Source: Morinoia aosen
Taxonomy: Eukaryota > Arthropoda > Malacostraca > Amphipoda > Talitridae
Direction: 5' to 3'
Length of the DNA stretch: 64,000 nucleotides
Assembly (NCBI GenBank): GCA_030386875.1
Contig: CM059577.1
Span: 22,207,038 to 22,271,037 of the forward strand
Shown here: one piece after another, positions 1 through 64,000 of the stretch
How the letters are laid out: every line of letters begins with the position of its first letter
Numbering within the stretch: position 1 is the stretch's first letter
Position numbers and translations under genes: made by a program
Notes under the pieces: generated by a model
The model's database searches: none
Seen by the model: the letters and a program-made list of their open reading frames with translations, nothing else
What the model was told of the DNA's origin: nothing

Positions 1-437
1 AGAATGTAGTTCCCTTACAGACTGTAGTTCCCTTATAGACTGTAGTTCCCTTGCAGACTGTAGTTCCCTTACAGACTGTAGTTCCCTTACAGACTGTAGT
101 TCCCTTGCAGACTGTACTTCCCTTACAGACTGTAGTTCCCTTGCAGACTGTAGTTCCTTTGCAGACTGTAGTTCCCTTACAGACTGTAGTTCCCTTACAG
201 ACTGTAGTTCCCTTGCAGACTGTAGTTCCCTTGCAGACTGTAGTTTCCTTGCCGACTGTAGTTCCCTTACAGACTGTAGTTCCCTTGCAGACTGTAGTTC
301 CCTTACAGACTGTAGTTCCCTTGCAGACTGTAGTTCCCTTGCAGACTGTAGTTCCCTTGCAGACTGTAGTTCCCTTGCAGACTGTAGTTCCCTTACAGAC
401 TGTAGTTCCCTCACAGACTGTAGTTCCCTTGCAGACT
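1..437. repeat. 18-bp minisatellite
   Basis: About 24 copies of GACTGTAGTTCCCTTRCA; the array runs off the left edge. Eighteen is a multiple of three, so it is open as a six-residue QTVVPL repeat. That frame is not taken as a gene. Confidence 0.97.
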
Positions 438-1860
438 CAATACAACAAGACCGGCACGCCGGGCTGTGGTGTGTGACGCAGCTGTGGCCGGACTGTTGAC
501 TGGCTTCACTGGTCGGTCCGCATGTGGTGTGCTGCTTACTGAGGTCAATGTGGAGTGTGATGTTTCTGTATAGTGAGTTCTGAAGGACGTATGATGAACG
601 GGAATAGGTGGAAGTATGATGAGCGGTGAGGTATTGAAGTATTTTTAATGAATGACGATATAAAAAGGTGTTTTTAATGAACGGGGAGGTATGGAAGTAT
701 AATGAACTGTGAGATTAGGAAGAATGCTAAGCAAATCTGGAAAATAAACTATCGCTCCTTTTCATTTATCAACCCTCAGGGGAATGAAATTATTGTATCT
801 ATGAGAATTGGCAACCTCGGGGGGAATACGTGAGGTCCCGAGGAGGGAGTTAGCAAGGTCTTATTTTTATTGATATAAGATAAGTTTTCTCATTTGTTAT
901 GGACCATCTTTTTCGATCATTGTTTTCCTGTTTTTTAGCGCCTATTATTTTCTTTTTCAACTTATATAGAATTTCTTGTCTTTCTTTCTCCACTTGTTGT
1001 TTTTGTGTGGAGAGCTTTTTGTGAGAACATACCTCGTGCATAGAGTCCTCATTCACTTGAATACGAGTATATAGTACCTTAATTTTTCCATCGTTAATAA
1101 TAATGTATTCCTTTGCTGTGGTTTAAAAAGCTCAAATAACTTTTAGACTTATTCTGTTATTTATTCAATTGCATTGGCATGAGATGCAGCAATTTTCGCG
1201 TTTGGGAATGCTTTGTCACTAAATTTAATCGCTTAAATTTTTTTTAGTAGGATTTTCTTCTTTTTATTTGTTTTTCTCAGACCCGTCCAATTTTATTCGG
1301 TAATGTGAGAAAGGGAGGGAGGGAAGGAGGGAGGAGGAGGTAGATGGGGAGGAGGGGACGAGACATGGAGGGGGAGTAAAGCGGGTCGACTTGAGGCCAA
1401 AACTGGAGCACAGAATTGCAGTACCGGGACCGTTGTGAAGAAGGGGCAAACAAAGATCTGCGGTGTAAAAAATGTCAACAGAAATGCTAACGAACAACCA
1501 AGAAACCAAAAATATCATTGATTCCTAAATCACGATAGGTTTCGCTGGAGCAGCTCAGGGCGCAATAGGAAGAAGAACTGAAGCATTCCAGCTTCAGGAG
1601 GCGCCTGCGTGAACTGCGAGAAACAGAGCCAGGGAAGTACGCTTGTGTTGACCAATCTTGACTAGCACGCCCTGTTGGCAAAAGCCGCGACAGGTGTAGT
1701 AGTAGTGGCATCAATATCAATAACGTGAGTGTTAATAATACTCGCTGAGGCCACAGAAGCAATAACTGCAACAGGAAGAGTGGCGTCTACAGGACGGTGG
1801 CAGCAACGTGACCGTAGCGGTGACTGCAGCAGAAATAAGAGCTAAAGTATCAAAAAAACT
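438..1860. other. Gene-free stretch with purine tract
   Basis: No exon recognised. It holds one copy of the dispersed ~300-bp repeat (773-1,080) and a GGGA/GGAGG purine tract at 1,309-1,375. The rest looks unique and AT-rich. Confidence 0.5.
773..1080 (+). repeat. Dispersed repeat family 1, copy a
   Basis: Ordered landmarks shared by all copies are ATTGTATCTATG, a GTCCCGAG-like block, a TGTTATGGACCATCTTTTTC-like block, CTTCTTCAAC-like pyrimidines, GTGAGAACA, GCATAGA and a final ACTAAATGGTG-like end (weak here). Confidence 0.65.
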
Positions 1861-1863
1861 TTA

Positions 1864-2400
1864 ATGATAGTGTCAGCGGTAGTATCAGCACCATTACCTC
1901 CACCAACAACATCACAACCAAGAAGAACTTCAGCACAACCAACACCATCAGCTCCAACAACATCAGCACTACAACCCCCTACACCACCAGCAACATCATC
2001 ACCAAAATCATCTCCATCAATAACATCAGTACCACCACCACCAACATCACCAACACCACACCACCAGCACCATCAGCACCACCAACATCATCATCTCTAC
2101 CACTATTATCATCATAATCAACAACATCAGCACCACCACTCACACCACCACCACCAACATCATCATCACCAATAACATCATAACATTATCATCAATACTA
2201 CCAACATCATCATTATCAATAACATCAACACCAATAACATCAGCGCCACCACCACAACATCAGCATCACCACCAACATCACAATCACCACAACATCATTA
2301 CTACCAACATCACCGCTACCACCAACATCAGCACCACCACCACCACCACCACAGCACCACCACCACCACCACCACAGCACCACCACACCGCAGCCAGCGA
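1864..2400. repeat. CAC/CAT/CAA trinucleotide-rich block
   Basis: Imperfect runs of CACCAC, CATCAC and CAACAT, with a nearly pure CAC run at 2,330-2,385. A G run at 2,470-2,484 follows. The open frames here (His/Pro/Thr-rich) are compositional artefacts. Confidence 0.9.
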
Positions 2401-2602
2401 GGGAGCATTAAAGGGGTGCTGTGCTTTCGGTGCCTGCGCCGCCCCTCTCATGGGGGGAGGGGAGGCACCAGGGGGGGGGGGGGCTGATGGCACCAGCAAT
2501 ATCAGCAATAAAAGCTGTAGACAAGCTGCCGCCTGTTGGCTCTGGCTCGTGTTGGTGCTTTTGTTGCTGTTTTTGTTGCTTCTTCTTGTTGCGATTGTTT
2601 CT

Positions 2603-2720
2603 GTTACTGTTTTGAAATAATGCACCTATCGACTTCAAATTGTAACTTCAACGAAAAATTAAAAAATTCTTTCGCTTGAGAGTAATTTGAAGTCGACAGG
2701 TGCATTATTTCGACAGTTAC
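2603..2720. repeat. Inverted repeat (hairpin, ~40-bp arms)
   Basis: Arms 2,603-2,647 and 2,681-2,720 share AAATAATGCACCT and CGACTTCAAATT in inverted orientation, with a ~33-bp AT-rich loop. Possibly a small MITE-like element or a remnant of a longer palindrome. Confidence 0.7.
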
Positions 2721-2999
2721 AAGTGGGTGAACTTTTGTGTCGCATTGGCGGCGGGGCTTATCTGGAAAATATCCGCTTATTGTTGTTGTTTCTGTCGCTA
2801 TGGCTTCTTGGTGCTGTTTTCGTGGTTATTTTTATTTTGTTGCTTCTGTTGCTGCCATGGTTACATTGTCTGCTGCTGTTACTACAACCAAGTGCAGTGA
2901 GTGTTGATGCTGTCTGCATGTTGTGCCTGCTGCTCTTCCTGCTGGCGCTGTCACTAATGCAGCAGCTGCGGACGCTCCGAGACGCGGTTGTCAACATTT

Positions 3000-3470
3000 G
3001 AGCTTCGCTGGGTAAAACATTTTAAAAAAATGCGTAAAATATTACGCAAACATTTTAATTAAAAAACTCGGAAACGTTCCTTAAAAGATAATTTAAAAAA
3101 CGTACCTTAAAAGTACATGAAAACCAAGCTGGTTGGTTTTGTGCCAACGCCAATAAAAACAATTTGGTTTTGTGCCAACTTTAATGAAAATATATTTTTT
3201 ATGGTTTTCTTTTCCTTCCTTCCGCGGTTCTCTCAGCTCTTCAGTGTGTGCACACATGAGGTGTGCGTGCAGAGTTCCAGTTTCAGATTCTCACGCACAG
3301 AGCTGCCATGTGTGGCGCACGTGTGAGCTGTGTACGCGCACACAGACTTCACGTAGTGCCTTCCGTGTGTGACTTTTCTGCCTTCGTCAAGATAGCGTCA
3401 GCTCGCCTCACGTGCACAATTTTCCATTGACTTGAGGTTTTATTTCTAGCTTTGCATTCCGTGTTGTGAA
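3000..3470. other. Gene-free stretch before the 26-bp array
   Basis: AT-rich start with short repeats of TGGTTTTGTGCCAAC, then ordinary unique sequence. No exon is recognised. Confidence 0.4.
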
Positions 3471-3471
3471 G

Positions 3472-4757
3472 CAGTTTAGTTATATCGTGTGATGGAACAG
3501 TTTAGTTATATCGTGTGATGGAACAGTTTAGTTATATCGTGTGATGGAACAGTTTAGTTATATCGTGTGATGGAACAGTTTAGTTATATCGTGTGATGGA
3601 ACAGTTTAGTTATATCGTGTGATGGAACAGTTTAGTTATATCGTGTGGTGGAACAGTTTACTTATATCGTGTGGTGGAACAGTTTAGTTATATCGTGTGA
3701 TGGAACAGTTTAGTTATATCGTGTGATGGAACAGTTTAGTTATATCGTGTGATGGAACAGTTTAGTTATATCGTGTGATGGAACAGTTTAGTTATATCGT
3801 GTGATGGAACAGTTTAGTTATATCGTGTGATGGAACAGTTTAGTTATATCGTGTGATGGAGCAGTTTAGTTATATCGTGTGGTGGAACAGTTTAGTTATA
3901 TCGTGTGATGGAACAGTTTAGTTATATCGTGTGGTGGAACAGTTTAGTTATATCGTGTGGTGGAACAGTTTAGTTATATCGTGTGGTGGAACAGTTTAGT
4001 TATATCGTGTGATGGAACAGTTTATTTATATCGTGTGATGGAACAGTTTAGTTATATCGTGTGATGGAACAGTTTAGTTATATCGTGTGATGGAACAGTT
4101 TAGTTATATCGTGTGATGGAACAGTTTAGTTATATCGTGTGATGGAACAGTTTAGTTATATCGTGTGGTGGAACAGTTTAGTTATATCGTGTGATGGAAC
4201 AGTTTAGTTATATCGTGTGGTGGAACAGTTTAGTTATATCGTGTGATGGAACAGTTTAGTTATATCGTGTGATGGAACAGTTTAGTTATATCGTGTGGTG
4301 GAACAGTTTAGTTATATCGTGTGATGGAACAGTTTAGTTATATCGTGTGATGGAACAGTTTAGTTATATCGTGTGGTGGAACAGTTTAGTTTCATCGTGT
4401 GGTGCCACAGATCAGTTTCGTCGTGTGGTGGAACAGTTCAGTTCCATCGTGTGGTGGAACAGTTCAGTTCCATCGTGTGGTGGAACAGATCAGTTCCATC
4501 GTGTGGTGGAACAGATCAGTTCCATTGTGTGGTGGAACAGTTCAGTTCCATCGTGTGGTGGAACAGATCAGTTTCATCGTGTGGTGGAACAGATCAGTTC
4601 CATCGTGTGGTGGAACAGTTCAGTTCCATTGTGTGGTGGAACAGTTCAGTTCCATCGTGTGGTGGAACAGTTCAGTTCCATCGTGTGGTGGAACAGATCA
4701 GTTTCTTGGTGTGGTGGAACAGTTCAGTTTCTTGGTGTGGTGGAACAGTTTAGTTTT
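3472..4757. repeat. 26-bp minisatellite with two sequence blocks
   Basis: About 49 copies. Block 1 (to ~4,385) is TTTAGTTATATCGTGTGATG plus GAACAG. Block 2 (to 4,757) is TTCAGTTCCATCGTGTGGTG plus GAACAG. Because 26 is not a multiple of three, block 2 is open in all three forward frames. Confidence 0.97.
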
Positions 4758-7420
4758 ACTATAAAATGAACTATTTGTCTTTTTTCAAATAAGGGCAGCA
4801 ATTTTGAGCGAGTTTATTCACGGCGTGGCAGCGAAGTCTCAGTGCAGGTTTAATATAAATAAGTATAAATAAGTTACATAATAAGTTTAATGTTATAAAT
4901 ATTATTTATTTATTGCGTCATCCTGAACATTGTTTTTAAATCGCAGTTAGCCGTGCATAACATCGGATAACCTGCTATCGGATGCAATTTATGAACATGA
5001 ATAAAAAAAGTTTATTCTTTGCTCTGTAATATTTTCCGGCTACGTCCCGCTGCAGGGTGATCAAACATGAGTCACTATTTCCAATAGTTCAAAATTGTCA
5101 CTCATGCTAGATCACCCTGTACCATTGGTTACAAATCTCGCTCAGCGGTGCATGGCAGTGTGTCACCTCATATATTCATGCAGCAACTCGATGTACTGAA
5201 GCCGTGAGAATTTCTTCCGCTCTACTCTTCACTGCTTAGCGAGGGAAGCGCGCACCTTTGTTTCTATATCGCCGGGTCATTTTGCGTACTGGAGAGTCGT
5301 TTGCATTACGCTCGTCTGTACTAGGGTGTTCTCCTTGCAAGCCTGTATGTGTGTTTTATGAGAACAGCTCATGTTTTTGTATGAAAGTGGCTTACGCATT
5401 TTGAATGGAAGTAGCGCCAGCCAATTGAATATTGCAAACTGTAGGATGCATCAGTGCAGTAGGCATACGCAGGTCTTCGTACAGCCAGCAGGTAGGGAAT
5501 AAAATATTTTTATTGCTTCTAGAGAGTTTCAGAATCTGCGTTGGAAGAATACGAAATTTTGAAATCCAAGTGTGGCGTTTGTGTTTATAAGGCTACTGCA
5601 TTTTTAAGGTCCGTTTTCCAGTTGCTTGTGTACACGCATTTTCCTTTCAGATGAGAGCTTCCAAATAAGAAGGGAAAGTAGCACTCAAAACCGGCCAGCA
5701 GCTGTGAAGTGTCGCAAAGTGGGGAATTCTGTAAAAAGTGAATACTTTGAAGAAGTGAGTTGAAGGTTGCAGAAAATCTTCATCCAGTTGGCCAGCCTTT
5801 TAAAAAAACCCTTGTTGAACAGAGTGAGCAAATTGTGCTGTAAGTGAACAAAAGAAACCAGCTGTTGTGCGAGTGACCTTACTGAAAATGTGGACATTGA
5901 ACTGAAATTTTTTGAACTAAATGGAAGAAGTATCATCAAGCAGTGTTGTCATCGCCGTCTGCTCAGGCAACGGAAGGTTGAAAATGTTGAATAAATTACT
6001 TCCTAATAATCGAAATATTTAATAGTAGAATCATTAAAATAATTTCCTTTAAGTTGCGGAATTTTTAACCAAAATAGCCATTTCCGATTCAATTTCCCGT
6101 AAATTTATGAGCCCCAACATTTTATTCATCGAGTGGCTTTGCTTGTGAAGGTACTTTGCCTGTTGGTGCGGGCATGAAAGTTCATTCTTTACTTTCTATG
6201 TCAAAATTTTCCTTTAATCTAGAGTTGGGTAGCGAGGCCATGGGACGGCTCTCTCCTCTTCAGTGTGCTAAAATATTTGCTAAATTGAGACCGAGTATTG
6301 GTGCAGTTCAAGGGAAAATATAAAATAAAGTCCATAATAAACGTTCATTAAAAAATATTGGGAAAAATTTCATGAGGAAAGTAAAGAATTCTGAATGCAG
6401 TGGCTCATACTAGAGAAAAACTTGACGCGGAAACATGAACTCAAATTGACCCTGGTGTTTAAATTCTTTAAAGAATTTATTTAAATTCGTTTGATTAGCA
6501 GAGCAGAAGTGATGCGCAGTTCCATCTAAAGGAGACTCAGAAATGAAATTTGAGTTTGTTGTGAGTGTGACAACTTGCGTGATAGAACATCGCAACTGAA
6601 CATGAGAAGCAAATACCAGGAAGCAGATTAAAGCAAAGTCTTAAAACTAGAATGAAGTAAGCGAAAGATGTTAATTACAATTACCATGAGTGAGTTATGA
6701 AGGTTGGAGGAGTGGAGGAAACTTGGGGGAGCAGGAGGAGCGAGGAGAGCGGCCGAGGACGCTAACACCATCGCCCCACTTGGAGCATGACGAGCGAGCT
6801 GGTGCTCTCAACCTCCCCGTCACAATCTGGGTTACACGCATCAAGTTCGGTGTAGTTCCTCCAGCTCTGTCACGAGTCTGATGTTGTGTGGCCTGCCGCA
6901 ATGCAAGCGTGGACGGCACGATACGAGCAAACTTGTATAGCGGTTATGATATAGGAAACCCCGCGGTCATATTCTCAGCCGATTTAATTTTTATCGATGG
7001 AACTGGCTAATTTCCATAGGCAGGCATTTTTGTAACTAAATGATAAATCAGTTCATCAAAATCGACCTCAAAAGACATTTAGTCAGGGATATCAATCAAA
7101 TGACGTTCAGGCACAAGTGTACATCCAATGCACCCGCAAGGAGTGAACTAGGTACTTTCGCTTCCTCACGCCCGCAAGAATATGTAATTTCAACCCGTGC
7201 TAGCACCATTCGATGTTAAAACTAACAAACATCAAATGTTACTTTTAATATGAAAATCAATGAGCTCAAAATGAATTCATTTATCCTAACTTCTCCCGTT
7301 TTGTTTACTGTGCCAATGACAAACAATAATTATTATTGTTTTTTCTTTAATGGCGGTGGCCAACACTCCAGCTTCTGTGAAGGAATGCCAAACTAAACCT
7401 TTAAGCCGTTAGGCCTTCAG
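4758..7420. other. Upstream flank of gene 1, no gene seen
   Basis: Mostly AT-rich unique sequence. A hairpin lies at 5,053-5,119. I could not place a promoter or 5' untranslated exon for gene 1, though one may lie here. Confidence 0.4.
5053..5119. repeat. Short inverted repeat
   Basis: CAGGGTGATCAAACATGAGT is mirrored by ACTCATGCTAGATCACCCTG, with a ~27-bp loop. It is MITE-like in size but no target duplication was confirmed. Confidence 0.6.
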
Positions 7421-7423
7421 CAG

Positions 7424-7615
7424 TTCAACCCGCGGGAGTCGAACATCGATGAAGAGCGACGGTGTTCGAAAAATTATGGCTCATGACATCGCGATCATAA
7501 ATTTCAATCTCCATTGGGAATAACACGATTATTTGTGGAGATCGTAGACACCTGACACGCGAGTCAGAAGGAGGTAATCTCCAACAACTCCGCGCAGTGC
7601 TTTTCATTAGCCGAG
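7424..7615. repeat. Dispersed repeat family 2, copy 1
   Basis: Shares CATCGATGAAGAGCGA, a TTTCAATCTCC block and ATCGTAGACACC-like text with 9,390-9,555 in the same order and orientation. Confidence 0.6.
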
Positions 7616-7984
7616 TTTAATAAAAGAAAATTCCTTAACTGCGATGCGGAACGTCACACGGAACTGTTACACGGCACTGTTATCACGTTAGCGGGTTCAG
7701 TTATGGTGTTACCGCTATCATAGCGGGGTGAGTTAGGGTATTACTTCCATGATAAACAAACATTATTATAAAGGGTCAAGTCAACTCTTTAAATTGGGCA
7801 AGTCTCAAAGTATTTATATCGGACAAAGTCAAGTTACAACATCTTTCAATTGGTCATCTTCAAGTAATTATAGCGGGTAAGTTCATCATTTACCGTCAAT
7901 GGATTACAGCTTATCAATAAAGTCAACGTCAAAATCTCCTGACAGAAGAAGTTGTCGCGTCACTTCAGTGTAACTCCGCGGAGA

Positions 7985-8062
7985 CTCTCACGCCACATGC
8001 TGGAATCGAACTCGCGACCTTGCTACCTCACGTCACAAAGTAAAGGGTTGACTACCACCGCA
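7985..8062 (-). mobile_element. tRNA-derived SINE head just upstream of gene 1 exon 1
   Basis: The minus strand carries a B box GAGTTCGATTCC (8,002-8,013) and, at tRNA-like spacing, an A-box-like GGTGGTAGTCAACC (8,046-8,059). This is the pattern of arthropod tRNA-related SINEs. It ends 40 nt before the gene 1 start codon. Confidence 0.5.
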
Positions 8063-8101
8063 CACCTCTCGGGGGCCCAGGGTTGAGCCCCCGTGTCCGG
8101 C

Positions 8102-8206
8102 ATGAGCTGCGGGACCCCCTCGTCGGGCCCCAGTAAGGGGTCCATCAAGGGCTTCCTGGACGTTAAAATCCCTGCCAGAAAACGCAAGAGCATCTCCTTA
8201 TTCCGG
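8102..8206 (+). CDS. Gene 1 exon 1: PH domain N-terminus
   Basis: Thirty-five codons from ATG at 8102; an in-frame TGA at 8084-8086 blocks extension upstream unless an unseen acceptor is used. A purine sits at -3 of the ATG. The exon ends TTCCGG|GTGAGG in phase 0 and encodes a Gly/Ser leader, then GFLDVK, the usual first strand of a PH domain. A long G run begins at the donor. Confidence 0.75.
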
Positions 8207-11200
8207 GTGAGGGGGGGGGGGGGGGAGAGGGGGAGGTTGCTATGGGGTCAGCAGGGGAGGGGGGGAGGCAGGGAGGGGAGGCAACTGGGGAGAGGAGGAC
8301 GGATGGGGACAGGGACGATGAGGGAGACTAGGAGGCTTAGGGGAGGATGGAAAAAGAAGCCGGATGAGTTCGGGGAATATTAGAGGCAGAAAAGGCTTGT
8401 GCTGTTGTTTATTCGAGTCGTGCCTTTTGCGCCATTGAACGATGACATTGAATCTTTTGTAATAGTGTAATGTCGTTGTACAGTTCATGAGTTATGTGTC
8501 ATTTAGGGTTATTAATGAAAAACCAAGCTGTTTTACCTATATATGTAAATGATAAGTTATTTCTAACTAATGAGAAATTATTTGGTAATACATGTGTATA
8601 CTAAATCATATTTTACCAACAGATTTAAAGTATAAAATCATCGATTAGGTCAACGTCAGAGTACAATATGAAAATCTGGTCTTGCAGGTGCAAGTGTGGA
8701 AGCGGCGGTGCTGGGTGGTGGTGAGGGGGGACCGCTCCCCCGCAGACTCGTCATCCACGGGGGGCGTGGCGACCCCCACTGCCCCCGCCACCCCCACCCG
8801 ACCCCCCGCAAAGCAGGGCAACGAGGCAACCACATCCTCCAGCTCAGGTGAGGCGGCAGTCGCGAGCTCTGGCGGTGTGTGGGTCTGTGCGTGTCGTGCA
8901 GCGCTGCAGGCATGACTTGTGCGGTGCATGAATTCTCGCAATGCCTTCATGATGGCTTAAATAATCGTAAATCCATTCAAATTCCATGAAAGGCATCATT
9001 TGTTGAAATCTATGCATCGAATGAATTTTTTTCTCTATTTCTTTAAAATTATTTTTAAATAAATGTTAGCACCGGTAATTGTGGGCATATTAAACGATTA
9101 ATTACCTTATTTCCTTTATGATAGACGGTGAAACATATAATTTTTCTCTAGAAGCAGTCACTGTAAGGTTGCTACTCTTCATAACGTAGAGGCAGACATG
9201 AGTCAAATTTTCCCCCGAAGGCGACACAACCCATAACATCGTGCGGCAAAAATGAGTCATGCCTTCAAAGGAAGCAGAAACTCATGAGATTATTGGTCAG
9301 AAATCAGTCATACCTTTGAACTGAGACTACCATACATGACATACGCCAGAAATAAATAAATCATCTCTTCATGACGCAACTACAAAAATTACAGCACGTT
9401 AACTCATCGATGAAGAGCGATTGGGACCCAAAAATTGCGCATCCTTACATTGTGATCATCAATTTCAATCTCCTCAGTAAATTGTTCAATTTTTTGTCGC
9501 GATCGCAGACACAAGACTTACTTTCAGATGGAGGTACTCTTCAGCAACCCCCTTCTTATTCCCTTCAGAAACATATAGCTGTTATATCTATTGGAATCAG
9601 TGCTCACTGAGAAAAATGTGAGGTCTCAAGTTGAGGGCTAGGTAGGCCTTCTTTTTGTTGAACTAGAATAAGTTTTCGTGCTTAGCTACAAACCATCTTT
9701 TTTCGGTCTATTGCTCTCCTGTCTTCAGTACTTACTATTTTCTTCTTCATCATAACCTTTTTCCTTTATGCGCAGTGGATTTTGTGCGGGGACACATTTT
9801 GTGCATAGATTCTGTGTCCCCTTACCTCCATACTAAATGGTACCAACATCTTTCAATGGTAAATGGTCTTTCAACATCTTCGAGGTTGTTAGCTAGGCTG
9901 AAATTAACTTCTAATCTAATCAGAATTCCTGACGCACCTCTCACGTATCTCTGGCGTATCTCCCACGTATCTCTGATACATCTCTCACGTATCTCTGGCG
10001 TATCTCCCACGTATCTCTGATACATCTCTCACGTATCTCTGATACATCTCTCACGGATCTGTGACACATCTCTAGCGCATCTATCATGTATCTCTCACGT
10101 ATCTCTGACACATCTCCAACGTATCCCTGACGTATCTCGCTGAGCTCGCTACAGTAGCCCTCCCCCTCAGGCGGCGCGATCAGCCTCAGCGTGGAGATCT
10201 ACACGCGGCACGAGGGCAGCAACCAGCCCACCGAGGGCACCATCCTGCACATCGACCTCGTGCACAAGATCAGACGCGCCAAGTCCAAGTAAATTTTGGG
10301 TCGCTCCCCCTGTGGGGGTGATGCTGTTTTCATTTTTTTTAGGGAGGGGGGGACGGTAAAGTAGTAGGGAATTTGGTACCGGCAGCTCTGACATTTGTAT
10401 AGATTTACTGGAAACGGTTGTTGACAGTATGTAGACCTGCTAGCGTCAGCTGAAAGAAAACGAGCAACGACTGTAGGATGTACTCGCAGATAGACCAGCT
10501 GACAACTGATGTTAAATAAATATAGCATACTCCCACAACCGCTCTAATATATAGGGGAAATTTCAGAATACATTTGTAAAATATAGGACTCCGATGACAC
10601 ATTCAAAATGGAGGACTTTCTGACAGCAGCTGGGGAATATAGCTCAACTCCCCAGTCTAACTTTTTTGCCACCTGCATGCATTCAGGCGGCGAAAAAGTT
10701 AGACTGGGTCATAGACGATGGTTTTAAAATACAAATGACTCACCAGTATTTTCTATAAAACAAAGGAGTACTTACTACCTTTTATTAAAATTCGGTCATA
10801 GAGGTGTAGCAGGTATCTTACGTCAAGAAAATTGTGTCATGCTCAGTAGACTAAGTTTAAAATTTTGGCTAAGCTTTCTATAATTAATTTCATAGCCAGA
10901 ATGTGGCGTGCCGATACTCAAATCAGAGATGTACTCTGAGTCCCCACAGTGTATCATAGTCCCCACAGTGTATCATTGTCCCCACAGCGTATCATAGTCC
11001 CACTGCGTATCATAGTCCCACAGTGTATCATAGTCCCCACAGTGTATCATGGTCCCCACAGTGTATCATAATTCCCACAGTGTATCATAGTCCCTTCAGC
11101 GTATCATAGTCTCACAGTGTATCATAGTCCCCACAGTGTATCATAGTCCCATGTGTATCATAGTCCCACAGTGTATCATACTCCCCACAGTGTATGGGAG

Positions 11201-14200
11201 GGGGATTTACAATACGTGTGTATTTTTTGCGTCTTCCGTTGGGGTTCCGTATTATTGTGTGGGTGTATATAGTGCGTGTGTTGCGATGTTTATTGTGAAT
11301 AATCGTTCGTTGTGTGTATCATATGTTGTGCATGTGTTAATAAAAGGATACAGCAACTGTATCTATGAAAAACGGAGCTCCTTGGGGGAAAAAGCGAAGT
11401 CTCGAGCCAAAAGTCAGGGAAATGTTCCTTCTGTTGGAATAGCATAGTTGTTTTATTATGATCCATCTGTTTTTGGTTCATTACTGCCATTTTTCTGCAC
11501 TTCTTGCTTTCTTCTTCATCTTCTTGCATGCTTCATGAACTGATTTCTACCTTGCTGTTTCTAAACGCAGAGTGTGAAGACACACCTTGTACATAGATTC
11601 TACTATTTCTTCAATTCCATGCTAAATGGTGATCTCTTCCTATCATTTCCATAGCACTTATTTGAGGTTAAGAATGCTGAAGGGGGCCGTCTACTCTCAA
11701 AAATTCGAAAAACATAAGTTTTCTGTTTTTCAACTAATGATTTACTAAATTATCTTCTGAATTGATAGATGCATTTTGCTTGCATGTACGTTCATCGGTT
11801 CATCTCCTAGACGGGAGAGAAGGCACTAACTTGCGCGGCCGCAGCGCGGGTCAGTCGCAGGGTGACCCCACCTTCCCCCTTACAACGACTCGGTTTTGAG
11901 AGTTCGCACATGGGAATTAGCAGGACAGCTTACTTATGGCCTTCTTCGAAATGCTTTCGTACTCAAACCAAACATTTTAATACTCAGTGCACGAATTATA
12001 ATGATGTAACTGAGTGTTCTGACTACACCTGCTGGGAGTCATCAGCTAATTCGGGCCGTCGTAAAAACCTCTACTGATCGTCGTTTGAAAGGTTATTCCT
12101 TCCACTGCTTTTAAAGTACAGAAACGGCAGATATATCATTCAATGGGACTTAAAAAGCGCTAAAAAGGGATGCACGTGTTTTTTTTAAAAGTGGCATAGT
12201 TGGAAAATAATCTGAGAAATAAGAGGGGAAAAAAGTAAAAATTTCTGGGAAAAAAATCCTACATTCAACGAATAAAAATATAAAAAAATCCATTCATGAA
12301 TTTTTAGTTAATGCATTTTTCTATCTAAAGAATGTGGCCGGTTCTGTAATTTCAAAATGGAAGGAGTAGAACTTTCTCAAATTCACAGTTTTTCATTTTC
12401 TCCCACAAAAATCGATATTTTAAGAAAAATACCAAAAACACTTTGAACAAAAAAGAGTCGTAACATAATTTCACACCTATGGTGAAAATTTCAGAAAAAT
12501 CCGTCGGAAAATGTTTTTTTTTGAGTAAACGGTCTGCTTAAAGTCAAGGTATAATCTAATCTAGTCTTCTGGCAGGTCTTCATTAAACATAGTATTTCAG
12601 GCAGAGTTTCACTTAGCTTCATTGTACCTCTGGCGGGTTTCATTAAGCTGTATTGTATCTCTGGCAAGTCTTCACTTAGTTTCATTGTACCTCTGGCACG
12701 TCTTCACTAGGCTGCATTGGACCTCTGGTAGGTTTTCACAGCGCTGCATTGTACCTCCGGTGGGTCTTCACTAAGCTGGATTGAATCTCTGGTTGGTTTT
12801 CACTAAGCTGCATTGTATCTCTGGCAAGTCTTCACTAAGTTTCATAGCACCTTAGACAGTCCTTCTCTAAGTTACATTGTACCTCTGGCAGGTCTTTACT
12901 AAGTTGCATTGTACCTCTGGCAGGTCTTCAATAAGTAATGTTGTGCCTCTTGCAGGTCTTCACTAAGCTTCATTGTGCCTCTGGCAGCTCCTCACTAAGT
13001 TATGTTGTACCTCTGGCAGGTCTTCACTAAGCTACATCCTACCTCTGGCAGGTCTTCATTAAGCTACATCGTACCTGTGACTATATTAATCTTAAAAATT
13101 TCAATGAATCGATGAGAACAACCTGCAATGACTTTTCACTATTTCTTGGAACTGTAGGTCACTTTATCCAAAAATAGATGAAATATCTTGTACTCTAACT
13201 GAGCTAAACTGTAATTTTGAGGTTCTTAGCTTTACCGATAGTTGGCTAAATGACTCAATAGAAGACATGATTCAAATGCAAAACTTTTATAGCCATCATT
13301 CACTACGTAATAATAATAAACGTGACAGAGGAATTTTCTTTGTGGCGTAATTTAGGTTTGATAATGCATGTGAATGCAAAATATAGCTCCGAGGATCATT
13401 GTAAGTGCAGCTATGAATCGTGGACATATTGAAACTATTTCTAGAACTAAAGAAAAATGGTAAACGAATTATACTTGAAACTGTGTATCGGCCTCCAACA
13501 GCGAATACTCCTGAATAAGCTTCATGGTATTATATCTCAGTTTAATGTCTCTTTACAATGACATAATAATCTCGGTGACTTCATCTACGATCTTCTAAAA
13601 TTTGAGAGCTGTGAACAAATTTAGAATTTCATAAATGTTTTCCAGTCTAAATCCTTGCTTCCTATCATCACGAAGCCAACACGTGTTTCAACAGAATCTG
13701 CTACGCTGCTTGATAATATTTTCATGGTAAATCCTACCGATTCTCTTACCTGAATAATAACTTCCGACTTATCTGACCATTTCCTGGTGTTCCTCACAAA
13801 GAAAAATGTCTGTGGTACTTGTACGAACCAACAGGCTGATATTTACTCATTTTGTTGTGTTAATGAATACAATGTGGGAAAAATGCGAACTGTTCTAGAA
13901 GAACTAATGCCATCATTGGACATCTATCAACAGGAAAATAATGTGGTTAACATTGATGAAGCAATATTAAATTTAACTGAAATTTTAACGACCGCATACC
14001 TATACTCATTCGCGCAATTTACACAAAAAAATGGTCAAAAGCCCTGGATTACTGAAGACATCGTGATCAATATAAAGGATTGTCAAACGTTCTTAGCCGT
14101 ACTCTACGACGGACGAGTATCTAAAGAAATGTGTAACAGATTCAGGAATCATGTGACAAATCAAATTCGAACACCGAAAAAACTACTTTACACGCAATTT

Positions 14201-17200
14201 ACTCAATACAAAACTAATATTAAAAAAACTTGGCGCCTTCTTTATTCATTCTTTAAACCGAATAATAATGCTACGAAAACAATTGAGACCATTGTTCAAA
14301 TTAATGTGAAATGTCACGATAAAAAAGATATTGCAACAGTGTGTAACAACTTTTTTGTAAAGATAGGGAAAAATATAGCTGATAGTATTTCTAGTGAACC
14401 TACTGACCACCTGCAATACATGGACTACGTCCGTGAACACAACTTTTTTTTCGCGCCAACTAATCATCCCGATCTATATGTGTGCATAAAGAACTTAGAA
14501 AATAAATCAAATAGATTAAAGACGTTCTCGGCTAAAGTTCTTAAGGTTATAGCTGATATAATAGCACCATGCTTATCTAATATTAATAACCAGTCACTTT
14601 TCCAGGGTATTTTCCCGAACTCGCTCAAAATTGCCAGAGTGACCCCTATTTTTGAAAATGGTGATGAAACTTGAATGAAAAATCATAGACTTGTCTCTCT
14701 ACTATCAATTATTAACAAAATATTCGAGAAAATTGTGTACAAAAGTATATTCTTATTTTGAACAAATATCTTTTCTCTACGATAAACAAAACGGTTTTCG
14801 TTCTAAAAAATCGATAACACTTTATCGATTTAAAAAAATCGATAACACGGTTTTCATTCTAACAATCGATAAAATTAAATCATTTACAATACCCTTACTC
14901 GAATATAGATGATGAAAAACTTGTTTTTTCTGTGTTTCTTGACTTCCGAAGAGCATTCGATTGCGTGGACAAGAACATTTATTATCGAAACTACACTGCT
15001 ATGGCATGAGAGGAGTTGGACATGATTGGTTCAAATCATGCTGAACAAATCGGAAGCAATATGTTGGCATTGACAAAGTACAATCGGAACTACAGGCAAT
15101 CAGACTTGGAGTACCACAAGGGTTGGTTCTTGGGCCTCTCCTCTTTTTAATCTTTGTCAACGACATAGTTGAATCTACTTCATTTTTCAAATTCATACTT
15201 TTTGCCGACGACAGCACGCTCTCTACGGCTCTCCTAAATGAAAATCCAATTTTAATTGCTAAGAGCTTAATTAAATGATGAGCTACAAAAGGTTTCAATG
15301 TGGCTTAAAACTAATAAAACATTCCTGAATATCGATGAGACAAAATACATTATATTCTCAAACAAGATAAATGTGTCTCATCCACCCATTAAAATTTGTG
15401 ATGGTGAAATTGAAGAAACCAACTCATGTAAGTTCCTGGGCATTATGTTAGATAAACATCTGACATTCAAAGGCCATATCGCACAAATCAGTACTAAATT
15501 ATCAAAATCCGTTGGAATCCCTCATTAAGTAAAAAATATACTGCCTGAAGATGCCTTAAAAATACTTTATCGAACGATCATTTCACCCTATCTACAATGC
15601 GGGATAGAAGCTTGGCACTGAACTGATAAAAATAAAACCAATTTGCACTTTGGGCTGCAAAAAAAACCATAAGAACGGTAAAGAAATTAGAATACAATAC
15701 TCACACAAATAACTCATTCAGAAGTTCAAAAATACTCAAAGCTTTGAATTTCTACAAGCTCTCCGTACTTAATTTCCTGTATAAAACACTGACTGATGAT
15801 GGCAATAGAGAGCTCAAACAATTATCAACTGCACAAACTGGCCATAATGATCATTTAACCCAACATAGAAGTAGCTTCATACTTCCTTATTATTGGAATG
15901 CGATCCCTGCTGAGGTCCGTGGAAAAAGTTTTTACAAAGCTTTCAAAACGAATTTTGAATTTCTCTTCCCATCGATATATTAACCGCATAAGGTAATCAA
16001 GTCGCATTTTTTTCTGATGTATGGTTTACCTTGATAAGGCTATTTGCTATGATTAATGACATAGACCTAAAGTCTGCTACTAATCGTTTTCTTGAATATA
16101 CTGCTCCTATCTAGCCCATATTAATTATTTTCCAAGAACTAGGGATCGAATCACGAAAAAAATAATTTATTGATCAGTCTAGTATGCTCTTAGGTCAAGT
16201 AAGTTATGTTAGTCATAATTGTACAATTTAAAATAGCGTTGGTTATAGGATGCCCTGAAAGTCGCTCAACTTATTCGGGCCCACAAGTATCTAAACTCAA
16301 ATATGTCCATTGTACTAGACTTGAGATACAATCTATTGCTGTATCGCTTGTGGTAAATCAGTTGTTTACCTCCGTCAGGTCGCACCCGTACGCCTTCGAG
16401 GTGTGCGGGAGGCGGGGGGAGGCCCTGCTGTACCTCAGCGGGGGCAGCGAGACGGAGAGCCAGAGGTGGATGGGGGCCATGCGGGAGCTGCTCTGGCCCC
16501 CCCTGCACCTGCCACACATCAATGCAGGTGTGGTGCACGTCACTGCAGGTGTGGTGCGCGTCACTGCAGGTGTGGTGCGCGGTACTGCAGGTGTGGTGCA
16601 CATCACTGGAAGTGTGTGGATGTGGTGCACATCCCCACAATGGCTTTTAAAATTAGAGAAGTCTTGACTGCATGCTCTCCGCAGTAGGTGGCGTCACACC
16701 AGTGCCTCACACTCCACTATTTAGCTCTAAAAATTTCTTTGCATCCATTATTCACCAGATGTCTGCTGAGGATCAGCAGTGGATGACTGTAGCGCAAATT
16801 TGATACAAATTTACAGTATTATTGTCATACAAACGAAAATACTATATTTTTCCACCACTCTCGACTGTGTAAAGACAACAATGTTTTAACTACTAATAAA
16901 ACCATTAAAAAACGAATTACTTAAAAAAAATAGTGAAGAATAGCTGATTGCTTTCCAAAAAAGTTAGACGTAGGCAGTTTTGGCAACGTATAAGCGTTGA
17001 GTGTTCCCCTCTGCTTCGCTAGCCCCTCAGCAACAAAAAGGAAGATAAACAAGTATTTCTAAAAAGATGGTACACAAAACGTAGTTAGTTTTTAAAATGC
17101 CTTAATACAAAAATCCTTAATTGGAATATAATCAGCATGAGTGTCGTAATACCCATGTAAACAGTCGAAACAAATGATTGAGAGAAAGGCATGGTAAAAT

Positions 17201-20200
17201 GCATTCGCTTTGTGGCGAAATTCAGGTTTGATAATGCATGTGAATGCAAGTTGAAAAAATACCAGAGGCGACGCATTGTTCAAAACACTCCTATTAGTGT
17301 GCACTTACTTTGAAATACAAGTCTAGGAAAGATCGATATCAGCAATTAATATCGAAAAAAATAAAGTGGGTTGATTTATAAACTGCTGCGTCTGAGACTG
17401 TGAGGCCGATATTCGGAAACTATCCTTTCGTTCCTACGCTTCAACTAGTAAGCAAAACATAAAATATTTCACCTCAACGCAATGTTAGGATGTTTCCTAA
17501 GCTGATAATGCTGGCTCAAAAGAGTTCACCGCGGATATTCGGCGTTTGGCGTTGGTGATATCAGGAAATAATGTCGACAGTGTTTATAGGTAATTTACAT
17601 TCACAACTGAAGGGTCGGAAGGGCATTTATTCAAAATATCTTTTCGAGCGAACACAATAAAATAGAGAACGAATTCTACTGCCTCGAAGAACACGCTTTA
17701 AATGACACAACAAACTGATTTCTGATATGAGTGCTTCACAATAATATAAGGAAATGACGTGTTAGGTAACGGGAACCGTTGATAATTGTTTAAAAATAGA
17801 ACAAATGTATGTAGCTAGATTGGCAGTTTTGCAATAACTGCTGAGCCTAGGTACACGTACCGAAATGCTATCGTACAAGCAATCACATCGCCTACGTACA
17901 CTGTAAAATTATAGCGTAATGTAGTAATATGTATTGAATTGTAAGGTAACAAGTAAAAGAAATTCGTAACTACTTCTACAGTTTGTACTGCAGCACAAAA
18001 TTATTGTTGAGAGGCAAAATAACGTGCTATTTTGACCTTAAATTATCTCTTTTTTTGAGGTATTTGGATACTCTGTGACAGTTTGTTCCACAGTAGGGCG
18101 CCTGAAATTGACAGAGCCTTCTGCCCAATGTCAGATGAACGATAGTCGACTAGGACATTGTGTCTCCAATTCGGTTTTTGGTTGGTTACAGTTGGAGGAT
18201 GGAATCGTATATCAGCATTACGTTGAGAGAGATATAAAGAGGAAAATACGAGTACGTATTGGGCTTTGATAGTTAGAAACCATTCTTGAATAGGAGTCTA
18301 GGAGAGCAGAGTTTAGTTAGATGAGGGGTTGTGCGATCATTCCTTTAGAATTTTACCTTTGCGCACCACCTTAGCTACAAACTTCATACATTTTTGTTAC
18401 TCTCTTTGAAGATATTGAGGTACATATGTTTCCCATACCAGGCTTCAATAGTCAATACGCGATAACACTAAAGACTGAATCGCTAACCTCCAGCGCACCC
18501 CCACAACCCCCACTTCCCAATAACCTCCTGCCCCATAACCCCTTGCCCGCAGCACACCCGCAGAACTGGCCGGTGAGCGCCATCTCGGTAGGGGAGGAGG
18601 ACGGCGAGTGGGCGGCGCTGGGGGGCCTATACGGCCGCCTGGCTGTGTGTCGGGCCAACCTCGTCATCAAGGACGTGCACAACGGTGGGTGGGCCCGTCC
18701 CTCTGTGGGGCCCGTACTCCCGGTGGGGCCCGTCCATTCACTAGGGCCCGTCCCCTCGGTTGGGCTCGTCCCCTCGCTGGGACCCGTTCCCTCAGTGGGG
18801 CCAATATTCTCAGTGGGGCCATCATTAGTCAGTGGGGCCATCAGTCAGTAGGGCCATCATTAGTCAGTGGGGCCATCACTAGTCAGTGGAGCCATCATTA
18901 GTCAGAGGGGCCATCATTATTCAGTGGGGCCATCATTAGTCAGAGGGGCCATCATTATTCAGTGGGGCCATCATTAGTCAGTGGGGCCATCATTAGTCAG
19001 TGGGGCCATCATTAGTCAGTGGGGCCATCATTAGTGAGTGGGGCCATCATTATTATAGTCAGTGGGGCCATCATTAGTCAGTGGGGCCATCATTAGTGAG
19101 TGGGGCCATCATTAGTGAGTGGGGCCATCATTAGTCAGTGGGGCCATCATTAGTCAGTGGGGCCATCATTAGTCAGTGGGGCCATCATTAGTCAGTGGGG
19201 CCATCATTAGTCAGTGGGGCCAACATTAGTCAGTGGGGCCATCATTAGTCAGTGGGGCCATCATTAGTCAGTGGGGCCATCATTAGTCAGTGGGGCCATC
19301 ATTAGTGAGTGGGGCCATCATTAGTGAGTGGGGCCATCATTAGTCAGTGGGGCCATCATTAGTCAGTGGGGTCATCATTAGTCAGTGGGGCCATCATTAG
19401 TCAGTGGGGCCATCATTAGTCAGTAGGGCCATCATTAGTCAGTGGGGCCATCATTAGTCAGTAGGGCTATCATTAGTCAGTGGGGCCATCATTAGTCAGT
19501 TGGGCCATCAGTAGTCAGTAGGGCTATCATTAGTCAGTAGGGCTATCATTAGTCAGTAGGGCTATCATTAGTCAGTTGGGCCATCATTAGTCAGTTGGGC
19601 CATCATTAGTCAGTTGGGCCATCATTAGTCAGTAGGGCCATCATTAGTTAGTGCAACCATCATCAGTCAGTGGGGCCATTAGAGAGTGGGGCCATCAGTC
19701 AGTGGGGCCATCAGTCAGTGGGGCCATCAGTCAGTGGGGCCATCAGTCAGTGGGGCCATCAGTCAGTGGGGCCATCAGTCAGTGGGGCCATCAGTCAGCG
19801 GGGCCATCAGTGAGTGGGGCCATCAGTCAGTGGGGCAATCAGTCAGCGGGGCCATCAGTCAGTGGGGCCATCAGTCAGTGGGGCCATCAGTGAGTGGGGC
19901 CATCAGTCAGTGGGGCCATCAGTCAGCGGGGCCATCATTCAGCGGGGCCATAAGTGAGTGGGACCATCAGTGAGTGGGGCCATCAGTCAGCGGGGCCATC
20001 AGTCAGTGGGGCCATCAGTCAGTGGGGCCATCAGTGAGTGGGGCCATCAGTCAGTGGGGCCATCAGTCAGCGGGGCCATCAGTCAGCGGGGCCATCAGTG
20101 AGTGGGGCCATCAGTCAGTGGGGCCATCAGTCAGTGGGGCCATCAGTCAGCGGGGCCATCAGTCAGTGGGGCCATCAGTCAGTGGGGCCATCAGTCAGCG

Positions 20201-23200
20201 GGGCCATCAGTCAGTGGGGCCATCAGTCAGTGGGGCCATCAGTCAGTGGGGCCATCAGTCAGCGGGGCCATCAGTGAGTGGGGCCATCAGTGAGTGGGGC
20301 CATCAGTCAGTGGGGCCATCAGTGAGTGGGGCCATCAGTCAGTGGGGCCATCAGTGAGTGGGGCCATCAGTGAGTGGGGCCATCAGTGAGTGGGGCCATC
20401 AGTATGATATCATTTAATTTGAAATACAACTTCTTCTGTTAAAGTTTTAATGTCTTTTCAGTATACGGATTTAGTATAAGATTGAAAACTCTTAAGACTT
20501 CAAGTTATTTAGGTTAAAATTGTGGAGTGTTTCTTTGATATCGCTTTGCTAATTTGAAAGTATAAAGTCGTAAAATATTTATTGATAGGAATAACGATGT
20601 AACATGCCCATTTCAAATGATGCATAATAATCATATTCCTTAAGCCAGAATTATTTTTTATTTGTAAAAATCAATTATTTTTGGATCAGTTGACACGAAT
20701 GCAGCATTAGGTGACACGAATGTAGCATCAGGTGACACGAATGTAGCAGTTGGTGACACGAATGCAGCATTAGGTGACAAGAATGTAGCATCAGGTGACA
20801 CGAATGTAGCATCAGGTGACAAGAATGTAGCATCAGGTGACACGAATGTAGCATCAGGTGACACGAATGCAGCATCAGGTGACACGAATTTAGCATCAGG
20901 TGACAAGAATGTAGCATCAGGTGACACGAATGTAGCATCAGGTGACACGAATGCAGCATTAGGTGACACGAATGTAGCATCAGGTGACACGAATGTAGCA
21001 TCAGGTGACACGAATGTAGCAGTTGGTGACACGAATGCAGCATTAGGTGACAAGAATGTAGCATCAGGTGACACGAATGTAGCATCAGGTGACAAGAATG
21101 TAGCATCAGGTGACACGAATGTAGCATCAGGTGACACGAATGTAGCATCAGGTGACACGAATGTAGCAGTTGGTGACACGAATGCAGCATTAGGTGACAA
21201 GAAGGTAGCATCAGGTGACACGAATGCAGCATTAGGTGACAAGAATGTAGCATCAGGTGACACGAATGTAGCATCAGGTGACACGAATGCAGCATTAGGT
21301 GACAAGAATGTAGCATCAGGTGACACGAATGTAGCAGTAGGTGACACGAATGCAGCATTAGGTGACACGAATGTAGCATCAGGTGACCCGAATGTAGCAT
21401 CAGGTGACACGAATGTAGCATCAGGTGACACGAATGTAGCAGTTGGTGACACGAATGTAACATTAGGTGACACGAATGTAGCATCAGGTGACACGAATGT
21501 AGCATCAGGTGACACGAATGTAGCAGTTGGTGACACGAATGCAGCATTAGGTGACACGAATGTAGCATCAGGTGACAAGAATGTAGCATTAGGTGACACG
21601 AATGTAGCATCAGATGACACGAATGTAGCATCAGTTGACACGAATGTAGCATCAGGTGACAAGAATGTAGCATTAGGTGACACGAATGTAGCATCAGATG
21701 ACACGAATGTAGCATCAGTTGACACGAATGTAGCATCAGGTGACAGGAATGTAGCATCAGGTGACACGAATGTAGCATCAGGTGGCACGAATGTAGCATC
21801 AGTTGACACGAATGTAGCATCAGGTGACACGAATGTAGCATCAGGTGACACGGATGTAGGTGACACGAATGTAGCATCGGGTGACACGAATGTAGCATCA
21901 GGTGACAGGAATGTAGCATCAGGTGACACGAATGTAGCATCAGGTGACAGGAATGTAGCATCAGGTGACACGAATGTAGCATCAGGTGGCACGAATGTAC
22001 CATCAGTTGACACGTATGTAGCATTAGGTGACACGAATGTAGCATCAGGTGACACGAATGTAGCATCAGGTGACACGTATGTAACATCAGGTGACACGGA
22101 TGTAGCATCAGTTGACATGAATGTTGCATCATTTGACACAGTGTAGCATCAGGTGGTACAGTGTGGCATCAGGTTACACGAATGTAGCATCAGTTGACAC
22201 GAATGTAGCATCAGGTGACACGTATGTAGCATCAGGTGACATGGATGTAGCATCAGGTGACACGAATGTAGCATCAGGCGACACAGTGTAGCATCAGGTG
22301 GCACAGTGTAGCATCAGCGACACAGTGTAGCATCAGGTGGCACAGTGTAGCATCAGGTGGCACAGTGTAGCATCAGGTGACACAGTGTAGCATCAGGTGA
22401 CACGAATGTAGCATTAGGAAACAAGTATGTATCATCAGGTGACATGGATGTAGCATCAGGTGACACGAATGTAGCATCAGGTGACTCGAATGTAGCCTCA
22501 GGTGACACGAATGTAGCATCAGGTGACACGAATGTAGCATCAGGTGGCACGAATGTAGCATCAGGTGACACGAATGTAGCATTAGGTGACACGAATGAAG
22601 CATCAGGTGACACGAATGTAGCATCAGGTGACACGTATGTAGCAGCAGGTGACACGGATGTAGCATCAGTTGATATGAATGTAGCATCAGGTGACACATT
22701 GTAGCATCAGGTGACACAGTGTAGCATCAGATGACACGAATGTAGCATCAGGTGACACGAATTTAGCATCAGGTAACACGGATGTAACATTAGGTGATAC
22801 GAATATAGCATCAGGTGACACGAATGTAGCATTAGGTGACACGAATGTAGCATCAGGTTACACGAATGTAGCATCAGATGACACGGATGTAGCATTAGGT
22901 GACACGAATGTAGCATTAGGTGACACGAATGTAGCATCAGGTGACACGAATGTAGCATCAGGTGACACGGATGTAGCATCAGGTGACACGAATGTAGCAT
23001 CAGGTGGCACGAATGTAGAATCAGGTGACACGGATGTAGCATCAGTTGACACGGATGAAGCATTAGGTGACACGAATGTAGCATCAGGTGACACGAATGT
23101 AGCATCAGGTGACACGAATGTAGAATCAGGTGACACGAATGTAGCATCAGGCGACACAGTGTAGCATCAGGTGACACAGTGTAGCATTCAGGTGACACAG

Positions 23201-26200
23201 TGTAGCATCAGGCGACACAGTGTAGCATCACGCGGCACAGTGTAGCATCAGGTGACACAGCGTAGCATGAGATGACACAGTGTAGCATCAGGTGACACAA
23301 TGTAGCATCAGGTGACACAGTGTAACATCAGGTGACACAGTGTAGCATCAGGTGACACATTGTAGCATCAGGTGACACAGTTTAGCATCAGGTGTCACAG
23401 TGTAGCATCAGGTGACACAGTGTAGCATCAGGTGACACAGTGTAGCATCAGGAGACACAGTGTAGCATCAGGTGACACAGTGTAGCATCAGGTGACACAG
23501 TGTAGCATCAGGTGACACAGTGTAGCATGAGATGACACAGTGTAGCATAAGGTGACACAGTGTAGCATCATTAGACACAGTGTAGCATCAGGTGACACAG
23601 TGTAGCATCAGGAGACACAGTGTAGCATCAGGTGACACAGTGTAGCATCAGGTGACACAGTGTAGCATCAGGTGACACAGTGTAGCATCAGGTGACACAG
23701 TGTAGCATCAGGAGACACAGTGTAGCATCAGGTGACACAGTGTAACATCAGGTGACACAGTGTAGCATCAGGTGACACAGTGTAGCATGAGATGACACAG
23801 TGTAGAATCAGGTGACGCAGTGTAGCATCAGGCGACACAGTGTAGCACCAGGTGTAGCACCAGGTGCAGCACCAGATGCAACGTCAGGTGCAGCACCAGA
23901 TGCAACACCAGGTCACACGTGCACCACACGTGCAGGAGCCACACGTGCAGAATGGCCTCTCACGTGCATCCAGCGCGTGTACGTGTCGGGCGGCGGCGAG
24001 CTGGAGGACGAGGGCAAGATCTTCATCGTGCAGACGCGACCGTGAGGGGGGGTCGTGAGGGGCGAGTGGCGGTCGTTGAGGCCGAGTGGTAGTCATGAAG
24101 GGCGAGTGGCAGTCGTGAGTGGCGAGTGGCGGTTGTGAGTGGCGAGTGGCGGTCGTAAGTGGCGAGTAGCGGTCGTGAGTGGCGAGTGACGGTCGTGAGT
24201 GGGTGGCGAGTGGTGGCTGTTGGTGAGAGTAGCGGGTGGTGTTGGTGAGGGTAGCGGGTGGTGTTGGTGAGTGTAGCGGGTTGTGTTGGTGAGAGTAGCG
24301 GGTGGTGTTGGTGAGTGCAGCGGGTTGTGTTGGTGAGAGTAGCTGTAGCGGGTGGTGTTGGTGAGTGTAGCGGTTTGTGTTGGTGAGAGTAGCTGGTGGT
24401 GTTGGTGAGTGTAGCGGGTTGTGTTGGTGAGAGTAGCGGGTGGTGTTGGTGAGTGTAACGGGTGGTGTTTGTGAGTGTAGCGGGTTGTGTTGGTGAGAGT
24501 AGCGGGTGGTGTTGGTTAGGGTAACGGGTGGTGTTGGTGATGATAACGGGTGGTGTTGGTGAGAGTAGAGGGTGGTGTTGGTGATGATAACGGGTGATGT
24601 TGGTGAGTGTAGCGGGTTTTGTTGGTGAGAGTGGCGGGTGGTGTTGGCTAGGGTAACGGGTGGTGTTGGTGATGATAACGGGTGGTGTTGGTTAGGGTAA
24701 CGGGTGGTGTTGGTGATGATAACGGGTGGTGTTGGTGAGTGTAGCGGGTTGTGTTGGTGAGAGTAGCGGGTGGTGTTGATGAGTGTAGCGGGTTGTGTTG
24801 GTGAGAGTAGCGGGTGGTGTTGGTGAGTGTATAGCGGGTTGTGTTGGTGAGAGTAGCGGGTTGTGTTGGTGAGAGTAGCGGGTGGTGTTGGTGAGTGTAG
24901 CGAGTGGTGTTGGTGAGTGCACTATAATTCACTCAATGAGCTCAGGCAATCACCAATTTCATCAGTACGTAATCATTCACGCCAACAGCTAATTCGAATA
25001 TCAAACTATGATGTATTCGTTGATCAGAAAAAAATATGCTTCAGATGAGAAAAAATGTTAGCTACAGTACATATTGCATCAGACTGGAAAGGTTTAATGT
25101 TATTCGAAATTTTCCCTTTTATTTTAGCTATCATTTATTTGACTCCGATCCGTAAACTTTACTTTTCTACTCACCGATACTCTAGTCTTCCCTCTTTAAA
25201 AAGACCTAAGATATGGCGCGCACAGTAAGGAGACACGAAGGCCCGTACTGAGGGTTAGGCAGGCCTTATTTTTGTTGAAATGGAACATGATTTTTGTTTT
25301 GCAGCATACCATCTTTTTCCAGTTCACTGCTGATTTTTCTTCTATGCCGATTACTTTCTTCTTCAACTTTTATTTTGTTCCATAAGCTTTTACTAATCTA
25401 ATTGCTGCTCTAAGCAGTGTGCGGAGGCGGAGACTCACTTCGTGCGTAGATTCCTCGTTTCCAGTATTTTGTACAAAATGGTGCCTTCTGCCTTCTTCCT
25501 TCCCATCCGAGAACACCGTTGTTGTGGTTACGGAAGATTTTACTAACTGATATTCTCATCTTATCTTTTCCCTTTCATTTCAACATGCATTAATCAAATT
25601 GTACTTACAGAGCCCACCCGTGCGGCGAGACGTACCTTTATTTCTACTCGAACGAGCTGGGCCCGTTGCTGGACGGTCTGCACGACGCGGTGTCGGGACT
25701 GCTGGCGAAGGGCAACGGCGGCGACGACACGTCGGTGATAAGCGACCTATCCGAGCTGTCGGGAGCGATAGGGTCGGTTGTGGTCCTACCGCAGCGGCTC
25801 CCCGAGCTCGGCACCGTCAACAAAGTGAGGAAGTCCACCTCAGTGCTCAACTTATCCGAGGTCTCTTCTCATAAAATTAGCTCCGACTTGCTGATGGTGC
25901 CCAGCTCCAAGTCTCTCGGCACCTCCCCTCAGCATAAGATGCTGAGCCACTGCCGCAGAAAGTCCATGAGTGAAACGAATCTAGCGAGAATTTGTTTGGA
26001 TGAAACTGACGAGGAGCTTGATGCGAGAGACGATGATTTAGATGACATAAGACCGGCAGATCAACCCAAAGACAGAACGTCTTCTTCGGGTTCTTACAAC
26101 TCCTACAGGTCTACTGACTCGGGGGTCAGACTTTCTGCATCGCCTTCGAATTATGACCAGGCGACCATGAGGAGACTAGTCACAAAATCAGACTCCATTG

Positions 26201-28542
26201 ATTCTGGAGTCCGAGCATGTGTCAAAGACGATGCGCACAGAGACTACCCCCACGTATCCGCTAGTCTTCCTGTCCCAACTTTTCCTGAGTCTGAAGAAAT
26301 GCGCAGAAATGCTGATGCGTATTTCAGCGAATCCAAGTCCGGCGAGCTGTCGAGTCGCAACATCGGCAGTCAGGAGGAAGAGCCAGATGTGAACGCCAGA
26401 GTTGGCGCTTGGTGTTTGCAAAGCGCCAAGGCTCGGAAATCTTTCTTCTTGAAGAATTTAAATGCTGCTACTATTCCCAGCAACAGAGAAAAGTTCTTGA
26501 CAAAAAGTTTGTCTAGGACGTTGTCGGAATCCTACAAAGAAATTCCTGAGAGAAGTGGAGTTAAAGACGAATACAGAAAAGCAATGGAGAACCCTATTTT
26601 AACAACGAAACACACTACGGTGTATGAGGAAATAAAAGATGTGCTGAAACCCCTCAGCGAAAAGAAATTAGATAAAGAACACGAGTATGAAGACCTGGAA
26701 AAACTCAGAAAAGATATCAAGCGCAGCTACAGCTTCCAAGAGAAAACTCAACCTCCTCCCCCACTACCACCTAGACGGCCTAAATCATTTTCTCCGGATC
26801 CATGGGTTGAAGGTTCTTTAAGTAAAACAGGAACTCTTCGAAAGATATTTGGTTTATCTTTTCACAACAAATCACACTCCCAAGACAGCATGCTTGAAAT
26901 GGAAGCCCCGCAGCTTGGGGATGAACGCTTGAATGCGAGCAACATGGCAAGTTCTGATGTGGCCACCGTGCAGGCATTAGGCACGTTGCCGAGACCAAGA
27001 AGACGAGCCACCATGGATGTCTTCGAACGTCATCAGAGTTTTTCCAGTTGCTCTCCGAGAATGTCACCCAAACAGAAACTGCGCAACCCTTTCGGAATTT
27101 CACCGTCCAGATCACCACGAATTCCGCGGCCTAAGAATTTGTTTATTTTCAAGTCATCTTCCAACCATGAAGAAAATTCATCACCGTCTGCACAGGCGAG
27201 TTTGCGGTACCAGCGACAGATGATGATGCAGGCTCAGAAAACTCCTAGTACGGACAGTTCCCTTGCAGATGTGTCCACTCCAGACACTCCCAAACCAGGC
27301 AATTTTTACCGAGGGAGCTACAGACCTGATTCCGTTCACTTGGAAACTCCAGACACTGGAGATGAGTCCGGTGGAAGGGACGGTTCTTCCTCAGGGTTCA
27401 GTTTGAAGAGTCCAAAGATTATGAGTAAAACTTTCAGTTTTCTACGGAAGTTTCCGAAAGAAAAGTATGGATCGCTTGAACAGAAAAGAAAATCAACTAT
27501 TTCAGTCACAGCTCAACTTGATTCAGCTGATTCTCCCAACAAAGTACCCAACAGTTTTTCTTTGGACAGCTTCGCAGTTGAGGCTGAAGCTGTTAGAGGC
27601 GCCGAGGAGGTCCCTCAATCTAAGCACGTCGATCACAAAAAAACAGAAGGTAGAAAAGCATCAATCAGTAAAGGGTCGGGATTGCCTCCTCCATCTGCTG
27701 GGATTTTGATACCTCGAGGCCCTCCGTACCCAGACAAAGGAAGCAGTGCAAGTCCAGCTACCACACCATCTGGTGTGCATGCCAGCTGTTCCTTTGGCAG
27801 GCCTGGCACTCCTCCAGCCACCGACTTGCCTCTCAGAAGTGCCAATCGCCAGCCATCAGCATCTTCCATCTGGAATGTGCCAGGAATTCCCCCTCAGCAC
27901 TCTCTAGCAAAGCACAACGACTCAGAACCTCAATATGCAAACCTAGGTCCTGATCCAGATTACATGACTGTTGAAGAGATTGCCGGGGCGTTTCGCAAGA
28001 CTACGCCAACGCTTCCCCCCAAAGGCATCACTGACCCTGGAGGGTACTTGTCAATGGGTGACATACGACAATTGAAGGCAATGCCTGACACTCAACAAGC
28101 GCGCCCGCCCGACCACGAATACATGTCCATGGATGACATTCAGACAACGATGTACTCTGAGTACCCCAAAGTGTGTGGGTCGGCCACATCCTCCATGGAC
28201 CGCAGGCAGACCCACCACCACCACCCGCACCACCATCCTTACGTCTCGCAGCTGCGTCAGATGCATCAACCTTTGGACAAGAGTAACATCAGGAGCGTCA
28301 GTTCAGGATCTCCCGGACCACCTGTAGACTTCAGTAACAAGCCTCCACCGACTGGGTTCATCCACAAAAGCGCCCCTGGGAGCCGCAAAACCTCTTGCTG
28401 TGAGGGGTCCTCTCCTTCAGACTATCTCACACCCCAAGAAGTGGGACGACTTCTCCGCAGGGAGCTTCTCCACACCGCCACCAGCAGGACGAGGCAAGAA
28501 CACGAACGGTCTCATCCACCACAAAAGCACTCGCACAACTAA
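8102..28542 (+). CDS. PH + IRS-type PTB docking protein (IRS/DOK-like), 7 coding exons
   Basis: Joining 8102-8206, 8688-8847, 10171-10288, 16379-16527, 18553-18684, 23951-24041 and 25611-28542 gives 3,687 nt, 1,228 codons plus stop. Every junction is GT-AG and phases match (0,1,2,1,1,2). Residues ~14-167 read as a PH domain: the GFLDVK start, a WKRRCWVVV strand, and a C-terminal helix with the invariant Trp (W158). Residues ~182-285 read as an IRS-type PTB domain: NWPVS strand, [23 protein letters not shown], a Tyr-rich strand and a terminal amphipathic helix. R230 and R251 are plausible phosphotyrosine-binding arginines. The tail is Ser/Pro/Lys-rich with [10 protein letters not shown] (633-642), a His run (1120-1127) and Tyr motifs at 1027, 1036, 1064, 1089 and 1190; YLSM and YMSM fit the PI3-kinase p85 consensus. 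Inferred role: membrane-associated adaptor for receptor tyrosine kinases. DOK-, DOK7- or IRS-type subfamily is undecided. A further 5' exon is possible. Confidence 0.88.
8207..8350. repeat. G-rich tract at exon 1 donor
   Basis: Starts at the donor GTGAGG with a G run (about 14), followed by irregular GGGGAGG and GGCAGGGA units. It is imperfect rather than a clean array. Confidence 0.7.
8688..8847 (+). CDS. Gene 1 exon 2: PH strand and Ser/Thr/Pro insert
   Basis: Acceptor TCTTGCAG|GTGCAAG, donor CTCAG|GTGAGG, phase 0 in and 1 out. It encodes [14 protein letters not shown], a classic second PH strand with basic residues, followed by about 40 residues of Ser/Thr/Pro/Ala low complexity that would form a large loop inside the PH fold. 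Confidence 0.82.
9390..9555. repeat. Dispersed repeat family 2, copy 2
   Basis: Diverged copy of 7,424-7,615. It is directly followed by a copy of the ~300-bp dispersed family 1, so the two families may be parts of one longer element. Confidence 0.6.
9562..9890 (+). repeat. Dispersed repeat family 1, copy b
   Basis: Has TGTTATATCTATTG, GAGGTCTCAAGTTGAGGGCT, ACAAACCATC, GGACACATTTTGTGCATAGA and CATACTAAATGG. Lies in intron 2 of gene 1. Confidence 0.7.
9936..10145. repeat. ~22-bp minisatellite before exon 3
   Basis: Roughly nine imperfect units built from GTATCTCTGATACATCTC plus TCAC, with a GGCGTATCTC variant alternating in the first half. The array stops about 25 nt before the exon 3 acceptor. 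Confidence 0.9.
10171..10288 (+). CDS. Gene 1 exon 3: PH domain core
   Basis: Acceptor CCTCCCCCTCAG|GCGGC and donor TCCAA|GTAAAT. With the G carried from exon 2 it reads [11 protein letters not shown] and ends in IRRAKS plus two bases of the next Lys codon. The strand pattern with a HIDLVHKI segment fits the middle of a PH domain. Confidence 0.85.
10651..10708. repeat. Hairpin with 25-bp arms
   Basis: CCCAGTCTAACTTTTTTGCC is mirrored by GGCGAAAAAGTTAGACTGGG with a small loop. Only two or three mismatches. Lies in intron 3 of gene 1. Confidence 0.75.
10935..11195. repeat. 19-bp minisatellite
   Basis: About 13 units of TAGTCCCCACAGTGTATCA, with single-base length variants. Intron 3 of gene 1. 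Confidence 0.93.
11345..11645 (+). repeat. Dispersed repeat family 1, copy c
   Basis: Has ACTGTATCTATG, AAGTCTCGAGCC, ATGATCCATCTG, ACACACCTTGTACATAGATT and CATGCTAAATGGTG. Lies in intron 3 of gene 1. Confidence 0.7.
11646..12535. other. Intron 3 stretch without recognised features
   Basis: Unique, AT-rich toward the end. A short open frame at 11,862-12,077 has no recognisable product. Confidence 0.4.
12540..13082. repeat. ~32-bp minisatellite
   Basis: About 17 diverged units containing CTCTGGCAGGTCTTCACTAA plus GCTGCATTGTAC. It abuts the non-LTR retrotransposon. Confidence 0.92.
13787..14674 (+). pseudogene. Longest open remnant of the non-LTR ORF2
   Basis: About 295 codons covering the end of the endonuclease and the linker into RT. 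It terminates at a TGA (14,672-14,674), after which the same frame continues with the RT motif [16 protein letters not shown]. It is therefore an interrupted fragment rather than a host gene. Confidence 0.75.
15298..15983 (+). pseudogene. Non-LTR ORF2 C-terminal remnants
   Basis: Two open pieces (15,298-15,528 and 15,744-15,983) carry the thumb-like [12 protein letters not shown] segment and a C-terminal [12 protein letters not shown] motif. The latter is the usual ending of CR1/Jockey-type ORF2 proteins. Frameshifts separate the pieces. Confidence 0.65.
16379..16527 (+). CDS. Gene 1 exon 4: PH C-terminal helix
   Basis: Acceptor TCCGTCAG|G completes the split Lys codon (AA|G). It encodes [19 protein letters not shown], then the PH C-terminal helix with the near-invariant Trp ([12 protein letters not shown]). 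The donor used here is ATGCAG|GTGTGG at 16,528. The same TGCAG|GTGTGG recurs at 21-bp steps downstream, so later in-frame donors are possible and the true exon end could vary by multiples of seven codons. Confidence 0.82.
16523..16625. repeat. 21-bp minisatellite containing the exon 4 donor
   Basis: Four near-identical units starting TGCAGGTGTGGTGC, the first of which spans the exon 4 / intron 4 boundary, followed by a degraded fifth. Each unit repeats TGCAG|GTGTGG. Confidence 0.95.
16690..18025. other. Intron 4 unique stretch
   Basis: AT-rich, with the small non-LTR fragment at 17,195-17,255 and nothing else I can support. Confidence 0.4.
17195..17255 (+). repeat. Short duplicate of the non-LTR endonuclease region
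   Basis: CTTTGTGGCG, one or two differences, then GGTTTGATAATGCATGTGAA closely matches 13,338-13,378 in the same orientation. It is a small second fragment of the same family. Confidence 0.5.
18030..18470 (-). mobile_element. 3' fragment of a second non-LTR retrotransposon
   Basis: Read on the minus strand it gives TIEAWYGKH and, near the end, [15 protein letters not shown]. This is the same kind of C-terminal ORF2 motif as in the larger element but clearly diverged. Frameshifts and stops interrupt it. It lies in intron 4 of gene 1, antisense to the gene. Confidence 0.6.
18553..18684 (+). CDS. Gene 1 exon 5: PTB N-terminal half
   Basis: Acceptor TTGCCCGCAG|CACACC; the phase from exon 4 makes G|CA an Ala codon. 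It reads [12 protein letters not shown], an acidic stretch, then [11 protein letters not shown] and NLVIKDVHN. This is the order of the first strands of IRS/DOK-type PTB domains. Donor CAACG|GTGGGT, phase 1. A nearer AG at 18,562-18,563 breaks the phase. Confidence 0.83.
18690..20405. repeat. Minisatellite, 19-bp then 16-bp units
   Basis: Starts a few bases after the exon 5 donor as degenerate GGGGCCCGT units. It becomes ~44 copies of GTCAGTGGGGCCATCATTA (to ~19,640), then ~44 copies of the 16-bp GTCAGTGGGGCCATCA (19,690-20,402). The 16-bp part is open in forward frames; not taken as coding. Confidence 0.97.
20406..20685. other. Unique island between arrays in intron 5
   Basis: AT-rich, 280 bp, no exon or repeat recognised. 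It is the only sizeable unique part of intron 5. Confidence 0.5.
20688..23905. repeat. Minisatellite, 21-bp then 20-bp units
   Basis: About 117 units of GACACGAATGTAGCATCAGG plus T (to ~23,150), then ~35 units of GACACAGTGTAGCATCAGGT (20 bp), ending in degraded CAGGTGCAGCACCAGATGCA text about 45 nt before exon 6. The 21-bp section yields a 493-codon minus-strand frame (ATFVSPD repeat), judged spurious. Confidence 0.97.
23951..24041 (+). CDS. Gene 1 exon 6: PTB middle strands
   Basis: Choosing acceptor CACGTGCAG|AATGG rather than the later CATCCAG (23,973) is what restores phase: G|AA makes Glu, giving [12 protein letters not shown] and later [12 protein letters not shown] followed by an IRR/IQR-like strand is characteristic of IRS/DOK PTB domains. 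The donor is ACC|GTGAGG, phase 2. The exon is sandwiched between two minisatellites. Confidence 0.83.
24042..24205. repeat. 20-bp minisatellite at exon 6 donor
   Basis: About eight units of CGGTCGTGAGTGGCGAGTGG. The first base of the array is the first base of the donor, and each unit repeats a GTGAG donor-like motif. Confidence 0.93.
24206..24922. repeat. 22-bp minisatellite
   Basis: About 32 units of GTTGGTGAGAGTAGCGGGTG plus GT, with GTGTAGCGGG and GATAACGGG variants. Continuous with the 20-bp array before it. Confidence 0.95.
25225..25525 (+). repeat. Dispersed repeat family 1, copy d
   Basis: Has CTGAGGGTTAGGCAGGCCTT, CATACCATCTTTTTC, CTTCGTGCGTAGATTC and AAAATGGTGCCTTC. It ends about 85 nt before the acceptor of gene 1 exon 7. 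Confidence 0.7.
25611..28542 (+). CDS. Gene 1 exon 7: PTB C-terminus and signalling tail
   Basis: Acceptor GTACTTACAG|A completes a Pro codon. The first 35 residues finish the PTB domain (HPCGE, a YLYFY strand, helix [13 protein letters not shown]). The remaining ~940 residues are predicted disordered. They contain many basic-Ser motifs, [10 protein letters not shown], a His-rich patch and four spaced Tyr motifs ([33 protein letters not shown]). TAA stop at 28,540-28,542. The reading frame is uninterrupted for 2.9 kb and composition is ordinary coding DNA, unlike the repeat-driven open frames elsewhere. Confidence 0.93.
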
Positions 28543-28725
28543 TCAATTTTTGCTTGCTATTTCTGGTCTCGGCTTGTGTTTGTGAGAGGCAGTCACAACC
28601 TGTGCATGCAGGGCTAGGAGTACGAATTTTTTTTTCATTGGTGTTAAAGGTGTGCGTTTGAATAATTAGTCAGTGCAATATGAGTAGTAGTAGTGGTCAA
28701 AATTAGGAAGCACGCAACGCTCTAT

Positions 28726-28731
28726 AATAAA
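28726..28731 (+). promoter_or_regulatory. Candidate poly(A) signal of gene 1 (proximal)
   Basis: AATAAA lies 184 nt after the gene 1 stop. It is the first canonical hexamer I see in the 3' flank. Actual use is unknown. Confidence 0.4.
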
Positions 28732-31340
28732 CGGCATTAGTCGTCCCAAAAAGTAATATGAACGCTCTTATTACGCAATTTCATCGACGTAGTAAATTAA
28801 TCGCAAAAAGCGTATAAACATTGTCCAACATGCGTCAGTTAACTCTCCACTTTATAAAAAATTGGCCTCAAAATTACTGGATGCGGAGCCCCAATCTGAG
28901 GAAGTGTGGGTTATTGAAGTGTCTCTCGGTCGCAATATTTTTGCTCGATGTTGTAGATTTAGGGTTTTAAATTGATGAGTTTCTTCATCCCAGGCACTGA
29001 ATATGAGTTTGTTTTAGTGTACTAGTGGACACTGAAAGTGAAAAAGCTGTTACAAAAACTTTCAGGTAGTACAAGAACATTAATGAGGTAGGCCTATACG
29101 TGTATATCTCCCTGAATGTGGCTGCTCCGTAGCGATCGGTAAGAATGAGTGGGGGGAAATTATAAGATTCCAGCATGGGAGTGCAAAAACAAGATAGACT
29201 TAACAGCCGAAAACAATTTAACGGTTTTCAGAATTACTTTTTGCTCTTTGTGGGAATTAGCGGAGTAGATTAGCAGAACTGGTAATGCTATTATTCTGTT
29301 GTGCGAACGACCAAGTCTAGGTCATAAAGCAACATTTAACTAATGAAGATTGGCTTGAATTGTACAAATTTAAGCGAGAAGTGCGTAGGAAAGAAACTAC
29401 GCACGGGTAGGAATTACTGAATTGGTAGGTTCACCAACTTCGGAGTCTCTTTACTTCCGACTTTCAGCTTCCGAGTACTCTACTATCAAAGCTCCCGAGA
29501 AATTGTTACAACTGGTATTGATAAATCCGTTGCAAGTAGAGCAAAGTTTTGTTCATGTGTAGCGTTTCACTAGAATCGGTAAATCCTTTTTGAACAAGTG
29601 CACTCGGGCAGTCGTCTGTCCTTCACGCTCTGACCTTTACAGACGCTGCGACGATATCCTTCGCTGCATATTCTTTTTAGTGAATGCACTCCAATTTTAC
29701 GAGTCCTCGTGGAGTGTAAAATTTTGGATTATTCTTTCAGTACTCTCTCATGGTTGGAAAGTTCCTGTCATATTTACATAACTCAACAGGCATCTCCAAT
29801 ACCTGTATAAAAAGAAGGGGTTAGTCTATGGTTTTAAATGTAGCCATCATTACGTTTCCCGAAAGAGCTTCATCAAAGATGTATCTTTTGCAACGTTTGG
29901 GAGCATACGTCAACTGGTTTACTCCTGAGACATTACAGTTTCCTTTTGATGTTATCTCTATTTGAAAAGCGATGCCAGAAAGGCGACGCCAGAAGTTTGA
30001 AGCCGTCAGAAACGAGATTTTGAGCTCCACATGTGTTTCCAATTGCTTTCGCTTCAGATTTCCTGTTCTTCAACAGCCTAAAGATTGGCTTCTGTAGCCC
30101 TCAGTGGCATTCACATCATCACATGGCTCTAATTTAATTTCCTTTATGAACATAGAGCGATACATTATTCGCTACAAACCTCCTTCTTGCAGATGGAGGA
30201 ATGCATGTACGAGGAAAGGTAGAAATTTATGAACCTGCGGTAGTTGGATGGAGGAACAATGGAATTTGAATCTCATTATTCGGCTACTTTTCTCGATGTA
30301 TCCAGCAATTTTAAACTAATTGGTTGCTTTTTTAGCGCACGAAAAGAAAATGCGGCTTTTTGAACATCGCAAGCAGTAGATAAGACGAGGCAAATGTTCT
30401 TTCTACGGCTGAACTTATGACCTGTACAATACTCGGATTGGAGGTCTGTACAGTGCCCGCATTGAAGGTTGGTGCATCCATTAGGTAGGTGATTGTGCGC
30501 TCCTTGAATTTCCATGAATTCGCAATATTGACTTTATTATAAATTGAACGCTCAAGGTAATTTTTATTCAGTGTTTGTGTATGTTGTGTGATTTACTGTG
30601 ACTTGTGTCAAACATAGTGTTCATTGATTCGTACACGTGAAAGATATATTGATCAGTGCAATTACTTGCAATCTTCACGTTCTCATACAGAAGAAGAGGG
30701 TGCCTCATACGCGTGCTTGAATGTAATTTAGTATTAAAAAAACTCGGAAAATAATAGTCTTGCTTTAGTGCAATTTGTATATTTTTAGTTGCAGATAACA
30801 GACAATGCTTCTAATAGGAAAGATGCTTGAGAAAACGGAATGGATTGAAGTGTTTTCAAGAAGAAACATTTTGGGCGAGAAAATTTAAGGGAGATTTGTA
30901 AGTGCAGTGAAGAATTAAGTGAGAAAAGAAATTGTGTAAGCTGTGCCGACGTGTCAAAATATGTATTGTACGTAGTAAGAGGACTAAGCCTATGCTATTT
31001 AAGATTAATCCATTGAGGTTTTTGTCGCCAGTGACTAAACTGTGTGCTGTGTATTTCTAAATAAACATTTTTTCTTCGATATTTAAGTGCAAAAAACTCT
31101 TGTTGTTAAGCAACGCAAAAAGAAGATTTTTCACGATGCAGTAGCTGTACAAAGGAAATAGAATACCCCATCCCCTCCCAGCCCTTGTAGTGGGTAGTGT
31201 CCGTCTGCGAGTGCGGCTCATGGAAGAATCTTCACATTAAATAAATGCATTTCTGTCACTCAGGCATTGGGAAGCCATGCTGAAAGTAGACGTAATCATT
31301 TGGCGATTTTTTGCGCCTATAACGCAGTTACGCTGCGCAA
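28732..31340. other. 3' flank of gene 1
   Basis: AT-rich unique sequence without a recognised gene. It may be 3' UTR up to the distal AATAAA at 31,060. Confidence 0.4.
31060..31065 (+). promoter_or_regulatory. Candidate distal poly(A) signal of gene 1
   Basis: AATAAA is followed by a T-rich stretch (ACATTTTTTCTTCG), a good cleavage-site context. It would give a 3' UTR of about 2.5 kb across AT-rich unique sequence. Confidence 0.3.
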
Positions 31341-31344
31341 ACCA

Positions 31345-31602
31345 TTGGCGTTTTTGATTGAAATTGGATCGTAACTATTCATATTCATGGCGTTTTTGAT
31401 TGCAAGGGGCTCGAGAATATTCATGTTGTCAATGTTTTCAATAGTAATTGGCTAGTTAATATTCATGTTGACGGCGTTTCTGATTGAAATTGGCTCGTAA
31501 CTGTTCATGTTACCTCTCAGGTATTCATGTTACCTCTCAAGTATTCATGTTACCTCTCAGGTATTCATGTTACCTCTCAGGTATTCATGTTACCTCTCAG
31601 GT
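31345..31602. repeat. Nested tandem repeats, ~57 bp then 20 bp
   Basis: Three diverged ~57-bp units (GGCGTTTTTGATTG ... ATATTCATG) lead into five units of ATTCATGTTACCTCTCAGGT (31,502-31,601). Confidence 0.75.
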
Positions 31603-32524
31603 ATTGCCATAAGTGTTGCCATTTTAACACTTGAGTTATTGCAAAACTGTTAATTCATGCGGCCAAATCAAAATCCCCTTAATATGTTAATTTTGTTCAA
31701 TCTTATCTGAGTTTCTTCGTCACGTTTATGCTGCCGTGTTAATATTACTTCTTTTAGTGTTTTTGTCATGTCACAATTCCCGCTAATGCTAGTCTTGCCT
31801 AATTTTCTGCACTGTGAGGGAACTGCTCTTCGACGTGCATTCAAAACTTGTTCTTCAGTTGAGCGTAAGATTCGTGAGCTACGCCAGAGGAAGTGAACTG
31901 ACAGTCTTTTCCCACGTCAGTGTATCAGCAGCGGCCGTGGCTACTGTATCAGCTGCTGAGGGAAGGATGGTTGTAGAGGGTAAAGTTGTTCATTTAGGTT
32001 AGCTTTACTTTTGTTGATTCGCTTGCTGACACCATTGCAAGCAAAGGCAACGTTCTGTGAAGCCTATTTTTCCAGGAGTGTTAACAGCACATGTGTCCTG
32101 CTGCTGTTAAAACGCTGTTAGGGCGTGGATGTGGTCTAACTTTTATGCATATTACTAGAGATAGTTACTTTGTTATAGTTTTAGCCAATCGCCCCTTAGG
32201 ATTCAAATTTAATTTAAACCAATTACTGTTCATGTTTCAGTGCATCATCAAAATTTTGCGGAAAGAAAGAAGGTCAAAGACAAAGCCGAGTGAAAAGAAA
32301 ATTGAAAAATCCATTTCTTAAAATATGAGCCAAACTGATAGAAATCAGCCACGACTGTAGACTTGTCCAGTAAGAGGCAACTGAAATCTGAAGTTCTCAT
32401 GGAAATGAAGCTTTTTTAATGGCTTAGATGTTTGTAAATTAATGTTTCAACGGCCACAAGTTCGCCATAACTTCCAACACGAAACTGAACGCACTGACAA
32501 ATTCGCAGCCTTAACTGTCGCACT

Positions 32525-32840
32525 TCTCAGGGGATACAACTCTCGTATCTCTGAGAATAAGCGCTTCCGGAGGCGAAATGTGTGATCCCGACCAATAGGT
32601 TTGGTATGCCATTTTTCTGTCTAAAAATTGTAGAATAAAGCTTTGTTTTGCGACGAACGATATTTCCTCGGTTCACTGCTGTACCGTTTTCAGCATCTCA
32701 TACTTGCTCCTTCAAATTTGATCTTGTTTCACAATCTTCCTTTTCAACTTACTATTTCTATGCGCATTGGATTTTGTGTGAGAACACACACATGGTGTAT
32801 AGATTCTGCGTTCCCTTAACTCAATTCTAAATGGGGCGGT
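32525..32840 (+). repeat. Dispersed repeat family 1, copy e
   Basis: Has CAGGGGATACAACTCTCGTA, CGGTTCACTGCTGT, GTGAGAACACACACATGGTG and CTAAATGGGG. Adjacent in tandem to copy f. Confidence 0.75.
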
Positions 32841-32865
32841 TTTTTATGCGTCTTTTTGAGCACAC

Positions 32866-33170
32866 CCTCAGGGGGATACAATTATTGTATCCATGGGAAC
32901 TAGCGCTCCCAGGGGGACAATGTCAGGGCCCGAGCTGAGAGTTTTGTTGAAATAAAATGTTTTTGTTATGTTAAGGACCACCTTTTTTTCGGTTCACAGC
33001 TGTCTTGTTCTTCATCACGTACTACTTCCCTCTTCAACTTTGGTCTTATTTCATGATCTTCTTTCACAACTTACTGTTTCTAAGCCTTTCTGCGTAGATT
33101 CCGCGTTCCCTTAACTCCATACTAAATGGTGCCTTCCTCCTTCCTCTCTTTGCATCGCATTTGTTGCTGG
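32866..33170 (+). repeat. Dispersed repeat family 1, copy f
   Basis: The cleanest copy: GGGGGATACAATTATTGTAT, GGCCCGAGCTGAGAG, GGACCACCTTTTTTTCGG, GCGTAGATTCCGCGTTCCC and CATACTAAATGGTGCC. Confidence 0.75.
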
Positions 33171-33174
33171 GTAG

Positions 33175-35190
33175 GGAGGCTTAAACTAACGACTAATCTA
33201 ACGACTAATCTAATGTTTTTGAGCATCTTTGTTTTGGTAAGGGGGGCTGAAACTAACTTATGATCTACTATCAACTATAGCGTTTATGTGAAAGTTTCAT
33301 CTCTTCGTAAGCTCGTTGTGTTTCTCTTTTATCATTTCATCGCTAAGTCAGAGGTTTGAGGAAGCTGCAAACAGAGCATCAGTGACGATTTCAAAAGCTC
33401 TCCATTCAAATTTTAAAAAGAATCCTAATTGGAAAAACATATGTGTCGATTTTGCCACGATTGCTTTGTAGGCTATAATACTTTATCTTCTTCACTTGAA
33501 GGAGGGAGAGAGGGAGTGAAGTGCTTACTCAATGAATTATAGAGTTTCTCCTACTAGTCTGCTATTCGTTTTCTATTAACACCAGTAAAGCTGTATGCAC
33601 TGAGGTGAAAATATCTCGATTGCGGAACTGGGACCGAACCCCTTGTCCAAACAGTGATGCGTTACCTTCGCGCTATGGAACGCGCCGCCGAAAATTTCAA
33701 AAATCATAGAACAAATCCAAAGATTTCAATGCCTGTTCTGGACAGTAGCTCGTGCCGACAGAAGTTATTGGTAAAATACGAGCATAGCTCCCTTTAGCTC
33801 GTCTTGAATTCGCTCGCACTTTTGGAAACTGAAGCTGGACTTTCTTCCCTCGTAGCAATGTTGGAGGTATCATTTTGAATGTTTGTACAAAGCAGCTTTC
33901 TTCAGTTCATTACTTGTTAGTCCTACAATGTACGAAAGTTCTTTGATCGTAAATTCAATTTTGTATTGTACTATGTGTGCATGGTTGTGAGAGCTCTAAC
34001 GCAGCGGTGTACCAATGGATGTGTTCTCGTTTGAACTGCGGTGCGCCAGCGGGATTGCCAGTCCAAATTTCAAGGCGAGGAATCTGAGTCATGTCTTGGA
34101 ACTTTTGTCAGTGGTTTGTCTCAGTCTATGTGTGGAGCTACGGCCTGGTGCTTCTGATTTGTCCAACTTTTAATTATTATCTTCGTTAAAAATAATTCTA
34201 GTTCACAGTTTTACCAGGTCACCGGCAGGCTTTGCAATTGCAGGGTCGATGAGTCGGCTGCGAGTTATGCACTAAGTAATTTAAATTATTGGTGCTGTGC
34301 GTCTATTAGCAAATACATAAATACGTTGGCGTCCTAGTGCCATTGCACTCACGTGCCATTGCGTCAAAAGTACTCGCGTATTTCGTTTTGATATAGGTGT
34401 TCATTGGCATAAATACAAATCTACTAGTTTTTAGAAGAAAAATTGCAGGGAAGAAAAACTTAGTCGCGCCCATAACAAAAACTACGAATCAAACGATAGC
34501 ATATTTTTTTGGGGGGTTGGGGGAGGGGACACTCGGTTTTTCTATCTTCTGAAAAAGCAGTGCAGATACCGAACAACATGACGTGTGTGTGCTGGACGAC
34601 CCTCCGATGTGGCTGGGCAGGCCAAGCAGCCGGAGCTTGGTAGAGCCAAGGTGCGGCGGGGGGATGACTCGTTCAGGTTCACCTCTGAGGTACTCCTGCC
34701 TATGCAAATAGACTACCTAGTCAGGTGCGCTTGTGAGGCGCGCCTAACTCGTGTGCGCCTGTAGAGTACACCTATTGAGACGCATCTTCCACGTATGCCT
34801 ATTCAAGCTCACTTATACAAGGTAGATCTTCAAGGCAAAGCTGCATGGCATGCGTGTTGAGGTAAACATGCAAGGCATCCATGTTCGGAAAACTTGCTAT
34901 GTTTGCTTCTTCAGTTGGACTTACAATGTACGCCTTGTTTAGCTACACTTACGAACTGTGCCTGCTCGGGTAAACCTGAAAAATGAGCTTGTCCGCACAC
35001 AACTGCAGTGTGTGCCATTAGAGGCAGACTTGTAAAGCATACCTGATCAGGTGAGCACCAAGTTTGTCTTTTGGTCCTTCTTTTTGGTTCAATATTTGAT
35101 GCAATGAGCCCGGTGCACAGATCGACCTGCGAGGATTGACTGTCCAGAGACTTGTGTCTGTTTCTGGGTGTGAGTTTTTGGCATGTAAGT
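33175..35190. other. Intergenic stretch, no gene seen
   Basis: Holds the tRNA-like segment at 33,625-33,690. From 34,690 to 35,060 there are hints of an old, degraded repeat of Cys/Thr-like text that precedes the 13-bp array. Confidence 0.4.
33625..33690 (-). mobile_element. tRNA-like segment (SINE or tRNA pseudogene)
   Basis: The minus strand has TAGCGCGAAGG (A-box-like) followed about 35 nt later by GGGGTTCGGTCCC (T-arm/B-box-like). The anticodon arm does not pair cleanly, so it is not called a functional tRNA. Confidence 0.4.
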
Positions 35191-35194
35191 GCGT

Positions 35195-35400
35195 GTGTCC
35201 AGGCAGACCTGACGTCCAGACCTGACGTGCAGACCTGACGTGCAGACCTGACATGCAGATCTGACGTGCAGACCTGACGTGCAGACCTGACGTGCAGACC
35301 TGACGTGCAGACCTGACGGGCAGACCTGACGTGCAGACCTGACGGGCAGACCTGACGTGCAGACCTGACGTGCAGACCTGACGTGCAGACCTGACGTAGC
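35195..35400. repeat. 13-bp minisatellite
   Basis: About 15 units of CAGACCTGACGTG. Thirteen codons per three-unit cycle gives long minus-strand open frames, judged spurious. Confidence 0.95.
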
Positions 35401-35629
35401 GGCCTCCTGTCACCCCAAAAGTCGGTTCTCAATAAAACTAACGGAAACAACTAACCTTCCCCGTCGTAGTTAAATTTTATATTGCTGCACTCGAAGCCAC
35501 AAAAGTTTTCTGTTGTAAAGTGACAGAAGTTTTTGAGTTTGTTTTGGTGCCAAACGTTATCAAGTGAAGAATACTAAAGAGTTGGAAAACCTCGTTTTAT
35601 TTTCCCGCGTTGTTGGAGAGTCTTTCAGA

Positions 35630-37055
35630 TGTGGCCCAGCCAAGCCTGGTGTAGGTGTGTGTGGCCCAGCCAAGCCTGGTGCAGGTGTGTGGCCCAGCCA
35701 AGCCTGGTGTAGGTGTGTGTGGCCCAGCCAAGCCTGGTGCGGGTGTGTGTGGCCCAGCCAAGCCTGGTGCAGGTGTGGCCCAGCCAAGCCTGGTGCAGGT
35801 GTGTGGCCCAGTCAAGCCTGGTGCAGGTGTGACCCAGCCAAACCTGGTGCAGGTGTGTGGCCCAGCCAAGCCTGGTGCAGGTGTGGCCCAGCCAAGCCTG
35901 GTGTAGGTGTGTGTGGCCCAGCCAAGCCTGGTGCGGGTGTGTGTGGCCCAGCCAAGCCTGGTGCAGGTGTGGCCCAGCCAAGCCTGGTGCAGGTGTGTGG
36001 CCCAGCCAAGCCTGGTGCAGGTGTGTGGCCAAGTCAAGCCTGGTGCAGGTGTGTGTGGCCCAGCCAAGCCTGGTGCAGGTGTGGCCCAGTCAAGCCTGGT
36101 GCAGGTGTGTGTGGCCCAGCCAAGCCTGGTGCAGGTGTGGCCCAGCCAAGCCTGGTGCAGGTGTGTGGCCCAGCCAAGCCTGGTGCAGGTGTGTGTGGCC
36201 CAGCCAAGCCTGGTGCAGGTGTGTGGCCCAGTTAAGCCTGGTGCAGGTGTGTGTGGCCCAGCCAAGCCTGGTGCAGGTGTGGCCCAGCCAAGCCTGGTGC
36301 AGGTGTGTGGCCCAGTCAAGCCTGGTGCAGGTGTGTGTGGCCCAGCCAAGCCTGGTGCAGGTGTGGCCCAGCCAAGCCTGGTGCAGGTGTGTGGCCCAGC
36401 CAAGCCTGGTGCAGGTGTGGCCCAGCCAAGCCTGGTGCAGGTGTGTGGCCCAGCCAAGCCTGGTGCAGGTGTGGCCCAGCCAAGCCTGGTGCAGGTGTGG
36501 CCCAGCCAAGCCTGGTGCAGGTGTGGCCCAGCCAAGCCTGGTGCAGGTGTGTGGCCCAGCCAAGCCTGGTGCAGGTGTGGCCCAGCCAAGCCTGGTGCAG
36601 GTGTGGCCCAGCCAAGCCTGGTGCAGGTGTGGCCCAGCCAAGCCTGGTGCAGGTGTGGCCCAGCCAAGCCTGGTGCAGGTGTGGCCCAGCCAAGCCTGGT
36701 GCAGGTGTGGCCCAGCCAAGCCTGGTGCAGGTGTGGCCCAGCCAAGCCTGGTGCAGGTGTGGCCCAGCCAAGCCTGGTGCAGGTGTGGCCCAGCCAAGCC
36801 TGGTGCAGGTGTGGCCCAGCCAAGCCTGGTGCAGGTGTGGCCCAGCCAAGCCTGGTGCAGGTGTGGCCCAGCCAAGCCTGGTGCAGGTGTGGCCCAGCCA
36901 AGCCTGGTGCAGGTGTGGCCCAGCCAAGCCTGGTGCAGGTGTGGCCCAGCCAAGCCTGGTGCAGGTGTGGCCCAGCCAAGCCTGGGGCAGGTGTGTGGCC
37001 CAGCCAAGCCTGGTGCAGGTGTGGCCCAGCCAAGCCTGGTGCAGGTGTGGCCCAG
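35630..37055. repeat. 26-bp minisatellite (28- and 30-bp variants)
   Basis: About 54 units of GTGTGGCCCAGCCAAGCCTG plus GTGCAG, with extra GT dinucleotides in the first two thirds and homogeneous 26-bp units from ~36,560 to the end. Several frames are open on both strands (up to 478 codons); none is accepted as a gene. Confidence 0.97.
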
Positions 37056-37551
37056 GTTCGTTGTATTTAACATTTCAGAACATCTAATCCTTTTTCTGGA
37101 ATTTTCATTCTTGTTTGAGGACTACCCCACAATTGCATGCTATCAAGATAAATGAAGAAAAATGGTTTGAAAAATTACTGGGAAGCGCATTTTTTTACAT
37201 TATCAATATCCAGAAAAATGGTAAAAAAATTCCGATTCCTAGGAGAACCAGACTTATTTACAAATACGATGTTCATTCTGTACAGCAGGTGAGAACACGA
37301 GTCTCTCCCCCATGTTCAGGACTTCTGAAGACCTTACATGGTTGTAGCGGTACAGCTGGCAGCCCTACCTCTTCTGAGTGGATTTGGCTACCTGCTACAG
37401 CTCGGGGCTTAGCTAAGTCTTCTCAGATAAACTTACGCTGAAAGCTGTGTGACTGTGATGTAAGGGCACGGGTCACGACTTTTGGATCGAGTTCACTTTA
37501 TACAGTTATACAGTCTGGAATATGATCAAATACTACAAATTTTTCACTTAA

Positions 37552-37745
37552 ATTCATCCAAGTCAAGTTCAATTTAATTCGAGTCAAGTTCAATTTAATT
37601 CGAGTCAAGTTCAATTTAATCCAAGTCAAGTTAAATTTAATCCAAGTCAAGTTAAATTTTATCCAAGTCAAGTTCAATTTAGTCGAAGTAAAGTTCAATT
37701 TAGTCGAAGTAAAGTTGAAAATAATTCAAATCAAGTTCAAATTAA
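37552..37745. repeat. 21-bp minisatellite
   Basis: About nine units built on CAAGTCAAGTTCAATTTAAT plus C, degrading at the right end. Confidence 0.92.
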
Positions 37746-37945
37746 TCCCTAAGTCAAATTCCCATTAATCCAATTCTAAGTTAAGTTAAGAATGGACATA
37801 ATCACTCGTTAATTAATTCGAGAGTTTTTTGCATTAAATATGTATCTATTGGATGTGATCAGCGAGACAATAGTTTTTCCTTTTTGCAAGAAATATTTAA
37901 ATTTCTGCCGGTGCATATGTTGCCATCTAAAGACAAGCTGTCGTA

Positions 37946-38836
37946 AAATGTGCGAAGTACCCAGCATCAGGAGGCGGAGTGTGATTCAGGTATTAGCGGC
38001 ATAAAAAATACAAGACAATTATGAAAACTTCGTATGAGACTACACATTAAAGTTGTTTCAAAATTCTACATTACTGGCAGTACGCATTCATTCAAGTATT
38101 TCTATTAAAAAATTATGTTACACATGCACTTAGAAGTATCGAGGATTTATTTACACTCACAAAGAGATTTATATGCGTGAAATTCCATTTCATAACGTAT
38201 TCATATATATGAAATCATACACATGCAACTACATAAGATTACTATTGGGCGATCTGTAGATTGAATCTTCAAAAGAAATATACAAATGCGATTCACTGAG
38301 TACTTATGTACGATACCGTTTGATTGCAATATATATGAGTACATTACTACACAGATATATTCCTGCGTTAGCAATAAAAATGTTTTCGCCATCCCTTCAA
38401 ACCAATAGGCCGAGGCAAATATATCATCTCTGTCGATGAAACAAATTGTAAATTTTTAGAAAAATCGTTAAAACTTGAAAAAAAGACTTCGTTACCATAT
38501 TTCTTTCAAAGGTTAAATCTCCATATCGTCCAATGGTAATCTTATGTAGTTGCATGCACATATGATTTAATATATGCGATAAAATGGAATTTCACGCATA
38601 TAAAACTCTTATGATTGTAAATAAATCCTCTACACTACAATGTGTATGTGTAACATAAAATTAACTTTTGAGCAAGAATATTTGAACGGATGCACACTGT
38701 CATTAATGTAGAGTTTTAAAACAACTTCAGTGAATAGTATAATACGAAGTTTTTGTAATTAACTTAATTGTATCCTTTACGCCAATCAAAGATCTGAATC
38801 ACACTCTGCCTCCTGGTGCTGGGTACTTCGCACATT
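37946..38836. mobile_element. Foldback element with ~340-bp inverted arms
   Basis: The left arm 37,946-38,285 and right arm 38,500-38,836 are diverged reverse complements. Anchors include AATGTGCGAAGTACCCAGCA, GGAGTGTGATTCAG (with one change) and GCAACTACATAAGATTAC. The loop is about 215 bp and AT-rich. There is no open frame of note, so it is non-autonomous. No clear target duplication was found. Confidence 0.75.
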
Positions 38837-39246
38837 ACTTGTGCACTTGAGTAAGGTTGTAAGTAGCAGAGTTAAAAAACACTTTGCTGCTCAAAAAAAT
38901 AATTTTATCTTTCCTACAGGAGTGAAATAGTAACATCATGTTGATATTTTACCTCGTATGCTAAAATTTCTTTGAAAAATAAGATGTTGCAATAATTGAA
39001 ATGCTGTTCTTTCACACAGATACGTAAATGAGCTCTTTACCTAGTAGTAAGTCGGTAGTGAACGTGTTAAAGCATTTTTATGTGCGTCACAGAGAGACTG
39101 AAGAAACGGACACAAAACAAACATATAAATAAATAAATTGATAAACACGCCAACGGTATTATTAAGTAAGATTTCTGCATGTTCATTTGGGAATTGGAAA
39201 TTTAATGAAAATTAAAGCACAAAATATGCGATATGATAAAACATGC

Positions 39247-39332
39247 AGTGACGACCCTTGTCCAACAAGCAAACATCGGCTGTCACGATGTGAGAAAACA
39301 CTCATGATCATATGAACTATATATACGTGTGT
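39247..39332. repeat. Dispersed repeat family 4, copy 1
   Basis: CAGTGACGACCCTTGTCCAA and following text matches 39,900-39,985 in direct orientation, about 650 bp apart. Also AGCAAAC and GAAAACAC. Confidence 0.6.
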
Positions 39333-39899
39333 AGGGGACAGTTACTTCAACAATACTGGTTAGTTTTTTCTACAAATATATCAAATGAATCAGGATACGA
39401 TTTTAACCACGAGCAAATATATGTACATACATGAAAACATTCGTTACAAACTAAAACTCGAGAGCTTCTCGGCACGCACATTGCAGCATCACTTGCTCCT
39501 CAAAATTGGAATCTATTTTTTTGCTATCATTTGCTTAGAATATTTAATGTACGAATGTGTTCGATTTGCTTCAGTTTTACTGAATTTAAAAGAAGTGATT
39601 CTAATACCCTATTTAATTTAAAAACGACGGAATAAAATGTTATGTGGTTGCTATCACTTGTCGCATAAAGCAACCAGCAGAAGTCACTCGGGCCGTCCAA
39701 CAAACAAGCGATGAGCAGAATATGCAAGCGATGAGCAGAAAATTGAATTTTCAAACATATGTGCGCATAAAAAAATAAAATGATAAAATCAATGACCAAA
39801 CTTTTTAGGAATTAGAAACAACATCTATGAGTTCCAAAACTGAAGTGTGAACATGAAATCCTGGTCTATAAACAGATACACGACAGACAGAGATTGATG

Positions 39900-39985
39900 C
39901 AGTGACGACCCTTGTCCAATAAGCAAACTTGTCTTCCATGATGTGTGAAAACACACCTGATCATAAGAGCGATGTATACGTTGAG
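39900..39985. repeat. Dispersed repeat family 4, copy 2
   Basis: Direct repeat of 39,247-39,332. The spacing suggests the two could be terminal direct repeats of a small element, but nothing between them supports that. Confidence 0.55.
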
Positions 39986-40256
39986 TATTATCCCAAGAAT
40001 GAAAATAGCCCAGAAGAAAATGCGATCATTGGCTTTCATCGTACATGGAAACTTCATTTTAGCTCAGATCAGATCCACCAGACCCTTTAACAGCGAACGA
40101 TGCGTTCTTGATGAAAAACATTTTGGCTTGACTTTTACTTCACGTAAAAACAGTCCTGAGCAAGGGTAAGACGTCGTGTTAGAATCACAAGCGAATCCTA
40201 CGACAATTTTTTTCCTACAACCATACCCAAGCCTTACATGGTTTGTGAAGCAACTT

Positions 40257-40442
40257 TCACGATGAATTTAATAATTATAACTGGGATAAACGCGGGAATT
40301 TTAAAGCCGTTTGTTTAAATAAAATCCTATTTATATAGCGCACCACCTTGAATTTACGCTACTTCCAGACTTTGAATAAGAACTAAAAATGAAAAATTGA
40401 AGCTGACGCAATGAGTTCATGACGTCAGCATGCAGAATAGCT
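40257..40442. repeat. Dispersed repeat family 3, copy 1
   Basis: Shares ACGCTACTTCCAGAC, GCTGACGCA and GACGTCAGCATGCAG with 42,270-42,445, same order and orientation. Confidence 0.65.
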
Positions 40443-40897
40443 TGGGTAAGTAATTGGAAGTAATTTATTAGGTAAATAATCAGAAGCAAGTTAATGTTCA
40501 CATTTTATTGTGGTAGAGACGGGTATACAACTGAAGGGGTAGCCGATGACACCTTAACTAACACCGAGAAGCACAAGGCTGTCCGTTTGATTTATGAGCA
40601 CACTAAAAAGTTTTTACACCTAATTTTGAGACACAAAAATATTCGACACCTAATTTTGATTTGATTTTCGGCTTGCCCGCACACGTTACACCTAGGGAGA
40701 GTCGCAGCTGCGGGGCAAAGCCCGGGTGTGAGCTTACGCAATGAACTCAATTGCGTAGATAAATTCATCACTAAAACAAGGCAGCTGAGAAGGTCATTTG
40801 GAAAAAAAATGTTTAAATTCTTTCACATGTCATGTGCCGTTCTTCGACATGAAACATGAAGTTGCCTTAAAATGATGAGAGTGAACGATAACTGTAG

Positions 40898-41535
40898 GTT
40901 GCGGCACACGCACTGCAGGTTGCGGCACACGCACTGCAGGTTGCGGCACACGCACTGCAGGTTGCGTGCGGCACACGCACAGCAGGTCGCGGCACACGCA
41001 CTGCAGGTTGCGGCACACGCACTGCAGATTGCGGCACACGCACTGCAGGTTGCGGCACACACACTGCAGGTTGCGTGCGGCACACGCACAGCAGGTCGCG
41101 GCACACGCACTGCAGGTTGCGGCACACGCTCTGCAGATTGCGGCACCCTCACTGCAGGTCGCGGCACACGCACTGCAGGTCGCGGCACACGCACTGCAGG
41201 TTGCGGCACACGCACTGCAGGTCGCGGCACACGCTCTGCAGATTGCGGCACATGCACTGCAGGTCGCGTCACACGCACTGCAGATCGGGGCACACGCACT
41301 GCAGATCGCGGCACACGCACTGCAGGTCGCGGCACACGCACTGCAGGTCGCGACACACGCACTGCAGGTCGCGGCACACGCACTGCAGGTCGCGGCACAC
41401 GCTCTGCAGATTGCGGCACACGCTCTGCAGATTGCGGCACACGCACTGCAGATCGGGGCACACGCACTGCAGATCGCGGCACACGCACTGCAGGTCGCGG
41501 CACACGCACTCCTGATCGCGGCACACGCTCCGCCT
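40898..41535. repeat. 21-bp GC-rich minisatellite
   Basis: About 30 units of GCACTGCAGGTCGCGGCACA plus C, with GATTGCGG and ~25-bp variants. It is open in up to five frames (His/Arg- or Cys/Ala-rich), all artefacts. It is CpG-dense in an AT-rich neighbourhood. Confidence 0.96.
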
Positions 41536-41539
41536 TCGA

Positions 41540-44500
41540 AATTAAGTTTCACATAATTCACCATGAGTCCTTGTACAATACTTCAATCAACATTATTTAT
41601 CACATTTTCATAATTACTGATATTTTTGCCCGTAAATATCTTCGTGAAGTTATTGTCATCCAAATTGGGGCGACAGGTTCATCTAAGTTCACCGTGTTCT
41701 CGGTAATAGAAGAGGTCAGTGGATTACTGTGGTGAAGTGAAATCAACTATTTATGAACATGTAATTTTGTCATGTTCTGAACTCGTTTTATCTGACCAAT
41801 AACGAGTAGTTAAATTTGAACTTCAGTTATTTTTTAATTTATTATAAAATTCCTAATAAGCATGACATGCAATTCTGATACACGCTACAATGAAGGCATA
41901 TCACTAGAGGGGGAGGGGCGATGGGGAAACTATCGGGGAATATTTGTGATGCTCAGCCCCCTGGCTAACTACAGCCCCTAATTACCCTAAATCAGAGCCA
42001 AATTTACCTAGATTTTGGTTCATTGCACTCTAATAGATGGGATTTTATGTCAACTCAACGAGCGTTACACTAGCACGTCTCGTGGCTGAATGGGACCACA
42101 CAATCGTAATGTCTTCAACATTGACAACAATAATTCATGATACGTGTGAGTAATGTCATTTATAAAAAGGATGATTCACATTATTGAGGAATGACTTCCA
42201 GTTTTTGCACACATGCAAAATTTAGAGGACATACCCCACTGCATGGACTGCAAAGTAATTTCCACTATGAATTTAAAAATTTCTGCTGGGAAATACGGGG
42301 GAGTTTTGGAACTGCTTATTTAAATTGAAGCGACCATATTTTCACTGTGCATCGCCTTGAACTTTGCGCTACTTCCAGACATTGAATACGAAGAAGAAAT
42401 TGAACGTCGTCAGCTGACGCATTAAGCTGATGACATCAGCATGCAGCAAACTATATACTATCACCTAGACCTAGAGGGTAAGGCAGAGCTGGAGGGCGAG
42501 GGAGAGGGGATGCCTATATGACTACAGTAACTGACGAGTTCAAAAGTCTCCTAACGTTACGAGGGCTGCTATATTTAAATGTTAAAGCTACACCAAACTC
42601 AGCACGAAAATCTAGCACCGACAAAGCAACTTGGTAACTGCTTTAACACCGGCGAGTTGCAAGTCAACGTGTCAAAAAACGCAAGCTTTTGAATTTTTGT
42701 TAGTTTCCGCTTTTAGGTAGGTTCTATCCACGAGTACAACGGGTCGTTTGTTGTTCGGAAGAGATACTTGGGATCAACGAATGTTCTTTGGAATTTAAGA
42801 GATGCTTCAAACCTTCTGTTAGAGTAACATGTGTAGGGGAATTATATCTCATGGGGCTTCAACTGTTTTTTCTATGTTGACACGATGGTATTGAGATTCT
42901 GATAATACATGCAAATATAACGCTATTTTGTTGTGAATCATGAGCAGCTACTTTTGGTACATTCTATCAAAGAAACAACAACATTCCAGAAAGTTATTCG
43001 TGTTCCAAAATTAAAATCATCAAATTTTCTGAGGAAAAAGTCTAATGCCACCACCATGGATTTCAGTTCTTACTGACTGATGACCGTCGAACAAAATCTA
43101 CATTCGTCAAAAAATTGAAAGCAAGACAGAATACAAAAACTAAATTTCACAAAATACGGTGGCTCAGGGCTGTTAGAAATTTTTCATCATAAGCCAAATG
43201 TTGTCTGCGTTAAATCATTATCCATTATTCATCCACACAGAATATTTCTTATTTCATACATCAACATATATCATGAAATCTCGAATTTGTACTAGATTTA
43301 TGCGACTTTTTTGCTTGAACATTCCATCAACTAGGCAAAGCTTGCACTCATCATGTCTTCAAACTTCAATCAGCTTGCAATACTAACTAAATGCTCAATT
43401 TGAACTCAGCGCAGTCTGTGAAGAGTTGAAATGCTTCAATGATCGTGTAAATATTTTCTGTTTTCTTCTTTTCTTTGTAATAAAACCTACGTAAGAACGT
43501 ACACTACTATACCGCATTTTTCTGTGTCCTCTTTCGCAACTACGAAAAGAAACTAACTATACTCCGAAGCTTACAAAAATACTTCACCTACTACTCATAT
43601 ATTTACAATAGCATTTATTTTAGGCTCGAAAGACGCTGATCATTTTCTCGAGACATAAAACATTATAGGAAGCTTTTGGTTGAGAAGTCCAAACTTAGCT
43701 TAGCGGGCCTCGGGCGCAACCGATTTTAACAGTTCTAACGGTCGCCACCGGTCGTCGCGCCCTACACAGCACTGCCCTCAAAGCCGGCTCTTGTGTGAAG
43801 GTTGCGGAGGAAGAACCATTTAGAAACATCTCCATGTACACATAGCAATATAGAATTGTGCCCAATGAAACTCCTCTCTCTCCTCTCCTTCCACCTGAGA
43901 GATCTATCCTATATCCCTAAGCAGTTTCGGGAGCGGGAGAATGTAAAAAGAGCTTATGAGTCTTCAATTAACCTATGAATAAAAGACCTTATTAATAATT
44001 GTCGAGCAAATGGGTTTCATTATCATAAAGAGCTGGGTATTACACGGCCGAGCGGTATTGACTGCTAGGTGGGTAGGATAAGTTGGGGTTTTTATCTATC
44101 GGAAATTTGAGTTGGTAAAACTTGTGTCCATCTTCGGCGAGCGGCGGTTTTTGGCACAGACCGGGCATTTCTGTCAGAAGCCTCATGTAAAATTTAAATA
44201 AGATTTCATCCCATGTTACACGGAAAACTTATTTAAAATGAATAATTACTACTTATGTAATGGTATTCATTGCAGGAGCACACAAAGTGATATAGAGCCT
44301 GTTCTCGGCCAAAGTTAGGTGCTGCAGGGTTTTGCACGATGTTGCTACCACCAAAAATTAGTCAACGCCGACATCAACGGTCCTAGCTTCTTTATTATAA
44401 CTTTGTCCAGAAATTTGGGCAAAATCACATAGCTACCTTTATTCACATCTTTCAAAAAGACATTTCCTAACACTTTTTGTGGAAAGTCACCAAACATTCT

Positions 44501-45996
44501 AAAAAAACATTCTAGAGTCACGATACATTCTCCCTATATGTAAGTTCTTGAATTTTAACGCAATAAGTGACTGAATAAAAGATTTTGCGATTCGTATGCC
44601 TACTTCCCGAGGTGGTAGCCTTACTTTGAAATACTGACCCTGTAGATCAACAAAGTTGCGATGGCATAGGAAGCACACAGAGGTAGGTGACACTCCCCAT
44701 TTGAACGTAGGTAACACGCGTAGAACCCATACACGGATATTAATGTAATCCTTACATGCTAGGAAAAGCTCATGATCAGCCTATAGGTCACAACAATTGT
44801 TTTACAATAAACAACGACTTCAGGGTCGCAAAAACGGGCCGCATAAAGCGGCAAGAAACTTAGATTTTGAAGTATTGAGCAACGCTGAATTAGCGAGTCG
44901 TAGCCTATATACACTGGGAGCTGGCATTGATGGGAATTGGTAGGGGGAGGATGGGACTTACGCTTGAAACATGAGAGGATGTTTATTACATTTGTTACCA
45001 TGTAGAACTGATGCAAATTACGTTCTAGAGACCACGTAGAAAACCAATGAGTTACGTTTGAGAAAACGTGTATAGGGTATGAGAACTTTTAAGGTAATGT
45101 GGAATGAATGGGGATTACGTCCGGGGTGTTAAAGAAATCCTGGACTGGGGTTCATTAAATAGGATTGCGCTTTTCCTTACGACGTGAGTTCGTCCGAGCC
45201 AAAGAAATCACCTTTATGAGGCACAATAAGTCTCAACTCGGTGCGTCGATGTTGCTCATAGTAGATACCGTTTTCCACGTGTTCTGATGTACAAAAGCTT
45301 CTTAGATTGCGTTAGGTTGGCAATGGGGGAACAACTATTTGATAAATTTACAAGCAAGCATAATTGTGCTGCTATATGGCCTAGGCAAAACCTACGTGCT
45401 CTTCTCGCTTGAATAACGTTTTCTCAAAATACTGAATCAATCGAGGTACATTTCGTTCTCAATGGCGAACAACACCATCAGAGCGTAGATTCGTAATGGA
45501 AGAAATGGATGACAGGTATTCCGATTTCGTAGAAGAAGTAAGCGCAAAATAAAGTAAAATCACCCTGCTGTCTCAAACTTGCGAGTGGTAGCATGCACGC
45601 CGTCTGTTTGGTATGTGAGCCCGAACGGCGCACGGCTGCGAGAGTACATGGTGGGCGGTGCGAGTTCTGCATCCAGCGATGCGTAAAAAATTATAGGACA
45701 AGAAACGAAATTTGTTCATGACCATTCAATGCTGCCACCAGGTCCTTTATTGTTCAAGACGTCCTCATTACTTTAAATAACTGTTCGAGTTGCCCAGAGA
45801 AGCAAAGTTTGGACCCAAGACCGCCGTATTTTATGAGAGCAGACACCGCTACGTTTTTGAGACAGCCATCATGGAGCAGGGATGAAACACGATGGTTGAA
45901 AATGAACACCAGTGAAGTCTGATCCCAGAAAATTACCTGTGGTTCTCTTGCTGCCATATTCATCGGGACGCCTCACTCGTAAAGAGTGGGACAACA
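41540..45996. other. Intergenic stretch, no gene seen
   Basis: Only the family 3 repeat copy at 42,270-42,445 is identifiable. Short open frames here have no recognisable products. Confidence 0.4.
42270..42445. repeat. Dispersed repeat family 3, copy 2
   Basis: Diverged copy of 40,257-40,442, with TGCGCTACTTCCAGAC and GACATCAGCATGCAG. Confidence 0.65.
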
Positions 45997-45999
45997 TTA

Positions 46000-47791
46000 A
46001 GCTCATTTTACACCTGCGGTGTGGAGCGACGGTGTGGAGCGACAGTGAACTTGCAACAGCTCCGCCCACGAGAGGATTGAGCGTCCGTGCACACCTACTT
46101 GCTTTTACATTGCCGCTCAATACAACGCTCCTTCCCGAGAGACAGCAATCATCACACAGGGCTCCCCTCTGGTTTTTTCCACCCAGATCTGTTTTTTTTC
46201 GATTCCTGCTGGGTTTCTAGGTTTAATTTTTGATATATTGATAAATATGTTTTTTTTTTGAGTCTGACAGTAAATTCATTATTCCCTGAAGTTAATTTCA
46301 TAATGCAGTAAGAATTATTGTTTCAACACCGTATGAAAATGAATATCTGATTCAAAACCACGCCTGTGGGATGGGGTAGAACGTGTTCAATCTGTTTCTC
46401 GACATTAAAAACGCGGAACGAACGAGTATCTTACGAACTTGCAAGCCCGGCCAAGCCAGGGATAGCCGGCGCTCCACTTGTGTGGCTTCGATTTGCTTGA
46501 CACGTAGCAGTGAGATGACACGCATTTTGATCGTAAAACTGGTCGTGCATTCCTTTAAATGAATGTCTAAAAATTAATTTTTTTTACATTCAAATTTTCA
46601 TATTATTGCCGCACTAGTATTCAAAATGGCTAGCCCTCCAAAAACGATGTCTAAAAAGAGGTATACGCAGTCTTTCAAAGAAAAATGGTTCAGGGAAAGA
46701 ATGAAAAACCTGTCATGATTGGAAGCTGAAGCCGGAATTGGTACGAGATGTCATCAACAGAGTATGTCACCAGCGTGATGAAAAGCGCCTTGGACAACAG
46801 AAAAGTCGACTTAATATTGAAATTTGCGCTGCAGAAGAGAATTAGGAGTACAGGAATAAAAGCAGCATTACCATCATTGTTTTTACTGACAAATGTTAAC
46901 TTTTACTTTTTTGTTATTAAAACTACACATCTACGTTTATTTTTTACGAATCTGGGTTTTTTCATGTTCAATCTAGGTTTATCCGAACATTTTCAGTGGG
47001 AGCCCTGATCGTCAGTATTGCTCTTGCAATACTGACGGAATACTTGGCAGAACAATTTGCAGAGTATTTACAGAATATTTTGCAGAAGTAAAAAGCTAAT
47101 ATTCTAAAAACTTTAATACTACCCAATTACCTTCAAAAAACATTGAAAATAGAAAGAAAAAATAAATACCAATTACTAATTTGTAGGTGTACTTATTTAC
47201 TTTTCCTTCAATTTCAATAATCTTCTAATGACACCTGCCGAATGTTTTCCGTCTACTTGAAGTACTTTTCCTGAGAGCAATGCACCCTGTACATTTTTAA
47301 TTGCACCGTAATTAATTTTACGTTAACACACGCTGTGTATGTTTCTTTGATTTTTTGAAGAGTGAGAGCTGCTATCTATCTTGGCCTCTCAGTGTTTGAA
47401 TTTTCATTTTAACCATTGAATTATTATAATTTGGGAAGTGAGATGTTATACTTTTAAAAGCATCTTCTCTGGGCACTCTGTTTTTATACTCTGCGAGCTT
47501 AACGTTCCATAAACATTGAAATTCTTGACATTTTTTAATAGGAGTTTTAGTTTCTTCTTTGCTCCGTAATATGTAAGCTATGACTACACATGCTCTCTAT
47601 GGTCTCAAGAGCAACTGAACGCTGTTGACTGGCAGTGCACACCGCCAATATTTAGCATGCAGAATGTTGCCGCTCCTTACCGTGAGCAAGGCAATAAGGG
47701 TCATTTTGCTCTGCTGTGGGCGGAGCTTATTTGACTAGCGGGATGGAGCGACGGTGTGGAGCGCGAAGACACCGTCAATATAAAAGGGCCT
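46000..47791. mobile_element. TIR DNA transposon remnant, PIF/Harbinger-like
   Basis: The ends AGCTCATTTTACACCTGCGG and, inverted, AGGCCCTTTTATATTGACGG are flanked by TTA on both sides (45,997-45,999; 47,792-47,794). TTA is the typical PIF/Harbinger target duplication. Both subterminal regions hold GGAGCGACGGTGTGGAGCG in direct orientation and AGCTCCGCCCAC in inverted orientation. The 1.8-kb interior has only a short broken frame. The TIRs are diverged, so assignment to superfamily is tentative. Confidence 0.5.
46626..46718 (+). pseudogene. Possible transposase N-terminus remnant
   Basis: Thirty codons from an ATG reading MASPPKTMSKKRYTQSFKEK and then W. KK-[RK]-Y..SF...W resembles the start of some domesticated hAT/ZBED-type proteins. 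A stop follows directly. It sits inside the TIR element. If it is hAT-derived, it conflicts with the TTA duplication, so the element may be nested. Confidence 0.25.
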
Positions 47792-49408
47792 TTAGTTTCT
47801 GCTCCGGTCACGCCTGCGTGGGGCTGTGCACTAAAAACGGAGACGACAATCGGTAAATGTATGATAATTGAAATGACCCAAGTTCGAATGTGATCTAATA
47901 AGGAATTCAAATTCTCTAGACACAGGTTTTGATGAAAGTGCAATTGCTAATAATTTTTGGAGGTAGTACGAGTTTGGAAAGGTTTCCTATTTATTCCACT
48001 CATACTTAATTCCATTGGGTATCGAAATCTTTGTTCGAAAGGCAGTAGTATAAATGAAATACAGCAGGAACACGAACAGACATATTTGTTATGAGAGATT
48101 AATAATAATTTCCGTTAATAATTCTGTAGGGAACAAATTAGAGTATGCCCTGCTTAGGCACATGCAGCTAACATCTTGCCTACGTATTGGGACATATAGC
48201 ATGTGTAACTCTAGGCAACCTGCTCATTCACTTACCGGTGTAAATAATAGGATTCCAATTATTACACGACCTTTTTAAAATAAAGTTCATCATAAGAGGT
48301 AAAATATTACTGTGAGGTTATATTTTACGCATTTCTTAAAAGAGATGGAAGTGTATTTGAGCAGTAAAGTTGATTTTCCAATTCTACTTCCTACAACCCA
48401 ACCAAACCAATCGTAGCAACCACGCCAACGTAGCAAATGAGTTAGGCAGCGAGTCCCAGGACACAGAGTATGGTTAGGTTACGAACAACATGGAAAGGCT
48501 CAAAATAGGACCCTGGGAGAATGAAAGGCTTACCAATCTAGAGGAACGTACTGAAAAAGATGCTAAAGTATGAGATATGTAAAACACACGCCAATAGTAC
48601 GACCTATGGAACACATACATCAGGTATTCTAAAGATAGGTACGAATAGAATGAAAAAACACTCATTTTACCTGTTTAACAAATATGTTAATCCTACGGTT
48701 TAACGTACATATATTCGAAGTATAGATTCGCAAAGAAACAGTTGAAGTGTTTTAAACAGTATGCTGGCGTATTTATTTGATGAGCGCAAAATTTCATTGT
48801 TGCATTTTGTGCCTCTTCAAGGCGTTAAATGTGGTTAATTTTAAACAATGCTGTCGAATATTGTTAAAGACTTCGTCAGAATGTTTAATACTACAGTTTA
48901 CAATTGAAGAAATTTTTTTATTGGTACATTCAGATTTCTGGCTTCATTTTCGAGTCCAATGAAATAAAATCGCCTTATTTCTTTGCAAACTAATAATCAT
49001 AGTGGACACAGGAATGAGATTGTCATCTTGGTTTGGTTTCATCGAAAATGAGTAGAAAATAACACTGTAACCCCCCACACTTTGAATAATCTCGCGCCTT
49101 ACTTCTGTTCAGTCACTATCTTTGATTTTACATTTCACGATCCTCTTTTATTCTGTGCTTGCTCTTAAGTGAGGGCAATATTCTTCCCTGTAAGTGCCAA
49201 ACTTTGTCATAACGAATGTATTTCAGAAGAATTTATAATCACTTATCATTTACTGCCATTCATTCGAAATTACTGATCGTACAACCCGTCACTGAAGTAA
49301 TCCAGTTATACATTTGTCAGTTTTTGAGTTGTCATTTCTTTCTCGTAAACATTTCCTGGTGTAAAACTAATGTCTTTCAAAAAAGAAGGTAAATTTTGCT
49401 TCGTAAGC
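47792..49408. other. Intergenic stretch, no gene seen
   Basis: AT-rich unique sequence between two mobile elements. I see no exon, RNA gene or array. Confidence 0.4.
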
Positions 49409-49995
49409 AACTTCAATAAAAAGTTAAGGGCAAATACCAAAGAAGTTCACACTGTTAAAATTGTGTGTTTCAAGCATTGACCCATCATCAACTTATGTAG
49501 ATGTTATGTTATGATTGGAAGAGTGTGATGTTAGCATTTCCGATTGTGATTTCTGAATTTTGGGGTCTATTCGTAATGTAACGAAGCTGAGAATTCTTGA
49601 ATCTCTTTTTAGGCTTATGGACAAGCCCAATCTTAATGATATGCAGAGTGCGCTTTCTTTGCTTTTGCTCGGGCAGCTGTAGCTTTGGGGAACGCTGTGC
49701 TAAATACTTTCTAACTACGTCCCATTATGCATTTCATTCATTTTCTCGCTCACTTGTGTTCATGTTATAGGTCTTTGGCGGTCTCTATCTGATTACCGTT
49801 GTCTTAACATTTCTAGTTTACATATAATGTGTGCAATTGCCTAGTCATAGTATTTAATTCTGTGTAAATGTTTGGAGATTTACAGCTGATGATGGGTCAA
49901 TGCCCGAAACGTTCATCTTGGAATTGACCACATACAATTTTACCAATGTGGACTTCTTTGATTTTTGCCCTTGACTTTTTATTAATGTTTTTCAA
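49409..49995. mobile_element. Penelope-related non-autonomous element with inverted ends
   Basis: About 85 bp at 49,409-49,495 is the inverse of 49,880-49,995. Shared stretches include AATAAAAAGT, AAGGGCAAA, CAAAGAAGT, TAAAATTGT and GCATTGACCCATCATC, with a gap of about 20 bp in the left copy. Each end carries a hammerhead-like core. The ~385-bp interior has no coding potential I can see. The relation to Penelope is inferred from shared CTGA-GATG...CGAAACGTTCAT text with the element at 62-63 kb. Confidence 0.55.
49890..49926 (+). ncRNA. Hammerhead-like ribozyme core
   Basis: CTGATGA, a GGG/CCC stem closed by a TCAATG-like loop, then GAAACG gives the full conserved hammerhead core. A diverged version (C3 changed to T) lies in reverse complement at about 49,465-49,497. 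Flanking stems were not resolved by eye. Confidence 0.5.
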
Positions 49996-51062
49996 ATAAT
50001 TTATCCTCGAATACTAATAAATTCATCAGATAAAGAGCTAATTTAAATAAAAATCTACAGACCTGCAAATAACGTTAAATTTACCGTGAATTAGAGGGTA
50101 AATCGTACATAGATGAATGAGGTATCTTCAAAAGTACAACAAACCCCGAAAAATTTGTGGCGTTCAGTAAATTGTAGAAATTTAACAATATACCAATCCA
50201 CGAATCTGCACTGTGACTTTATATGTATTAGACGTGCATCTAATGTAATATGATAGTACACGTAAATTGGATACCTAGCACACTAACACACTAGTGCCAG
50301 GTTCGATAACTCTCACTCAAATACCCAAGCTCAAGCTAAAAGAACCCGAATAGTTTAAATGCAAGGTGAAAAAAATTGAATTCGTTGACATGGAGGGCCT
50401 GCGAAATAATAAGAAAATATTTACTACAATTTAAACATGACAAAAGTGGATGTTGGAGCTACAAATTTAGATTTGACTCATAAAGTCTAAGTATAATTCG
50501 AGAAGGAGAAACTTCGAATACGAAGAAATTGAAATAGGTCCAATGATTTCCTCTGTCACCAGATTATGGCGAACTGCTCGGTGATACATGTCGCGGTGGG
50601 TTTGAGATAAGAGGGTTTAGTTACATGTTGGTCATATTCGGTGACAAATCTGTCATGTTTTGAAAAATGTGCATCGTTTTAAACATGTTTTTTTCTCGTT
50701 TCACATGTTTACCATGCTCTACGGGTGTGTCGCATAAATTTAAATGCTTCTCATAATTGATTTACTTCACAATTCAGCCGACGTGCTCGACATAATTACC
50801 GTGTCTGATCACATGTTCCGTACATTATATGAAATGGTTGAGGATATGTTAAGTTCATTTAAACGTTTGCCCATCAAATTGAAGACCAATTTGAATTCGA
50901 ATGGGAAATTTTGAGCCTTTAAATTTTAAATAAAATGTCCAGCCTATTTGTCCCCACTTTAAATTTAGACTACAAAGACTTGAAGTCCAACTTCTCCAAA
51001 TAATTTCAAGTTCACGAGCTAGTTCTCGAAATAGAACACGTAACTCTGATCCCAAATAAAAT
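49996..51062. other. Intergenic stretch beyond gene 2 3' end
   Basis: AT-rich. No feature recognised except the poly(A) hexamer at its right edge. Confidence 0.4.
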
Positions 51063-51068
51063 TTTATT
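51063..51068 (-). promoter_or_regulatory. Candidate poly(A) signal of gene 2
   Basis: AATAAA on the minus strand lies only 8 nt past the TGA stop, which would give a very short 3' UTR. Confidence 0.35.
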
Positions 51069-51076
51069 TTCTAAAT

Positions 51077-52605
51077 TCAGAAAAAATTTCCTCTTCTCCC
51101 CGCTGGGGGAGAGGTGTTCTCCCTAGCGTTGGGTGGGGGAGAGGAGGGCGGAGGAGGGGGCTGGGGAAGGAACCTTGGGGGGAGGGGAGGGGGATTGGGT
51201 GCACCCCGAGGTTCAGACGAGGGGTTGGTGGGGAGGGTTGGGGTCGTGTAGATGGCGTTGGAATCCCCGTCGGCTGAGAAGGTCGCGGGTGTTGAGTATT
51301 CGGGGAAATCTCCTGAATTTTCCTCCGCAGCTTGTTCCCTGGTGGCAGACGAGTATTTTGGAGGAGGGAAGTTGGACGAGTACGATGAAACACTCGTGGA
51401 CTGGGGAATGAAATTAGACTGAGAGGAGAAATTCCCGCAGAAGCTTTGGGGATTGTAGGACGGGGATGAAAAACTAGAGGGAGGCTTGATGAAGTACAGC
51501 CCCACGGTTGGGGAATCGTTACTGCTGAGGGTTGAGGAGTCGGTGCTTTTAGTGCTCATGGTGCTGCTGCTGTGCCTGTTGTTGCTACTGTTGCTGTTGT
51601 TGCTATGCCTGTTGTTGCTGCTGTTAGTGTTCCTGTTAACCGCGCTGCGGCTGCTACTTTTGCCAATAGTATGAGGCGCATGATAGTGACTGCGATTGTT
51701 GCTGATGTTGCTGGTGGCATCTTTGAAGGTGTCGATGATATCGTCACTGCTCTTATTGTACTTGCTGGTGAAGGGAGTGATGGTGTTGGTGGCGTTGTTG
51801 TAAGCCACAATGCTGTTGATACTCTTGCTGTTATTGATGAGGGTGTTGCTGCGAGCGTTGTGGCTGATATTGATGGTACTGGTCCTGCCACCAAAGTTGT
51901 TGTTGTTGATGACTCTGTTGATTGGGTTGCTGGCACTGCTGCTGTTGTTGTTGATGTTGCTGACACTCCTGCAGCCGACAATAATATTGCCGGTGTTGCT
52001 GCAGATGTTGCTGCTGCTGCGACTGTTAAATGTTTTGTTTGATGACCGCCCGTTGGCAACACTCTCTTCCCCAGCCTTCGGCCTCTGGTCCCCTTCCACA
52101 CTGCCTCCCCCGTTGAGTTTCAGTTCCCCCCACGATCGGGACGGCACGAGGGGGAGCCGGGGGTCATCCCCCATCAGCACGACCCCAGAGTGTCCCCCAG
52201 ACCCCAAGGTTTCCTCCCCATTCAGCCCCAGAGTGTAGGAAGTCGACATGCCCGGAGGCCCAAACGAACCTCCTTCCCCACCCTGAGAGGATGAGTTGTT
52301 CAGCCCCGATTTCTCAACCAAGAACCCCAAGTCAATGGTGTTGCTGTTGGGCTTCCTGAACATCCTTGGGGAGGTGTTCTTCCTCCTCTTCTTCCCCAGC
52401 CAAACAGCCCCGGCGACGAGCACGAGGCCTGTCACCCCCACCACAAACCCCACGATGATCCCTACGTATATGTGGTGTGCGGGGGTGGGGGGGACCCGCG
52501 CCACCGTGGGCGGGGGGACGATGGACTCCGTCCCATCCTCGGGGTGGCGGTGGCTGGCGGGGTCCAGCGGCTCTCTGAAGTCGTCCAGGGAGCACAGGCA
52601 GGGCT
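51077..52605 (-). CDS. Gene 2 terminal exon: TM helix and cytoplasmic tail
   Basis: Minus-strand acceptor GCATTTCAG|AGCCC at 52,605; open for 509 codons including the TGA at 51,077-51,079. It encodes EPCLCSLDDF, a Pro stalk, a 25-residue hydrophobic helix starting HIYVGIIVGF, and basic residues. A long tail follows with an Asn/Ser/His repeat (SSNNRHS units near 51,555-51,640) and a polyproline C-terminus. The GTTGCT-like trinucleotide look of the plus strand is the shadow of the Asn/Ser codons. Confidence 0.8.
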
Positions 52606-55600
52606 CTGAAATGCGGCTTCTATTTAGACATGGCAGTGATAGCGTTCGAACAATACACACTTCTCGAGGAAGTTTTAAGTGGCAGAGAAATTTTGAAGCG
52701 TGAAGAAATTTTGAAGATTGAAGAAAGTTTGGAAACGAGAAATATTTTAGAACTAGGTGAAATTTTGAAAATAGAAAATATTTTTAAAACAGAAGATATT
52801 TTGCAAGTTGGAGAAACTTAAAACGAAGCAATTTTGAAACTTTGAAATTTTGGCGCTTGAAGAAATTTTAAAATTTGAAGAAATTTGAGAACCTTTTTTT
52901 AAAGTGGTTATCGTTGCTACTGTTGATGCTGCGCAAGAAATCATTAACTTTTACGTTAATTTTTCATACATATTTTGAAATTTGATGAAATTTTAAAACT
53001 TTAATGAAATTTAAAATTTAAGATATAGATTCTTTAAAATTTGTAAATTTCAAGAAAAAATTAAATTTCGCACAAAATTGTACATTTTCATAATTTTTTT
53101 AAGCATGCTGAAACTTTACTGATCGTAAAACTTTACAATGATGAACGATTGCAACTTTGGTTGAACCTCGATCTATACATCTTATGCGGACTTTAACTCG
53201 TACGGATAAAAATTAATTGTTTTTATTTTATAATTACGATACCCGAGTCGAGTTATTACTGTTAGACATTTCCATTACTGGTGGTTACTGGGACATTTCC
53301 ATAACTGGTAGTAACTGGGATATTTCCATTGCTGGTAGTAACTGGGACATTTCCATTACTGGTAGTAACTGGGACATTTCCATTAGTACATGTAGAGGAT
53401 AGGCTGAGATAATCTCGTTATACGTTGCCCTATAACGAGGACGAGTATGACCCGATTTTTTCGAATATAACTCGAAGAAAATCAAAGCTTTTACCTAGTA
53501 AAACTCGGAAAACACTTGAGATCAATTGATTAGTGATTTTTTAGCCCGTAACTTTCATCTCTTCAAAATTCATAGCTAGCAATGCAATCCATCGAACTAG
53601 AAAGACTATTTATAACACCTATTGTTCCCGTTCTTCATTATTTATCCATCACTAGATGAACAGCTTCAGGCGAATGTACTGCGAAGCTACAGGGAATCGA
53701 ACCCAGAACTTGCACGTCCAAAGTGTAATTCTCTGCTCTTTCGTCAAGGAGAAAGCAAATGTAAACGAATGCATTTTAGAAGTTGCGGTGCCTAAGTTTG
53801 CTTATTTATTGATTGTTCATTTCAAGGTTGCAGCGATTGCACTCCGACACCAAAGCATCAGGGGATACTGCAATAATTTCATGAAAACATAAGGAGTATT
53901 TTGGCCCCAACTCGATTCTGTGTCTGGTATTATATGAGAGTTTTATTACCTCTTCTAATAAGAAATTGTTATCCTTTAGTTCCGTGAGTCCGGGCAGACT
54001 CCTGAGGGTACCGCCAAGCATGTAAAAATCTAGTTCATGCGTGGCAAAAAAATTTGAATGACTAGGAATTAGATAATGTATTCCCGTTAAAAAGAAATGA
54101 CTGTATGCAGTAATTTTTCAACTCTGTTAACTCTAAAGGGAACAGTAGTGACAAACCAAAAAACAAGTTCACGTGATGTTTGTTCTTGACGACTTCGATT
54201 AAAGGAGAAAAAATATATTTCTCACAGCACTAAGTAGGCCTCCCACTTGACTTTTGTGCTGTACTTTGTTTGTGTTTCACGTAAATAATTATATTAAAAT
54301 GACTTCCAAAGCCAAATTACCAAGTCCCTGTCAGAATACGGCCGGTGTTGTGTTTGGTTCTGGCGCCTTCTGCTCTCGTGCGTTGTCTCATGCGCCTTAA
54401 AGCGGACTTTGTTGATGTGTTTCGCATGGCTGCTTAAAACTTACCTTTTTAGACACTAATGAATGACGTATTTTTAAATAAAAACTATGAATGAAAGTAC
54501 AATTGTGCATTAAAAACCTCGCGCAGAGTTTTTTGTTTCTGAGGATGATTATCATAACAAAAAATAAAAATTGACGAAAATGCATCATTGACTGAGATAG
54601 GGATTCCGTTTCACGGAATTTTTACTCGCTCGTCTAAAGTTCTTTCACATTTACACTGCAGTTCCTTCGCACTACAAGCGGGGGCTGTCTAAAGTGCACA
54701 GAAGTCATTAACTTCTGCGTGAATTTCAAAGAATGCAAAAAAAGAGCAAATTTAAAATTCCTTGTTCAGGAAAAAAAGACACGCTCGACTTTTCAAACAG
54801 ACTACCTAAGAAAATTGAATCTTTGAGGGAAATCTTTAAAGAAATACTCCGAGATATTTCACTTTGTGAATAAATACGTCGCAAAGATTAAAAGAAATGT
54901 TCGGTAATGCTTGAAAAAGAATGCATGCTGCCTTAGCTCCCAATAAAATAATACATCTCTGGAGTGAGCGTGAACAAAGTTAGGTAAGTTACTTTCCCTT
55001 CAATTTGCTTCGGAGTAGCACTTTTCTGCCGCATAAGTATAGCACTGCCCTCAGTGAAATGAAAGGAAATGAAAAGAAATGAAAGGAAATGAAATTAAAT
55101 CTCGCTGCTCTCGATGGAAATCGAAGGAAATTAGGAAGTTTCCTTCCGGGACGTGAAATAACTACATTGAATACAAATTATTTGTTCTAGGAAGGATGTA
55201 CAACTAAAATGAAAATTGCAGTTATAAAATTAAATCTTCCACACTTTAAAAATTTTCCTCTCGTATAATAGAGTCTCCGGGAAAAAACTAAAAGTTCCCT
55301 CAAAGATGGCTTCGAAACTTTCTTCAAATTGAAAACTTTCAATTGTTCAATAGAGTTTCAGGCATCGCAAGGCAACTAAATCTGTGAATTGTTAAAAAAT
55401 ACGAGGGGCTGGGAGAGAGGAGAGCTGGGGACGAGGCAGGAGGGGCAGGAGGGGCAGGAGAGGCAAGACAGGCAGAAGGGGCAGAAGGGGCAGGAGGGGC
55501 AGGAGGGGCAGGAGGGACAAGACAGGTAGAAGGGGCAGGAGGGGCAGGAGGGGCAGGAGGGGCGGAAGGGGCAGGAGGAGCAGGAGGGACAAGAGAGAGC

Positions 55601-58486
55601 AGGAGGGGCAGGAGGGGCAGGAGGGGCAGGAAGGGCAGGAAGGGCAGGAAGGGCAGGAAGGGCAGGAGGGGCAGGAGGAGCAGGAGGGGCAGGAGGGGCA
55701 GGCGGGACAAGAGAGAGCAGGAGGGGCAGGAAGGGCAGGAGGGGCAGCACCTACCAGACGAGAAGTACACCTCGTGCACACACGACACGGCCGGCGCAGC
55801 GAGGGCCAGCGTGATCCACAACATGGAGGCAGGCCGCCCGTTCAGGCTGGCGGTGAGGTTGTGCGGCTGTGGGGCAAGGGAAGTCAGGTCCGGGAAATGA
55901 TGCTCGCTTTACTACGGCTGGGAAATGCATAACCTAGGAAATGCTTGACCTGGGAAATGCCTGACATCTTGTGAACATTTTGGGCTGCAAACGATTTGTT
56001 TCGGTAATATTGAATGAATGCTGCTCATCACGCAAAATCAAAGGTATTTTAGCATTGGTCTCCTATTCATAAATAAGCCTGTGCAAGTCAAAACAATAAA
56101 AAATACCATAATCCTTGGCGACAGAAAAAGAATAAATATAATTTTTTTTTGTGCATCATTCGGGCTTGCACCTTTTTGTATAGGTTGTTCTCTATCTTAT
56201 TTTACTTTAAAAAATGAATTCAGTCAGACCACCTCAAAGATTGCGTCAATACCGCGTCAAATGCTTCAAGTTAAGTTTGATCTCATACATTTCCCAAAAT
56301 TTAAACAAAACATCGTGTGTTCAAAGGGATTTTAAGAAGCGTATCGTTGTGGGGAGCTAGTGCACATAATTTAGTAGCCCCAGAGAAAGACAAAGACATT
56401 GTAGGAAGGAACAGGTAGAGTTGTTGCGTTGTATTTACATCAGCCAAGCTGAACGGGGAAAATTTTGACAATTGTATTCTCATTGCTGACAAAAAAAAAC
56501 AATAAATTACAATGGATTTGGTTTTGAAGCATAAGTTTAGCTCCACATAATTTAAAAAACACATGTTTTAACAGGTCATATTTTATATAATACTGTGTTT
56601 AATATCAGTATGCATTGGCTTCATCTGCATATAAGATACTTAAATGTCAGGAGTAAACTCCGTAGAGTTTGATTTATTTCCTATAACACTAACGTCAGGC
56701 CTGCATCAACCAGATTGTAAGGTTATGATAAGGGAAAAAGATTAGTTATACCTACAATTTCATTGAAGGTTTAGAATATACGCACCCTACGTTAACGAAA
56801 GTGTCCTTGGTTGAGTAAGTTTGTGGCTACAAGCGTAACTGGCAGCGGAAATACTGGATTTTTTGCTCTTCGATGGAGTGCCAAAGGTACTGCAATTGCT
56901 GCAGACAATCTCGCATTGCACTGTAATCACATCTAGTGTGTTCGATGAATGCAGACCTCATTGCTACTGGAGGAACTGATCGCGCATGTTATTTGAGGTG
57001 GCGCGGTGTGAAAAATTCTGATGTTTATGCTCGCATTTCAATAATTTGCGGCGCAGGCTTGAAACAAACGACGCAACTTCGCTCGTTGATCATGCGGTCC
57101 CGACCGGGGCAAGTTTTCTGTGCACAGCCACGGAGTATAGGGAATGGACTGCCCGAGTCTCGAGCCAGTGAACACCTCGAGCTAGTGCAAGTACACCAGC
57201 ACCACACCAGCACAACACACCAGCACCACACTAGCACCACTCCAGCACCACACAAGCACCACACACCAGCACCACACCAGCACCACACCAGCACCACACC
57301 AGCACCACAACAGTACCACACCAGCACCACACCAGCACCACACCAGCACCACACCAGCACTACACCAGCACCACACCAGCACCACACCAGCACCACACCA
57401 GCACCACACCAGCACCACACCAGCACCACACACCAGCACCACACACCAGCACCACAACAGCACCACACCAGCACCACACACCAGCACCACACCAGCACCA
57501 CACCAACACCACACCAGCACCACACCAGCACTAAACACCAGCACCACACCAGCACAACACACCAGCACCACACTAGCACCACACCAGCACCACACACCAG
57601 CACCACACCAGCACCACACCAGCACAACACACCAGCACCACAACAGCACCACACCAGCACCACACCAGCACCACACCAGCACCACACCAGCACCACACCA
57701 GCACCACACCAGCACCACACCAGCACCACACCAGCACCACACACCAGCACCACACACCAGCACCATACACCAGCACCACACACCAGCACCACACACCAGC
57801 ACCACACACCAGCACCACACACCAGCACCACACCAGCACCACACACCAGCACCACACACCAGCACCACACACCAGCACCACCCCAGCACCACTCCAGCAC
57901 CAAACCAGCACCACACCAGCACCACACCAGCACCACTCCAGCACCAAACCAGCACCACACCAGCACCACACACCAGCACCGCACCAGCACCACTCCAGCA
58001 CCACACCAGCACCACACACCAGCACCGCACCAGCACCACTCCAGCACCAAACCAGCACCACACCAGCACCACACCAGCACCACACCAACACCACACCAGC
58101 ACCACACCAGCACCACACCAGCACCACACCAGCACCACACCAGCACCACACAAGCACCACACCAGCACCACACCAACACCACACCAACACCACACAAGCA
58201 CCACACCAGCACCACACACCAGCACCACACCAGCACCACTCCAGCACCAAACCAGCACCACACCAGCACCACACCAGCACCACACCAGCACCACACCAGC
58301 ACCACACCAGCACCACACCAGCACCACACCAGCACCACACCAGCACCACACCAGCACTACACCAACACCACACCAGCACCACACCAGCACTACCTGCAGG
58401 CCGTACGGCAGGCTGGCGGAGACGCTTACGTCGTGGCGCGTGTACGCGTTGGAGCCAAAACTGACGGTCACGTTGAGGGTGGGGGG
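51077..58486 (-). CDS. Single-pass membrane protein, last three exons (partial gene)
   Basis: On the minus strand, exons 58486-58394, 55866-55755 and 52605-51077 join with GT-AG introns in matching phases (0, then 1). The product begins mid-protein with an extracellular segment carrying two N-glycosylation sequons (NVT, NLT) and Cys residues. It then has a Pro-rich stalk, a transmembrane helix (52,397-52,474) followed by a basic GKKRRK stop-transfer, and a cytoplasmic tail of about 420 residues rich in Asn, Ser and Pro. Type I topology is inferred from the positive-inside residues. The tail holds PPPKY (a PPxY WW ligand, 51,352-51,366) and a PPPLPPR SH3-type ligand near 51,170-51,192. The extracellular piece resembles the end of an Ig/FN3-type adhesion receptor but is too short to assign. 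The family is not recognised. 5' exons are missing. Confidence 0.7.
52660..53100. repeat. Degenerate purine/AT repeat before gene 2 exon C
   Basis: Repeated GAAATTTTGAA, GAAGAAATTTT and AAAATTTGAAG segments at irregular spacing. It is a worn array lying just upstream, in gene sense, of the exon C acceptor (52,606). Confidence 0.6.
53272..53397. repeat. 27-bp minisatellite
   Basis: About four and a half units of GGGACATTTCCATTACTGGT plus AGTAACT in the last intron of gene 2. Open as a nine-residue ISITGSNWD repeat, not coding. Confidence 0.92.
53690..53770 (-). mobile_element. tRNA-related SINE fragment
   Basis: A perfect B box, GGGTTCGATTCC, is on the minus strand (53,693-53,704), preceded by GGACGTGCAAGTTCT. 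The A box is weak. It lies in the last intron of gene 2, in the sense orientation of that gene. Confidence 0.4.
53900..55385. other. Gene 2 last intron, unique part
   Basis: AT-rich. A short GAAAGGAAAT run near 55,060-55,100; otherwise nothing recognised. Confidence 0.4.
55400..55754. repeat. 9-bp minisatellite at gene 2 exon B donor
   Basis: About 38 units of GGGGCAGGA on the plus strand. On the transcribed sense it is a C/T-rich CTGCCCCTC tract starting a few bases inside the intron. Confidence 0.95.
55755..55866 (-). CDS. Gene 2 exon B: extracellular segment
   Basis: Minus-strand acceptor TTGCCCCACAG|CCGCAC and donor TCGTCTG|GTAGGT, 37 codons plus one base. It encodes PHNLTASLNGRPASMLW and then SCVHEVYFSS. 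The leftover G joins AG of exon C to make Glu, giving SSEPCLC. The start resembles an FN3 A strand; inference only. Confidence 0.68.
55870..57185. other. Gene 2 intron, unique part
   Basis: AT-rich, no repeat or exon recognised. Confidence 0.4.
57188..58393. repeat. 11-bp minisatellite at gene 2 exon A donor
   Basis: Roughly 100 units of ACCAGCACCAC with 13-bp ACACCAGCACCAC variants. It runs up to the donor base of exon A. Long open frames on both strands (up to 527 codons) are artefacts of the repeat. Confidence 0.96.
58394..58486 (-). CDS. Gene 2 exon A: extracellular segment
   Basis: On the minus strand, acceptor CTCCCACAG|CCCCCC and donor CTGCAG|GTAGTG bound 31 codons, phase 0 at both ends. 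It encodes PPTLNVTVSFGSNAY and ends SLPYGLQ. It is the only non-repetitive GC-rich island between two long arrays, which supports selection on it. Confidence 0.65.
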
Positions 58487-58514
58487 CTGTGGGAGGGGGA
58501 GGGGGTTATTACTG

Positions 58515-61500
58515 TGTAGAGCTGTGGAGCACATCAGTGAGCACTTATTGCAAGTGTTGTAAGAACAATGGTAAGGTAGTGCTTGTATAATAACAGTATA
58601 GAGGACTTTATGCAAGTGTTTTAACAGCAATGATAAGTTATTGCAAGTATTATAACAGCATAGAGCACCTGATGTAAGTGTTATAACAGCCTTGAGCACC
58701 TGATGTAAGTGTTATAACAGCATAGAGCACCTGATGTAAGTGTTATAACAGCCTAGAGCACCTGATGTAAGTGTTATAACAGCATAGAGCACCTGATGTA
58801 AGTGTTATAACAGCATAGAGCACCTGATGCAAGTGTTACAACAGCCTAGAGCACCTGATGTGTGTTATAACAGCATAGAGCACCTGATGTAAGTGTTATA
58901 ACAGCCTAGAGCACCTGATGTAAGTGTTATAACAGTGTTGAGCACCTGATGCAAGTTTTATAACAGCCTAGAGCACCTGATGGAAGTGTTATAACAGCAT
59001 AGAGCACCTGATGCAAGTGCTATAAGAGAATGGAGCACCTGATACAAGTGTTATAACAGCATAGGGCACCTGATGAAAGTGTTATAACTGCATAGAGCAC
59101 CTGATGCAAGTGTTATAACAGCCTAGAGCACCTGATGCAAGTGTTTTAAGCATAGAGCACCTGATGCAAGTGTTATAACAGCCTAGAGCACCTGATGTAA
59201 GTGTTATAACAGCCTAGAGCACCTGATGTAAGTGTTATAACAGTGTTGAGCACCTGATGTAAGTGTTATAACAGCCTAGAGCACCTGATGTAAGTGTTAT
59301 AACAGTGTTGAGCACCTGATGTAAGTGTTATAACAGCCTAGAGCACCTGTTGTAAGTGTTATAACAGTGTTGAGCACCTGATGTAAGTGTTATAACAGCC
59401 TAGAGCACCTGATGTAGGTGTTACAACAGTGTTGAGCACCTGATGTAAGTGTTATAACAGCCTAGAGCACCTGATGTAAGTGTTATAACAGCCTAGAGCA
59501 CCTGATGCAAGTTCTATAACAGAATGGAACACCTGATGCAAGTGCTATAAGAGAATGGAGCACCTGATGCAAGTGTTATAACAGCATAGGGCACCTGATG
59601 AAAGTGTTATAACTGCATAGAGCACCTGATGCAAGTGTCATAACAGCCTAGAGCACCTGATGCAAGTGTTATAATCATAGAGCACCTGATGCAAGTGTTA
59701 TAACAGCCTAGAGCACCTGATGTAAGTGTTATAACAGTGTTGAGCACCTGATGCAAGTGTTATAACAGCCTAGAGCACCTGATGCAAGTGTTATAATCAT
59801 AGAGCACCTGATGCAAGTGTTATAACAGCCTAGAGCACCTGATGTAAGTGTTATAAAAGTGTTGAGCATCTGATGTAAGTGTTATAACAGCCTAGAGCAC
59901 CTGATGTAAGTGTGATAACAGTGTTGAGCACCTGATGTAAGTGTTATAACAGCCTAGAGCACCTGATGTAAGTGTTATAACAGTGTTGAGCACCTGATGC
60001 AAGTATTATAACAGCCTAGAGCACCTGATGTAAGTGTTATAAGAGTGTTGAGCACCTGATGTAAGTGTTATAACAGCCTAGAGCACCTGATGTAGGTGTT
60101 ATAACAGCCTTGAGCACCTGATGTAAGTGTTATAACAGCCTAGAGCACCTGATGTAAGTGTTATAACAGTGTTGAGCACCTGATGTAAGTGTTATAACAG
60201 CCTAGAGCACCTGATGTAAGTGTTATAACAGTGTTGAGCACCTGATGTAAGTGTTATAACAGCCTAGAGCACCTGATGTAAGTGTTATAACAGTGTTGAG
60301 CACCTGAAGTAAGTGTTATAACAGCCTAGAGCACCTGATGTAAGTGTTATAACAGCCTAGAGCACCTGATGTAAGTGTAATAACAGCCTAGAGCACCTGA
60401 TGTAAGTGTTATAACAGTGTTGAGCACCTGATGTAAGTGTTATAACAGCCTAGAGCACCTGATGTAAGTGCTATAACAGTGTTGAGCACCTGAAGTAAGT
60501 GTTATAACAGCCAAGAGCGCCTGATGTAAGTGTTATAAAAGCCTAGAGCACCTGATGTAGGTGTTATAACAGTGTTGAGCACCTGATGTAAGTGTTATAA
60601 CAGCCTAGAGCACCTGATGTAGGTGTTATAACAGTGTTGAGCACCTGATGTAAGTGTTATAACAGCCTAGAGCACCTGATGTAAGTGTTATAACAGCCTA
60701 GAGCACCTGATGTAAGTGTTATAACAGCCTAGAGCACCTGATGTAAGTTTTATAACAGTGTTGAGCACCTGATGTAAGTATTATAACAGCATAGAGCACC
60801 TGATGTAAGTGTTATTACAGCCTTGAACACCTGATGTAAGTATTATAACAGCATAGAGCACCTGATGTAAGTGTTATAATAGCCTAGAGCACCTGATGTA
60901 AGTGTTATAACAGTGTTGAGCTCCTGATGTAAGTGTTATAACAGCCTAGAGCACCTGATGTAAGTGTTATAACAGCCTAGAGCGCCTGATGTAAGTGTTA
61001 TAACAGCCTAGAGCACCTGATGTAAGTGTTATAACAGTGTTGAGCACCTGATGTAAGTGTTATAACAGCCTAGAGCACCTGATGTAAGTGTTATAACAGC
61101 CTAGAGCGCCTGATGTAAGTGTTATAACAGCCTAGAGCACCTGATGTAAGTGTTATAACAGTGTTGAGCACCTGATGTAAGTGTTATAACAGCCTAGAGC
61201 ACCTGATGTAAGTGTTATAACAGCCTAGAGCGCCTGATGTAAGTGTTATAACAGCCTAGAGCACCTGATGTAAGTGTTATAACAGTGATGAGCACCTGAT
61301 GTAAGTGTTATAACAGCCTAGAGCACCTGATGTAAGTGTTATAACAGCCTAGAGCGCCTGATGTAAGTGTTATAACAGCCTAGAGCACCTGATGTAAGTG
61401 TTATAACAGTGTTGAGCACCTGATGTAAGTGTTATAACAGCATAGGGCACCTGATGCAAGTGCTATAACAGAATGGAGCACCTGATGCAAGTGTTATAAC

Positions 61501-62039
61501 AGCCTAGAGCACCTGATGTAAGTGTTATAACAGTGTTGAGCACCTGATGTAAGTGTTATAACAGCCTAGAGCACCTGATGTAAGTGTTATAACAGCCTAG
61601 AGCGCCTGATGTAAGTGTTATAACAGCCTAGAGCGCCTGATGTAAGTGTTATAACAGCCTAGAGCACCTGATGTAAGTGTTATAACAGTGTTGAGCACCT
61701 GATGTAAGTGTTATAACAGCATAGGGCACCTGATGCAAGTGCTATAACAGAATGGAGCACCTGATGCAAGTGTTATAACAGCCTAGAGCACCTGATGTAA
61801 GTGTTATAACAGTGTTGAGCACCTGATGTAAGTGTTATAACAGCCTAGAGCACCTGATGTAAGTGTTATAACAGCCTAGAGCGCCTGATGTAAGTGTTAT
61901 AACAGCCTAGAGCACCTGATGTAAGTGTTATAACAGTGTTGAGCACCTGATGTAAGTGTTATAACAGCATAGGGCACCTGATGCAAGTGCTATAACAGAA
62001 TGGAGCACCTGATGCAAGTGTTATAACAGCATAGAGAAC
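58515..62039. repeat. 31-bp minisatellite, main part
   Basis: About 113 units of AGCACCTGATGTAAGTGTTA plus TAACAGCCTAG. CCTAGAG and TGTTGAG versions alternate over long stretches, a 62-bp higher-order unit. CATAGAG versions prevail at both ends. Confidence 0.97.
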
Positions 62040-62085
62040 GATTTAATTCAATGTTTTGCCGTTTGCAAAGTCTAACTACAAATAA

Positions 62086-62931
62086 AATAGCAAGGAACTT
62101 GAAAAAGAAAACTGTCTCCCGTTTCTGGATTCTATGATTACTCGTCGAAATAACAAATTTCACAGTTCCGTCTATCGCAAGCAAACATTCACTGGGTTGG
62201 GTTTGAGTTTCTATAGTCTTTGTAATTTTCGTTTCAAATTAAATAGTATCAGAACTCTGTTATGTAGAGCGTATAATGTATGTTCAAGTTTTCAGTCGTT
62301 TCATGGTGAAGTTGAATTTTTGAATAACTTTTTCCGTAATAATGGTTTCCCCGCTTGGCTGATACATTCCTCAATCAAAAAGTTTTTAAATTCAAAATTT
62401 TGTGACCGCCCACCTATGACAACCGTACGGAAAAAAGATTTTTATTTTGTTATACCATATTTTGGCTACCAATCTGAAAAATTGAAAAAAGGTTTGCTGA
62501 CGCTTTTATCAAAACATTTTATGCATATTAATTTTCGGATAATTTTAGTGAACGCATACAAATTCAATTCTTTTTTCAATTACAAAGATAAGCTTCCGAA
62601 GGCTTTGCTCTCTTCAGTCGTCTACAAGTATCGTTGCGCACTGTGTGCGTCTGAGTACGTGGGGTCCACAAAAAGGGCCTTGCGTACTCGTGTAGCAGAG
62701 CATGCTGGACGAAGCTTTCGAACAAATAGGCCTCTTGCTTCTCCCTCTCAATCCTCTGTGCGTGCACATGCAGAAAAGTGTGACTTGCCTGTTCGCTTAG
62801 ATGATTTCCAGATAATTGCAACATCTTCTAGTCAAACAGATCTTCGAATTTTAGAGTCTCTTTTTATCATGAAAGACAAACCGGTTTTAAATGATGCCCA
62901 ATCTTCCTTCCCCTTGCAAATTTCCTGTTAG
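62086..62931 (+). CDS. Penelope-like polyprotein C-terminus: RT end and GIY-YIG endonuclease
   Basis: The frame is open from 62,086 (no start codon; 5' truncated) to TAG at 62,929-62,931. It begins CLPFLDSMITR and SVYRKQTFTGL, the conserved C-terminal RT block of Penelope elements, and then has NNGFPAWLI. After a basic linker comes the endonuclease: YRCALCASEYVGSTKR (62,627-62,680), a downstream R..EH, VRAHAEKC, and LRILESLFI with the expected catalytic Glu, ending KPVLND. CxxC plus HxxxxC is the usual embedded zinc site of Penelope endonucleases. There are no internal stops. The protein would nick target DNA for target-primed reverse transcription, but this copy lacks most of the RT. Confidence 0.85.
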   Translation, partial: NSKELEKENCLPFLDSMITRRNNKFHSSVYRKQTFTGLGLSFYSLCNFRFKLNSIRTLLCRAYNVCSSFQSFHGEVEFLNNFFRNNGFPAWLIHSSIKKFLNSKFCDRPPMTTVRKKDFYFVIPYFGYQSEKLKKGLLTLLSKHFMHINFRIILVNAYKFNSFFNYKDKLPKALLSSVVYKYRCALCASEYVGSTKRALRTRVAEHAGRSFRTNRPLASPSQSSVRAHAEKCDLPVRLDDFQIIATSSSQTDLRILESLFIMKDKPVLNDAQSSFPLQISC

Positions 62932-62998
62932 CAATTACAAATGTTATTCATATGTGTGTATATTTTTTTTTGTCTGTAAAAAATCTCTTGTATTTTCC

Positions 62999-63040
62999 CA
63001 GATGCTGAAGATGACCCTTGTGGTCGAAACGTTCATTTTC
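62999..63040 (+). ncRNA. Hammerhead-like ribozyme core of the Penelope element
   Basis: CTGAAGA, then GACC-CTTGT-GGTC as a hairpin, then GAAAC matches the hammerhead order C-U-G-A-N-G-A / stem II / G-A-A-A. Penelope-like elements are known to carry hammerhead motifs. There is one unpaired U before stem II, and stems I and III are short, so self-cleavage is unproven. Confidence 0.5.
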
Positions 63041-63126
63041 TCATTTATGTTTTTAGTGCTGACCTATTAAACTCTCTAAGAAATAATGTCTATTTTAAAA
63101 GTGACTATCCTTGCTATTTTATTTGT

Positions 63127-63655
63127 AGCATAGAGAACCTGATGCAAGTGTTATAACAGCATAGAGCACCTGGTGCAAGTGTTATAACAGCATAGAGCAC
63201 CTGGTGCAAGTGTTATAACAGCATAGAGCACCTGATGCAAGTGTTATAACAGCATAGGGCACCTGATGCAAGTGCTATAACAGAATGGAGCACCTGATGC
63301 AAGTGTTATAACAGCATAGAGCACCTGATGCAAGTGTTATAACAGCAAAGAGCACCTGATGCAAGTGTTATAACAGCATAGAGCACCTGGTGCAAGTGTT
63401 ATAACAGCTAAGAGCACCTGATGAAAGTGTTATAACAGCATAGAGCACCTGATGTAAGTGTTATAACAGCCTAAAGCACCTGATGTAAGTGTTATAACAG
63501 CAAAGAGCCCCTGATGAAAGTGTTATAACAGCATAGAGCACCTGGTGCAAGTGTTATAACAGCATAGAGCACCTGATGCAAGTGTTATAACAGCATAGAG
63601 CACCTGATGCAAGTGTTATAACAGCAAAGAGCACCTAATGAAAGTGTGTTATAAT
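63127..63655. repeat. 31-bp minisatellite, right part
   Basis: About 17 units, mainly the CATAGAG type, continuing the array after the Penelope-like insertion. Ends at 63,655. Confidence 0.95.
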
Positions 63656-64000
63656 ATTCATCCCTCAGCGCAGAGTTGGTAACTGCTCACATGCATTACT
63701 TAGCGCAGATGTGACACCAGGTTAGATCACTCAATGCTGATATTATAAGAGCGCAACAAAAGCTGGTGGCGGTGGAGCGATATGTAAGTGGCTTATTGCC
63801 CGTCTCTTGAGCCCCACCTGCCCCTGCTGCAGCCCTGCAGAGCCTGCGGGGCTGCAGCCGCTGAGTAACCATGTATTTCATCGCCAGCTCAACAAAGCTT
63901 AGGCTATGACCATATGACTGTATTTATGAAAAAGATGATCTGGCCAAATGTTTATTTCTAGGTAACCAGGTGCTGTCTTACAAAGTGATATTACCTCTTA
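63656..64000. other. Right edge, no feature seen
   Basis: Unique sequence with a GC-rich patch at 63,800-63,860. No exon of gene 2 could be recognised here. Confidence 0.4.

Follow-up and report, generated by a model that had tools for sequence, protein, structure and literature searches.

In the introns of the amphipod Morinoia aosen, minisatellite arrays gather at exon borders, and segments that span a splice donor, exon end included, recur downstream at a subset of donors, whereas no corresponding copy was found at the sampled acceptors. The explanation that we consider somewhat better than an even bet is that tandem duplication is frequent, that exons exclude its products, and that donors tolerate them but acceptors do not, so that the polarity of splicing acts as a filter. 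This polarity of the spanning copies was not predicted by an earlier note on the same DNA, which had described arrays anchored at splice junctions in two genes and had offered two alternative causes, a duplication process that begins at exon-intron edges and selection under which exons alone are spared.

Arrays and exon borders in the window

The window is the whole stretch of DNA analysed, 64,000 nt of contig CM059577.1 (22207038-22271037) in an assembly of 1.99 Gb and 29 contigs. Exon edges were derived afresh from open frames, GT/AG sites and phase continuity, and the exons are predictions. Gene 1, on the forward strand, comprises seven exons that join in phase into a single protein. Its exon 1 (8102..8206) begins with an ATG, ends at the donor CGG|gtgagg and has an open frame and an own-genome match; exons 2 (8688..8847) and 3 (10171..10288) follow; exons 4 (16379..16527), 5 (18553..18684) and 6 (23951..24041) rest on open frame, GT-AG sites and phase; and exon 7 (25611..28545), also with an own-genome match, encodes a tail with YxxM motifs and the stop. 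A search with the first 403 residues found the gene once in the assembly. Gene 2 lies on the reverse strand, where exons B (58394..58486) and A (55755..55866) were placed by open frame, GT-AG sites and phase, and exon C (51080..52605, 3' end tentative), placed by its open frame and the acceptor TTTCAG|AG, encodes a membrane-spanning segment and a tail. Pfam gave a single, PH match for gene 1, sub-threshold (E 0.0077, below its cut-off), and sub-threshold matches only for gene 2; the PDB search returned nothing relevant, and Rfam and tRNA scans of the window returned nothing. On the strength of YxxM and PTB patterns, gene 1 is labelled a putative PH/PTB adaptor, IRS/Dok-like.

TRF arrays account for 28% of the window; within the introns of genes 1 and 2 their share is 46%. 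In gene 1, all on the forward strand, a G-rich tract starts 0 nt from the exon 1 donor (8205..8278; period 8, 62% matches), with a TRF score of 50 that only reaches the threshold. A 22-nt minisatellite (9929..10138, score 266) ends 32 nt before the exon 3 acceptor, a 21-nt array at the exon 4 donor (16515..16616) begins 13 nt inside the exon, and arrays of 16-19-nt units (18691..20403, score 1761) start 6 nt after the exon 5 donor. Exon 6 carries arrays on both flanks, namely a 21-nt array with a 12/24-nt tail (20685..23913, score 4539) that ends 37 nt before its acceptor and 20- and 22-nt arrays (24051..24919, score 942) that start 9 nt after its donor. In gene 2, on the reverse strand, a 9-nt array starts 7 nt after the exon A donor (55435..55747, score 412) and an 11-nt array starts 3 nt after the exon B donor (57193..58390, score 1790), while weak arrays of 16 nt (55918..55965, score 68) and 18 nt (52686..52731, score 71) lie 51 and 80 nt upstream of the acceptors of exons A and C, respectively. 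The positions that the earlier note had given for these arrays, at or within a few bases of the donors of exons 4, 5, 6, A and B, from the exon 1 donor onward, 25-90 nt from the acceptors of exons 3 and 6, and just upstream of exons A and C, were thus all recovered. All arrays are head-to-tail copies of a 9-100-nt unit in TRF, the exception being the exon 1 tract with its period of 8.

Arrays also lie deep in introns (10939-11195, 12568-13076, 53265-53385 and others). The earlier statement that the arrays differ in sequence holds for the units, which by eye differ between arrays and are not one sequence spread over many introns; it fails for 58645-62036 and 63127-63647, which are a single array split by an insertion. 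This pair in the window and a related pair among the loci sampled outside it (L033 and L078) are the exceptions to differing units.

Altogether, arrays begin within 10 nt of six of the eight donors in the window (0, 0 with a start 13 nt inside the exon, 6, 9, 7 and 3 nt); the remaining two, those of exons 2 and 3, have none nearby. At the nine acceptors, an array ends within 50 nt in two cases and within 80 nt in four; the acceptors of exons 2, 4, 5, 7 and B have none within 100 nt (158 nt for B). As a null, each array was reduced to a point placed randomly on the array-free intron backbone. Six of the 18 intronic arrays lie within 10 nt of a donor, against a null mean of 0.17 and a count reached in 0 of 100,000 placements, and eight of 18 lie within 50 nt of any junction (null mean 1.67; reached in 3 of 100,000). 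With TRF scores of at least 200 only, the donor count is three of 12 arrays, matched by 7 of 30,000 placements; the donor signal is therefore weaker yet persists once weak arrays are removed. Since the window was chosen for looking like this, its statistics are not an independent test.

Array positions at kinase and myosin exons

An independent sample was drawn from the same assembly. Out of 135 exon matches to PF00069 (kinase), 57 were taken with 600 nt on each side, picked by eye for a partial match, no internal stop and an open frame of at most 200 aa, with near-duplicates avoided where noticed; the sample includes the near-duplicate pair L033/L078, and some exons come from the same gene. 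In addition, eight of 79 myosin matches were used, and PF00005 was dropped as an exon source, all 19 of its scored matches lying on C27 and looking bacterial. Donors and acceptors were inferred by combining the splice consensus, scored with generic, untrained splice-site weights, with the point where the profile match ends, and arrays were called by TRF. Above the splice score cut were 46 of the 57 kinase donors (11 without) and 51 of the 57 acceptors (6 without). The background was a 210-kb sample of contig C1 in 21 pieces of 10 kb (20 at even spacing, one at the contig start), 13% of it TRF arrays; among its points with an array-free left side, an array starts within 50 nt in 138 of 5,003.

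At 10 of the 46 kinase donors the first array comes within 50 nt (p 4e-7), as it does at 5 of the 51 kinase acceptors (p 0.013), which places donors about eightfold and acceptors about 3.5-fold above that background. Removal of the two weakest donor cases leaves 8/46 (p 3e-5). Furthermore, starts concentrate next to the exon on both sides, with 10/46 in the first 50 nt after donors compared with 8 over the following 350 nt at risk (p 2.6e-4); the corresponding counts at acceptors are 5/51 and 4 (p 0.004). The acceptor-side arrays end 17, 19, 19, 25 and 38 nt from the exon. For the eight myosin exons, no array was called within 50 nt beyond either end of the match, and pooling them with the kinase exons gives 10/54 donors (p 2e-6) and 5/59 acceptors (p 0.023). 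A stricter comparison used the donor-side rate at 50-400 nt over a 90-nt window, allowing for spanning units (6.5%); donors exceed it (p 0.0006 for 10/46 to 0.023 for 8/54), and acceptor counts do not (p 0.24-0.34). Donors and acceptors do not differ significantly from each other in array proximity (10/46 versus 5/51, Fisher p 0.16). The check that the earlier note had proposed, measuring distances from arrays to splice sites, was run in this way on a small sample of 57 kinase and eight myosin exons and did not refute its claim: the association of arrays with junctions is confirmed beyond the window, in a sample of modest size in which the myosin exons are without such nearby arrays.

That the junctions themselves might be misplaced, repeated GT sites in arrays having been taken for donors, is very improbable. 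Although the exons were called without transcripts, all 10 kinase donors with near arrays lie no more than 12 nt from the end of the profile match, and gene 1 stays in phase through seven exons.

Coverage profiles describe the same borders. Arrays cover 0.01 of the sequence within 41 exons, whereas in successive 50-nt bins after donors they cover 0.15, 0.19, 0.19, 0.21, 0.18, 0.18, 0.19 and 0.17, after which coverage drops to 0.08-0.09 past 450 nt, with 0.08 at 500-550 nt; on the acceptor side it is 0.05-0.10 over the last 400 nt of the intron. With coverage near zero in exons and at once 0.15 beyond the donor, arrays abut the exon edge squarely at donors. The difference in coverage between donor and acceptor sides stands at the edge of significance unpaired (95% CI -0.0003 to 0.208) and is not significant when paired (p 0.21). 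Exon-sparing selection, one of the two causes put forward earlier, is supported by the contrast between about 1% coverage in the exons and 15% in the first 50 nt after donors.

A pure boundary effect would explain much of this profile, with arrays placed without preference and creeping until they meet a protected exon, no junction being special. Coverage that is flat up to the donor and nearly nil in exons is what it expects, and acceptor-side arrays do end close to the branch-point region. If arrays were placed uniformly outside exons, however, far fewer close edges would be expected than are seen, and the copies that span donors contain exon bases and have no counterpart at the sampled acceptors; we regard this account as unlikely, if not strongly so. 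Alternatively, donors may be true hotspots of array birth, where some property of the transcribed 5' intron end, such as a G/T-rich sense strand, R-loops or G-quadruplexes, or collisions, would raise the rate of tandem duplication. We hold this to be a possibility short of probable. Starts of arrays within 50 nt downstream of donors do exceed even the local intron rate (10/46, p 0.0006; strictly 8/54, p 0.023), and coverage declines from 0.15-0.21 after donors to 0.08-0.09 beyond 450 nt, but the coverage near donors is close to the mean of the genome sample (0.13). The 10 kinase donor-near arrays average 0.71 G/T on the sense strand, eight of them above 0.5, against 0.46 in five acceptor-side arrays and 0.56 in 23 other arrays, and five of the six donor arrays of the window have a positive sense-strand G-C skew. 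However, the arrays of L066, L078 and gene 2 exon A are not G/T-rich, and G/T-rich units are equally expected from mere copying of local 5' intron sequence, whose non-array bases after donors have a G/T content of 0.62. The composition of donor arrays is consistent with their derivation from the 5' intron sequence nearby and would also accommodate a hotspot linked to the strand.

Copies that span the junction

The exon 4 array shows how a junction can be contained in a repeat unit. Its first unit is the end of exon 4 plus the donor (CAATGCAG|GTGTGGTG), and in later units CAG|GTGTGG recurs in 21-nt steps. In an ungapped 16-mer test at this junction, the sequence 21 nt further on matches in 15 of 16 bases, a level reached at 0.04% of control positions; the other donors of the window reach 8-11 of 16, within the control range. 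A longer, gapped test compared the segment from -60 to +25 with the next 420 nt, required the alignment to cross the junction and used swapped pairs as controls. Exon 4 scores 32 here (segment -13..+25), and two of the eight window donors have a spanning copy, exon 4 and, marginally, gene 2 exon A. Because only exon 4 clearly has exon bases in its unit, a start at the junction is established for one array of the window and inferred for the others.

Outside the window, this test covered 51 donors, comprising kinase donors and five myosin donors picked by eye, and a mirrored test covered 51 acceptors, all of kinase exons. At nine of the 51 donors (L057, L066, L035, L071, L034, L037, L030, L058 and L076), a segment that crosses the donor and takes in the exon end has a copy downstream; none of the nine is among the five myosin donors. 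Segments spanning the acceptor are copied upstream at 0/51 outside the window and 0/9 within it, and the difference between 9/51 and 0/51 is significant (Fisher p 0.003). Random C1 points gave 130-151 of 3,000 (4-5%) and swapped pairs 0.7-1.2%. The thresholds of the gapped test were not preset; counts outside the window were constant from 13 to 20, and the window donor count went from two to one at 20. With a shorter segment, 7/59 donors, window included, and 2/60 acceptors scored above all their swapped partners, and at a score of at least 13 the counts were seven donors and no acceptors. Since the exon copy is conserved, an old duplication across a donor remains recognisable for longer than one at a random point; this could account for part of the excess over random points, and it also tempers the idea of a hotspot. 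The earlier proposal of duplication starting at the exon edge accordingly stands in part: it is favoured by donor starts within 50 nt in excess of both random points and the local intron rate and by the donor-spanning copies, and within the window it is borne out clearly by exon 4 only.

Several of the copies are long. At L066 a 74-nt segment, 50 nt of it exonic, is repeated with a shift of 62 nt; at L057 at least 85 nt are repeated, at L035 and L037 41 and 30 nt, and at L071 ATCAGG|gttagt recurs within the array. Among the six top scorers, the donor GT of the copy is kept in L035, L037, L066 and L071 and lost in L034 and L057; it is kept in the exon 4 copy of the window.

These observations agree with the following course of events under the preferred reading. 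Small tandem duplications would arise often genome-wide and expand into minisatellites. Purifying selection would keep the arrays out of exons, so that their edges gather at exon borders, where the direction of splicing would decide what survives. A duplication spanning a donor would copy the exon end and its GT into the intron while the original donor still comes first; as that first donor remains usable, the mRNA can stay unchanged, donors would tolerate the event, and the copies could grow into an intronic array that begins at the last exon bases or within them. If it spanned an acceptor instead, a duplication would add sequence to the mRNA or disturb the branch point and pyrimidine tract, which would explain why arrays on the acceptor side end some 17-80 nt before the exon. 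We infer that splicing uses the first donor, that the copies are neutral and that they expanded after birth.

The arrays may instead serve a selected function, in which donor-like sites or U1 targets, repeated in rows where the intron begins, strengthen or regulate splicing. GTGAGT is present in the consensus units of the exon 6 donor-side arrays, CAG|GTGTGG recurs at exon 4, and of the six clearest copies of donors found outside the window four retain a GT, but at 36 of the 46 sampled donors no array comes within 50 nt, the units differ, and the pentamer CAGGT that they share is overall no better conserved than the other unit positions. This function is improbable in our estimation.

CAGGT occurs in nine of the 22 distinct array units of the window, against a null mean of 0.6-0.8, and no 5-mer reached nine in 5,000 shuffles; one of the nine units (23840) adjoins and resembles 20685. 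Among 59 units of the C1 sample it occurs in seven (null 2.5, p 0.013), ranking 87th of all 5-mers. As a common seed, CAGGT was set aside as mostly local, its conservation within units being ordinary and its excess outside the window weak.

Relation to known systems and meaning

Introner elements are dispersed copies of one sequence; they share with the present arrays the tie of repeats to splice sites, but the arrays here are locally different. GYNGYN tandem alternative donors likewise repeat donors side by side, though only a few nucleotides apart, whereas the spacing here is mostly 21 to about 150 nt and stems from segment duplication. The ABCA7 VNTR and a repeat in an LHX3 intron are reportedly intronic repeats linked to splicing. 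Both, like the C. elegans minisatellite CeRep25B, resemble the present case as intronic tandem arrays close to exons; they are, however, single families or loci, and here many unrelated arrays lie at donors of unrelated genes. CeRep25B is enriched beside multiply spliced exons, which would favour a selected function (PMC4039745).

The closest mechanism is AGGT intron gain, in which a short tandem duplication carries a donor and the mRNA can stay intact, with Hellsten ATP2A1, fission-yeast 24-bp repeats and potato RdRp as examples (PMC4974935; PMC3443670). A short duplication with a donor may be common to both, although the GT is kept in some of the copies and lost in L034 and L057, and the mRNA could stay intact here too; in the present case, however, an existing exon end and donor are duplicated and grow intronward into a minisatellite, with no sign of a new intron or acceptor. 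That the arrays mark intron birth through duplication of AGGT-containing exon segments is highly unlikely: the mechanism is already known and CAGGT abounds in the window, but it is only mildly raised outside, the inferred introns run on beyond the copies, and acceptor-spanning copies are absent from all 51 sampled acceptors. In Daphnia pulex, tandem repeats taken together reach their highest density in introns, whereas units longer than 8 bp are scarcer in introns than in other regions, in contrast to the present case; the main text of that study contains neither 'splice' nor 'exon-intron' (PMC3152781). Our literature search found no report of genome-wide donor-anchored minisatellites; subscription journals were largely beyond its reach, so that absence is not established.

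The interpretation offered in the earlier note is partly supported, and its standing as a rule awaits a fuller count and RNA. Only tentatively can the finding be extended to the proposition that donors seed minisatellites genome-wide, the exon end and donor being duplicated and growing intronward, that acceptors never do, and that splicing polarity thereby shapes how repeats are distributed and leaves spare donors in rows. Should this hold on the full annotation, it would provide a simple and testable rule for intragenic repeat growth (allowed at donors, barred from exons and acceptors), an origin for rows of alternative donors, a connection of repeat expansion with both the lengthening and the gain of introns, and a natural system in which to watch donor competition. 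Arrays seeded by donor copying would mean that splicing helps to set where repeats grow.

Motif content and strand bias of the arrays

The motif CAGGT was found in the repeat unit of nine of the 22 distinct tandem arrays in the window (12568-13076, and those at 16515, 20685, 23840, 31504, 35203, 35626, 40891 and 58645), with shuffled sequences scoring far lower. Across twenty-one 10-kb pieces of contig C1, the CAGGT signal in repeat units was weak. Outside the window, arrays on the donor side of eight kinase exon loci (L035, L043, L045, L046, L057, L061, L071 and L076) displayed a sense-strand G/T content of 0.61-0.96, exceeding that of most acceptor-side arrays. In the L057 intron, the kinase exon occurs again downstream of the donor, and this second copy carries an in-frame stop; it is apparently a decayed exon duplication.

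Inserted elements in the window

The 31-nt array at 58645-63647 is interrupted by an insert of about 1.1 kb (62037-63126) containing an ORF at 62086-62931. By eye, AGCATAGAGAAC flanks the insert on either side, likely representing a 12-nt target duplication, and an inverted repeat is common to both ends. Judging from its motifs, we take the insert to be Penelope-like in appearance; a Pfam search returned no match. Separately, intron 3 of gene 1 contains decayed reverse-transcriptase-like ORFs (13754-15983), which appear LINE-like on visual inspection.

Kinase, transporter and myosin matches across the assembly

Many kinase matches in the assembly are paired on the same contig, with equal or nearly equal scores and 0.3-4 Mb between them (for instance, C15:68.92/69.77 Mb, C17:70.00/72.13 Mb and C4:94.83/95.73 Mb), reflecting either uncollapsed haplotypes or segmental duplications. 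All 19 scored ABC-transporter matches fall on contig C27 (55-73 Mb), where they occupy full-length open frames and look bacterial, their source being scaffolded debris, a contaminant or a symbiont. Many short myosin exon matches lie inside open frames of 400-1743 aa (C9:53913532-53918718, C17:37591424 and C8:61635563, among others); therefore, introns may read through stop-free, perhaps from flanking open arrays.
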